Shown here piece by piece: positions 1-64,000 of a stretch of DNA of 64,000 nt. The position numbers and the translations under genes were made by a program. This DNA is from Ciborinia camelliae (Eukaryota > Ascomycota > Leotiomycetes > Helotiales > Sclerotiniaceae), in the NCBI GenBank assembly GCA_025890175.1, contig JANPYM010000006.1:62001-126000 (forward strand). Direction: 5' to 3'. The notes below the pieces were generated by a model. It made no database searches. It was given only the letters and a program-made list of their open reading frames with translations, and was not told the origin of the DNA. Positions within the stretch are counted from its first letter, which is position 1, and each line of letters begins with the position of its first letter.

Positions 1-2273
1 ATAATGTATGAAATGAAATGAATGTAACCAAATACGTATTGTCTATGAGTAAGACTTAAAACTTACTTACTTCGCGGCTTTACATCTCCAGACCCCAGGT
101 GTTTGACGAACCTCATACCTTCTCCCAGTCCTTTGGATATATGTTTATATTTAGAAAGAACTACTACTCAATTCATTCAGAAGAGATAAGACGATACGAG
201 GCGAGATGATATGATAGATATACATACAAAGCAATCTACCTACCTACTTACCTAATCTAATCTAATAACCATATACCGTATTTAATCAAGACCTTATTGA
301 GATACCTCACGCTATCATATAATCCCGGAGTGTCTGTCTCCCCGGACAGACCAAGTGAAGCCTTACTCCTCCACAAAGATATAGGTCGCCATGTTATATT
401 TCATTCTAACCCTAGCTAGATATACATACCTTACTCTCACTCCACAATCCTAGAGCCAAGCCAAGAAAGACCTCAAAGGAAATATTTCGACACCTAGGTA
501 GATACGAAAAAGGTTGTGAGTGCTCATCTCATCTCATTCTTGTAAGTTGTCACTTACAGTTTTAAAAATGGCAAATTTGGATTTGGATTCGGATTCGGGT
601 TTGGATGATGTCTGGCTGGTATGCATGCATGCATGCATAACTTGAATGAATGAATGTCTTCTTTCACTTCACTCGATTTCAATACTAATATTCATAGGCA
701 CTCGATAATAAAAACATAATAAAGGAAATAATAAACTCTAGAATCTAGAATTTGTAATGGTTATCGATATCGATATCGATATTGATATATCATATATGGA
801 AATACTAATTACCTTCAAGTGATGAGTGATGAGTGATGAGAGGTTACAGCTCCGGGTATCTGTCACAGAACTTCTGGATTTCTTGAGGATTAAACGGTAA
901 GGATTCACACCTCTCTTAACACACTAATGCCAACGAGAGAGATGGCCGGGGATGGATGGATGAATCAAGTGCATACAGTAGACACCCTCCTCGCTTATGC
1001 TTACTTGACTCCATACCATACCATACCATACCATACCATACCATACCATACCATACCATACCATACCATACCATACCATACCATACCATACCATACCATA
1101 CCATACCATACCATACCATACCATACCATACCATACCATACCACAATACCATATCACCCCTCCCTCCCTCCTCATTCCCTCCTTCCTCCTCCCCCCCTAA
1201 GAAAAAACAATATCAAAAGATAAAACCCAACCCAACCCAACCCAACTCTTCAAACTCAAACAATCGAAACAAACGCCCTCCCGGCAAATCAAAAATCCCA
1301 ATAAAAACAAAACAGCATCCCAATCCCATCCCATCCCACCCCATCCCAAAACAAGAAAATCATGCTTAACCGATTCACGTGACCCAGCCAGCGGTCAAAA
1401 ATACATCCTCACGTGAGCGTCCCGTCACGTTATAACTTCCCAAGTTCGAGGTCGCTTCCCAACAACCTTAGACCAACCAGCTAGCCTCACCCTTATCGAT
1501 AGATAACCCAACCTTACCTTACCTTGCACCGACCCCCCTCAACCCTCAACCCCCAACCCCCAACCCCGAAACACCAAGGTGAAAAAATTTTCTCCCGAGA
1601 TTCTCCGAGAGGGAGAGTATAGTAAACAAACCATTATGTACTGTAAACAAGTTACAGTTACAGTACAGTAAAAATAAATGCAATAAATGCAATGATAAAT
1701 GTTGCTGGCGCTCCAACCTAAATTATCCAACTCCCCAGCCGCGGCCCCAGATGGTGAGAAGCCGATCCAGTGAGTCCCTGCTTTTAGCAAAATTCTGATT
1801 TCTTTTGGATTTTGGAGTTGGGGTCTCACGATAGGAATAAGGTAGGTAGGTAGGTATACGATTCATCCATTGATAAAGTATAGTTTACAGGAACCAGGGA
1901 GCCTTTTGTTTTTCTTTGAGAGAGAGAGAGAGAGAGGAGGGAAGGGAGGCAGGCAATTCATCATCTGTCTTTTGTATGTTCGTCTAATCTAGAAATTCTA
2001 TGCTCTAATATAGGGAGGAAGGAGGGAGAAGAGAGGAAATCCATCTATCTATAAAATATGCATCGATCTTTCTATAACCATCGATCCAAACCATCTAATG
2101 TTCAACAAACCGCATGCAAAGCCCCGCAAAGGTAAACAATGCAACGCAACCGTTGATTTTATACCACCATCCATCCTACGGTAGCCCCCCATCTCCAATC
2201 TCCATCCACCATATTGATACACACATCCTCTCCCAATTCATCGAATCATGGCATGAGACGAGACACGACACAT
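1..2273. other. Intergenic, microsatellite-rich
   Basis: No convincing gene on either strand. The stretch is rich in simple repeats: GCAT repeats near 620-637, an ATCGAT run near 764-785, a GATGAGT repeat near 820-840, the long CCATA array at 1011-1140, CCCAA repeats near 1226-1245, a GGTA run near 1840-1855 and a GA run near 1917-1936. The part next to 2274 is probably the 3' UTR and downstream flank of atp9. The open frames over the CCATA array are only the repeat read in frame (YHTIP or WYGMV periodicity). Confidence 0.7.
1011..1140. repeat. (CCATA)26 pentanucleotide microsatellite
   Basis: An uninterrupted array of the 5-bp unit CCATA, 26 perfect copies over 130 bp. It is flanked by a degenerate copy (CCACAATACCATATCA) and then pyrimidine-rich sequence. 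Because 5 is not a multiple of 3, all six frames through it read as pentapeptide repeats, which explains the spurious open frames here. Its perfection implies recent expansion, so length should vary between isolates. Confidence 0.98.
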
Positions 2274-2930
2274 TTACAAGAACTTGGCCATCATGGCAAC
2301 CATGAGATCGAAGAGACCGATGGCCTCGACGAAAGCGAAACCCAAAATGGCGTAAGAGAAGAGTTGTCCACGCATGCTTGGGTTACGGGCAACGGCTTGC
2401 AAGAGAGCAGCGAAGACGAGACCGATACCAACACCGGCACCGGCAAGACCGATAGCGGCACCTCCCATACCGAGATTTTGGGAAGCTTGAACGAGAGCGT
2501 TGGCCATTTCAGAGGAGTATGGGCGGCGGGCGGCGAATTGGGTGGTCTTGGAGAGGATTTGGCTGGTTTGTTGACGCTTGACAGCTTGGAAAGCGGTCTT
2601 GGAGGTCTTGCTCATGGCTGTGTGGGGAAGAAAATTTTGTTAGCGAGGTGTTCTTTCATCCATTGAATTTCGTCGATAGGTATATGATGAAGAGGATGAT
2701 GAGATGTATCGAATCGTAATACAATTGAAGCTATATCCATAGCTGATGAAGCTTGATGAAAGCTCAATTGATGATTGATGATTGATGACAACAAGGTAAA
2801 TTTAAAGAGCTAAAAGCTTACCAGTGAAGGTACGTTGAGCACCAAGGTTGGATCGAACCATTGGGCGGGCGACCTTTGCGGAGGCAGATCCCATGAGGGA
2901 AGCCATCTTAGGAGCAACACGAGCGGCCAT
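2274..2930 (-). CDS. atp9: ATP synthase subunit 9 (proteolipid c), mitochondrial precursor
   Basis: Nuclear gene for the c-ring proteolipid of the mitochondrial F1Fo ATP synthase, which carries protons through the inner membrane. Two exons, 2822-2930 and 2274-2617, are joined over a phase-1 intron (donor GTAAG, acceptor CACACAG) to give 150 aa. Residues 1 to about 69 form an Arg/Ser/Ala-rich presequence ending in the RRPYSS area, a typical two-step matrix targeting signal. The mature part is the classic hairpin: helix 1 with the Gly-rich segment MGGAAIGLAGAGVGIG, the polar loop ARNPSMRGQ, and helix 2 with FAFVEAIGLFDLM, where the Glu is the essential proton carrier. Length and layout match the Neurospora-type nuclear subunit 9. 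The start at 2930 is the first in-frame ATG and opens the targeting peptide. All key residues are intact. Confidence 0.97.
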
Positions 2931-5028
2931 TGTATTAGATGTGTATGAAGTAGACTCAAAAATGAGGTTTTTGGAGATAGGTGTATGTGAGTGGAGATGG
3001 AAGACTTTCGATTGTTGACAAGCAAGAAGAAGTTTTGTGACTTGGTGGGTGGGAAAGAATGGAAAGGGCGGAAAGGAAGATTCAGGAAAAATTGAGCTAA
3101 GGACACCTTTTTCGATCTAGCTCCGTTTAATAGTCGGGGTCCACTGTCAATTTCGTTATTCCTGAATATCCAGGAAAGAAATGTTTGAATATCGTAATAA
3201 TATGGAGTATGCGTCGTGCGGTCACTGATCTTTTGTGGATGATATGTGGGTCAGCCCGCTCAATTTATGATTCCATCCTATCAGAAGGAGGAAAAGAGTA
3301 CCATGACTGAAATGCAAGGCTGAGAGTTATATCTCATCCGATATCAACATCGCACTACGTTGTAAAACGGCAAAGAGAGGTATAAAGAGGTGTAAAGAGG
3401 TATAAAAAGATATAAAAAGGTGGATTCCGAATAACGAAATTTCAAGAAAAAGTACCGGAATGGGTGGGGGGGAAGGGTAATGATAAAAAAGAACTACCTA
3501 GGTAGGTAGGTAAGGTACTAGGGAGGGATTCTCTGATTGATCTTGATAGGTATTTGATTTCCCACTTGGTTAGATTATTTGCATTGATTTTTGAATCTCA
3601 CCTAAGAATATGGATCTTGTAAGTCGTGACTCGTTACACAAAAGGAGCTCACTCATCTATCTCATGGCTCCCTAACCAGCTGAAGAAAATTTGCACTCAA
3701 TTCACTCGAATTGGGGACAGTATCATTATAACTCCAATACTATCTGACCACCCAATAATATCTTTCTCAATAATACTGTACCGGTATCTTTCTCCGGAGT
3801 ATGTCGTCAGTGTTCTTGATAAGTCATTACCTAGGTAAGTTTTGATCCTTGCCAGATGGAATGGTGATACAGTACATAATCTTACCGTTACCCGAGACTT
3901 TCGCGCCTCACGTTGAATTTCCACATTTTATAGAGACGGCCAAAAACAAAAGAGGGTTGGATTATTGAACGGTCCCTGTTGGCATTTCAATTCGTCAACC
4001 AGTAGAAAAATTTCTTGTAGGACAGAAATCTTTTTTGTTCTGTTGAAATGCTGGTGTTGACCCCTGAATCATTTCGGGAAAGTTCGGAATTTGATGAGGA
4101 TAATGGTTGCAGCAGTCAGCCAGCCGGCTTGGTAAGAACTAAACATGAATCCGAGGTGGCTTTTCATCTCTCTGCAACTTCATATTAGCCACTGTAATAT
4201 ATTTAGACGTACAATTCAACCATCTCTTCACAATATGATTGATGGAAGCCGTACTGAAATTGAATGAAGTCTGAAATAATTCTATCCACTTTCACTCATA
4301 TCAACAACATAAAAAAGTATAAAGTGCACCAGTGGGGTCTTCGTGGGGGTTAACCTAGTCTTCAGGACCCATAGTGATGGAAGCTATTCCTAGAAGGTCT
4401 GACTAGGCTTGAGTAGGTGTTGTACCACTGCAGCATTAAGAAAGCGTCCGCCACATAAAACTACTTACATATGAAAATCAGGACCTCGTCTTGTAAAAGA
4501 AGTCGTTTGCCATGGTTACTCTCGGAAATGATGAGAGGCATATCGCATTCCGGTATCATCATGTGTATGCCGTACATGCATTTTGAAGACGACTCGATTT
4601 GATATCGTCCCGACTCGATAAGACCGTTCCGTCTATCTGGAAATGTGAATCACGAAAGATGAAAAGGTTAATTTCGTGAATCGATCGATATGAGGTTGTT
4701 GGGTTGGATAACTTGGATTGAAGACTTGGAGTGTTTGGCGAATTTCATTCCTGCCAAGCTCTGTGGATGAAGGTTGTAGGCTATCTAGGGTGTTCTGGTA
4801 GATTTCGGCGATCCAATTTTGCCCAAGGACTACAACCATTTCATCAGCACAGAGGACGATGTGTAATTCCATCGCAGCAATACATCGCTAGATATATTAG
4901 CTTGGTAAAAATACAGCAAAAGGAAGGAAACAGAGGATACTTTAACCTTCAGATTTATGGGCGAAATGAACCTTTACAATATCTATCGCAATATAACAGT
5001 GCCTTGAAGGAAGGTAGGTCTTTGCGAA
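2931..5028. other. atp9 upstream region, no further gene seen
   Basis: Holds the atp9 5' UTR and promoter (just above 2930, on the minus strand). The rest has only short, low-complexity open frames. A 79-codon minus frame at 4633-4872 has protein-like composition but no recognisable domain and no clear exon partners, so it is not called. Confidence 0.6.
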
Positions 5029-5196
5029 ATGTCCTCCCTCATACAACACGACTTCTTCGATTCGTTAAGCGGGGAAATCGGGGATCGTATATATTTCGAT
5101 ATTCTTGGCCTTGGAAATCTACGGGAAAAGATTTCGTCTGTTAATACCATATATTCTGGAGTGGCTTTCAGGTTGATGCACCGATTTTGTACATGA
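5029..5196 (+). pseudogene. Short F-box-like/hypothetical fragment (55 codons)
   Basis: A 55-residue frame starting MSSLIQHDFFDSLSGEIG and containing the string LSGEIGDRIYFDIL. This resembles the N-terminal LPxEIRdrIY element that opens many fungal 2EXR or F-box-like proteins. Nothing recognisable continues after the TGA at 5194, and no good donor site rescues it, so it looks like an isolated 5' remnant. It may be no more than a chance frame; the only support is the motif and the compositional fit. Confidence 0.25.
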
Positions 5197-8100
5197 ATTG
5201 GAAGTCGATACACTCCGTGGACTCCGACAACTCCGATCACCCTGGATGAAGTATCAAAGGAAGTGAAAGTGAAGCAAGCACGCTCTGGGAAAGTTGGGCC
5301 ATTCCTTTATGAAACTATTCCGAAGAACCTTTTCAACCATTCAACATTTCAATGATGGATTGAAAGGATGAAGGGATGAAAGTTTGAATGAAGAATGAAG
5401 AATGAAGAATGAATTGTTATTTTGCCTTTTTCTGCCCTTGTTCATGTATGTCACATCGCATCGCACATGAGACGATTTGGTGCGGGGTAATCCATTTTGA
5501 GTAACCATATCACGTGGGACGACATGGTCTGGTTGAGGCTGTAGTACCTTCCTCTTGGGAATCAAGGATCAGTACTCCTTTTGATGACAGTTTAATCTGA
5601 TTTCTATTCTTCGATATTTGTCGAGATTTATGGATATTCAACTCAAGGGACGTAAGTTTAAGCTTTTCTCAAGATTTGAGACATGCCGCCATGGTGAGTT
5701 GAATCTCCAGTAAATCAAGGAAGAACAAACTTTCGTGCCCCTGATAATGCAAGTAATGTATGTATCTATCCGGAGAGTATGGAGAGTATGGAGAGTATAT
5801 CCAATACTCATTTTATTCTCATCCCTTCCTGAATTCTTGTTCATCCTGCCACTGCGTGGAATAACTGAACTCTATTGTATCACAACATTTCAACACCCTT
5901 TTGACTCCAACTCAAGTCGATATCCGTAATAATTATGGGGTTTATCGAGGTTTAATGAGTTGAAGGCCAATTCATAGAAGAGACCCGCCAGAGATCGCGG
6001 TTGTTCATTCGATGGCAAGAAACGGAGAGACATTTTTGCCATCGACGGAGAGACATAGGATAGGAAGTAAGATTCATTAAGGGTGTTTTGGAGACCGGAA
6101 ATATGCAAAACGAAGGACGAGATGAATCATGGGGTACTGAGAGGGATTATAAGGTGATGAATTGAAAACACCATCTTTCTTGTTCGTATCATTGAAGATC
6201 CTGCTACATCACCAGTCAAAATGTCCTCTAGTAGTCCACCTAGTCAGGTTCAGTGATTTTATACTCATCACATAAGACTCAGAAGTTTGAATCTTGTTGT
6301 TTGGATTGTAGCCTGGTTGTCCGATGAACTTCTACCATTAAGATGAAGGTGATCAATGGTCAATCCAGAATATGATAGGTGACCTATTCTCATCCACTCA
6401 CCCATTCCCAAGTGACCTGAACCGAAAGCCGAGCAATCATCAAACCTATCTTTACCCGTCCATAGCCGACACAATGTACGTTTCATTTCTCATGACCTCT
6501 CCGCATACCATCTTCATGACCACACAGCCACAAATATTCACTCCTCCCCCGCCAGACATGCCATAGCATATATTTTGTGTTAACACGTATACCTGCAAAT
6601 AATTCAAGATTCAAGTTCATGGTGCAGTGGTCAAACGTCCACTTCGCGATACAAATATTCAAAAACATTTCGCTAACAGATTTTCTAGTTAAATCCCTGG
6701 GGGTCGGCCACTAAGATGCGTACATAGAGCTCCCGAGACCATGGGTCATGAGGGGAGATTGAGGATAAGTATATTGTAGACCCAGTAGATCCATTAAGTT
6801 AACTGCTAACCAATAGATCGAGTCCACCGAGTCCGCCGAGTTCACTGCTAACCAATAGGTCGAACGACTCCACCAGCAACGCCCAGGTCCACCAGTAATC
6901 GTAGTCCCCCTTCCCCCTCCCCATAAAAGTTCTAGTTAGGCAACTTACGTAGATTGGTATCGGATGTGCATTTCCATCTCTGTGGTGCAGTAAGCTGGCA
7001 CAGGCCACTACGGGTTGATCCTCGCGGCGAATGGATATCGAGAATGGTGGCCAGTTGGGATTCGGTGGTGGATATGTGAGTACATTCTTCCCTCTTCATT
7101 GGACTACTAACCACATGAACCTTGAACTTGAACTTGATCTTTTTTTTTGGCTTTTTCATTTTCATATTGTGTGCGCATTCATACATACCCGTCATGCATG
7201 CATATTAGCTACCTACTTTTTGGATGCGATTCCTATCTTGATGACATATGTTTAGGGGCATGGGAATAAATATCCTATTGAATGAGATACCTCCATCTCC
7301 AAGAACATTTATTAGTAGGCACTCGCCATTTAATCTACCATGATTTATTTTTTCATTCAACGGATCGCCTCATCTCAATTTCTTATACCTCGAAAACATT
7401 TTGTTGATCTCTCCTTTCTATGGGAGGGAGATCCAGGTATTATCGAGACGAATGCACATAACAAACTTTAACCGGCCAGCTATTTTGCATTCTGTCTAAC
7501 TTAAATTTATTTCCCAGTTCCGCAGAAGCTTGATCTTAATTCCCTTCATCTCGAAATCTTCCCTTGACCCCAATTCTGTAGAATAAAATACAGGCTATCC
7601 ATCATCTCAAATCGTATGAGCGAAAAAACATCATAAATTGGATTCCACAGAGTACAAGGAACCACAAATTATATATCCAGCCTTTCTATTTTTTCTTCCT
7701 CTTTTCGAGCTGTTTGCTATTTGAGCAAACTTCTTTCTCTCTCGTCTCATCTCAATGTTGTACACTGGCTCTGTTTGTCCCGCCTTTCATTCACCGGTTT
7801 CTCCACGGATGGCCTCGAGTCTCGACACAATTCACTCCATCGCTGGGAAAACATCATGGATAACTTCATGAGATTTTGAACTTCCAGCCTCTTCATCTTG
7901 TAACCACTGCGTACACACCCTTACTCATCCATACCAGAAATAAAATCGCCATCAACAAAAAGCACCGCAGACACCCCGCAAACTCTTTCTTGAGCGAGGG
8001 AGTTTAAGCATAATTATTCTTTCGTTTGATCTTTCGTCATCAACCCCTTTTAGCGCCGACTTCTCGGATCCTCATCAAGTATCTTGTTTCTCAATCAAGA

Positions 8101-11100
8101 ACTAGGTACGAAGATATTGACTAGATCGTAAAATTTCCAAGCGTCAACTAGCCAGATGTATATATAACATACTCTCTTCTTAAGACAAAACCTACCAGTA
8201 CAGCCGACCATCCACCTCATCTCTTACGCACCTTACTACCGGAGTTTTCATTGCCTTCCATGTACATCCAACCCCCCCCCTCTTCCCCCTCAAAAAGAAA
8301 CACCAATCCCCCCCGATCTCATAGCCCATCCGCGCAACTGAACATACCAGGGTCTTGGTGAATCCAAAGTGAACTGTGGTGTTCTTGCTTGGATTTCTGA
8401 TGCCAGTGAAGTGTATGGGGATAAAGGGAAGAAAGTCTACTGGTATGCAAGAAACATATGTGGTGATAGATAGTATAATAACTAGCAACAGTAGGTAGCA
8501 TTTCAGTTCATGATGATGCTTTTTTAAATGCGCATGATCCCCAAAAACCATCGATGCTTTCAATAGGTAGGCAATCCTAGCTTATGAAATCAATGGATGT
8601 GTTCTTTGAATTATAGCTACAGGTACAGCTACAGCTATAGAGTATTAGATACTGTACCTTGCACAATTAGCATCCATCGGGCCGAGACACCAGCAGCAAA
8701 TAGATCATCTCAAATACTGGATTCACCTCCCCATTAGACTTCTGCATTAAACTTCCTGTCTTTATCTATGTATCTATACCTAGGCAACCAGCCCGAAGAT
8801 AACAAGTAGATGAAACTTTTCATTTATAGGTTTTATGAATACCTACTAGTCTGTAGATACAACAGACGAAAGAATAAAGATTGCCACTCCGGATTCCGGA
8901 GACGTACACTGGCATTGAAAGCGATCCGATAGAGCGTCTAATTGAGCTCAAGATATTCAATTCACCTCCCCTCCCTATAGATATGAATGTGAATGTAACA
9001 GAAAGGTAAAATTACATCCTCGGGTTCTTTACTGAAGTATACATGCTAGGTTTTGTTTCTTTGTTGCTATGCTATGTTATACTGACAAATTAAAGGAGCC
9101 GGGAAAGTGCACTACGAATAAAGCTTTTTACTCGTGAAATGGTCTGGTCTGAAGTATTTCTTCTCGCTTTTGGGGATCTGAAACCCGGATGAAGTTATGG
9201 GATAGGAGTGGTCTATGATTCAACTCCCAGTGTGTGTGTATTGGAAAGTTGAAGATGAAGATGCAGAAGGATACATAACGATCATATCATCGATATCTTA
9301 GTAATTTGAGAGCACTCCAGACACATCCGATCTATGAATACTAGGTACTATGAGGTTGATATCTTATATCGAGCGCCGCGCCAATCCAGTGGCTCCGTAC
9401 AGCTCTCTGCCTATGCTTTCCTATGTTCGGTCACCTGGTTGTACGGACAGAAACCATTGCATTAGAAATCTTTCGAAGAATTCTAAATTCTGCCATATGA
9501 TGTCGTTATCTATCATGTTATTCAGCTGCATCACAAATGGGGAGGAAGGGAGGTTCAAAGTTCCAACTTGCCATTCGATGCGTGCGTACCGGGACCGAAA
9601 TTGATAGCGGACAAATAAGCGCGGTAATAAGGCGCTCAATAAGAAAATTCACATTGTGTTAAGACTTCAATTATTATTTAGAAGTCTGTGAAGAAGGAGA
9701 GTTGTTCCGTTGATCAGTCCTCATTAGTTGGCCACTGGTCGATGGGTCAAAATGCAAATTTTAGATGCATGAGCTATTTTTATGGAACCGAGTAGCTGCA
9801 GAATTCGCCCGTCATTGGTATTTCTGACCGTCTATGGGCATAGAGAAGTCTCAGTGCCAGCTTGATGAGACTGAGTGATTGTTGCTCTGCGACATCCAGG
9901 TTTTTCTATCTTCATGCATGAATGTCGTATCAAAGCTGAAATGCACTAGTCTTTCCATTTCGCCACGTTTGCTTTAATTGTCAATCCACTCACCTGATTC
10001 CATGTCTCAAACATCTCACTGCAAAAGTGCACTGCGTTTCTCACCGCTCGCGCCAACTTCTAACTTCGAAGCCAGCGGTGTCAAAGAGATATTTGTATAT
10101 GTTTTGAGTTTGGAGAATGGAGAATGGAGGTTGAAACCTCCGGCTGGCGATTTCGGATCCGAGCTGCGTTTTTCAGCCCTTTTGGATCTGGTGCATGGTG
10201 GCTTTTGTTGCCGAGATCTTGGAGAGTAGAAAGGCTGAATGGTTCGTGTAGCTGCAGAAAGTGGCTTCAGAACAACAATATTTTCACCCCACAAAGGCTG
10301 GGGGATCTTTGACCATTTTGTTACTGAGATCTCTCGAAGGGATCATCTTAACAGCTTGTATTGTGTCACTCTGCTACTATTTCTTGAAATAACAAGTTTA
10401 TCAAGTTTATAAAAAATCCTTCATAACATCTCGAATCCGTCCGTATATTAGCACCTTAAAGGGGTAGTACAAAGTACTCGGTAAGGATCATTTGGCGGTT
10501 CCGACTGATTGGAACAAAGAAAGACACAGACTTCAAGTGTTATCACATCTAAAAGTGACCCATGAAGGTCTCCAGCAGTATCTGCGAAATAAATAGAGTC
10601 TCGAGAGTTGATCTGTAGATATACGACAGTTCACTGTGGTTAGGTATCCTTGTTGTTTGCCCACTTTCGGAGAGAATTGACGTCCCCACGAGACTCATTG
10701 ACTACCAATCCTCGGTATATGAGACCTTTCCCTCTGTTATTTATAATTCGATGATTTTGATTGGCTAACGGCTCGAGAATGATCTGTTGGCCAGGAGCGC
10801 AGCGTTGTGAGCGAGCGTTGCAGAGCCTCTAGTGTAGCCATACCATAAATCTTATGGAGTTCTATTGTCAAGAGATGGGTAGAAATCATTCTTGAACACT
10901 AATAAGATTGAAGTAAGTTAGAATACTTACTGTAGAAACTACAGGACGGTGAGAACTAATGGTACTGAAAGCGCAAACATGAGGATCCAGGAGTCTGGAA
11001 CGATGATTCCGGAACGGGGCGCTCCCGAGAACCTCGCATATTACCGCTCGAGTGGGGATTACTGTGGATTAAGAAAGGTGATGTGATATGAAGGGCTTCG

Positions 11101-13274
11101 TCCCAATCCATGGCAATGATAACCTGTAAGATTCTTAGCACAAACTCCACTCACCGCAACAGGCAGGCATAAATATTCAGCGTGAGGCGTAATTGCTTGA
11201 GCTGGTTAGCACCACTGGCAACTGCCGTGTAACGTTGCTCTGTGGCTGTTTTGGCCATGAACTGGCAACAATACTTACAATAACAGTATGGTGATGATGC
11301 AGATATCGATGATACACTAGTCCTGGGTATGTGACAGATCAGACCACTCCAACATGAAAACAGCCAACACTAGTCACCATTTCTGCTTAGTATCTGGATC
11401 ATCGTAATGGATGTATTTGGAATGGATAGATAGGGTTTGTGTGCACGTTTGGTGAATTCTCACCCCCACTCCTAAAGCATTGTAGGTACCCCTACCTCAA
11501 CTGAATGACCATCTGGCCGTGCTAGCTGAGTTGACGTGTTTCCCTTATACATTCGGTTATTGAATATTACAAGTACGTATTCCGAATGCTATAACGAATG
11601 ATTTGAATCGAAATCCCACTAGAGAGATCCATGATGTGCAAGATGAGAGCTATAGAATCTTTCAGGGGTTGTGGGAATTTCCAAATTGTCAGCACTTGTC
11701 AGAAGTTAGTTAGTGTAGTTTGGATAAATCTTGGTGAGGAGTATAATCTTACTATCCGACAGATGATGCATATATATGCATGACTGGCTTACGGCCCTCA
11801 GAATGTACCAGGGATGGGATGCAGGCGTGTCCTCAACCAAATTGCCCGTCAACTTAATGAACCTTTGATTGAAAAAAGTCGAGAATGGAATTGAAGTTGC
11901 TCGTGAAATTTACCTACCTACCTTAGGTATACGAAGATGTTGATTGTTATTCCCGAATTGAAGATTTTGATACCAAATCTGAAAGATTATCTCCGATGAT
12001 GTCTCAGATTTATAAAGAGTTCCGGTTAGCCTAAATCCTAACCTTACCAATTTCCGACACTATGGTTAAAGTTTAGATTTTCCCGTAACCTTACCTAGGC
12101 CGATGAACGGGTCTTGTAATCGAACTGCGTTGCATACTTTGGTATACCGGTAACATTTTTGTTTTCGGGAATTTCGAAGCGATTATTCTGATGCTGCGAG
12201 AGATATTGTATCTGTGTCTATATCTTTGTCTTTTTCTTTTTCTTTTACCCCCCACTGTCTCAGGCCAAGTTGATGCAGAAATTACGAGCGGCAGATGCGC
12301 ATTCGGAGCTATACAATTGAGACACTCTGTTTGGTAGTGTTTGATGCACTACAGTACTGGACTGCGCAATCGAACAAATTAACTCATATTTTCGAATCTT
12401 TACTTATTCCACAATCTTCAGCGGAGTTTTTGTTCGTAAGAATCATGTATTACGTGCAGAATAGATACTGTACTGTACAGAAGTGTCCCAAGATTCGACG
12501 TATATTCGTATACGCGTATATATAACTAACTACCCAGGTAATATCTAATATTTCCTATCAACTTGAATATGGAATGGCACATGTAAGCTTACTCCGTACA
12601 TCTTGATTCTTCTACTTCTACTTCTACTTCTACTTCATTAATTCCCATGACCGAACCCAAGTCTCTGGAGACGGCCGACCCAGCAAACCGGGAAGGTCGG
12701 CTTATTCTACTTTAACCTTTAACGGGTCGATGCATGAAATGACTAGGATAACTGTGAATCCCCCCCCTCATCCCCCCTTTCATCCTTGAAAATATTCCAA
12801 AAAGTCAAAAACTTGTCCCAAATCATCCATTCATCCATCCTTCATTCTAGGCAATGCAACTTATTGAATTATTAGGTGACAGATTGGTTCTTCCATTTTG
12901 ACCTGTGAGGAATAAATACCCGGCATTTTTATATTTTATATTCTAGCCTCGAACTATTTGCCAACACATCAATCATAATTCATTGTCAAGCCGCCCCCCC
13001 CTCAAGCATCTTAGTATTCCTACAGAATCTCTCTACCCGAATCCAAATTACTATCCCCTGCCTGGTCAGTGAGATTTTAAGACATGACGCACGACCCGGG
13101 AATTCGTCTCTTGGGATTTTGATATTTTCCCCATTCCCCTCAAACTTGCCTTATATCGAATTAATCTTCCTCAAATCCTGTGTTGCAAAAGTCTTAACAG
13201 TACGACATCTTCATCGTCACGAACTTCCATCTTTGCCTTTCCATTTTTGAGTATCGTAGCACTAGACGAGAACT
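5197..13274. other. 8-kb gene-poor stretch
   Basis: No gene could be supported on either strand. Open frames are short, skewed in composition, and not linked by plausible donor-branch-acceptor sets. Pyrimidine-rich segments at about 7600-8200 and 12600-13260 look like promoter or 5' UTR material; the latter leads straight into the methyltransferase gene. Short repeats include GTATGGAGA near 5772-5800, GAATGAA near 5386-5412 and CTTCTA near 12610-12640. Confidence 0.55.
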
Positions 13275-15117
13275 ATGGCCACATCAAAAAATGATGAGAC
13301 TAAAGAAGAGGTACGAATATCTCGGCATACGTCCCGCGTCGGGTATTGGTAGTCACGGATGTGTATAGAATACTAATTAATTCCTTCTTTAGCAGACCGT
13401 ACGTGGTCTTACTCCCCGTAGCTATTATTCTTCTGAAGAGGACTTGTAAGTTACCACGTTTCTGTGTACTTGTCAACGGTCGTCCCAACAGGAGCTAGCC
13501 AATTAATTATGAAAAATGATAGAGCAGGAGATACTTATTCAATAGATTCGAGTGCTATGGCTTTTAGGGTTGAAAATGGTAGAAGGTATCAGGCATATAG
13601 AGAAGGAGCTTATTGGTGAGTACTTACTTATTGATGCATTTATCTGTTTGATTATCTCGTGCAAATCGACTTCGAGTTCTAATAATGAATAGGCAACCAA
13701 ACGACGAGTTACAGAATGAACACATAGACATCAGGTAACTCTATTACACCCCATAAATGTATAGCAAAGAAGTGGGTTGACAAAATTAAAGTCATCGACG
13801 ATATCTAACAATGCTGGATGGCGCCTTGTATTCTGCACCAATACCAGACGACGTCGAGGTAAAAATATATAAATCAAACCCCAAAGAATGTCCAAGAAAA
13901 GAACTAACATTATGGGAAGCGAGTTCTAGATCTTGGAACGGGGACGGGAATATGGGCGATTGACTTTGCTGACCTTTTCCCAAATGCATCGGTTCTTGGG
14001 ACAGACCTATCACCAATTCAACCTGACAGTAAGTAGGTGTTTTCATCTTCAATCAACCTTTGTCCCTTAGATCTATATCTATTGATCTTCCAAACGGATG
14101 AAGGTCACGCTATTTCATGACACCACAACTTTTGACTCCCAAGTTCTCCTTTCATGGATGCTGACGGTAAAAAACTCAGTGGTCCCACCAAATTGCAGGT
14201 AAAAAAGTCCGACAATGGTACATTTACAACGACTAACGAATCATCCAAAGATTCGAGATAGATGACATGACAGAAGAATGGACATACCCGACAAATTACT
14301 TTGATTTTATACACATTCGTGCACTTTTTGGCAGTATTCCTGATTGGGACCAACTCTACGCACAAGCTTTTAAGTATGGCAGATCTGTAATTATCAGAAA
14401 AGATATTTTTCGAGCCATGCTGATAAACGTTAGACATCTAAAGCCAGGGGGGTTCATACAGCATATGGAGCCATCATTAGATATTCATTGTGATGATGGC
14501 ACTGTACCACCGGACAGTCCGTTATATAGGTTTGTGGAGGTATGTCTTCCACAGTTTCAACCGGATTACTCCTTCAAGCTTTCCAGACCTGATGTACATT
14601 TATTAACTTTAGATGATCTTAAAATAGATTTTCAAAGAAGCTGGGGAACGTAACGGGCAATCAATGGATCTGTGCCCAAAGATGAGTTCAAAAATAACAC
14701 AAGCTGGATTCATTAATCTTCAAGAGAAAACATACAAAATGCCAATAGGTGAATGGTCCAAAGATCCGAAGATGCAAGAGTTAGGAAGGTGGAACTTGCT
14801 ACAGTTTGATGTGGGATTAGAAGGGTTTGCCATTCAACTTCTCACAAATATAATGGGGGTAAGCCAATCCTATTACTTGAAATTTTGAAAAAGGAGAGAG
14901 GTCGTCACTTGAGATTTGAAACTAACGACGACGTGAATAGATGAGTTTACCGGAAGTTCAACTGTTTTGGTAAGTATTTCTTTTCTTATCGACACCGTGA
15001 CTTTGAACTTGAGAGAATTGACATATGCATAGTGCGCAAGTTCGTGTTGTAGCTCGAGATCGAAGAATACACTCGTATTATCCGTATAAATTAGTTTACG
15101 CCCAGAAACCTCTATAA
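13275..15117 (+). CDS. LaeA-like SAM-dependent methyltransferase
   Basis: Class I methyltransferase of the fungal LaeA-like (TAM/UMTA) family. Eleven exons give 350 aa: 13275-13310, 13393-13445, 13523-13615, 13693-13734, 13792-13858, 13920-14028, 14180-14198, 14251-14539, 14628-14858, 14941-14969, 15033-15117. All ten junctions keep frame. In order: an N-terminal family motif [15 protein letters not shown]; the SAM-binding motif [18 protein letters not shown] (about residues 99-115); the post-I segment [17 protein letters not shown], where most relatives have W instead of M; then [18 protein letters not shown] and [11 protein letters not shown]. The C-terminal block [18 protein letters not shown] is also kept. 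Substrate unknown; the family includes regulators of secondary metabolism and small-molecule methylases. No biosynthetic cluster surrounds it. Exon 2 has a CAGCAG-type choice at 13393/13396. Intact, so probably functional. Confidence 0.9.
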
Positions 15118-16914
15118 CCCCACGAAAGAAATAATAAGATTAGACGAAATAGCAGCGAAAAGAAAACATGATGGTGTCTTGCGCAATTGAGTCCGTGGGA
15201 TGCAGTGCCAGCGGTTGAATGTATCAGTGTATCAGAAAAATTTACCCCTTCATCATTACATCACGGCCGATCCTTTTGATCGACGGTACATGATGAAACC
15301 ACAATTTTCCGAGAAAATCGCCATTGGATGTGAAGGAACTTATTATCTTTACACCGGATGAATCATGAAGTTAAGAATTAGACATAAAGAGATGATGGCT
15401 GAAGGGGCAAAATTGGTGGGTTAAGTACTAGCTACACCGAGTACGGTTGGAGACATCACCTTACTTTGTACATCTTTATACTCCTTGTTTCTTTGAATTA
15501 TTTTTACTCTGTAGATGTAATATTTTACACTAACAGGTCAATTGTAGTACATTTAGATCAATTGAACGCCAATGCTTCAATAACTTGAAAAGATCTCCTC
15601 ATTCACTCTAAATATTTTTGGGATTGAATTCTTCCTCCGAGTTTGATTATCTTGATCCAAACTCCCGGTCGATCATCATTCATTTCCTCCTTCATATTAA
15701 CAACTTGATTCCTTTTTAAAGATTTATATTAACCTTACGAGTCTCGTTATCTCTTCTTTTCGCCAAAGTTTGGTGTGATGTCTGTGCATACCCAGTACGT
15801 ACTCACAAAGTGCATTGACTCCTGAAACATGGGACTGGACCCCCTTTAATCCAAAAGGGGAATATTCTCCGGCCCGGTCCCTTGAAGCCGATTCGTATCT
15901 CATAATCTAGAAGCTCGGGGAAGCGATGGAGTAATTTGAGTTGACAACTTGGCGGGACTTCGTCTGAAAATCTCCCGCCGCCAAGCTATCAACTCATCAC
16001 ATCAAACACCTTCGAGTCGTCAGCCCTTCCTCTTTCACAAGGGCATCACCGTAATTCAAAACCCAGATCCTCGTTTTCCAAACGAACAATGTCAACAATA
16101 TACTTTTTCTTTTTCCAGCTTTGTGTCTTTTTCATCCCAAGAATCTTTTGACAGGCAATAACTTGTGGATCCTTCGTTCAGTTCAGACGATCCATCATAC
16201 TTTGACGTTACAAGTGACGAGTATCGGAGTATCATACAGCGAACAAACCTAGTAGCCTAGAACTTTTCTTCGAGATGGCTAGTCCTTTTGACAACCGCCG
16301 AGACCTACCTACAATTCAGGATTCCTATCCCAAGAAACCTAATCCCCAATCCCACGAATGAGTCCACCCACTCCACTTCCCGTACAAATGGGACATTGAC
16401 GCTCCGCTCCAGCTATCATCAATATCGGTAGATACCTACAGCCCAGTGGGTGGGCAATCTCAGCCTGAAACTAGTGGGTCGTGGAATTTAAGTGAATGTG
16501 AAGAAGAAAATCTCGGAGCAGGCCCAGGCATGCACATGGCATGCACATGCAGCGATGGGTGTTGGCGATGAAATGAAAAGATATTTCCACTTTTTCACTT
16601 CTGTTAAGTATTGGGTAGTTGTGCAGTGATACCTACCTAGGGATGAAGTTTTTTTTTCTTTCACCGTTCATTCATCTACCTACCTAACTTTTCTTTCCTT
16701 ACCGCTTCTTTTCTTATTCAATAGATCTTTGGCATCGCTGGCGAGACTGCTTAAGATTATTCTTTAGATTCCTTAGATTGCCAATTTCTTCATTCTTTTT
16801 TATTCTTCTTATTGTTTATTTGCCGTGTAAACTTGGAATCATTTGGTTGTTCGTTATAAGTTTGATACTTTGCGTACTTTTATTCTTTAAAAGAATATCC
16901 ATTATACATTCAAA
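15118..16914. other. Intergenic; includes MFS promoter and 5' leader
   Basis: No gene supported. A T-rich and pyrimidine-rich segment at about 16660-16910 immediately precedes the transporter ATG and is the likely core promoter and leader. The 70-codon frame at 15949-16161 has no homology that I recognise. Confidence 0.6.
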
Positions 16915-18724
16915 ATGGTAGGATGGGGTATTCTTCAGGATCCAAGGTATCCAAATATTCCTGGAACTGTGAATCTTAGTGAAAATACTGCTGGCGCTGG
17001 CACTGGTGGTTTATGTGAGTATATCCAATCTTTGTTGGACCAATTCGAGTTACTGACATCATAATAGCCAAGGAAGAGAAATGGGATTATGTTGAACCAA
17101 AGAAGAGGGGTGAGATTGTTCTCAATCCCCAACCTTCTGAAAGTCCCAATGATCCTCTCAATTGGTACGTTTGGATGTTCTGTTCTTAACGAGGCTTTTC
17201 TCTAACCTACTACTAGGTCTACTCCTACAAAAATGGCGATTCTTCTGATTTTAGCTTTCACTGCTGGTGTCACTGTCTCGTGAGTATATTGCCCCTCTAA
17301 TCTATATTCATCCAGATCTAACATAGTCTCACAGTCTCGGCCCAATGATCACTACCGGTTCTGAAGAGATTGCTAAAACCTTTGATGTGACTACCGATGA
17401 AGTCTCCTTCCATATTGTTGGAATTATGCAACTCACGACTGGATCTGGAACATTCTTCACCGCGGCAGCAGCGGCCGTTTGGGGAAAGCGTCCGGTGTTC
17501 ATTATATCAGCGATTTTGCTGATGGCGACCAATATTTGGGGTTTCTTTTCCAATAGTTTCATATCGCTTTCCGTAATGCGAGCCGTTCAAGGATTCTGTG
17601 CTTCTCCCCTGGAGACACTCGTCAGTGCCACTGTATCCGAGATTTTCTTCGTGCATGAGAAGGGTAAGATGTTGAGTATATGGAATTTGTTCGTTATGGG
17701 TGGGGTTAAACTTGGGTATGTTGAATCTAGTAATATTATCACATATCTACCACTTCAAATACTAATGGTCCACAGTCAACTCATCGCCGGTTTCATCATC
17801 CAATCCTTAGGATTCAAAGCTACCTTTGGTATCTGCGCTTGTATGTACGCCATGATCCTCCCAGCCATGTATTTCTTCGTGTACGAAACCCTATACGTTC
17901 CACCAACCGATCCCCCAACCCAACTCATCGTGGACAAATCCGAAGGACGTATCTACGAAGTGATTATTGCAGATACGAAGAAAACGCTCAAAGAACGCCT
18001 CTCTATCTTCAATGGCCGTATCTCCCAAGCTAGCTTTTGGGCACTGGCCGTCAAGCCCATCCCTCTGGTTACTTTTCCCGCCGTCATATTTAGCGCTTTC
18101 ACGTATTCATTTTATGCGGCCGGTTTGACCCTGATTGCTCTACTTCAAGATAGCATATTCAGTGCTCCACCATACAACCTCTCATCATCGTCCATCGGAC
18201 TGACCAATCTTCCACTTTTCGGAGTCGGGCTCGTCGGCACACTTGTCTCAGGATATTGTGCCGATTTCGTCGTACAATGGATGACACGACACAACAATGG
18301 AGTGTACGAGCCTGAATTCCGACTCGTGCTCATGATTGTCGCGGCGACACTTTCCACCGTGGCTTATATTGGATTTGGATATTCCGTTTCGGCCGGCGCG
18401 TCGATATACATCCCAATTGGATTCTTGGGGGTTCAAACAATGGCGGTTCCATTCGCGACGAGTAGTATGTTTACATATGTGATGGATTGTCATAATCGAT
18501 TGGCACCACAAGCATTCGTGACGATGAATTTTATCAAGGCGGTTTTGTCCTTGGTGATGAGTGATTTTGTGAATGGATGGTTCGAGGCAAGTGGTGCGAA
18601 GAGTGTATTTACTACTGTAGCTATTGCGAATCTTGCCGTTTCTTCACTTGCCATTCCTATGTATATTTTTGGAAAGAGATTGAGGAGTAAGGTTGCTCGA
18701 AGCGCCTTTCATCAAAAATTCTAG
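16915..18724 (+). CDS. MFS transporter, DHA1-type drug:H+ antiporter
   Basis: Plasma-membrane major facilitator, predicted to export small molecules against protons. Five exons (16915-17014, 17068-17164, 17217-17279, 17335-17715, 17776-18724) give 529 aa. The cytosolic N-terminus carries the family signature SPNDPLNW directly before the first helix. The next hallmark is RAVQGFCASPLETLV followed by SEIFFVHEKGKM, the helix 4-5 region of fungal DHA1 proteins. A long central loop with PPTDPPTQL separates the two six-helix halves, and the second half has more hydrophobic helices up to SSLAIPMYIFGKRL. The start is the first ATG after a T-rich leader; MVGWGILQDP is a usual start for this subfamily. 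The 60-nt intron 17716-17775 is in phase and stop-free, so retention would add 20 residues. Substrate cannot be read from sequence. Confidence 0.92.
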
Positions 18725-21662
18725 AGTTGAAAATTCCTTTCGTTTTCTTTATGATATATAGATTTCAATATCTAATATTTCTCTTTTATTCTTGTTCATC
18801 ACTTTTTAGCAAGCGGGATTGATGGTTATGGCATGGCGCATGGGAAATTGTTTAGAAGGATGGGTACCACATGAATGGATGGATGGATAAAAAATCAGGA
18901 CAATGAATGAGGGATAGATACATGTATATCAAGGGATGGAGTTCAAAAGATTATTGACACCAATCAGTAACTATTCTCAATCATTTATTTTATAAATGTA
19001 CCTATCTTACAATATCCTACAAAGTGCTACACCTAGAATTAGACGTCATTTTCAAGACCAAAAAAATAGATCAACCCAAAGAAGCAATTCATCAAAATGT
19101 CACTTAACCTTGAAGCATGTGGATGGATCCAATATATTAAAGTTTTTTCTTTATATACAGGACTGGTACATGGCCCCTCTAATACACTTGGCCATCTCGC
19201 TAAACGTTTGACCCGTCACCATCCTTCTCATCCAACTAGATTCCGGGGTTCAGATTATTTATAGAAGCATTGACCCCCACGTAAATATGATGAGATCTGC
19301 AACATCCATTTCTCGATTTTCATTTTGGTAAATTCAAAGTTTTAGGTTTGTAGAGATGGGGTTGTGCATTTCGGTCTGATTTTGGATGTGATGGAATTTA
19401 GACAAATGAAATGATTTGGTTTGGCATAAAGATGGACGCGTTTGGGGGTACGGATAGATGGAGATCCGTAGCGGGTATGTAACTAGGTAGGTAGGGAAGA
19501 GATGGATCATGAAGGACGGTAAGGTTTTGCCGATGGAGATATGGGATGGAAGGGAGGATAGGATGTGCAATAGATGCTAGTGATGACTATGGATGGATTT
19601 ATATTGGAAATTTGCGACACGCTTTGGAAGGAATGATTTCTTTTCTTCGTTAAGGAAGAACTTTATGCCTCTTCGGTCCCCATGGACACCTAATGTCATC
19701 CCACTCGAGGTATAATTTAAAAGGAAGATATGTTCATGAAGAAAAGTTACTGACAGATGATCTCCGCCGATCTATGCTATGCATTTATCCGCGGACTGTG
19801 ATTACCACTCTGAAACCCTCTCTGCCAGAAATAATAAGTCTACGGACCTAGATACAAGAATAGCACAATACCCAGTTGCCGAAAAACCATAAAATACTTT
19901 GATATATGAGCCCCTCCGGACCGAGAACATGAAGATTAACACATTCGAAATTGGCTGCGGATCAGGCGATAGCTTCAAGTAAAAATGAACAGCAAAAGGA
20001 GTTTCGTGTGCCAAACGGGGGCTTCAAGGAGGTATTAATCACATAAGTATAACCTAACCAGCTATGGCACCACAGGGGAAAACGGTATTAAGTCTTGCCA
20101 AAAGGCAAAATCAATCGAGGATGAATTCCACCTCCGTAATAGCCTGGAGATACAACCCAAGGGTCGAAGTTGGCAACCATCTGAGTGAGGCTGGTAATGA
20201 AATACAGCTACAGCATGCACTAGTATGCTAAGGATCGAAGCCAGTTCCTTTGCTACACATGTAGTGGCGGAATTTTCAATTGCTGGAGCAAAGTATTCCG
20301 GGAAGCTCGCAGCCAGGTAGCTCATCATTATATTATATGGACTCGAACCATGATATGATGTAAATGTAATCCAAGAAAAGCCCTAGGTGTATGAGAGCTA
20401 ATTGAAAACAAGAGGGAATGAGGGGGCTAGATGAGGGGCTACCTAGACGGGCGACCTACTGGACGAGATACCTACCGAAGAATACTCACAACTGTTAATA
20501 TTTTTGTTATCGAATAATAAAATCAATGATACTGTAGTAATATCAACAATTTTCCGAAAACATTGCAACATTACAATTCCCCGTCATATTATTATTTTGA
20601 GTTTGCGATGATTAAAATGTCGTGGATTACAATAAGGTTAAAGATTATCCGCTAAAATAAGGTTGGGCGGGCGCTATCGCAATCAATCACTGAACTGCAG
20701 CCCTAAAACTCTGGATCTCGGGACTGGACTGAACTTCTTCAAAATCTTGTTACGACCCCACCCCTTTCTGCCAGAACTCGAATTGCATGTTCGAGGATGC
20801 AGATGCGAAACCATATGAATCTATACAGCAGTATGCAGTACGGATATTGGGATAATTGTTGGCAATCCAGACGGTAGGCTGGATAGGTTGACATGATTGC
20901 AGGTTCTATGGTGACCAAACTCGAACCTCATTTAGAAATTGGCGGGCTACGATACAACAATACCCCCTACGAGGTCAATTATCTGGCAATAAAGCTACCG
21001 AATTGAAGACAGACTGGGATTTTGTGCCAATGATTGATAGTCAGGTTGGCTACGAAAGGAAGACCGGAATCCTACAATCTATGGAGACATTGGGACATTG
21101 GGGGTATTCACCACGACATTCCAACGAGCAACGAAGCAAACCGATTGGATGCTCGAAACAGCGCGAATTCAAATGTGCCGAATCAACTATATGCGATAAC
21201 ATGAAGCATGCCCGTTGACCGGCCGTACGACTCGGAAGCTAGCTCTCGATACCTATCGATAATTATATGATGTATATTTACACGATTTTACGAAACCGGG
21301 GTATGGATGGAGAATACAAGAGTTTTGATACGGATAAACGGTCAGTACACAATGATAGAGGCGTGTCAGAATCAACAGCCTGGAGTGCGGGCGGCTCAGA
21401 TAATTAATTCTACATATATAGGAAGCATTTCGTACCTCAATGGTGGGGATAAGATGGTGAAATCGCCATACATATTCATGATGTTTTCTTGAATTCAGAG
21501 TTGCAGATATCAAGTGGTTCTCAAAGGATGATACACATACATGTACACGCAATTTATCCTTCAGATAATGGAAAGGTAGGGAAGAATATCATTTGTTCAC
21601 AATATAAGTACCAAATTATGAGAGAAACCTCATGTCCCTCCATCAAAAACCCCAATTATCCT
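18725..21662. other. Intergenic, no gene seen
   Basis: Between two convergent genes (MFS + and dehydrogenase -). Contains their 3' flanks, a GGATG-rich segment near 18870-18910 and several AT-rich patches around 20500-20650. None of the short frames shows a domain or a believable exon structure. Confidence 0.6.
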
Positions 21663-22769
21663 TTACAAATCATTGGGATGGAAATGCCATTTCCCAGGGT
21701 TCTTACCATCCCGATGATCATCCAATACTTTATTGAAAGCATCCACATCCAAACCACCTTTGAGAAGTTTGAAGCCAAGCGGCTTGATTTCTCCAGACTC
21801 TATCCAACCCGGCAAGAGCTTCCAAAATTCCACCGAGAACTCTTTATGCCAGTGAGGTAGGCCAATTGCCTGAGCAATATCATAATTCCCCGAAGCGGCC
21901 TTTACAGGTAAAAGTGTCGCTACCTTGCCCCTCTTCTTCTCAGACATCAAAGAGACGGCAAGGGATTGATCTTCATTGATAGGATCATAAACATAAACCA
22001 ACTCATCGCCAACAACCTCTTGGATACGTGCCTTGATCTCTGCATCTGTACCATGACGATCGATAATATGGGTTGCGCCATAAGATTTCAATTCGTCGGT
22101 ATTCGACTTCGATGCCACCACGACAATCTTTCCAATCCCAGTAATCTTAGCGATTTGAACGGCGAATTTCCCACAGCTAGTTCCTCCACCAAGGATTACC
22201 ACAGCCTGTGACAAAGCATCGAAGCTCTGGTTGTCTGTCCACGGAGCAGGCATCCCCAACAATTTATCGGACCAGAATGAAAGTGCAGAAGCAAATAAAT
22301 TTACGGGAAATGTCGCCGCTTGATCATCCGTGATATTGGATGGTACTTTGGCAAAACATCCCACTTCCAGCACGGCATATTGTTGAGAAGCTTCATTATC
22401 TAACCCGAAATTTGGATATCCGAATACATGATCCTCAAGGTGGAAACCCGAGACGTTGTCACCCTTGGCAGTGATTATACCGGCGACATCGTTGCAGAGG
22501 GTGGTAGGTAGGGGGAGGTTGAAGAGGCCCCAATCTCGAATTTTGCCATCGTGGGGATTGACTACATTGTTGTTAGCTCGGTCTCGGTCTCGGTCTCGGT
22601 CTTCATGGCATTGCCCGGGAGAGGAAAGTGTAGAGATGGCTTGCTTACTTCCAGCAGAGGTAATCTTTATAACCACCTCGTTTTCCTTGGGTGTAGGAAT
22701 AGATCTCGTGATTTCCACCACGGGCTTTCCAATCTCTTGAACGATTAAGGATTTTTGTGTTGATGCCAT
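21663..22769 (-). CDS. MDR-family zinc-independent alcohol dehydrogenase / enoyl reductase-like
   Basis: Medium-chain dehydrogenase/reductase of the quinone oxidoreductase/trans-enoyl reductase type, NADPH-dependent by family. Two exons (22649-22769 and 21663-22561) give 339 aa. The intron is phase 1 (GTAAGC...GTAG) and contains a short GTCTCG repeat. N-terminal GroES-like domain: IVQEIGKPVVEI, EVVIKITSAG, then INPHDGKIRDWG across the splice, LCNDVAGIITAKG and DHVFGYPN. The Rossmann domain opens with VVILGGGTSCGKFAVQIAK (about residues 165-183), followed by VVVASKSNTDELKSYGATHIID. The structural-zinc Cys cluster and catalytic Cys of true alcohol dehydrogenases are absent, which supports the zinc-independent class. 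The N-terminus is that of many fungal stand-alone and toxD-like enoyl reductases. No polyketide synthase nearby. Intact. Confidence 0.9.
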   Translation of the reverse strand: MASTQKSLIVQEIGKPVVEITRSIPTPKENEVVIKITSAGSKQAISTLSSPGQCHEDRDRDRDRANNNVVNPHDGKIRDWGLFNLPLPTTLCNDVAGIITAKGDNVSGFHLEDHVFGYPNFGLDNEASQQYAVLEVGCFAKVPSNITDDQAATFPVNLFASALSFWSDKLLGMPAPWTDNQSFDALSQAVVILGGGTSCGKFAVQIAKITGIGKIVVVASKSNTDELKSYGATHIIDRHGTDAEIKARIQEVVGDELVYVYDPINEDQSLAVSLMSEKKRGKVATLLPVKAASGNYDIAQAIGLPHWHKEFSVEFWKLLPGWIESGEIKPLGFKLLKGGLDVDAFNKVLDDHRDGKNPGKWHFHPNDL

Positions 22770-23460
22770 TGTATTGTTTCAAAGTGTTGGATTCTTTTGT
22801 CCTTTGGCCTTTGCTTTTGATTGTTTTTTTTTTGAAGACTCGCCTTGTCCTTTATATGAAGAGATACTTGATAGAATCTGACAATCGCATGATTCTTTGA
22901 TCACAAATCATGATGACATATCGATGGGATTCTATCAATACCATGTCTGTATGTTTGTATGTCTGTGTCCCCAAAATCTGCCTGCCTCCAAACTAAAACA
23001 TGGCACAGGTTATTCAGCGCGCATGATATGCGGGGTATCTAGAGGGCCATATTGGTCCCTGGAATGCGGGGGCTGATGTTACCCTCGACACTCGGCTTCG
23101 GTTCATGCAAGATGATTAATCTATCAGCGCGTCTGACAAACATGAAATGATGATTTTAAACTTAAACGCCGATTATGAGATGAGCTGGGGGCTTAAAGGT
23201 AGGTGTGCAGTGCATAGGTATGCGAATGTATGTTCCATTGTGTTCTTCAAGTTTCCTTTTTTTGATATCTGCCACTATTCCAACCTATATACTAGTCCAA
23301 CCTAGATCAAAACCAAGATTAACATCAACATCAGCGGGAACCGAATGGGAATTCGCTGGTTGATAGTAGGTGTCGATATTTTGGTGATATGGATGGTTTT
23401 AACTAGGTAGAAGGTATCAAGAGATGGATATCGATGAACAGATATTATATTGATGATGTA
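22770..23460. other. Dehydrogenase promoter and intergenic
   Basis: Upstream region of the minus-strand dehydrogenase, then AT-rich sequence leading to the TIR element at 23461. No gene seen. Confidence 0.6.
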
Positions 23461-24105
23461 TAATCGTTGGCGGTGAATAATGATTTTATATGTTTTTTTG
23501 TTTTTTTTTTCATTTTTCCGCCAACCCCTTACAGGGTTGATATAGGCAAAATATCGCAACTAGCAAGATATCGCGATTTTAAAATAACTATAACTTTTGA
23601 TATATATAATTTATTGAAAATCTAATTATATCAAATAAAAATTTAACTTCGAATTAATAATATTATCAAAGTTTAAATATTTCAAATATTATTTTGATAA
23701 AATAATTATTGTTTAAAGTTTATAATTTTAAATATATTTATTGGGGAATCAGGTCACATGGTTTCCGGTCACGTGATCAGGGATCACGTGGTAAGCTATA
23801 CCGCATAGGGTATGGGGGAGTAGCATATAAGGGCAGCTGGCCTGCCACCAAATACATACTCCTTAGTCAATTCAATCTACCATAATTCTACCCTAGTACT
23901 TCCCTTCTACCGTATTACTGGTCATCCCAGGATATACGATTAATAATATTTTTGAATTTTTTGAATTAAAATATAAACGAATTTTTGACCCGCGATATTT
24001 TGCTAATCGCAATATTTTGCCCATACCAACCTCGTAGAGATTAGCGGAAAAATAAAAAAATAAAAAAATTCGAATTGCAATATAAAATCTCACCGCCAAC
24101 GATTA
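23461..24105. mobile_element. ~645-bp MITE-like element with long imperfect TIRs
   Basis: The left end begins TAATCGTTGGCGGTGA and the right end is its reverse complement, TCACCGCCAACGATTA. Similarity between the ends continues inward for roughly 110-120 bp: matching T-rich blocks, a shared TTTTTCCGC, and a shared GGCAAAATAT-CG-TAGCAA-ATATCGCG block. TA dinucleotides flank both ends (23459-23460 and 24106-24107), as expected for Tc1/mariner-type insertion, although the TATA context leaves the exact edge ambiguous by 2 bp. The interior has no transposase frame. It contains a more GC-balanced core at about 23745-23930. Its AT-richness suggests RIP decay of a repeated family. Confidence 0.75.
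23770..23790. promoter_or_regulatory. Perfect 9-bp inverted repeat carrying two CACGTG E-boxes
   Basis: CACGTGATC, three spacer bases, then GATCACGTG. Each arm contains the palindromic CACGTG recognised by bHLH/CBF1-type factors. It sits in the centre of the TIR element, followed by a purine-rich stretch and a candidate transcript start region, so it may be a promoter carried by the element. The function is inferred. Confidence 0.35.
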
Positions 24106-27100
24106 TATGGATAGATATGATAGATAGATATTTCGAGGATCCTTCCCATTGATCTGATATCCATCGCACCCAGAACTCCCCAGCATCACAATCTTTTCAT
24201 GTATTTCACCACTGACTTGAATGTTGGATTCCCGATTGGCATGCGCATCATAATCATTACCATTATCAAATAATCAAGATGCATGCAGAAAGGTAGAAGT
24301 AGTGGAACCTGGCATAATCAGAACCATAATCAAATTACATACATACATCAGGTTAGTGAAAAGAAATGAGATGAAATTAAAGTCCCATGAGTCGTGTATG
24401 TTTCTGTTTATAGATAGGTTAAATCAAACAAAATCAAATTCAAGTCGATTTGTGTTCCAGTTCCAGCTCCAGCCCCAGCCCCAGCTCCACATCCACCATA
24501 CGGGAAGATGAAGGTGAGAGGCCAAGAATCAATGATGTATAGAAAGAAGGAAGATTTGGGTATCTACCGTCTACCGTCTACTCCAGCTGCATGTAATTTA
24601 ATCATGAGATATGCTATGATATATACCTAGTATGTATGCATGAAACGAACTACGATCTGATCTGATACAACTGAACCGAATGGGATGGATGTATCATATC
24701 CGAGATTGAGCTAGGCAAATCGGATAGCCGGATTGGATTAAACGGTTGAACAAAATCAAGGGACTGAACTAACTGAATGAGATGGCCGATTTAGATTAAC
24801 CATCTAAGAGGCCCCAAACTTTTGCAATGGTATAGATCATGAACATGAAACTCCTCTCATCTACCCTCTCCTCTCCTCTTCTCTTTCTCAAGCCTCTACT
24901 GTACCTATGGCACCATGACACCATGACAACTCGCCACATCTCGTCATACCCAATCTATACTTTAATCCCCAGCACCAAAGATATAGCTCACAATAGCAAC
25001 AAGAGATAGGAGCATTCAGGGGCGGAAGGTATCGATGAGTACGTGAACGTGGATGTGTCATTCAAGATGGGGCTAGCAGCTATAGGTAGATATAGGGGGA
25101 GAAGAAACCATGAAATGTCACTGTCATACCTCAGAAGCCAAGCGTTTTCCATCATGAAAAGGAAGCAGCACCTAGTAGATAGGGAATGTTGGGGTTCAAC
25201 ATCTCAATTTATAAACCTACCTAGCAAGTCATGGATCCAATGCTTGAAACCTTGATTTGACATGGTGTTTACTAGCCGCAATGTCGCACACATTGAATGA
25301 GAAGCCGTCAGTTTCTGGACGTCTGCGAGTAACTTACATGATGAGGCTTGAACGTTCGAAGTTACGCCAAACAATGAAGGGCCTTCGGATGAGTAGAATC
25401 GGTTGGTGTAACTGGCCAATCGGACAGTAGGAGTCATTATTCTCAACATAATCAAACAGCGGGTTACAGTTGAAGAAGAAAAACAGAATAGAGCTGTTCA
25501 GAAGCCGATTAGGATAACGAAGCTTGAATATTCAAGAAAGTGTTGAAGAATAAGGAAGGTTGAGAGAATTCGATACAACTACACCTTTAGACGTAACTTA
25601 AATCACGAGAGAGTTTTGTATCCAGGTCACTGACCTACCTTACTACCTAATATCCCCCACCAGTCCAGTATACGATGTTGTATGAGAGCCCCTTATGTGA
25701 AAAGATTATTGTCTCCAGTAATCTGCCTCTACCCCTCCCTGTCACCCCGGCCCCCTCCTCTCCCTCTCACAAAAAACCCCGCAAGTCATGGTAATTCCCC
25801 ATATGTTTGTTATTATTTATTCTAGGAGTCGATGATTCCTGGGCAGCCAAGGCCGTGGGTGAGGTATATCGATGGGTTCAAGATATCTGGGGCATGGAAT
25901 AGTGATAGAATACATGAATATTTGAGGCAGGAGACAAATATTTGAAAGAGAAGGATCGCAAAAGACTATATGCTGTAGAAGGATACGGTTTTCGGTATTA
26001 TGGTCTCGAAAGGTCGCAGATGCCGTCGCAAATGATACCATTAGGTCTCCGTATTCTGAACCAGCCGAAGAGAGTGGGGCGCCGAATACCTAGGGATAAA
26101 TGAAAGGAAATGTTAGCCATTGCTGCACAGATACCGAGTAAAGAGAACATCGTTGATGCCCAGGAGGCGGAAGAGGAAGCCAAAAAGGTCTTCAATACAG
26201 GAATGTTTTGTGGGAAGGTTGGGGTCGGCCATCATTAATTCTCCGGGGATACGATACTTAGGGGCAATTATGCCTTCCAGGGCTCTCATTCATTCATATG
26301 CCCTTTACCATCGACCTCTGAATCGCATTTGTAACTGTCCATCGGCTTCTCAAGAGATGCTCGTTTTGTTGGTGTTGTGTCGTCATAGCCGCAGCGAACC
26401 GGAAAGTTCTGCTGGTTGCATCAACGTGGCAAGTGCAAGAAATACCGAAACTGCAGTGGATAGGAAGATCTGGAACATGATTCGACACTACGAACAAACA
26501 GTGTTTTGGAAGGCTGCCGGTGTCTGGACAGACTCAATGTCCCTGGGGAATTCAATCTGGCAGCTATTCAATATCCCGAGGGGACTTTAAGATACCGAAC
26601 GAATTCGTTCTTTCCATAACCGTAATATACCAAGTGGAGACGATATACCGGTAGGGCTAGTTGTATTGATTGTGTTGCAATCTCGTTGTTGCTGCATATA
26701 TACCGAGAAGGAAAAGAGGAGTTTGCGTAGATACCTGACTAGCACTTCTTCGTTAGCCAAACATCTCCGCGGATGGATACTCTTTTGAGTGAGCTCCATA
26801 ATAGGGGAGTACTTGTGGACATCAGCAGCACTGCGATCTCTTGACCATCTAATCTCCCAAGCTGCTGCTCTCACAACGGCCTTCATCTTTCACCCCATAG
26901 GGCCATAGCAAACAAGGTTTGGATAATTGGGAAGGAATAATTCGGAGGTGGTGATTAAGATGATGAAGTAGTAGGAAAGTCAAAAGGGATAGAGGAGTAA
27001 TACAAACTTTGGGAAAATAAGGATGAGAATGGGAATCAATAAGAAACAAAGCTGGAGAAGAAAAAGATTCGTAGGCTGAAGCAAAAGGTAATGGATAACC

Positions 27101-28440
27101 ATATATAGTGCTTAGACAAAAGGGGTCGATCAACAGTTCAACTTACAATACTTCCTATATCACTCTCATGAAACGAGCATTTTACTCAATGCCGGGTGGG
27201 TTCGCATTAGCTACATTCGGGCTTGACGCCAAGGAACTTGCACCAGGAACTATTGGCTCAGCAATAAGGTATGAACCTTCGACCTACATAACCAGTGTTA
27301 AGTATTTACACACGTCCAGCCATTTCAGATCTCGCTGGTAGTAATGTGGGTGCAGGAATCGGGTAATTTAGAGTAATATCCACGGATACTGGCAGATCTG
27401 TTAGTATCCAGCGTTTTCAAATTTGGATGGGCGAGAACAACGGGAATCCGTACCTTACTGCGATCCTGCAGATTCTCAACTCTGGCTATAATTCCTTGAT
27501 CGGGAGTTGGTGCCCACCACCGTTGCGTGGAATTGGTAATGATATATTTCCATCGACTATCAACTCAATAAGCAATATTGGGGAGACACTTTTGGCCTAA
27601 TAAGCCCAATCTAGGACGGAACGTTGTAGATTGCGTCAGGTCTTGAAGGTCTTAAACTGAATGCTTCGTGCTAGAGGAGTGAGGTGAGGTAGGCCGGGTC
27701 TTTGACAATGGGACTGGAGAGCGTGGCGACTGGATGGAGAGTGTAGCTTGGGTTGAAGTGGCAATTGTTAGAAGTCTGAAAGCACAAGTATCAGCAAACA
27801 TCAAGGCAGAGTTACCTTTTTCGGCGTTGTCTATGTCTTCGATACTGCATTGATTTCTGTTTCATTTGAGATGTTGAATTTAATGGTGGGTATCAGTTCA
27901 GAATTATGAGATGAATATATGGAAAGCAAAAAGATTCCATGTATCAATAACTTTTTGTTTACTCCAAGTCAATTGTCACGTCGCCTACGAGGGAAAGTGG
28001 TCCGTGCCACCTACAAGAACCCTTGAGGCGTCTCATACCTAATCATAGCTAGTACCTGATAAATTATGTTGGACTTCAGAATTTACTTCCTTACTTATTT
28101 TATATGTTGATACGAATCTTTTCCTTTTTATTTGATCAAAATCCATCAAGTATTGCTGGTTCTACATGGAGTTGAATATCTTCATGTATTTGAGGCATCT
28201 CGCTACGAAGTTTATAAGGAGAACATTGAAGATCGAGGACTATTATCAATAATTCATTATTTCTTTTGTAGTATAGAATACAAGAAATACTGCCTAATAA
28301 AAAACTTTCCTATCTCTTCAATGAATTTGGGTATCCATTCGCAGATCGTGAGATCCCAAAACGAAATTTGGTGAGTTAGACTGACTGTGTAGTGTAGTTA
28401 GTCCTTTCCCTATTGAGTGAAATATACGCTTAATGTTTTT
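24106..28440. other. Gene-poor stretch with weak relics
   Basis: No intact gene seen. It contains the dehydrogenase-like relic at 26587-26886. A second coding-like patch on the plus strand near 27180-27262 reads MPGGFALATFGLDAKELAPG and ends at a GT donor, but its next exon could not be placed in frame. An 83-codon minus frame at 25204-25455 starts with an Arg-rich, presequence-like N-terminus (VRLASYTNRFYSSEG) and is otherwise unrecognised. Confidence 0.5.
26587..26886 (-). pseudogene. Possible MDR (butanediol-type) dehydrogenase N-terminal relic
   Basis: A minus-strand frame opening MKAVVRAAAWEIRW and continuing AADVHKYSPIMELTQKSIHP. The start resembles the MKAVxxxGxxDIRxE opening of zinc MDR dehydrogenases. 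The second part resembles the CGSDLHEYxxGPIxxPTxPHP segment of 2,3-butanediol dehydrogenases. About 15 residues that normally separate the two, including the catalytic Cys, are missing. The downstream minus strand is full of stops in every frame. If the assignment is right this is a broken, partial gene; the match is weak and could be chance. Confidence 0.3.
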
Positions 28441-28447
28441 TTTTCAT

Positions 28448-28720
28448 CTCGACTCCTTCTCATTTCCTCAACTCCCTCTTCTTTCCTCAACTCCCTCTTA
28501 TTTCCTCGACTCCCTCTCTTTTCCTCAACTCCCTCTCTTTTCCTCAACTCCCTCTCTTTTCCTCAACTCCCTCTCTTTTCCTCAACTCCCTCTCTTTTCC
28601 TCAACTCCCTCTCTTTTCCTCAACTCCCTCTCTTTTCCTCAACTCCCTCTCTTTTCCTCAACTCCCTCTCTTTTCCTCAACTCCCTCTCTTTTCCTCAAC
28701 TCCCTCTCTTTTCCTCAACC
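28448..28720. repeat. 21-bp homopyrimidine tandem repeat, about 13 copies
   Basis: Degenerate at the left (CTTATTTCCTCGACTCC variants), then nearly perfect copies of a 21-bp unit CTCAACTCCCTCTCTTTTCC plus one T. The plus strand is almost all pyrimidine, so it can form triplex (H-DNA). The unit is a multiple of 3, which keeps frames open and yields a repetitive Phe/Pro/Ser peptide that is not considered a real protein. Confidence 0.95.
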
Positions 28721-29793
28721 TCACATCTGAAAAACTACTCAACACCTCCCAGTTATCAACTATCTCAATTTCAAAACTCCCTTTCTAGAATCAATCATTC
28801 TACAACGTCGCCATCTCCACAACAAATACTTCGATATAATGGTTCCTCTCAAGAATCACCTCAGTTATCATCCATACTGTTTCCAAAACTTTGGTTCATA
28901 AAAGTTATCACCAAATTCATCCAACAAGCCCGGTTTGATAATTTGACAATCTTTCTCGAAGTTATGGAAGAAAGGTTCTTGCATTGTTAGGACCCTTCAG
29001 GAAGGTAAACACCATGCAGATCCCCCTACTTTTGATATTCCAGATTCTAATAAAATTGCATATATAGATTTGATATCCTGCGAGTGAAGATCGTCTCTTT
29101 GAGAAAGATTGGATGTGATGATAATTATTCGATCAGTTACCATCACCAGTTATCACGACCAGCTACCACAACACACGTTCTCAAAGTTATGGAAGAAAGA
29201 TTCTTGCATTTTTAGGACCCTTCAAGAAGGTAAACACCATGCAGATCCCTTCACTTTTGAAATTCCAGATTCTAATGAAATTGTATATATAGATTTGATA
29301 TCCTGCGAGTGGAGATCATCCATTTGAGAAAGGTCGGATGTGATGATAATTATCACAATCAGTTACCACCACCAGTTATCATGACCAGCTACCACAACAC
29401 GCGAAGTCATTTCAGCGAACACGACTGCTCCTTGGGGTGTCATCAATATTGAGATCTCCACAAAGGTCATTTCCCTATGCCGAGAATATCTTGGCCCAGG
29501 CTAAACAGTTACCCCCATCAGTTATCACCAACTGTTATCACCAACCGTTACCACATTCAGTATCACACTTATCGATTACTACATTCATCAGTTAGCATAT
29601 TCAGTTAGTACATTCAGTTAGTATATTCAGTTAGCACAGTCAGTTAACATATTTAGTTACCACATTCAGTTACCACATCCAATTACCACATCTAGTTATT
29701 ACATCCAGTTACCACATCCAACTATCAAATCCAGCTATCACATCCAGCTATCACATCCAGTTACCACATCCAAAGACCACATCCAAAGACCAC

Positions 29794-30097
29794 ATCCAGT
29801 TACCACACCCAGTTGGCACACTTATCAGTTACTACATTTATTAGTTATCACCCTATCTCAGTCAGTTTGAAAAGGCTGAGATATTAGTGACGATGTTGGC
29901 CGGTTCGTTGGTGTGGGATGGTGGTTTCAATGTTGTACATCCAGTTACCACACCCAGTTACCACACCCAGTTGGCACACTTATCAGTTACTACATTTATT
30001 AGTTATCACCCTATCTCAGTCAGTTTGAAAAGGCTGAGATATTAGTGACGATGTTGGCCGGTTCGTTGGTGTGGGATGGTGGTTTTAATGTCGTCCA
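29794..30097 (+). repeat. 158-bp tandem duplication at the 5' end of the 30-kb gene
   Basis: Sequence from the CAGTTACCACACC repeats through QFEKAEILVTMLAGSLVWDG is present twice with a 158-bp offset (for example AAAGGCTGAG at 29871 and at 30029). The first copy runs out of frame after the WDGGFNV codons. The second copy leads into the intact frame at 30045. Confidence 0.92.
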
Positions 30098-30797
30098 AGC
30101 TGGCACGTCAGCAATTAAAGAGTATCATAATCATACCAGTGATACTGTCCAGGCGGAAATTCTTGAAGAGAACCCTTGGATGAATGACAACATGGCATGT
30201 ATAAGAAAGTGTAACGAGGAGTGGAAAGTTGAGGCAGATATAAGAACTCTAGCAGCCCTCAATGTTCAAGCAATTGAATTGGCCAAGAAAATAAAGATTC
30301 GGGCGACTGAAGTAAAGCAACACTTGTTGGCCGTCAGAGAATCAAAAGTTAAAGCTCTGGAGGCTGTGAAAGTCTGGGGACCTTGGTTGGAAGAATATGT
30401 CACATGGAGAGAGGCAGGTGGCTATGATTGGGGTCCACGTTATGTCATAGATGAACGGGAGATCATTGTTCCTTGGACCGGAGAACAAAAAGGACTGGAT
30501 GAAATGAACCGATTGAAAATCGAATTGGATACTCTTGAACGTCATGGTGACGGGGAGATTCCTGATAGTCAAGAGCAAGATGGTGATGTCATTAATAGTC
30601 AAGAGCAAGAAGGTGTCATTGATGGTGGAAGAGGAGCCATTGAACCATCCGGTGGAAGTGTTGTCACTATTCCCAAAGGAGGGGTTGTTGGTCAATTTGG
30701 TGAAATTTCATCAGCACCTAGTAAAAGTCCAGCTGGTGCAGTTGTCGTATCGTCAGGAAAGAGACTCAAGTCGAATTGTTCAATGAGTATGAAATAG
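30045..30797 (+). CDS. Unknown coiled-coil/charged protein (lineage-specific)
   Basis: A 250-aa frame of clear coding character; no known domain recognised. It opens MLAGSLVWDGGFNVVQAG after the two-codon MT, has a central Lys/Glu/Ala helix likely to be a coiled coil (about residues 70-115, ALNVQAIELAKKIKIRATEV), a Trp-rich segment KVWGPWLEEYVTWREAGGYD, and an acidic Gln/Asp tail with two near-repeats DSQEQDGDVI and NSQEQEGVID. The true start may lie further upstream: codons before the ATG read SPYLSQFEKAEILV in frame, as in the paralog at 46.7 kb, up to a TAG that could be part of an acceptor (TTATTAG). It sits inside CAGTTA minisatellites. A decayed paralog lies at 46293-47056. Confidence 0.55.
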   Translation: MTMLAGSLVWDGGFNVVQAGTSAIKEYHNHTSDTVQAEILEENPWMNDNMACIRKCNEEWKVEADIRTLAALNVQAIELAKKIKIRATEVKQHLLAVRESKVKALEAVKVWGPWLEEYVTWREAGGYDWGPRYVIDEREIIVPWTGEQKGLDEMNRLKIELDTLERHGDGEIPDSQEQDGDVINSQEQEGVIDGGRGAIEPSGGSVVTIPKGGVVGQFGEISSAPSKSPAGAVVVSSGKRLKSNCSMSMK

Positions 30798-31908
30798 AAT
30801 GAAGCTTAACTCATGCGAATAACTTTTTCCCAATGTTTGCTTCTGTCCTCCTGTCCCAGTCTTCCTTTGCCAACGTCTAATCTATGAAACGGCTGCTGAG
30901 CAATAAATTTGCCCCATTCAAACTCGAGAGGGATTTTCCTTGTTCTCCTTCTCATTTGATATTTGAGCGCGTTATGGATGACTACATCTATTGTCGCACT
31001 GCTCGTCCTGCAAACCAACTCAAGCATCTTGTTTCACTTCTTTGCCCGTTGCCATGAGGTATAAAAGAGGGCCTAGTTGTCTGTCCTTCGAGTGTATGGC
31101 ACAATCTTGGTTTATTCTTGTCCCGCATTGCATCTCCAACTATTTTCAATTTGAGGGTGGAGGCTCGAAGATGGCTTGGAGGTTGGGATTGGAGCTGTGA
31201 GGACAACGGCCGTTTTATGTCAGTAGATCCTCCCAAGGAATGAATAGTGGAGACTTAGTATTGAACGATTTGCCACATGTACAAGGTGATAAATATCTTG
31301 GATGCGGACAGTTATTTTGACAGTTATTTCAAATGCACATAGGTATTGTAACAGCATCAATATCAATATTTACATTGGCTTTCCTCTTCATGGTTAGCTT
31401 CTTCACCTCTCCACTCATTACTTCTACTAGATGATTTGACTAACGTTTGAAATTTATCAACACAGCCTCTATACAAATGATACCACAATAACACACTTGC
31501 TCAATCGCTTGGAAATGTACTCAAATTATATACTTTCCCATGCCATGCAGAAAACGCAGGTTCACTCGTCCGCCATACAAGACACGGAGTTATTCCCATC
31601 ATAGTAAGTTAACTCGTCACCTCTCATCACCATTTATACCACAAAATTTGACTAATTTCATGTATACAGATTACATGGTTGATTTATCAACTCTCTCAAC
31701 CATGCCTTGGTCCCTTATCATCTTCTCCATCCCTCTTTATCGGTGGACTCCTCATCGCTGCGATTTCCCTTCGTCCAGTCGCTCCAGTTATCAGCCCACA
31801 ATGTACGTAACATCAAAGTTCTGTGTGCCATATATTTTTTTGATTAACTTTGAGAATAGCAATCATGGGTTATGAAGATTCACCTGGAAAAATATCCTCC
31901 TCTATTGA

Positions 31909-32142
31909 TTACCTTTTCCTGTTCCTTTCATCGGACTGGATCTTCAACATCCTCAACTTCCAACTCCCTTCTCATCTCCGGACCACCTCTTCGAAGATAT
32001 GAATGAATATAAACTTTTTCGCCGATATGATGATACGCCTACAATCTGGCACCCAGATCTTTATCCCAGAAATGTCATGTTCATCTCATCAGTTAACAAC
32101 TCGACCCCTCACCATCAATTAGAAGTCAGTTATACGGTTTAG
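31909..32142 (+). pseudogene. Phosphotransferase (APH/AIM9-like kinase fold) fragment
   Basis: A 77-codon open stretch reading PVPFIGLDLQHPQLPTP, then DHLFEDMNEYKLFRRYDD and TIWHPDLYPRNVMFIS. HPDLYPRN fits the catalytic-loop signature HxDxxxxN of aminoglycoside phosphotransferase/AIM9-like fungal kinases, which commonly read LWHPDLHPxNIFV. The segment before it, with a helix leading to the loop, also fits. The frame is closed upstream by TGA (31906) and downstream, after a CAGTTA copy, by TAG without the DFG-like IIDW element. An intron with good signals just upstream (GTAAGT at about 31605, TATACAG at about 31670) may belong to the same former gene. Non-functional as it stands. Confidence 0.45.
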
Positions 32143-32689
32143 GATGATTAGGTTATTATCATCTATCAGTGTTTCATCTATCCATGGAAACTTGAATACA
32201 TCAAGGCACCAAACTACATAAGATTTCAACAACTTACAATATCATAACAGATCAATCAAACTCCATCCTGTTACAGGTATTTGATCTACCTTTGATGAAA
32301 CCCTCTTCCATCTTCTATCCACAACTATTCAAATCAGTTATTCCACAGAGAATGGCCATTCATGGATGGTTTGTAGACCTCATCGACCTTTCAACTCCAA
32401 GACATGTACGTATGAAACAAACCATTGACTTTACATACTTTACTTTGACTAACCCTATGAGAGACGATGAAGACGAAGTCCTTCTAGTCCATATATAAAA
32501 TATCTTCAGTTAGCACTGCCGATCCGAATTCATCCAACAATCACCTACCACCATATCATATCGTCATACAAGATACCTCAATCACATTCAGTTACCACAT
32601 CCAGTTACCACATAGAGACTGGAATCACATCACAAGCCTCATTTGCTTCAGAGATAACACCTCTCAGGTTATTGAAGCCTCTCGGGTTA

Positions 32690-33200
32690 CTTTTCAGTTA
32701 CCAGTACAAAAGCGCAATACAATATCGCGTACTACACACCGTTTGACTTAGAGGTGGCACCTCTTCAGTTATCAGTACTTTTCAGTTACCACCAGTACGA
32801 AGGCGCAATACTACACACCGTTTGCTCTAGAGTTAGCACCTCTTCAGTTACCACCAATACGAAGGTGCAGCACAATATCGCAAGCCGCATTCTGTTTGCT
32901 CTACAGGTAGCACCTCTTCAGTTACCAATACAGAAGCGGAACACGATATCGCGGGCCTCATTCTGTTTGCTCTAGAGGTAGCACCTCTTCAGTTACCAGT
33001 ACCCTTCAGTTACCACCAATACAGAAGCGGAACACGATATCGCGGGCCTCATTCTGTTTGCTCTAGAGGTAGCACCTCTTCAGTTACCAGTACCCTTCAG
33101 TTACCACCAATACAGAAGCGGAACACGATATCGCGGGCCTCATTCTGTTTGCTCTAGAGGTAGCACCTCTTCAGTTACCAGTACCCTTCAGTTACCACTA
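32690..33200 (+). repeat. 91-bp minisatellite
   Basis: Units carry GATATCGCGGGCCTCATTC, TTTGCTCTAGAGGTAGCACC and two CAGTTACC copies. The ACACGATATCGC landmark recurs at 32941, 33032 and 33123, giving an exact 91-bp period, with older diverged units to the left. It ends at the duplicated gene tail that starts near 33245. Confidence 0.92.
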
Positions 33201-33244
33201 TCGCGAGCAGCATTGTCGCTGCTTCGATGGCAGAACCAAGATAA

Positions 33245-33415
33245 GTCAATGTTACCGTTCCTTTCCCTGAGGACGAAGATGACGAAGGTGTCATTGTCAA
33301 TGATGAACAACATATCATTTTCCAAGTTGAATTTGAGGAGGTGAGGGTGGCACAGGAGAGGGGAGGTGAAAAAGAAGAAGAAGAAGAAGAAGAAGAAGAA
33401 AAAGAACACAGCTAC
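33245..33415 (+). pseudogene. Inverted 3'-terminal fragment of the 575-aa gene
   Basis: Plus-strand frame reading DDEGVIVNDEQHIIFQVEFE, then EVRVAQERGGEK and a Glu run. It matches the minus-strand gene tail at about 42510-42645 (DDEGVVVNDEQHVILQVEFE, EVGVAQEGGGEK, Glu run). It ends in HSYEV and TGA rather than the parent's IVIAGQVPKPIS. It is a truncated, relocated and inverted copy. Confidence 0.8.
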
Positions 33416-33489
33416 GAGGTCTGAAGATGAATCAAGTTATACAAGGTTTACTTTGGGTTTGATGCTTTTGTTAGATCTTTGACTGTTTA

Positions 33490-34900
33490 TACTATCAATC
33501 TCAATTATTTCCCATCCACTCTTTATCCCAATACCTTTATAAACCTTAAATATTTCCCTTATTTTATTTGTAACCGTCTATAATATTCTTCTTATTAAAT
33601 TAATTTGAAATATTTGATAATTGTTTGATTCGCTTTATTTCTATTATTTTATAAAAATTGAATAAGATTGAGTGATTCCTCACCATAGACATTGATTGAT
33701 ATATCGTACCTCCTATTATCTAATAGAGCAACCTTCTCAACTCAAGTTCCTCCAATTTTTCTGTATATGCGTTCATAATAGGTGATTTTAGATATCGAGC
33801 TTGATATCGTTGAGGGGGTGTTCTTGATGTAGGGTGTAGAGAGGTTGATTGTTTATTATGTACGATTTGAGGTTATATAGGCCCACTTAGAATCGTACCT
33901 ACCATATTGATTCCTAACACAGTCCCACATCCACAAACAAGACAAAATAAGCAAAATTAAAGCTATTCATAATCTTTTTCCAATCTTTTTTTGTTTTTAA
34001 ACTTTAATATAAACCCTAAAACTATTTCCATGTTTTTATATCTTTTTTATTATTATACAAATCTAGCATTATATCTTAAAACCCGAATTCCAATTCATCC
34101 TATATCGTAATCCATTATCAAAATTGCTAACGATAGGATTTATGTCTTTAATCTTTAATATCAACCTTATATATTTCGTGAATTATCGCTAAAGTTTGCC
34201 CATTTATATATCGATTGAAGAATTGTTAAATTATGCATATCGCCGTATATCTATATTGAAAAATTGAAAGTTGAAAAGAGTTTGCTAAAAAGGTTTGGAT
34301 TTGAATATAAATATATTATAGATTGAAACGTAGGGTACAAGGAATATATATTTACTTTCCGTTTGAAATATTAGTTAAAAGTTCGAGATTTGGAATTCGA
34401 TAGTGACAATTAAGGCATTAGCGTGTGGAATTTGAATCATATTGAAGCCAGGAATTTCTTTAACTTAGAATTCTATTTCTGTGTTGGTCACCATGAGAGG
34501 GTATTCTTGATGTAGGGTGTAGAGAGGTTGATTGTTTATTATGTACAATTTGAGGTTATATAAACCCACCTAGAATTGTACCTGCCATATTGGTTCCTAA
34601 TATCATCAACACTATCTTCTTCATATATTCACAAAAATAGCTCACTTTAATATCAAATATAAATTAAATATTTTAATATCTCAATTTTCATTTATAATTA
34701 TTTTTTATAACAAAACAAATAAATATATAAATATAATAATATATTTTTTTTTATTTAATTTAATCAAATATTAATAATAAATTATAATTAATTAAAATAA
34801 CTCAAATCCATCACTAGAAAATCCATTAATCTTTAAAAAATAAGTCTTGGTAATTGATCAGAAATTACAATCTCCTCTTCCTCTTATTCTCTTGTGCCAG
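33490..34900. repeat. RIP-decayed duplicate of 41765-42520
   Basis: Three collinear blocks (about 33490-33680, 33700-33810, 34603-34900) match 41765-41945, 42140-42235 and 42232-42520 in the same orientation. Differences are overwhelmingly transitions, with this copy carrying T for C and A for G, for example CCTTAAATATTTCCC here against CCTTGGGTATCCCCC there. The last block includes the extreme 3' coding end of the 575-aa gene on the minus strand. A 792-bp LTR element interrupts the blocks at 33811-34602. Confidence 0.85.
33811..34602. mobile_element. Miniature LTR retrotransposon (TRIM-like), 109-bp LTRs
   Basis: Two direct repeats of exactly 109 bp, at 33811-33919 and 34494-34602. Both start TGAG and contain a TATATA-type box; one ends CCTAACA, the other CCTAATA, consistent with a TG...CA LTR. 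About ten differences, all transitions. The 574-bp interior is AT-rich with no coding. The flanks TCGT (33807-33810) and TCAT (34603-34606) form a 4-bp target duplication with one transition. The paralogous locus near 42232 is the uninterrupted site with a single TTGT, proving that this segment is an insertion. Confidence 0.85.
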
Positions 34901-35949
34901 TAGTATTGTTGATATAACTTGTGGGTTCGAATTTGGGCTCAAGTTTGATGTAACTGATAAATAACCTAGAAAAGGATGGCCTCCCTCAGTGGCAGATGCC
35001 CTGTATGTGGGTTTGGCGAGGTGGAACCACCGGGTATGTAACTGATTGCTTTCGTTCTGATGTAACTGGGAGAAACATCTAGGAGAGAATGGCCTCCCTC
35101 AGTGGCAGATGCCCTGTATGTGGGTTTGGCAAGGTGGAACCACCGGGTATATAACTGAAGTTATAGCAAGATAATAACTGAGATGTGGGAATGAGAATAA
35201 TCCGAACGCTGTCTTTGGTTAAGGTGAGGTAACTGAGATGTAGGAATGAGAATAATCCGAGCGCTGTCTTGGTTCTGGTGGAGTAACATGAGTTCTTGTT
35301 GTAACTGTGAAAAGTGTAACACCACCACCACCACTCCCCTACGCCGCCACCACCACCACTCCCCCTACGCCGCCACCACCACCACCTCATCCAACACCAC
35401 CACCATTCCCCCTACGCCGCCACCACCACCACTCCCCCTACGCCGCCACCACCACTCTTCTACCAGTAACTGAGCGAAACTGCCATATCTAACCAAAGCA
35501 AATCTGGGCTAGTGTTCAATGAGAATGAATTGGTATAAAGTTGAACTTTTCTACCAGTAACTGCCATATCTAACCAAAGCAAGGCTGGGACCGAACTCTT
35601 CTGTCAGTAACTGAGCGAAACTGCCATATCTAACCAAAGCAAGGCTGGGGCTGAACTCTTCTGTCAGTAACTGAGCGAAACTGCTAAGGCTGGGGCTAGT
35701 GTTCAACTAGAATGAATTGGTATAAAGTTGAACTTTTCTACCAGTAACTGCCATATCTAACCAAAGCAAGGCTGGGGCTAGTGTTCAACTAGAATGAATT
35801 TTGAACCAGTAACTGAGCGAAACTGCCAATGCTGGGACTGGTGTTCAACTAGAATGAATTGGTAACTTTTCTACCAGTAACTGAGCGAAACTGCCAAGGC
35901 TGTGGCTAGTGTTCAACTAGAATGAATTGGTATAAAGTTAAACTTTTCT

Positions 35950-36200
35950 ACCAGTAACTGAGCGAAACTGCCGTATCGATCACGGTCTTGATATCCTCCT
36001 CCACGGCGTTCATCACCTCCACGGCGTTCATCACCTCCGCGGCGTTCATCACCTCCACGGCTGTAACGATCACCACCATTGCGGTAACAGAAGATTGCCT
36101 TGACTGCGTTGGGGTTGACAGATTTGACGATTGCCAAAGCAGCTGCTTGAGAAAGGAAGCATATCTGCCGTGGTAGGCACAATGGGTTAACTGTTGAAGA
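35950..36200 (-). pseudogene. RGG-box-like coding fragment
   Basis: Minus-strand frame reading AIVKSVNPNAVKAIFCYRN, then GGDRYSRGGDERRGGDERRG and YQDRDRYGS. The repeated RGGDER unit resembles the RGG boxes of RNA-binding proteins. An acceptor-like TTTCTCAAG precedes the AAALAIVK part. It has no recognisable RNA-binding domain, and both sides run into TAACTG repeats, so it is taken as a gene fragment trapped in the array. Confidence 0.35.
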
Positions 36201-36234
36201 AGAATAACTGAAGATAGACACGAATGCATCCATA

Positions 36235-36470
36235 AACAATCTTCAAAAGATTAATAACAAGAGTCATTGTCAAGATGATGACGGTGATGAAGGAAGCATA
36301 TCTGTTGTGGTAGGCACAATGGGTTAACTGTTGAAGAAGAATAACTGAAGATAAATACGAATGCATCTATAAACAATCTTCAAAAGATTAATAACAAGAG
36401 GCATTGTCAAGATGATGACGGTGATGGATGATGATGATATTGTTGTTCTTGTTATTGATAACTGACTTGG
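36235..36470 (-). pseudogene. Two tandem copies of the 5' end of the 575-aa gene
   Basis: Around 36255-36275 and 36388-36412 the minus strand reads MTLVINLLK and MPLVINLLK, matching the first codons MPLVMNLLK of the gene at 44200. Its upstream GATGATGACGGTGATGGATG tract is also present. Homology stops after about nine codons, where sequence unrelated to the gene and TAACTG copies take over. Confidence 0.7.
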
Positions 36471-37309
36471 TGCAACACTCAGGACAGACGGAAGTGGTGG
36501 ATGTAGACGGTGATGAATGATGACTGTGATGGATGATGATGATGTTGTTGTTGTTATTGATAACTGACTTGGTGCAACACTCAGGACAGACGGAAGTGGT
36601 GGATGTAACTGGTAACTGGTAAGTGATCCAAGGTAGATTGCAAAAAAGTCAACGTCAAATGTTAACGGAGGGGTAACTGTTAAATGATCCGGGGTATGGA
36701 TATGATTGTGAGTTCAACAGAAGAATGGATAACAAACCCTTGAAAGCAGTAGCCTTTTCCAGGGTATGATCAACTCCTTCGAGAACTGGCTCAGCTACTC
36801 AAGTGATTGAAGATCGAAAGTGACTGAAAAGTGGTCTAGCTACGCAAGCTGTCCGGAGTAACTGAAAAGTGGTCTAGCTACGCAAGCTGTCCGAAGTAAC
36901 TGAAAAGTGGTTTGGAGTAACTGTCCGAAGTAACTGAAAAGTGGTCTAGCTACGCAAGCTGTCCAGAGTAACTGAAAAGTGGTCTGGAGTAACTGTCCAG
37001 AGTAACTGAAAAGTGGTCTAGCTACGCAACTTGTCTTGGGTAACTGAAAAGTGGTCTAGCTACGCAACTTGTCGTGGATAACTGAAAGGTGGTCTGGAGC
37101 AGCAGCACCATTGACTTCTCTCGTTTGTGCAGATGGCTCATCGAACATATAGCTAAGTTACAATCAGTAAGAACTTATTGAAACTTTGTGGACACCATTT
37201 ACCCAGGATATAACAGATCTTCTTAAACGCAGGTCAGTAACTGATGTAACTGGGAAAGGTAACAATCAGATGGTAACTGAATGTATCACCTTGTGCAAAA
37301 AGATGATAG

Positions 37310-37575
37310 TGGGAGCTTCTTCTGATAGTATTTCAAGGTCAATAAATCTGACCCCTGGTTTTCTTTCACGTATATCTCCCAGGCAATCTCGATGTTCTTC
37401 AAATCGACGAAAATAATATCATTGGTGATAATGCAAAAAAATAATAATAAAAGCTTTTTCTAATAATATTTTAAGATCAATAAACCTAACCCCTAGTTCT
37501 CTTCCACATATATCTCCCAGGTAATCTCGATGTTCTCCAAATCGACGAAAATAATATTATTAATAACAATGCTTC
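37310..37575 (-). pseudogene. Two tandem copies of an internal segment of the 575-aa gene
   Basis: Minus strand at about 37310-37435 reads TNDIIFVDLKNIEIAWEIYV and then LLTLKYYQKKL. The parent reads TNDIIFVDLENIEIAWEIYV and then LFTLKYYQKKL. A second copy at about 37452-37575 reads NNIIFVDLENIEITWEIYV but has picked up TAG codons by C-to-T-type changes. So one copy is still open and the neighbouring copy shows RIP-like damage. Confidence 0.8.
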
Positions 37576-40021
37576 TCTATATAAAAAGGATTACCGGATT
37601 GTAGACTTGTAGCATTAACATTCCCGACTTTGTTGCTGGGATATATAACAAACAAATAATAACTGAAGGGTCAATATGCTCAAGCAAGTTGGTAACTGGA
37701 TTCATCATCTTTCACCTTGACAATAGTGAGAGGAGTTGCTGGATCTGATGCTGACTTTGAGCTGCAGACCTGACCTAACATTTAGTTAATTTCAATTTCA
37801 ATGTTTGATTCAGTTTGATCATTTTGCTTACCTCTGCGAACTCAATTGAATAGCCAACTGAACATTTGTGAATCAGATCTTGATGTAACTGTGCCACTAA
37901 CTGTTGGAAGTCGTAGACAAGAGAAATTGAGGTAACAGCGCGACTTCAATTATGAAAGGTGAGACTAAAATACATAATTTCAGAAGAGACAGGTGAAATA
38001 TAAACTGTGAGGGTGAGGTTAAATAACAAATTTGGTTATGCGACCTTTGGAGGGGATGTGCGGTTCCCTAAAAGTAAAGGAAAATAAGAGTGTAACAACA
38101 GAGTTGGATTACTCCGTTCTTGGAGGAAGTGGTTGATTTCCCAAGTTGAAGAAATGTAACTGTAGGGTTGGATCACCCTATTCTTAGAGGAGGTGGTTGA
38201 TGTAACTGTAAGATTAGTTGAATTACCTACCCGGTTCCTTATAGAAAATCAATTCCACTCAGATCCATCTTCAAGAAATCTGCCAATATATTGGAGATGG
38301 GGCGGGAGTGACTTACCATGGTCCAAATTAGTTCGTACACCAATGAAATTGGAAGATAGGTTGGTGCTTTTCGGTAGGTAACTGAGTAGATTCTTTCGTT
38401 GCGACAAGGAGATGAGTAACTGTAAGTTCAAGTTAACTGAAGTATCTTCCCATGGTCGAAACTGTTTCGTCATGCGAATCAAGTTAGCGGAAGCTTGAGG
38501 GTTCCTCCGAGATGGTGAGGTGGAAGTTAGGTGGAGGTGGGCATAGAAGTGTGATGAAGGATGAAGTGAGAGGTGTAAGGTGAAGTAAAGAATAATTGCT
38601 AGGCAATTCCATCTAAACATTTGAAGTAACTGTGCTGTATGTTGGTTGCTTCCAGATGATTGATCCAGCCAGCTGTTAACTTCTGAATCTTAGAAGTAAC
38701 TGTGCTGTATGTTGGTTGCTTTCAGATGATTGATCCCGGTGATAACATCTAAACATTTGAAGTAACTGTGCTGTATGTTGGTTGCTTCCAGATGATTGAT
38801 CCAGATGATAACATCTAAACATTTGGAGTAACTGTGCTGCATGTTGGTTGCTTTCAGATGATTGATCCAGCCAGCTGTTAACTTCTGAATCTTAGAAGTA
38901 ACTGTATACGAGTTGCACATCTCGCAACTGAATATTGGTTGCTTCCAGATAACTGATCCAACTGAAGTAACTGTATTTGGAACAATGTGGTGAATAACGG
39001 TATATGTCATCTCTTGTTATGAATCCTTCAAAATAACTGTATGTGTGATGGTGTGGTATGCCAGGTAACCAGTAGAGTATAAGCGATTGTGGGAATATAA
39101 CAAGAAAGTTGGAAACCATTCGGTAGATCGGCAGATGTAGATTTCCTAGTCTCGTGTTTATTCTTTCTCCTTCATTAACAGAATGAAGTAAATCAGATTG
39201 TAACTGTTGATTGAGGAGGCTACATCGAATGGGAGTGGTCGCAGATCTCATAGTATTCGGATGGTAACTATATTGATTGTTAGAATGAAAAATTGAAAAG
39301 TATTGAAATTATCGTATCTCTATGATGAAGACTTACTCGAGAACCAGTAACAGTAACCCAGAATAATAATAAACTCGGATTTGCATTCAGCCTTTGAGAT
39401 AGGAGAATTGTTTGAATGATTAATCTCATCCTCATCCTCATCAGCAAGACAGTCTTCGACAATTCTTATACTTCCGCATATACTATCTCAAACCAGAGAA
39501 TGATTTTGTGATAACCTCATTAGCTTTATGGAATATTTGGAAGGTCTTCGTGGTAAATCTTCTCAATTTCTCGTAAGAGAGACTCGGTGAACTTCGTAAG
39601 GCACGCGTACTTTCGCAAATAGTGAGTATAACTAAAACTATCGTGCTCGTTGTTGTATTATGATCGATGTAGGAAGTTGATTGTGTATTCTCATTCTGCT
39701 ATATTCGTAATTCGAAGGTATGAAGTGTGATTGTATCTGAGACAAATATTAGAATTTTGAAGTTGAAATGAGGACTCGATGGTGTTTACTGTAACCTTGT
39801 AATGAAGCTGTTGATAAGAAAATCAAGGGTTTTTTTGAATTTTCCTCACCCGGCAGAGGTAAAAAATTAAATATAAAGACCATGATGATTAAGATGATCA
39901 AATTAAAATATATCGAGTGATGGAAGTTTGTTTTGTGTTGGAAGTGGGTGAGAATGGGAGACAACACCTCTCGGTGGCACAACAACATTGTGTGAGGAGG
40001 TTGTTACCGAACATCAAATAT

Positions 40022-40182
40022 TGTTGGATAAATCACGTGCCTACGGCACCCCCGCGCTACGGCGCTAGCATGCGCTAGCGGGCATATATAGTTGATCTGT
40101 AGCATAGTTTTTAGAGCTTCGAGCCAAATACACTGAATACTATAGTACATTTGTTTCTCCATCGCCCATGGTGATTCCAACA
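40022..40182 (+). mobile_element. Solo LTR, copia-like, with perfect target duplication
   Basis: 161 bp beginning TGTTGGATAAATCACGTG and ending GGTGATTCCAACA, the TGTTGGA...TCCAACA inverted ends typical of Ty1/copia LTRs. Flanked by a perfect 5-bp duplication AATAT (40017-40021 and 40183-40187). Contains GC-rich palindromes (GTGCCTACGGCAC, CGCTAGCATGCGCTAGCG) and a TATATA box. A shorter inverted relative is at 52732-52831. Confidence 0.88.
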
Positions 40183-40700
40183 AATATATTTTAGAAAAAT
40201 GAAGGTGTGGTTTAATATGTAGTATTGGTATTAATGATGGACATACTTGCTAGGTATTTGGTATTTTTCATTCATTTATATCAATAAAAAGTACTATCAT
40301 CAGTATGTAATTGTAGTACGCTGTGCTGGGCAAAAGGTATGGTTACCCGGGGTAGATCTGGGCAGAAATAAAATGGTTACCACCGTACTATATTCTTCAA
40401 AGTAGGATTTAAACTTTATAAAATATCAAATAATATAGATCTAACCGCCGGGTAGTACGTGTGGCTGTAATTTGTAGGGGGACTTCGAGGGAGGAGGAGG
40501 TTTAGGGTAAGAGGGGAAGAGGGGAGGATTAGAAGAGGAGGGGATAACCTCAATTTTGATATATCAGACAATAGTATGATAAATATTTGCGGGTAGAACC
40601 GTACCCAGAGGTTTCATAAAGTAATCACACTGTAATTGTAATGACCTGGGGGTAGGGTGACCACCTGTATGAGTCAAATACTCCAGAAAATCCTCATCCA

Positions 40701-41267
40701 TCATAATCCACTTGGATCAAATTCATCATCATCCTCTACCATATCATCAACATCAACATCATTAACACCATCAACACTATCAACTCCATCAGCAACATCG
40801 ACACCCTCGACACCCTCGACACCATCATCATCATCATCTTCTTCTTCTAAATCATCACAACCTGACTCATCATTTGTCATCCCATCCATATCAAAGTCAA
40901 TATCCATTTCATCCTCCTCTTGGTCCTCCATCCATCTCTCATTATCAGATACACTAATGACTGGTGCAAATTCTTCTCTAGATCCACCTTTGAAGAACCA
41001 TATCTGGAGATCAATCTCAAGCCAATATGCAACATGAATTTCATCTACCCAAGTTGTTGGATAAATGACTTGGTCCTCTTTGACTCCCTATAGCGGATAG
41101 ATGGAGAAAGGTACACAAACAAATGGTCTTCGGTTGTTGTTCAATGGGTTTTCGTACTTGGTTGTCGTATCGTCCATATCCTTCAAAGTAAGTTCAATGA
41201 CAGAGTTTAACCCTGAGCTTATGCGGCGAAAAGATGGTCTGGGTGGATGATACCAAAAGATTGTGGA
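40701..41267 (-). pseudogene. Acidic-tail hypothetical gene broken by an in-frame stop
   Basis: 189 minus-strand codons with clear protein character, interrupted once by TAG at 41088-41090. Before the stop it reads LNSVIELTLKDMDDTTTKYE and RRPFVCVPFSIYPL. After it comes GVKEDQVIYPTTWVDEIHVA, then a Trp/Phe-rich segment and an acidic tail with DDLEEEDDDDDGVEGVEGVD and Val-Asp repeats ending EFDPSGL. The stop could be a TGG or CAG codon changed by a single transition. CTATAG could also be an intron acceptor, but no matching donor is evident. Function unknown; the acidic tail resembles those of nuclear or chromatin proteins only in composition. Confidence 0.5.
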
Positions 41268-42410
41268 CTACCACAAGAACAGAAGAATCCTCGACTCAAG
41301 CTACATGTGGGGATATTATATGAAGCGTTCCTGTTGATGATGCTGCGGAGTATGGATCGGAAGAATGAAACAATGGCATTCTTGATGCCACGCAGTTGCG
41401 AACTCCCACACCAGAGTGTGTGGTATCATTTCGAGAGTATTGTTCGTCTGCATGAGTAGAAGTCGTCGTAGGATATGATGGTTGGCCGTTGCCAGATTGC
41501 AGATGGATCCCAGAGTACCATAGTAGACCCCGTATCAACCCCGCAAGTATCTCATGTACCATATATACCAGCCCAAACTCAAACGTCTCCCAATATGCCC
41601 AAGTGCCCAAAATCGTCCGCATTGATCGGCAGATTCTATACGAAAAAGTATTAGCCTTTGCACCACCATAACCCCAAGTATTATAGTCTGCGAACCATGT
41701 AACTCATCCCTACGTACAAGAATCTGCGAGCCGTATCGGTTGCGCGACCGCCAGAAGATTTATAACTCCATTTCAATTATTTCCCATCCGCTCTTCATCC
41801 CAATACCATTGTAAACCTTGGGTATCCCCCTTGTTCTGTGCGTCACCGTCTGCGATATCCCTCTCGTTGAGTTGACTTGAGATATTCGATGGTCGTTTGA
41901 CTCGCTTCATTTCTATTACTCCGTGAAAATTAAATAAGATTGAGTTCTTCCATATGAGATGAAAACTTCTCAAGTACCTAGAGATCGAGGACCTCTAAGC
42001 TGCGCATGAGGGAGTGTTTACAAGTGCACTTGAATATCCTTGTGATTCCTCACTATCTTACGATCTGAAGTTCCCTTCTCAGCAAGAAATTGATGGCATT
42101 CTTAATATATCGAGGCACTAGTAGGTATTCAGCTCATTTATTATCTAATAAAGCAACCTTCTCAACTCAAGTTCCTCCAATTTTCCTGTATATGTGTACA
42201 TGGTAGGTGATTTTAGATATCGAGCTTGATATTGTCAACGCTATTTTCTTTATATATTCACGAAAATAGTTTATTTTAATATTGGGTATGAATTGTATAT
42301 TCTGATGTCTCAATTTTTTTTTGTAATTATTTTTTGTGACGAAGCAAACAAGTATATAGGTATAGCAATATATTTTGTTTTATTCGATTTAATCAGGTAC
42401 TAATGATAAA
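41268..42410. other. Flank of the 575-aa gene; less-mutated copy of the duplicated segment
   Basis: Contains blocks 41765-41945, 42140-42235 and 42232-42410 that are duplicated at 33.5-34.9 kb. The minus strand at 41773-41925 reads EMKRVKRPSNISSQLNERD with protein-like composition but without a start or partner exon. Minus-strand 41296-41622 is open but unrecognised. No gene called. Confidence 0.5.
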
Positions 42411-44200
42411 CTACAATTGTTTAAAATAGCTCAAATCCATTGCCAGAAAATCTGCTAATCTTTGGGAAATGGGTTTTGGTACTTGACCAGCAATTACAAT
42501 CTCCTCTTCTTCTTCTTCTTCTTCTTCTTCTTTTTCACCTCCCCCCTCCTGTGCCACCCCCACCTCCTCAAATTCAACTTGCAAAATGACGTGTTGTTCA
42601 TCATTGACAACAACACCTTCGTCATCTTCAATCAAATCTTTGGAATTTGCATCCTGAACTTCGATGAATTGTGGTGTAGTCGGGTATGATCCTGGTGTAT
42701 CCCCACCATACAACTCGACACCAATGTCATCTTGAGTATCATCATATAAATCAACATCCGTATATGAACCTTGAGTATCTCTCAACAACTCAAAATCCGT
42801 CTGAGAATCTTGTAAGTTGGAATCCTGACTATCCTGACTAGCATATAACTCGAGATCCATCTGCGAGCCTTGAAACGATGATGAGGAAAGAACTATGACA
42901 TCTTGTGCAACTGAAAGATCAGGGACAATTACTGATTGATCTTGGGAAGGGATAGCAACAATGACTTCTTCTGGTTGTGCGGCTGCATGAACAATGAATT
43001 CTTCTGGTTGTGCGGCTGCATAGTCAATGACTTCTTCTGGTTGTGCGGCTGCATAGTCAATGACTTCTTCTGGTTGTGCGGCTGCATAGTCAATGACTTC
43101 TTCTGGTTGTGCGGCTGCATAGTCAATGACTTCTTCTGGTTGTGCGGCTGCATAGTCAATGACTTCTTCTGGTTGTGCGGCTGCATAGTCAATGACTTCT
43201 TCTGGTTGTGCGGCTGCATAGTCAATGACTTCTTCTGGTTGTGCGGCTGCATGAACAATGAATTCTTCTGGTTGTGCGGCTGCAAGAACAATGACTGATT
43301 GGTCTTGGGACAACAAAGGTATAACAACAGTGACTTCTGTTCGTGAGACCGAATGAGCAGGGACAATGACTGATTGATCTCGGGATGGTAAAGGGGCAGG
43401 AACAATGACTCCTCTTGTTGCAAATCTTTTCCTCAGAATTGCATCTCTCTTCCACCACAAAGATTCCAAGTGGTCCATTCCCCTCTCCTCTCGCGAGAGC
43501 TTCTTCTGATAGTATTTCAATGTAAATAAATCTGCCTTCTCTTCAACGTATATTTCCCAGGCAATCTCGATGTTCTCTAAATCGACGAAGATGATATCAT
43601 TAGTAACAGTGCCTCTTTGCTTGTACCTTCTCAAATAAGCTGCCTCCTTCAACTTATGGACAAACTCAAAATGAGGGGGGTTAGGTCCTGCTTCCATGGA
43701 TGGCTTTTGTTGCAAGGCAATATTGACACCATCAAGCTCCTTCCCCTTCATTTGACGATAGTACTTGGCCAACTTGACGACATGGCGGAAGATAGCCAAC
43801 CCACGACTCTCTTTGAAAACTGGGCAACATAGTAAGGTGATCAACTTCTGGGGAAACTTGCCGTTCCAATTCGTATTTGGAATGACTTCACCAGTATGTG
43901 GATGTTTGACTTTCGGTTCATCCCAGGGGGAAGTCATATCACAAACTTCGTCTGATGGTAGGAGGTCGAAAGCATCAATTCCGTACATCTTTCTGACCTA
44001 AAAATTATCATATTAGTAAAGATACAATTGATAGGAGAAATGTAAATTTGGAACCTTACCATACGCCAAAGCTTCATTTCTGAGGATTGACTTGACAACA
44101 ATAACTCCATATCCGCAACATCCCAACCAAGGGGAAAATTGACGACATCTCCAGATATATCCTCTGCCTTTCGTTTCAACAGATTCATAACAAGAGGCAT
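42411..44200 (-). CDS. Unknown 575-aa protein with ten 11-residue AAAQPEEVIDY repeats
   Basis: Two exons, 44060-44200 and 42411-43997, joined in phase 0 (ATG|GTAAGG...TTTTTAG|GTC), give 575 aa. Residues 1-250 form a non-repetitive, probably folded part: MPLVMNLLKRKAEDISGD, NFPLGWDVADMELLLSSQS, a Cys-containing KLITLLCCPVFKESRGLAIF, FVDLENIEIAWEIYVEE and WWKRDAILRKRFATRG. The middle holds ten tandem units of AAAQPEE plus four variable residues: seven are AAAQPEEVIDY, two AAAQPEEFIVH and one AAAQPEEVIVA, encoded by a 33-bp minisatellite at about 42968-43298. Ser/Asp/Gln-rich repeats and a Glu run follow, then the C-terminus LADFLAMDLSYFKQL. No family recognised. Fragments of this gene litter 33-38 kb, so it is the parent, or the best-preserved member, of a local repeat family. 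Confidence 0.7.
42968..43298 (-). repeat. 33-bp coding minisatellite (10 units)
   Basis: Tandem copies of a 33-bp unit (plus strand ACTTCTTCTGGTTGTGCGGC... with TGCATAGTCAATG). Seven central units encode identical peptides, so they are recently homogenised; the outer units differ (TGCATGAACAATGAA, AGAACAATGACT). The repeat is in frame in the 575-aa gene. Shadow frames on the plus strand give FFWLCGCIVND-type peptides and are not genes. Confidence 0.95.
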
Positions 44201-46292
44201 TGTGACGGTAATGGATTATGACGGTGATGGATGATGATGATGTTGTTGTTCTTGTTATTGTTGTTGTGATTTTGAGTTGATGGAAATTCAAAAGTCAAAA
44301 GTTAAATACCTACCGCGATTTTTTTAAGCGAGCCAGAAAATTGAAAAATATTAATGGCAGGACCTCACCGTTTAGGTTGTATGCGAATGGCTGTAAACTT
44401 CAAGATGGGAATATGAGATCTTTTTAGTATTAGAATTAATATTGTAAACTTTACAAGGCTCACTGAGATCATTCTCTACGTCTAATTTGATAGTAATTTG
44501 ATGGTAATTTGATGGTAATTTGATTTATAGGTATTTATTTATTACTTGAGGTTACGAAAGATATCCCAATGAAGGAACCGCTAATACTTCTTTCCTCACT
44601 ACCTTATCTCATGCCTTTCCTTATGAGAAGTGCCTTCAGCCGCTTGACTCATTTACCACAGAAATCCGCAATGAATTTGAAATTCTTCCATCTAGCTACA
44701 CGTTCTTCGCCTCATCATATCACCTTTCTCAATAAGGACTTGATGAGAATCACATCATGTCTCTTCATGGCGTCGAGTATTTACTACATATCCCTTTTAC
44801 TCATTGCTTCATATCAGCACAATTGTAGCTTGAGCCTGTTTTGCTTTATGCCAGATTTCCATTTTCATCCCGAGCTACGAACAAGACAACAACCACAACC
44901 ACAACCACACACATGAGAGAGAGAATGGGCTTGGGAGGCTACTACCACGAAGGACAAGAGAAGTAATGCCAAGGGAATGAAGACTAATGCCGCAAAGAAA
45001 CGAGAAGGAGACAAAACAATGACCGATGTCATCACCATCATTGAAGGGCTTCAATATCCTACATGCCAAGCCCCTCCAAATCCTAGCATCTCAATTAACT
45101 TCCATATTTTTCATCGGAAGACAACTTAAGCTCAGCCAATAATAAAACACTAGCTAATCCGTCTATAGTGCTGCCACGGCCAAGACATCTATCCTTTTCG
45201 CCTCCCTATGTACGAAGAACAAGACGAAAGATTAAGCCACACAAGGCCTTGCCAAGAGGACGTAGCAATTTTCGAAGCATTATAACAGGATAGAGTATGG
45301 GGTTGAATGAGGGTTATCTGGGTTATCTACACACAGTAAGGATTGCCCCTTCATAGATTGGATTTGGCGAGGAGACATGGGAAGATGGCGAAGGGAATAT
45401 GAATGATGGAGTATTGAGAAGAAGATGGAGAAAGAAAGATTCAGAAAGTAGCATCATTTTCTTGGCCTACGTGGTAAGTTTGATTCTTTCAAGGGCTTGA
45501 ATTGGATTGGTCAAATTTAAACTAACTTTGGGACGGTGGCAGATAGTGGCAGACGGCGTAAACTCTAGCTACTCTTGGCATATTCCACTAAGAACCTCTA
45601 CTGCTCATTCGAAGCTTTATAGCCTATCCTCATGCGTTCACGTCACCCTTGCTTCATTTCATACAATCATGAAGAGTATCTTCCGCTATTCGACCCAGGT
45701 ATATCGAGCCCTCGGATTCAATCCTCAATATCCTCGATGGACAGCCAAGCAGTTTCAGTGTTTCCAATAGTCCTGACTGCAGTCCGACAATGAAAGACTT
45801 CTTGATTCTTGCATTGAATCAAAACATTTATATCATTTGGAATATTCAATTCATTTCGAACATTAAATCGTATACGTACATTGAAAGCTCACATCTGGTC
45901 TGCTGGTCCGGACTATTAGACAACCAAGTCGTCTCGTATGTTAACTTCTCTAGCGGATCCAATTTGTTACGACAGGCTACCAGTTTTGTTGCTTGAGATA
46001 GCTAAAGAAGAGTATAAGTCAAACTCTTTTGTGTTTTACCCCTTCATATATAACAACCTTGACTGATCATCTGCCTAGCTTTGAAATACAGCATCGGTAT
46101 TGTTATTTGCGAAACTTCAGAAGGTGGTCAAAGAAAAATCGAAGATCTCCTTATAACTTTACATAAAGACCTTGTTACATCCACTGTTAAGAATGATATC
46201 GGACACAAAGTCTCGGTCGAGGATCCTAATATCAACCTCAAGCATCTTCTGTACAACAGTGTCAATTCACCAGGTTTTTACTTTCCTCTAGG
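44201..46292. other. Upstream of the 575-aa gene; weak coding relics
   Basis: Immediately above 44200 is a GATGATGACGGTGATGG tract also seen at 36.2-36.5 kb. A spliced-looking patch lies at about 45351-45730 on the plus strand: a frame ending FLAYV, a textbook intron 45474-45542 (GTAAGT, CTAAC, GGCAG), then IVADGVNSSYSWHIPLRTST. Its start and partners could not be set. Nothing else supported. Confidence 0.4.
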
Positions 46293-47056
46293 TACCTGCG
46301 TTTTCACACATCATGCCAAAAGACCCACCAAAGAAGAATCAACAAAACTCAAGACTGGTATCGAATCCAATGCCAATTCACTCTGAAGGCGAGACCGTAC
46401 ACCGTTACAAGAGATGTCAAGAGAGGTGGTATTGCCAATTGGTTCACTAATTTGAAGACATTTTTTCATGTTATCAAGGTGAGATTCAAGCACAATTGGA
46501 ATCCTTCGGGCAACGAGATGCAGCTTGAGATGCCCTGCCAAGTTGGCTGGGATGTTACAGTAAAGGCTAGAATGAATCCACATGACTATCAAAACATGAG
46601 CACAAATCATCCAAGTGTTTTGATTTATTTCTTGCCTGTCTCGGACACCTCGGAATCGAGATTGATATGATTTTGATACCAATTATTAAGATTTGGCACA
46701 ACCGTGGATATGATCGGCTACCTTCGGATGTTACTCAGTTCGAGAAGGCTGAGATTCTTTTTACCATGCTTGCTGGCTCATTAGTATGGGATGGTGGTTT
46801 CAATGTTACTCAAGCGCAGAGACTTGATGCCTGTTTGGTTGGATTCTATGGATGATTATGTTGCTTTGATAAAGCGAGGATGTAGCGTTCTGTTATCGGA
46901 GAGGAAGTTGGAGTTGTTGGCGAGGATGGAGAAACTGGATCTGGTGTAGATGAGGTTGTGGTTATTCCAAGCGATGACCATGATGATGATATTGATGATA
47001 CTCATCACGTTAATCCCGTCACAGGGTTGCGTAGAGGTTATAAACGGGATGCCTAG
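46293..47056 (+). pseudogene. Decayed paralog of the 30-kb gene
   Basis: Three successive frames look coding. 46293-46670 is an open stretch containing VTRDVKRGGIANWFTNLKTF after an acceptor-like CCTCTAG. 46667-46855 contains DRLPSDVTQFEKAEILFTML and AGSLVWDGGFNVTQA, closely matching QFEKAEILVTMLAGSLVWDG at 30 kb. 46892-47056 is an acidic tail, VIGEEVGVVGEDGETG to GLRRGYKRDA. The frames do not join without frameshifts or very short introns (a 41-nt GT-AG candidate at about 46560-46601 would restore one junction). So the locus is either broken or has a complex exon structure. Confidence 0.5.
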
Positions 47057-47809
47057 GGCAACGTAGTATGTAGGCCATTATTCCGCTTTTAGATGTGTAT
47101 CCCAATAGCTCTCGAACTTCCCAATTCAATAAAAGGAGCTTGCTTGTGTCAACTTTGAGATATCACTGAGATTTGTGAGATTTAAGAAGCCATATGGATC
47201 ATCCCAGTGAAAGAAAGGATTGCATGCAATAATTTTCGGCCAGCAATACCTCCTATAATATTCTTCCAGTGCTAGACGTATTACGCAAAGTAGTACGCCC
47301 CAAACAGTAAGGTAATCTATGCATGCAGCCTTTCTCGTTACCACTGAAAGCAACACTTTCAGTATCGGTATTTCCCAAATATTCTCCATATATAACTGCA
47401 CTAGAATGATGGACAGTGGAAAGAAATCCCATTATACTGGGCGTCTTTTGAAAACCTCTACTTTGCTGGTATGTTGAAGAGTTTTTGACTTCTGCGTTTC
47501 ACTTCTGATAACCGGTGCCGGATGCTGCAAGGCTGTAAGTATAATGCAGGAGATGAGAGGAAATTTGGAAAACTACTTCCTTCTCTTTATCTGCCATCTT
47601 TCCGCTGTGTATATGTCAGGAACTGCCATGATATAAGTGCAGGTATTAACGTATGTGTCCGGCCAGTCTATCGTAGATCAATACGACGCCCGGTTCGGGT
47701 AGGGTACGCCGATTAACTAATATCTCACATTGACTAATAGGGTTCGACACATCAAATACTATCCCGATGAGTCCAAAGTTCTGCAGAACCTTGCGTGGAC
47801 TAGTAACCC

Positions 47810-48160
47810 TAGTTACTTCTGTTCTACCGCCGCTGCAGCAGTTACTTCTGTTCTACTGCCGCAGTTACTTCTGCTGCCCCAGTTACTTCTGCTACTGCTG
47901 CTACTACTGCCCCAGTTACTTCTACTACTGCTGCTACTACTGCTACAGTTACTTCCGCTACTTCTGCTACTACACTTTCTATCTCTTGCATAGGGTATAA
48001 TTTCTGTCTAGAACATTAAAGATACTGGCACTGACTGAAACTACAGGAATTGATACTGTTACTTCTGTTGCTGGCGTTACAGTTACTACTACAACTTTTT
48101 CCTGGTGTTGTTACTTCTGCTGCCGCAGTTACAGTTAACAACAATCGCACCTTTTTCTGT
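47810..48160 (+). repeat. Thr/Ser-rich coding-type repeat containing CAGTTAC
   Basis: A run of GCAGTTACTTCTGCTAC units. In one frame it reads APVTSATAATTAPVTSTTA and further VTS/ATT repeats up to LSISCIGYNFCLEH, a mucin-like Ser/Thr-rich peptide as in fungal wall proteins; other frames read poly-Leu or Tyr/Cys. No signal peptide or anchor is attached. Here CAGTTAC arises as the codons (GC)A GTT AC(T). Confidence 0.7.
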
Positions 48161-50150
48161 TAGTCTACCAGTTACTTTGATTGTTCTTACATTCCCTAGA
48201 AGGTACGTAAACTTTATCATTTTCTACATGTTTACTCGAAGTTCATGACCTCATACTTTAAAGGGATGATGGTTTGGTCATGGCTGACTGCGATCTGATT
48301 GACCTCGATCTGGTATCAAATTTAATTTTATCTCATCTTCATTAACTTGTCCAACATGATCAACATCTTCATTTTTTTTCCCAATTCTGTTTGATATGTT
48401 CTCATTCTTTTATATTTTCTATCACATTCTCGTCCAACATATTCAGATGATTAGATATTTGATTATGGATATGGTTGATAGATTTGGCAACAATTTTTTC
48501 AGTTGTCTCTTCAACATCCGATAGTTTCAGGAAACTATTCACTATCTTCTACTTCGCGTATTATGCTAATGAATATTAAGGATAGTTAGTTACACAAGAA
48601 GGTCCCATTTCGTTACAAGTACATCCTCAAACTCCGAAACCGAAAAGCACACTTAAGAACAATACGTTATTCTCAAACCTCGACAATACGTTATCTGCCA
48701 ACCTAAAACCACGATGCGTTATCCGCGAGCCTCGAAAAGCGAAGAGCACCTTAAGAACAATACAAGTGAGAGTCAATCAGTTATATCTTCAAGTTAATAG
48801 ACTTTTGGTCACGATATCGATCAGCCAACGATAGTCTACTGAACGGTAGTAGTAGCTTGGGCACTGCTTTTACAATTCCCACCAACTCTGCAAGGAAATG
48901 GCACATAATCAAGAGCAGTTACTCATCCAAAGTCAAACCAATCCCATCACATCCTCCAAACCTTGCATAACCAGTTATCACCTGTTACCATAGTTCTTAC
49001 CTTTACAAATTCGTCAGTTATGAACATGGACAGATCATCACTATCGATGTGGTGCGCTCAAAATTGACAGACAACAGTTAATCATTCGAACCTCTTAAAA
49101 CAATCTCGAAAGCCTTTGACGGCATCGTTTGGCAAGGGTTGACCACCCGAAAGTTTCTAAGTTGTGTTGTCAGATATCACAAATTGATATTTGACAATAG
49201 TTAACTACAAAACAATTAACTTTATTCGAAGGTTCCTAAATTGTATTATCAGATATTACAAATTGATATTTGATAATAGTTAGCTACGAAACAGTTAACT
49301 ACAACAATAATTAACCACCCGAAAGTTTCTAAATTGTGTTGTTAGATATCACAAATTGATATTTGACAATAGTTAACTACGAAACAGTTAACTTTATTTG
49401 AAGGTTCCTAAGTTGTATTATCAGATATCACAAATTGATATTTGACAACAGTTAGCTACGAAACAGTTAACTTTATTCGAAGGTTCCTAAGTTGTATTGT
49501 CAGATGTCACAAATTGACGTTTGACAATAGTTAGCTATGATAACAGTTAACTCTATTCAAACCTCTCAAAACAACCACCCTATGCTGAAGTCAGTTACCT
49601 CAGTTAATGGCAGAGGTTTTCAATAACCATCCCATGTTGAAGTCAGTTACCTCAGTTAATCGCAGAGGTTTTCAATAATCATCCCATGTTGAAGTCAGTT
49701 ACCTCAGTTAATCGCAGAGGTTTTCAATAATCATCCCACACGGAAGTCAACCTCAAAAGCCTTCAACAATAACCAGAGAGGGAATGGGGGAGTTATTGAA
49801 AGGGAAACATCACATCATGAAGTTCTCCTGATACTGCCATGGTTAGTTAGTTCACGTATGTATACTCTACCTCAACTCTACACTTATAAGGTATATACTA
49901 ATCTCAGTGTGATAGATCAGACCGCCTCATGTTATCATCCAACAGTTACCGGAATCGATACAGCAAAGATTGATCACGACTTGCATCTTGTGTTATTAGA
50001 TGATAAAAGATTATGGTATGGTTGCGGGGTACGGGTTGCGGGGTACAGTTGCGGGCTATGGTTGCAGGATACTACGAAGGATATGAGGACTGAAGGGGAT
50101 CATTTGATGTATTTCATGAACATTGGCAAGTTTAGTAGAGATTATTAACT
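48160..50150 (+). repeat. Second plus-oriented CAGTTA sector with 85-bp and 52-bp minisatellites
   Basis: Units of about 85 bp at 49090-49560 carry TTGATATTTGACAATAGTTA and CGAAACAGTTAACTTTATTC. Units of about 52 bp at 49575-49745 carry GAAGTCAGTTACCTCAGTTA three times. CAGTTA is again on the plus strand. No gene is supported; a 96-codon frame at 49858-50148 is unrecognised. Confidence 0.85.
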
Positions 50151-52730
50151 CATGTTATTCATTTGATATCTATAATGATTGTTTGTTCTGAATCATGACT
50201 TGATGTTGATTTCAAATAATCTCACATCTATAATAGTGAAGAATGAAACCTCCTATTTGAAAATGTCTGCACCCCCCTTTCATAAACACATATTCATATT
50301 CCTTCTTGATGTCTGCATCTCCTCCCCCTACAGCTATGTTTATTTTAATTAACCAGAATCTTCTCTCTCATCCTCAGATTGAATCTCTTCCTCCTAAACC
50401 CACCAAGATGGTGGTGTTTTGGTTACCAGAATCACATCTGGATGTCTGAACCACTCTCTCCTCATGTTGGTATTTTTTTTCGTTGCCGGAATCAAATCGT
50501 CAACTCTCTCCTAAGGTTTAGTATTGTTTTAATTGAAAATACTAAATTTTGAACCTAGGTCTCTCTCCCCCTAAGTTGGGGTTATTTTTGTTACCGGAAT
50601 CTTGTCCTCACTCTTCTTCTTGATCTTGTCCTAACTATTCTTCTTAATCTTGTCCTGACTCTTCTACCTGATCTTGTCCTCACTCTTCTCCCTGAATATT
50701 TCAATTTTGACCTTGATTGATTATTATTTTGGATATCAGAATTTCATCCTCAACCCTTTGCTTGAATCTCTCCCCCTTTTCCCCCGCTCAACATTGAGTT
50801 AGTATCTTTTTTGATTACCATTATCTCCTATGGACTCGGTGAGTTAGTGAAGTTGTATGTTTGAGTTGCCAAAATCTTTTATGAACCATCCCTTGGGCGA
50901 CCCAACACTTAAGTCTCCTTCACAAACCAAATCCAAAGGTAATATTATTTTGGTTGCCAAAATCCCTCTGCCAACTCTTGTAGTAGTATTGGTTTGGGTG
51001 CCAAGATCTTCTCTTCAATCCACTGGAATGAATGGTCGATCACTATCACTATAATCTCATCCACAACTCACAACCCAATGTGGAATTGTTTTGGTTGCCA
51101 TAATTTTATCTTCAGATTACCGCACCCGACCCATCTATTCTGTTCCAATTCTACAGCGGTTCTCCCCCAAATCGAAGAGATATAGAAATTAATACTAGTA
51201 GCTATGTTGGCAGAACGGTTGCTATGTAGATTGGGCTGAGCCCAACGTAGCTAATGTAATATAGTATAATTCGGTTTGTAAATTTCGTACTGCCCCTATG
51301 TACTATGGGAACTATTTAGATTTAACAGGATGAGATCATCATCGCCATTCACTTTCTGCTTCAAGTTTCGTTACCATTAAGCTCATATCAATACCACTCG
51401 CTCCATGTCATCATCATTAACTCCTGAGTTATGTATCAGGAATATTCACTTCTTACTAATATCACTGGCTCCGTGTCAATACTACTCGTTTCATGTTAAT
51501 CCTAATCGCTCCGTCTTAGTTATACCTGCTTTGTGTTAGTCTTCTTTGTTTTATGTTAGTCTTATTGGCTTCGTATTAGTTCTACTCGGTTTGTATTAGT
51601 CCTACTTGATCGCTCAATGTCATCCCTTTTAGCTTAGGGTTATTTTCAACTTTTTCCTCAACGGGATCAATCGGTCGGTGTCATTCAGAAGCATCTAACA
51701 CGCTGGTCTCGGATTTAATTGTAAGTAGATTAGAGAATGGAGGATGAGCAAGTGGTATGCATACATCCACCTTTTGTCAACGGCGTCATTCTGAGGCCAA
51801 AGTTTAGAGGGCTTAGACGATCTCTGATCTCTAGCTCTCCGGTCTCTGATCTCTGGCTCTCTGGTCTCTGCCATTTGGATTTTCGGCTAATGATCTCTAG
51901 CTTTTCAGTCTTTGATCTATAGTTCTCCGGTTTTGGATCTCTAGCTCTTCGATCTTTGATCTCTGGCTTTGCGGTCTCTGCTCTCCGGTCTCTACCTTTT
52001 GGCTCTCCAATCTCTGATCTTTGGATTTTCGGTTTTTGGTTTTTAGCTTTTCAGTCTCTGACCTCTGGTTCTCCGGTATCTGATCTCTAGCTCTCCGATC
52101 CCTGGGAAGGAAGGGAGATAGAGGGGAAGGTAAATCAATAGAGAAGTAACTGGAGATGAACAGGAAAGGATGGGAGTATCAGGGATGTTAAATGAAAGGA
52201 GAAACTAAGTTGTAAATATTTCAACCTGTTCTTCACACCATCATTATGAAGTCAAATATTAACGGTGGTTTATCATCTGATTCCCTGGTCTAGTATGTGA
52301 TATAGAGGATAGATCATGAGGAGTGGAGAGGATGGTAAGATAAATGATACATGAATTAGACTAGAAATACTCTCTTCTTCGCTGTATGACTTTCAGGCCA
52401 AAGGTTGAGGCCTTCAAATCGAGATATTTGGCATCCAGCTCTCCAACTTTATAGGTGGTAGGAGAAGATGAGGATAGAAAAAATACATGGGGGCATGAGA
52501 TTTGATAATGTAGATGGCGATGAACGTATGGATATTGAACTTTTGAGCTTGACAGAAAATAGATCATGTGAATCATACCGTACGAATCGTACAGTAGTAG
52601 TCTACGAACTAGTACGACTGGTATGGTACACCTAATTTATTAACTCGTTTCCCGTATTTTCCCGTAATTTTTATGCCTCATCATTTTCATCAAAATGAAC
52701 TTTTTTAACTTTAATTACTTCTAATTCAAT
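50150..52730. repeat. Degenerate short-period repeats, no gene
   Basis: Successive degenerate tandem families: GTTACCAGAATC and GTTGCCAAAATC blocks (50400-51120), a CTTGTCCTCACTCTTCTTC unit of about 26 bp (50590-50700), a GTGTTAGTCCTACTCG-like unit of about 27 bp (51470-51620) and a CTCCGGTCTCTGATCTCTAG unit of about 20 bp (51815-52110). CAGTTA enrichment has faded. This marks the right edge of the abnormal block. Confidence 0.75.
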
Positions 52731-52731
52731 C

Positions 52732-52831
52732 TGTTGGAATCACCATGATTTGGCTCGAAGCTCTAAAAACTATGCTACAGATCAACTATATAAGCCCGCT
52801 AGCGTGCCGTAGGCACGTGATTTATCCAACA
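52732..52831 (-). mobile_element. Deleted, inverted copy of the 40-kb solo LTR
   Basis: 100 bp that, read on the minus strand, starts TGTTGGATAAATCACGTG and ends GGTGATTCCAACA like the 40022-40182 element. It lacks two internal stretches: part of the GC-rich palindromes, and about 37 bp before the end. Flanking bases (CAATC and GAACT) do not form a target duplication, so it may be a recombined remnant. Confidence 0.8.
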
Positions 52832-53523
52832 GAACTTTAATTTTATAAATAAATATTATAATCTTATTATTTAGTCTTTTATATAATACCAACTCGACCT
52901 AACACCGTCGGTTAATATGCTTTGAGAGAAAATCGGCTAGCGAATGGTTCACACCATTTGCGGCTGTCGTGTTTCGAGAGGGTCAGGATGTCACACTTTA
53001 GTAGCGAGTCTGGAACAGTAACGGTAAGCTTCTAGAATATTAATGGAATGTGGATGAGGTGAGATGGGAATATTTATAAATGCCGTGTTTTGCGGGGAGC
53101 TGATCATCAAGGTTGATATTTAAGGTAGCCTAAATGGCTGCTGATATCTCACCTCATCGACAGCCTGATGCTGTTAGCGGAAGAAGACATCTAGAGCGGT
53201 ACACTGAAAGGAAGGAAACGAAAGTATCGAATATCATACATATATGTACGTATATATATCTTTATCTGTATCCTCCTAAGTACAACCAGCTATTATATGT
53301 CTAATATAAAAACAAGATATATGTAGGTGCCATCTACTGTAGACCTGCCATCTACCCTCCAATGATCGTGTAATATGGTACTGACTGGGTATCAATGCGA
53401 TGCGAATGTAAATGCCAGTGATCAAAAAATCCAACTCCTCCTTGCAATGCATGCTGTAAACAAAAGAAAAAAATCATCAAGCATCAATGACATTATCCAA
53501 GATCTTAACCAAGATCTAAAAGA
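52832..53523. other. Intergenic
   Basis: Downstream flank of the GPCR gene (convergent side). AT-rich, no gene seen. Confidence 0.6.
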
Positions 53524-54869
53524 TCATGTCATATGGCTGAATCCACTCTTCCCACTTTCACTTCTCCTAACCTTTTGATTATCCCAACCGGAATCACTTG
53601 CATGATCTTCACTACCATCTTTACTTCCTCCAACTCCCCTCGGATATCCTCCAATACCCAATTCTCCTACTCGTGCTATGCTCACACTCACACTGACATT
53701 TTTCGCAACAGAAATATCTCCCATCTTGTAGAGATTATCCGTGCTATCAGTTGGTACGTGTCCCCTTCTTCCAAAATTTCCACTTCCTCCGTTCCCTCTC
53801 AATCCTTGAGACTTTAAACCTCCGGCTTCGATGGTTGTAGTGTTTCCCAATGAATGTCCCTTCCCCATAAATGCAAAGGTCTCCAACCCTGTCTCTTCTC
53901 CTGGTGGAAACTCACTAAATACAATCTCCGATCTGGTACTTGCGTATAGTAATACATCCAACCATCCGTTACACGCAATCATACTACCCGCGACACAAAA
54001 ATACTCCAAACTAATTTCCTTGCCCGCTAATGATGCGATACGTCCGGTGGCAAGTGGGATCGTACAGATGGTGTAAATCAATGGATAAAGAATCATGAGA
54101 GGTAGTGTGCCGTGAAGATCCAAGGATTTTGGCCTGGTTGGAGAGGAACGAGATTTATAGAGGAAGATGAAGATACAGGCGTAAATTAATATTGTTCCAA
54201 ACATGGCGACGAAAATCCAAAAGTAATGGAGCCAGAGACGTTCCTGTTCATATTTGTCGCCTATCCAACACTGTAATGCTCCCATGTTAGATGTGATTCG
54301 ACAAATTCATGTGAAGAATCAATGGAACTTACCCAAGCAGAAGCCCTCACATAGAGATCCTTTGGGTGCATCGCGACACCGATAATTGCCAGTCCGTAGA
54401 CAAATACCCAACAACCTGCAACAATGCCGTAGAATACCCATTGTGGGAGTCGGTATTGTTTTACAACGCTGAGGAATGTATGACATGCGATTGCTGAGAT
54501 GAATACACTACTGGCTAAGTCACCCGTCGACACAAACCATCCTTGAGCCCAACATGTTGACGTTCCTACTATAATTGCATTATTTTTGAGTGGGACGATG
54601 TTGAGTAAAAATGCCAATGCTTGTTGAATATCGGCGAATAGTAAATTGTATATCAGGAACAGGAATTGATTCATCGGAGGTGTCGTTTGACCTTGACCGA
54701 TGGGTGTTTTTCTCTTCCATGATATGATCTTGTATGTGAGGTAAAGAAATAAACTAATCGAGCAGAAAAATGATAAAAGACCAAAGGTCGCGACAGCAAC
54801 TAAACCATGAGAAAGAGAATCTGGTAGAGGCATCAGTGAAGAAGAAGCGTCACGCAATGTATTCTTCAT
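53524..54869 (-). CDS. Seven-transmembrane G-protein-coupled receptor (fungal Git3/cAMP-receptor-like)
   Basis: Plasma-membrane receptor expected to signal through a heterotrimeric G protein. Two exons (54333-54869, 53524-54270), with the junction at W|C of AWCWIGDKY in phase 0, give 427 aa. Seven hydrophobic helices: about 22-48, 67-92, 107-136, 143-167, 190-217, 233-262 and 268-291. Family-like features are NQFLFLIYNLLFADIQQA in helix 2, CWAQGWFVSTGDLASSVF in helix 3, the loop RASAWCWIG, and RLWLHYFWIF in helix 5. The roughly 135-residue Gly/Ser-rich cytosolic tail (GLRGNGGSGNFGRRG, ending SGKSGFSHMT) is a plausible regulatory phosphorylation region. Assignment to Git3 (glucose) or cAMP-receptor-like class is by general architecture; the ligand is unknown. 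The start is the first ATG in a frame that opens about 20 residues before helix 1. Confidence 0.88.
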
Positions 54870-57463
54870 CTCTGGGAGAAGATGGGAATTCGTGGCTTGG
54901 ATTCAGAGGAAAGAAGAATTAGATAAACACCAGCCTAACAACGGATATCGGTAGATATAAGTTCATTGAAGCTAACTGGACCGTGTGGAGAAGAATGGAA
55001 TGATATCTAGATAGAATAAAAATGAATAAAAATAATACAAATCTCAAGCTCCCGCCTGAGCTTTGGATGATGCAAATAGATGAAGAGAAGTACGTTCTTT
55101 AACATGGGCTGATGAGAGAAAATGTAATACGGAAATAATACACATGGCAGGGGAAGTCAACATAAATCTTACCTGATTCCATGAAGCTTCTAGACTAGTA
55201 AGGTTAAGGTATAAGCCGGACGGGAACTCGACATGGGAGTTTGCCGCCGGATAGATTTGCATGATAGGTTCCTAGTTAAGAATTTTTCGAAAGGATCAAA
55301 CATTTGCTAATTTAGCGTTGCCGGATTCGTGGTACTCCGGGGGACTTTGTAGATCTCGATCTCTTTTGAGTAGAAAGTCCGGAGAGATGTACAGGATAAT
55401 AGAGACTGGAATATTAATACCATATGTGAATGATTCGATCGAGACTTCATTCGAACCTTCACATTGTATGAACTTATGGGGTACATTCAAATACCAACCT
55501 CATCCTATCTTGTAATACAATGACAATTTCCCGAGAAACACAAACTTGAAGATATCAACCACATGGCGAATAAATTCTCCTTCTACAGCAAATACCTAGG
55601 TAGTTCACCGTTTGTGTACACTGTACCGGTATGTTTAAATGATAGTGGCAAACCCCTGGTGATTGAGCTGAAAGGCTATCGACATTTAGGATATGAGGAA
55701 CGCCACCAAGACCACCCGTAAACGCCAAGTACAAATGATGAGTTAATGCTCTCGTGCTGTACGACGTAAACATCACCACTAAAAGATGCAACTGACATGC
55801 TGTGATGATCAACTAGGAAAGGATAAGCTTTATTTTTGTGAAGCAAACCACGATGAGTCTAAATTAGGTTGCCGGCACGGTACACAGTGTATGATTTTAC
55901 CCTACTACTGGGCCGCCGGTACGCCATTGTGTTCCACGTGGAAATGTCATTTATTATTGTTCCATCGTTCATGTGATATGGTTATTGCCGGCATGAATCC
56001 TGATGGATTGTAATATTGCATCCTTTCCCCAATATTCTGGGTTGTGTTACAATACGATCCGTATCACACTTACGTACGGAGGACAGGACAGGTATAGGTA
56101 GTAAGCATACGGAAGCACAGCATAGTACCGGTAGATTCTGGGGTCAAGGGTTTCTACACCCAAAAACGGAACAATCCCCGAGCTAATTGACATACAAATT
56201 TATATTTTACGTTTTTGCTAGTGAATAAATATGTCATTATTGTTATCAAAGTTTAAAGAAGCTTTATACATTGGTATAAAAATATCATAAATCAGGAGAA
56301 GTGGGTAGAGTGACGTGCAAGAAAGTTATGAAGTTTCAAGATCAATATATGGTTTAATGAGGATGCTTTTGATCCTTGCCTAATACGTTATACATATGTA
56401 TTCATCTCCCGATTCTTCCTTTTTCACATCATGATTGCGATACTTTTCATGTAAGCAATCGTGGCAATTCAAAAAAGATCTTTCCATCGGGTCCTTGAAT
56501 GTTTTCCGGAGCCTCCCAGCCAGCAACACTGTAGCAGGGTTCATGATGAATCTATGGGTCTACTTATAGTTGCAACTTGCAAGGGACCAAAGAACATTGC
56601 GGGTTCACTCGAGGCTCGTTCACTGGTCCGATGGATGTAAAAGTGGAGGTTGAAGAGTGGGGGAAGGAGCGCCCAGTTAGCTCAGTGGTTCCAGCGCTAC
56701 TTAGGAGTGGGCAGCGCGGAGATATATTTAATTTTACTTTCACACTTCCCGCCGCTACTAACGAAACGTGCGCCCAGAAAGTATGCTACTCCGATACACC
56801 AGCACGTGCCACAAGATCGTAAACTACAAGAGGAAGTACTCGGGTTTCTTAGCTCCTCAATGGTACTTCTAGCCGCAGGAGTAAGATCTTTCGGAAGTGA
56901 AGTCCAGTAAGATAAGAAGATCCAAAGGGGTCAACGATTAGTTTACCATCTTTAAACCTATCAGATTCACATCGATTGCCAATGCCCCTGTGCTTTGTGG
57001 ATGTTTACATGTATTTCACCCGATGATCGGTGGGAGTATTGAGAGATCTTCATAAGTAAAACATATCTTCAGGATCAAAAGAAATTAACGTATATAGTCT
57101 ATTGAAACAGGACAATCTTCATCACTTGTGAGGATTACTGATCAATATCTTCCCACGCAAAATTGCGTCGATGCAGATGAACTATTGGTACTACCAATTC
57201 AATGACCTTATACGTTTGGTGTACATCATGACAACTAATGGATGTGAAATTTCTAGGAACTGACTCGCTAGCATTTACCAAATGTGAAAATATAAAATCG
57301 CGAAAGAAAAACAATTTGTTGGTGGTTGCTCATTTGGATTCTAGTTATTCATTTGTTTGCTGCTGCCGGGGGTAAACTTAACTACTACGAAGCAAAAGAA
57401 TGTCAATATCAAATCCCCCATGCACCCTAATGTCGACCAAAAGTATCTCCAGCCATCTTCGTC
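54870..57463. other. GPCR promoter and gene-poor flank
   Basis: Upstream region of the receptor. A minus-strand patch at about 55170-55262 (MQIYPAANSHVEFPSG to EASWNQ) ends at a good GTAAGA donor and could be a short upstream exon or separate small gene, but no downstream exon could be fixed. A tRNA-like A-box sequence lies near 56679. Nothing else supported. Confidence 0.5.
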
Positions 57464-58545
57464 TTATGATTCGCTTTCGAATAACTCCTTGACGCCCTGA
57501 TATTGATGGTATAGCTTTCCGTCTTCCGTGCAAGGAAAATCCTCTCCGAGATCATAGAATTCCACTCTGTCTTGGGGATATGGAATTTTGCAGGTGAAGA
57601 ATAAATTGTCGTGGGGTACGTTCTTTCGTTGAAGGATCATTGATTCGCTTTGGTTCAGAAATTCAATAGTGAAGAGGGCGATGTTAAAATTTACTTTGCC
57701 CCAGTAGTCCAGATCAGCTAGTAAGGCTTCACTGTATTCCGCCTTGAGCTCCTTTGCATCTTCGAGATACTTATCTACCTTGGCTTTCAGGTGATGAGCG
57801 TTCGGGGAAGTTCCAATGTTGTAGTACAAGGCCTCGATTGTCTCGTCATCCAGCCAGGCTAAGCCTTCATGCCCAAACTCAATATCATCACCCACGCAAT
57901 TATGAAGTCTATGTGATGTCCGTTGATGGCGTCAACTTTGTGTAGTTCTCAAGGAAAACTTGTCGCGATTCCCGGGAAACAAATGCTTGTTCCTTCCCAT
58001 CAGACTCTCTGCAATGAAAATACACTTTAATATTCTCGAAATCAAACGGACCTTCTTCGCCAAAACCTCCGACCTAGGACCAGGAAGAGCATACTTCCAT
58101 ATTTGGCGGCGGATCTCAGGGGGTAGTTTACAAAAGCGAGAAAAAGTTTTGTATTCATTCTTTTGCCATTTCACCTCGACCATATTGGTATATTTTTCAG
58201 TTTTGTCATCCCAGAGCCAATTTTCAAGGTCGTTGGTGTCGTTGTTGTCCCACCCGCGATTATTGAATGGTTGTTCAATTATCCAATGCTCTATACTTCG
58301 TCAACGATTTATGTTTATTTTATAATTTTGGGAGATGAGAACTCACCAGGGTAATATACCAAGTCGCCGTCTTTTTCGTCGCCGTCTTTTTCTATCGTCG
58401 GTAACTTCTCGCCTTTCTCACGTTTTCGGATTATACCATTTTCGTCAGCGATGCGATCTTCACAGTGTTGGTTGAAAAGGAGTCGTTTTCTATGGTAGGC
58501 CGCTTCCTCCGTCTGGCCCATATTGTTTCTTTCTCTCACAGGCAT
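57464..58545 (-). pseudogene. 2EXR-family paralog, internally deleted with in-frame stop
   Basis: Exon 1 (58347-58545, 66 codons plus 1) joins over a 56-nt intron to exon 2 starting at 58290. The 2EXR opening LPPEIRRQIWKYALPGPR follows, then AKKVRLISRILKCIFIAESL, ending at TGA 57932-57934 after 185 aa. The same frame then resumes without a shift to 57464, with AWLDDETIEALYYN, LADLDYWGKVNFNIALF and the family C-terminus CTEDGKLYHQYQGVKELF. Compared with the 471-aa neighbour, about 130 middle residues are missing, including the LLRVCRES segment. So it is either a truncated protein or a pseudogene. It is divergently oriented to the 59544 gene, with a 998-bp spacer. Confidence 0.65.
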
Positions 58546-59543
58546 TGTGGCAGTTTTACTGAAGGCTTTTTCGTGTCAGTGTTGTCAAGTCGCAGTTGCA
58601 TGTAAATAATGTTGTAGGTTGAGAAGGTTTCATAGTAAATGGTGCAAAATCACGAAGACTTCAATATTCAAAGCCTGATTCCTCTTGCGGTGGTCATGTG
58701 AATCATATGAGCTGAATAGGAGAAAATGGACATTCAAAATGTTCAGGCTGACTCCCAGCTTGTTTCTCCTCACTTCACCGAGGAATTCTCGGGGAGGTAC
58801 CACGTGATATGAACATTGAAAAGTTCAAGTTAGGGTGAATGGATATTGAAAAGCCGGGAATGTTTGTCCTCTCTTCTCTTTAAAAAGCATGCGTTTTGCA
58901 TTCGCCTAACATTTTTGTATTTATTTTGCCATTCGATATCTCCATTACACATCTATATAGGATCTCATGGAGTTGGGTTTTGTCTGCAGTAACTATCTAG
59001 CTTTTCTATCGCCAATGACAACGGTCAGTTTGGAGGAGTATCTAGAATCTCCTCAAAATATCCTGTTCACATCTGGAAAGACCGGCTTTTGTCCAGAATA
59101 GTAGGAAGATGTATACGCCAGGAGATATTAGAAAGCAGCTGACCAGTTACCTAAAGTATAAATCTAACGGACAAGAAGTTATTTTCAATCATTGATAAAT
59201 CACTTCCTGTAGTTGATCATCGTTCGAGTAATCCAAGTGTCTGGAGCTCATTTGGACATTCTCAGCTCAAATAGAAACTGTGAGGACCATAGGCCAAGAC
59301 GGAAACACGGCTTACCACTGTGGACGAAATGATTCACCACGATAGATCTTCCCATTTTCTGATTGATAAAAAAAGTCTACAGGTGTTTGTTTCCAGGCGC
59401 GAAGAATTTCTGGTTTCTCCCCAGACATAACAACTGCACAACAAGTTTTACGAAGTTAAATATCTTCTCAGTCCGGAAGAACGCATTCTATTTTCAGATT
59501 TAGCAGCTTATCATATAGCCTACAATAAACCTACGGGCTAGTC
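58546..59543. promoter_or_regulatory. Divergent intergenic region of two 2EXR genes
   Basis: 998 bp between the start codons of two divergently oriented paralogs; presumably a bidirectional promoter region. No gene or strong motif was recognised. Confidence 0.4.
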
Positions 59544-61016
59544 TTGATGCATCCAGAACTCAATGATAAATATGTCGGCAATAAGAACCACAATCTTGAC
59601 ACCAGGAACCATGTTCCAGGTACGGTTGGGTCAAACACGAGTTGTACGGTCACAGAATCTGAGAAAAGGGGATCGAATGATGTAGAGCCAAAAGTACTAG
59701 AGGAACAACAGGCTAATGATGTGGTTCAATACCCGGGTACCTATTCCATTCCTTTAATTTATTTGGAACCACTCTAACAGACCTTCTATTTAGACGATTG
59801 CGAGATCAAAGGCTATCTTAGACATGACGTTTTATCTTCCCCATCTGGCATAAGTTATACAGAAATTGAGTGGCCAACATTATATTGGAAAACCTTTACT
59901 CGATTCCCTGATTTACCCCTCGAGCTTCGACGCAAGATATGGGTTCACACACTGCCAGGACCCAGGTTACTCCGTATGGCCAATAGAAATGTGTCCAAAA
60001 GATTTGGGTCTTCGAAAGATGAGTTGATTGGTGGAATTGAACTCTTATATTCTGGCATGTCTTGTGGAAACAAGCGTGAGCTCCTTCCGATGCAACTCTT
60101 GAGAGTCTGCCGAGAATCGCATAAAATATTTCGAGAGCACTATCAGCGCATAGGGATTCAAGGCCTACCAGATGGCAAATTTATATGGCCTCACGATGAC
60201 AAGCAAAGTAACGTTCGAATCTGTTGTACTGGCTACTTCGATCCGAAATTAGATACACTTTTATATGATTTTCGAGCAAAGAATTTTTGGCCAAGTCTTC
60301 AAGTCAGATTAGATTTTTCAATGGTCACCGACGTTGCTATCGTTGGATTTGCAGCATACGAGCGATTCAATAAGTCTCGATGGAAACTCCTTGAGACAAC
60401 TTTCCCTCAACTCAAGCAGTTGAGAGTCATAGTTAATCACTCCGATGAAATCTCATTTGCTTTTAGTTCTGAGGCTTTGAGATTTGGCGAGTTGCTACCT
60501 GTCAACCATTCTCTTATATCTCAGATACAAGAGGCTATTTGGGCCACACAAAACCATCCCCCATTCTATAACGAGAGGATAAATCGGCTCCACAGAAATA
60601 TTATAAAATATGGATCTATGCACAGCCTCGTTTACCAAGCAGCGGAGTATGAAAACAACTTTCGTGGACAAATCGAGGAAAATCCTGATTATTGGACGCG
60701 CATCAATCTTTTACCTTGTCTGCTTATATGTTGGGGTCTTCATGGACATAATATGGCATTGAAAGGGAACAATTCGAATCAGGAAAAGAGGAAATTCTTC
60801 AGTAGGGTTCCTTTGGCCAATGGAGGAGTTGGGCGCATCAGCTATAGGAATACAGTCTATCGCTTCTCCTGTAATACGGATGGGTCTCTTTTCGATAGAT
60901 ATGATGGGATCAAGGAGTTATTCGATGGGTATAAGCCGATCACAGAGACTGAGTTCTTGAAATGGCCTTGGAGATACGAGCTTCCCAATCATGAAAACAT
61001 TATTTCGGAGAGCTAG
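59544..61016 (+). CDS. 2EXR domain-containing protein
   Basis: Two exons (59544-59736, 59794-61016), with a 57-nt intron (GTACCT, CTAAC, TATTTAG), give 471 aa. Residues 1-80 are polar and low in similarity. The 2EXR motif lies at about 99-122 (F-x-R-F then LPLELRRKIWVHTLPGPR), followed by the usual MQLLRVCRESHKIFREHY at about 165-182, where the Cys-Arg-Glu-Ser core is the family hallmark. A central alpha/beta part contains FDPKLDTLLYDF and LRVIVNH. The C-terminus CNTDGSLFDRYDGIKELF is shared with both neighbours. 2EXR proteins are large fungal families of unknown biochemical role, by analogy perhaps F-box-like adaptors. Intact. Confidence 0.85.
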
Positions 61017-61492
61017 CCTTCAAATATTGTCTGAGTGGTGGTGGGCTGAAAAGTCTATGAAATGAAAAAGGAGCACTTTTATCCATATATTGTGCTTCAT
61101 TCCTTTGTGTGAGATGTTTCGTGAAAGTATGCTTTTGTTTGGAACAATTACGTGGCGGCTTATTCATATCACCATTAGAGAAATCGATAGTAGAAATAGG
61201 CGGCATAGAGATACTTTGGGATGAGACCAAGTTCAGAACATGTTTTAAGGGAAATCAAAATCAAAGCGGGTTCCGGGCGTTTGACTCACTGGCTATATGT
61301 GATTTCATTTTTTGGATGGGGTCGGGGGATGAATCACGAGCTTATCATGGGCATACGTTTAGGTGCTCACCTTGTCTCTTGTTCTTCAACTCTGCAACTT
61401 TTTCAATCTCGAACAACTTCGAGGTTCTGCGACTTATTCATATTTTTGATTTGGGCTTCGGTTGAGATTATCAAGGAGTCTTTGATATTTCG
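61017..61492. other. Spacer between 2EXR paralogs
   Basis: 476 bp containing the 3' end of the upstream gene and the promoter of the next. Short frames only. Confidence 0.6.
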
Positions 61493-63038
61493 TTGATGAG
61501 ACAGGCTCATCAAGTAGGAAAGTTTGAGCAGGGAAACGAAACCATGGATACTACCACAGAAAAAGAAATTCAAGGCCAAGAGGATGCACTAAGCTATCAG
61601 AATGTCAACCTAGTTGAAGGCGGAGTCGGAGATGGCTCAGAAATGACTTCTCCAGCTATCTTTGGAGGAGAGGTCTTGACAGACAACGGTTCCTATCACA
61701 TGGGGACGCACAGTGAGCCCTTGATGAACGATGCTGCAGGTATGATTGACCTTAATGCTGAACCTCCCCTCTTCATCTACTAATGCTCTCAACTGCCCCA
61801 GCCAACCAAGTCAACCCAGATTCTGGATCCAATATTGAAGGAGTCCTTACTTCTAGCCAGCAAAGTGCCGAAGAAGCCTGTTGTAGCTCCGGTAAGTGGA
61901 TGCATTCCGCACCATAAATACCGAGGACTAGACCAATTGACTTTCCATCAATTTAGATATCTTTGACTGTTTCGTGACAAAGCTTTCCCGAGATATTGCT
62001 TCCGCCTTGGATCCAACACCACCTGCTACATCATTCATTTTGTTTCTCTGTTTACCAGTCGAGCTTCAACGAAGGATTTGGTTCCATGCTCTGCCATCAC
62101 CTGATATATTTGACGTGTATTTCAACCAGAAAAGAAGTAACAACGACCGTGAGATAGAACTCTCAGTTCTTGGCAGTTCTTTAAGCAATCAGCCAGAGCC
62201 GTCATATGAGCTACGATTCGTGTGTCATATGGCAAGAGAGGTGTTTCTGGAGCACTATAGCCGATTAAAATTCGCATCGGGCAGTGTTATTCAGAGGATC
62301 GAAATGTGTTACGACCACAGGAGAAACGATTTTCGATGCTTAATAGTGTCAGCAAAGCCTGGTTCATGGTTTGACATGCGTTTTGACGTTTTATATTTCG
62401 TACAATCCAGGTTTACACAGATGGAATATCACTCAAAGATATTCAACACATCTTTTGATTTCACACTCTTGAGAAACCTTTCTTTAGATTCAACTTATTT
62501 GGAAGTGATGATATTCGAGCGGGACTCGAGTGGAGTGATGAAATTTTGGCAGGACCTCGAAAGCTTATTTCCTCGCTTGGAACAATTGTTCTTCATACTC
62601 AATCCTCATATAAAAGGCCTGGATTGCATGAATTCCCCTGTCAACCCCAAATTCCGGGACTTCGATACTACATTTACAAATCTGCTTCGATATCGTCAAT
62701 CGCTTGAGTCAAACGAAGATTGGAATGTATTCGAAAAGACAAGTATTTGTCGTAGCTTCCAGAAAGGCAATGACATTGCTCAGCAATTTGCGAATCACAC
62801 TAATTATCACCAAAAGGTTTTCCGACCTGTATGGCTGGTTTATATTATTCCTCCTCGCACATCCTATATGAATATGAATACCGGAGAGTGGATTATTGGG
62901 CCGTGCATGGTTTTGAAGAATTGGAAGATCGATATACACTTGAGATGCAATGCGGATGGAACATTGCCTGATCAATATGAAGGTATTAAGGACCTCTTCA
63001 GCGAGCAAGAAGATCTGACTATGCTGGACATTGATTAA
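61493..63038 (+). CDS. 2EXR domain-containing protein
   Basis: Three exons (61493-61739, 61802-61891, 61957-63038) give 472 aa; both introns have good GTATGA/GTAAGT donors and CAG/TAG acceptors. The N-terminal 115 residues are polar and acidic (EGGVGDGSEMTSPAIFGG). The 2EXR core begins around residue 139: F-I-L-F-L-C then LPVELQRRIWFHALPSP. Next comes LRFVCHMAREVFLEHYSRL, in which the canonical CRES is replaced by CHMARE. Later segments ALFPRLEQLFF-like (LESLFPRLEQLFFILN) and the C-terminal CNADGTLPDQYEGIKDLF align with the neighbour at 59544. Same length, same strand and a 476-bp spacer point to tandem duplication, but divergence is high, so the duplication is old. Confidence 0.82.
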
Positions 63039-63598
63039 TCAACAATCAGTACTATTATTTTCTTCACAACATGGGACCTTTCATGCAGCTATTGCATCTC
63101 AAGCCCACACCTTTCATTGGATATTTTGGGAGTTTTGGGATGATTTGGACCTGTGTAATTTGGAGCTACAGGAGGCACAATTTTGGAGCGGACATGAATA
63201 TCTTTGTATCATATCGTTGGTTTTATTTCTGGAGATATATCATGATGGGTTGGAGGGTGGGATCATGGATATCGGATAAGAAGGATGTCTGGAGATAGCA
63301 TTTCATTCTTTCCATTAGTTAACAGGGAATCAATACATGAAAATTTAAACAGAATATGTCATCCGTCAGAATTGGGAGCTCACCATCATTCTGAATGTGT
63401 AAGTTGGGGTTGGAAAATATAAGGCGGTAAGAGATGAACTCACGCCCCCAAAAGATTAAAATAACGCGGACGCGAGTTTCATCGAATCAACCGAATGGGT
63501 CGTTACATTGATGGATTCAAGAAGGGGGGGAGGGGAGTTGATAAAATGGAGAGAGGATTAGGGAGGTAAGGAGGAAGGGGGGTAGGTAAGGGGGGACT
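63039..63598. other. Intergenic
   Basis: 3' flank of the 2EXR gene and a G-rich segment (AGGAAGGGGGGTAGG) near 63520-63597 directly before the next start codon. No gene seen. Confidence 0.6.
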
Positions 63599-64000
63599 AT
63601 GGAATCGAATCGATCTACTAAAGCTATAGATACCACCCGAATCGACCATGAGAACAACCGGTTCGTTTCGGAAAAGATCTCTTATCCTATACCCCTTTAT
63701 CCTACTTCTCCTCCTTCAATCTCTCCTCCCACCACTCTGGCCCACCTGCCATCCTTCCTGCGACTCACCTGTGACAAGGGTATAATGGCTTGGAAGGATA
63801 TTCAATTCAACTAATAATCTTTTTAGGGTTCCTAAGGACTCTGGATTTCCAATCTGTCCTTTTGAGAAGGAAAATGTCCAAGTTTATATACAAATTCATA
63901 TGGCCTGAGGGACGGAATGCTTCCGCCCATGACATGCCGGTTAAAGTGATGTCTTACGTGGCAATCCCACTCTTCGTATCCATCGTATTCCTGTGCCGCA
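63599..64000 (+). CDS. Partial gene, predicted membrane protein, runs off the right edge
   Basis: Exon 1 63599-63779 (60 codons plus 1) and exon 2 from 63827, joined over a 47-nt intron with a classic CTAAT branch and TTTTTAG acceptor. Exon 2 is open to the last base. The protein starts MESNRSTKAIDTTRID, has a Pro/Ser-rich stretch (PTSPPSISPPTT), then RRKMSKFIYKFIWPEGRNAS and a probable first transmembrane helix VMSYVAIPLFVSIVFLC. Too little is present to name a family; an N-terminal cytosolic tail followed by a signal-anchor helix would suit a type II membrane protein. Confidence 0.6.

Follow-up and report, generated by a model that had tools for sequence, protein, structure and literature searches.

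In fission yeast, meiRNA (sme2) carries many copies of the DSR hexamer, which is read by Mmi1; for meiRNA-L, 9–13 core motifs in 1.1–1.6 kb are reported (PMC3352096). NORAD, a conserved mammalian RNA, is credited with at least 17 Pumilio sites (PMC4947167). Helitrons of plants and animals are reported to capture gene fragments (PMC4289320).

The locus described here lies in a window of 64,000 nucleotides from the helotialean fungus Ciborinia camelliae. It resembles meiRNA in being a fungal locus in which one hexamer occurs in many copies on one strand; it differs in holding 121 copies in about 11 kb, in the hexamer itself, in carrying gene fragments between some CAGTTA copies and in being known from DNA alone. 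Like NORAD, it appears to combine old tandem units that have diverged with short RNA–protein sites that have been kept, although the sites are putative here and two of its genes have no known occurrence outside Ciborinia. It shares with Helitrons and Pack-type elements the combination of short pieces of unlinked genes, but no element enzymes were seen in the parts scanned and element ends were not found; a hexamer between captured pieces is not known as a feature of such elements. We found no description of this locus in the literature.

The original prediction, from reading by eye, was that CAGTTA occurs 35 or more, over 50 and about 25 times in three sectors, with the opposite orientation almost absent from each. 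Exact counts of 41, 54 and 26 (0.59, 0.59 and 0.28 expected) bear this out, and 0/121 copies lie on the opposite strand. The sectors span a stretch of ~21 kb:

28750..33194, plus strand: sector A, 41 CAGTTA, with a 13-bp minisatellite at 29.5–29.8 kb and a 91-bp one at 32.9–33.2 kb
33495..34890, no strand: AT-rich island between A and B, 26–30% GC
34951..39206, minus strand: sector B, 54 CAGTTA, with numerous mutually unrelated repeat units
47839..49948, plus strand: sector C, 26 CAGTTA

One sector is inverted relative to the other two, and polarity flips at the AT-rich island, which consists partly of RIP-mutated copies of 41.8–42.5 kb. Within sector A, seven copies are scattered over 31.3–32.5 kb, and the remaining 12 copies of the window are likewise scattered. 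On both strands together the window holds 133 copies, whereas 100 dinucleotide shuffles gave 31.2 (sd 5.4) and never more than 45. Elsewhere the motif is mildly scarce: 156 kb of the same contig contain 29 copies, as compared with 44 expected from trinucleotides (rank 181 of 4096 hexamers) and 39 from pentamers. A check for other over-represented hexamers covered 170 kb of the contig; over the 111 windows of 4.5 kb that yielded a scored hexamer, the strongest one besides CAGTTA/TAACTG reached a −log10 p of 5.9, as against 11.5 at the locus. Closely spaced CAGTTA triplets elsewhere in the 46-Mb genome are short satellites or single places. The mixed CAGTTA array is one locus, within reach of this close-spaced search.

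Tandem repeats are present in all three sectors, with periods (TRF) of 13, 38, 52, 66, 79, 91, 93 and 110 bp, and also of 33, 60, 68, 102, 137, 158 and 225 bp. The periods of 13, 37, 52, 66, 91 and 111 bp read by eye are equal or close to these, while that of 85 bp was not found. After collapse of the copies by single linkage, merging any whose 15-nt flank on either side was at least 60% alike, 9, 12 and 10 distinct contexts survived in sectors A, B and C (Poisson p 1e-8, 2e-12 and 6e-13), and the columns flanking the intact core are near random. These results rule out a single satellite or minisatellite, as had been predicted, and the collapse, which does not bring the counts down to background, also rejects pure slippage of one unit. 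The accompanying claim that the hexamer is kept while its surroundings are not is right in general and partly wrong for sector A, where many copies form one 13-bp family, CAGTTACCACATC. A short conserved word can fill a locus without being one satellite.

One-mismatch copies number 91 (40 expected; 49 on the antisense strand), and their excess of ~51 beside 121 exact copies implies, by our own arithmetic, about 5–7% decay per site. This is close to the divergence of the captured fragments described below, so that placement followed by ordinary decay could suffice. Among repeat copies of sector B, differences fall in motif columns in 3/133 cases versus 133/1156 in other columns, which looks like constraint; in sector A the figures are 21/174 and 104/874, and constraint is absent.

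Parts of the sectors are mosaics of sharp-ended fragments of 45–155 bp, 79–100% identical to other loci. Their sources include genes for Argonaute, eEF3, RLI1 (with an intron), an APH-family kinase, probably transportin, and others. Matches outside the locus number 5, 7 and 5 in A, B and C, three of them low-complexity (two read as such, and one on C27 that covers the same repeat). Two orphan genes, P0001 and P0002, also have pieces here:

29489..29548, plus strand: fragment 93% identical to C11:494813-494872
30003..30797, plus strand: orphan gene NHQ30_005158 (P0002)
31724..31790, plus strand: fragment from C12:1044928, 84%
31988..32082, plus strand: APH-family kinase gene fragment, sense, C21:3180470, 92%
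33275..33399, plus strand: P0001 3′ coding piece, sense, 94%, just downstream of sector A
35077..35121, minus strand: fragment, C8:381198, 96%, repeated at 34963-35008
35485..35956, minus strand: Argonaute N-terminal fragment in full and partial tandem copies, C12:693639, 76–96%
35972..36084, minus strand: fragment from an open frame rich in RGG, C24:191547, 54 bp at 100% and the neighbouring 51 bp at 96%
36090..36149, minus strand: eEF3 gene fragment, sense, C12:2516550, 92%
36379..36457, minus strand: P0001 5′ end piece, sense, 85%, second copy at 36506-36559
36706..36784, minus strand: probable transportin (karyopherin beta-2) gene fragment, sense, C24:2309570, 87%
37131..37205, minus strand: RLI1/ABCE1 gene fragment, sense, with intron, C26:1324056, 95%
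37313..37576, minus strand: two P0001 coding pieces, sense, 78–83%
42411..44199, minus strand: orphan gene NHQ30_005162 (P0001), two exons
48814..48968, plus strand: fragment from an open frame rich in Ser/Thr, C24:1617489, 79%

Two neighbouring control stretches, together 7.5 kb, behave differently: 24.2–28.43 kb is free of short matches to other loci, and the matches of 44.3–47.6 kb are confined to a dispersed family of MITE-like type and to pieces of P0002 from within the locus (40/41 candidates scored). The CAGTTA-rich 1.9 kb at 37.56–39.48 kb in sector B matches nothing elsewhere, even with the cutoff relaxed to E 10, leaving a large share of the array without a known source. Genome searches with the sectors returned the sectors themselves and short pieces, and no second full copy. 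The Argonaute fragment has a second genomic copy at C25:692691. Protein searches with P0001 (whole, and residues 1–245) and P0002 found only the Ciborinia entries themselves; one P0001 search scored the 7996 candidates sharing most words, and its matches did not include the distant paralogues of P0001 on C22, C1 and C27. The structure predicted for P0001 had a mean pLDDT of 34.8, a very low confidence, and was set aside. Scans of the window with Rfam (at gathering scores) and for tRNA genes returned nothing.

The C11 fragment bears on whether the array is simply a by-product, in which captured fragments that happened to carry CAGTTA were amplified by slippage or unequal exchange while shuffling spread the hexamer. 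The open frame at the C11 source itself contains CAGTTACCCCCACCAGTTACC in a 13-bp rhythm, with a 13-bp spacing between its two CAGTTA, and it aligns with the opening units of the 13-bp array of sector A; this fragment is likely to be the seed of that minisatellite. The tandem repeats of all three sectors would also follow from such amplification. Nevertheless, we consider a by-product doubtful as an account of the whole, as 9–12 contexts per sector outlast a severe collapse, the core is intact among near-random flanks, and the contexts of sectors B and C are, by eye, unlike the 13-bp family.

The fragments end abruptly. Anchored extension past both ends of nine fragments gave scores of 0–3, with a smallest p of 0.11 relative to mononucleotide shuffles, which are not an evolutionary model; homology beyond the ends, seen in a lenient alignment, is therefore not supported. 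All 5/5 fragments decidable by homology (transportin weakly) lie in sense on the CAGTTA strand, as do three more judged by longest open frame, one of them narrowly, and the pieces of P0001 and P0002 that sit within or next to A and B. By comparison with random placement, again not an evolutionary model, the motif lies inside 1/9 fragments (4.7 expected, p 0.015), and the motif or a one-letter variant lies at the 3′ end of 7/9 (2.1 expected, p 0.001) in a window chosen post hoc. There is no excess at 5′ ends, where the motif with one mismatch allowed occurs at 3/9 (2.2 expected), and exact hexamers are not enriched near the 18 fragment ends (5, with 4.3 expected).

The match of 31724..31790 stops where the source reads CAGGTA, by our own reading an exon end, and the array reads CAGTTA. 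In the unit at 35745-35815, an Argonaute piece lies between two CAGTTA with 2 nt to spare on the 3′ side and its 5′ part altered. CAGTTA starts 1 nt from each of the two P0001 5′-end copies. In P0002, the 5′ part is replaced by a CAGTTA array relative to a similar stretch at 46.7 kb, with the join near CAGT. The two readable fragment-to-fragment joins are TGTTA, between the eEF3 and RGG fragments, and GCAGTTTCGCTCAGT; bases that are themselves part of the alignment to the Argonaute source extend the latter to CAGTTAC.

We tentatively suggest that this is a fragment-collecting locus, in which CAGTTA would be a junction or target copied at insertion, with tandem duplication following. One fast-evolving locus would acquire short stretches of transcribed genes at a CAGTTA or next to one. 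A staggered six-base cut at the hexamer would be filled by a passing fragment and sealed by fill-in, leaving a copy of the hexamer at the join; the motif would therefore multiply in one orientation while the intervening sequence stayed unrelated. That the fragments lie consistently in sense suggests RNA (or cDNA) as their source, and copying begun at the target would bring the 3′ end of a fragment up against CAGTTA. Slippage would then spread units, the 13-bp one among them. A signal for recombination, as first proposed, or for insertion is a live explanation; the enzyme is conjectural, and no candidate gene for it was seen in the scanned parts of the locus.

Several observations count against insertion at CAGTTA. 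A clean target-site duplication predicts the hexamer at both ends, whereas 5′ ends show no excess, and the 3′-end window was picked after seeing the data. The internal CAGTTA of fragment 48814..48968 stands where its source reads TAGCTA and so arose by substitution inside the fragment, and the motif pair of the C11 fragment was brought in with it. The stretch at 37.56–39.48 kb, which has no source elsewhere, and the conservation of motif columns in sector B also tell against it.

That conservation is better accommodated by the main rival reading, that the CAGTTA strand is transcribed and CAGUUA is a putative, repeated site for a trans-acting factor on a decoy or scaffold RNA, so that selection would keep and add copies on the RNA strand only. 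Candidate readers would be an RNA-binding protein that recognises the hexamer, or a small RNA that starts with UAACUG and is loaded into Argonaute. Total strand polarity, with the motif on one strand in many contexts, the sense orientation of the gene pieces and the mild scarcity of the motif over 156 kb of the contig all agree with such an RNA, and meiRNA (PMC3352096) is a fungal precedent. Against it, motif columns in sector A are unconstrained, and a literature search on RNA binding brought up no obvious UAACUG reader. Predicted accessibility of sense sites is raised, 0.162 versus 0.118, but it is 0.151 (sd 0.013) with flanks shuffled, so that local base composition accounts for the rise. 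On balance, we regard an RNA platform as possible rather than probable.

It had also been proposed that a Myb-domain protein or an element's own transposase binds the arrays. The c-Myb consensus is YAACNG, which TAACTG fits, and the polarity flip at the AT-rich island would suit a polar fork barrier. Independent sites for a binder of double-stranded DNA should, however, fall on both strands, and 0/121 do, so that neither Myb nor transposase binding is supported. The array is, moreover, one locus by the close-spaced search, and the scanned parts hold neither domain. Six-frame Pfam scans of 39.4–47.6, 23.0–28.7 and 50.0–53.5 kb yielded no family with an E of 0.05 or lower. In the sense frames of A and B there were just four matches, all sub-cutoff, and no Myb, transposase, reverse transcriptase, helicase or integrase was among them; coverage was at most partial for sector C, for 33.4–34.8 kb and for A and B in antisense. 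Our own impression of a Myb-like N-terminus in P0001 was dropped, Pfam at E up to 10 giving no Myb family. We therefore think a DNA-binding array most unlikely. Protein-coding repeats were also rejected: sector frames are mostly closed, and the sense frames of A and B have PDB matches at chance level and sub-cutoff Pfam matches only.

Still less credence attaches to the three sectors as parts of a gene-capturing transposon of Helitron or Pack type. Capture of gene fragments by plant and animal Helitrons would be the model, but the study cited for it reports that its own Pleurotus Helitrons do not capture host gene fragments (PMC4289320). Moreover, the scanned parts hold no helicase, replication or transposase domain, which leaves room for non-coding derivatives, and the genome has no second full sector copy. 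Of 38 inverted pairs in 27–52 kb, the 25 longest include none that flanks the sectors in the manner of element ends, though sector C is enclosed by inverted copies, 77% identical, at 40.0 and 52.8 kb. Sub-terminal transposon repeats were rejected on similar grounds, with no domains in the scanned parts, no ends found and one locus by the close-spaced search.

CRISPR arrays consist of a short direct repeat with unrelated inserts between, taken from other sequence. The resemblance here, a short direct repeat separated by unrelated inserts, is an analogy only: the repeat is six bases, insert lengths vary widely and the identified inserts come from the host's own genes. For cas-like genes, coverage is that of the Pfam scans above. 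A bolder version of fragment collection, to which we assign a low likelihood, is a self-growing library of host-gene scraps, in which short sense RNAs would be copied into CAGTTA by site-specific reverse transcription with duplication of the hexamer. The resulting array would serve as a memory or as a source of small RNAs, and would resemble CRISPR in form while being unrelated to it in origin.

The data suggest either a locus that expands as scraps of genes are inserted where a site is marked, or one whose RNA would carry a single kind of binding site many times over. If each insertion copies the motif as its target, the locus would be a natural record of sequence-targeted uptake of transcribed fragments in a fungus. 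If it is an RNA platform, its product would be a hexamer-array RNA in which the motif is several times as numerous as in meiRNA, and could serve as bait for its reader.

The strand-polarised enrichment of CAGTTA that had been proposed from inspection was borne out by counting. Each of three sectors carries the hexamer in a single orientation, with 0 copies in the other (expectations from the rest of the window):

28750-33194, + strand: sector A, 41 CAGTTA (0.59 expected)
34951-39206, - strand: sector B, 54 CAGTTA (0.59 expected)
47839-49948, + strand: sector C, 26 CAGTTA (0.28 expected)

Outside the locus, 1-kb bins contain at most three CAGTTA each throughout the readable part of the contig's first 226 kb. 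The hexamer also stood apart from its rivals: the sectors are the highest-scoring of all 4.5-kb sliding windows along 170 kb, reaching up to 11.5 (-log10 p) as against 5.9 for the best other hexamer. Across the genome searched (46.2 Mb, 27 contigs; the window is G000:C24:62001-126000), CAGTTA triplets with gaps of 10-40 nt gave 42 matches, 16 at the locus and 26 elsewhere, as compared with 27 for a control in which CAGTTA was reversed without complementing; the uniqueness of the locus rests on these close-spaced triplets and holds for close spacing only.

CAGTTA triplets elsewhere in the genome (C, contig)
C12, 9-bp array: 16 matches
C21, 12-bp array: 4 matches
C4, 42-bp repeat: 2 matches
C1, C3, C12, C27: single places

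The original prediction held that the hexamer recurs in unlike surroundings, beyond simple tandem repetition. Single-linkage merging of copies with either flank in common left 9, 12 and 10 contexts in A, B and C at the severest settings, and 12, 30 and 17 at the mildest, largely in keeping with this view. A greedy filter retained 59 of the 121 copies; the columns adjacent to these are near random, with a weak preference for A/T before CAGTTA and C/T after. One-mismatch variants number 91 in sense, where 40 are expected, and 49 in antisense, a sense excess of about 51 compared with 121 exact copies. In sector A, the overlapping relatives AGTTAT and TTATCA retain slightly more contexts upon collapse than CAGTTA itself.

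A nucleotide search of the full genome was made with each sector. Besides themselves and pieces of two orphan genes, the sectors match 17 places outside the locus over 35-241 bp.

30003-30797, + strand: orphan gene NHQ30_005158
42411-44199, - strand: orphan gene NHQ30_005162

Fourteen of the 17 places were inspected (all except C3:257100, C22:711540 and C27:504320). Setting aside second copies of the same source (L069, L072) and low-complexity matches (L073, L074) leaves 10 fragment sources, with 79-100% identity across the matched stretch.

Fragment sources identified by homology
eEF3
Argonaute N-terminus: E 0.009 for the best match; sub-cut-off Pfam match to ArgoN (E 0.012)
transportin: weak, E 0.17; 9/9 chains listed are transportin
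RLI1
APH-family kinase

On our reading of the source sequence, the RLI1 fragment includes the gene's intron. The first units of the 13-bp minisatellite in sector A correspond to the final part of a C11 open frame that itself has the 13-bp rhythm and two CAGTTA.

Control stretches, which are small and close neighbours of the locus rather than the genome at large, behaved differently. A 4.2-kb stretch to the left has no genome match except itself; it was used in place of a first left-flank control dominated by a dispersed repeat (best 40 of 113 candidates). The 3.3 kb between B and C match only a dispersed family (45756-45926) and pieces of NHQ30_005158 (best 40 of 41 candidates). Since 1.9 kb of sector B (37.56-39.48 kb) find no match elsewhere, even at E 10, the mosaic is demonstrated for parts of the sectors rather than throughout.

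The reading direction of all five homology-identified sources is that of the CAGTTA strand, and the longest open frame agrees for three more (L063, L068 and, L068 being a narrow call at 70 vs 64 residues, L070); open frames give no decision for L022 and L071, which stand outside the count. By a two-sided sign test, p is 0.06 for five sources and 0.008 for eight. Pieces of both orphan genes within sectors A and B, or adjoining them, likewise lie in sense. Sense orientation and strand polarity would both be accounted for by a putative CAGUUA-studded transcript of the sectors, bound by a trans factor.

Homology ends at the bounds of nine fragments (L071 lying outside this set). For motif position nine fragments were used, L071 included and the C11 piece excluded because its source carries the motif, and the windows of all these tests were picked with the data in view. 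CAGTTA lies within one of the nine, against 4.7 expected (p 0.015), whereas CAGTTA or a one-letter variant starts between 4 nt inside and 8 nt past the 3' end in seven, against 2.1 expected (p 0.001); at the 5' end the figure is three against 2.2. An earlier test found the motif within 12 nt downstream of five of nine fragments (1.6 expected, p 0.011). Taking both ends together, the motif with one mismatch is near 11 of 18 ends (6.6 expected, p 0.03), and exact CAGTTA near five (4.3 expected, p 0.42).

These joins suggest a locus that takes in gene fragments at or beside CAGTTA, with subsequent tandem duplication. Such insertion would cover polarity, multiplication, unrelated inserts and sharp fragment ends, and also the 3' association of the motif and its decay, at a rate similar to the fragments' own. 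The insertion account fails at the 5' fragment ends, and leaves the source-less part of sector B unexplained. We hold it tentatively, as a possible account that falls short of being probable.

Differences between repeat copies affect 26 of 331 places in motif columns and 257 of 2252 in other columns (p 0.06). When split by sector, a division made after the overall result was known, they affect 3/133 motif-column places vs 133/1156 others in B (p 3e-4) and 2/24 vs 20/222 in C, with no difference in A (21/174 vs 104/874). Conservation in sector B is what a bound transcript would lead one to expect, but the lack of constraint in sector A speaks against it, and we rate an RNA role somewhat less likely than insertion. 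In RNA, the motif is predicted to be more exposed on the sense strand only, a rise explained by local composition.

We know of no fixed hexamer joining pieces in meiRNA, in NORAD, in Helitrons or in RNA-mediated break repair. The last of these is reportedly the subject of one study (PMC11390984). The nearest fungal likeness in form is meiRNA. Its hexamer is described as read by Mmi1 (PMC3352096; see also PMC4077057), and NORAD as having diverged units with protein sites kept (PMC4947167). Gene-fragment capture is reported for plant and animal Helitrons, and the Pleurotus study, where it treats its own Helitrons, describes them as without such capture (PMC4289320).

Several other features were recorded in the window:

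1011-1143: perfect CCATA pentanucleotide array, 26.6 copies
23459-24107: AT-rich core flanked by ~117-bp inverted arms; many dispersed relatives
28500-50000: C > G on the CAGTTA strand in 20/24 500-bp bins (A 7/10, B 8/9, C 5/5)
33495-34890 vs 41767-42519: RIP-type decay, C>T or G>A in 35/43 and 42/61 substitutions of two aligned pieces and 3/7 of a third, short pair; at 33495-34890 it leaves a 26-30% GC island between oppositely polarised sectors
40022-40129 / 52748-52831: inverted pair, 77% identical, around the right half of the region including sector C
42959-43296: 33-bp repeat, 10 copies, in NHQ30_005162, translated as the 11-residue repeat AAAQPEEVIDY
45756-45926: ~170-bp MITE-like element; ~40 dispersed genome relatives listed, 70-93% identity
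59778-61016 and 61941-63038: two adjacent 2EXR-family genes

Distant relatives of NHQ30_005162 (30-40% identity) lie at C22:479523, C1:1442553 and C27:493519, with weaker matches besides, and one of NHQ30_005158 at C13:96082 (56% across 32 residues); CAGTTA clusters are absent from the C22, C1 and C13 stretches holding these relatives (C27 left out).

Insertion and a function as RNA are compatible: the locus may have arisen by insertion and later been put to use as RNA.
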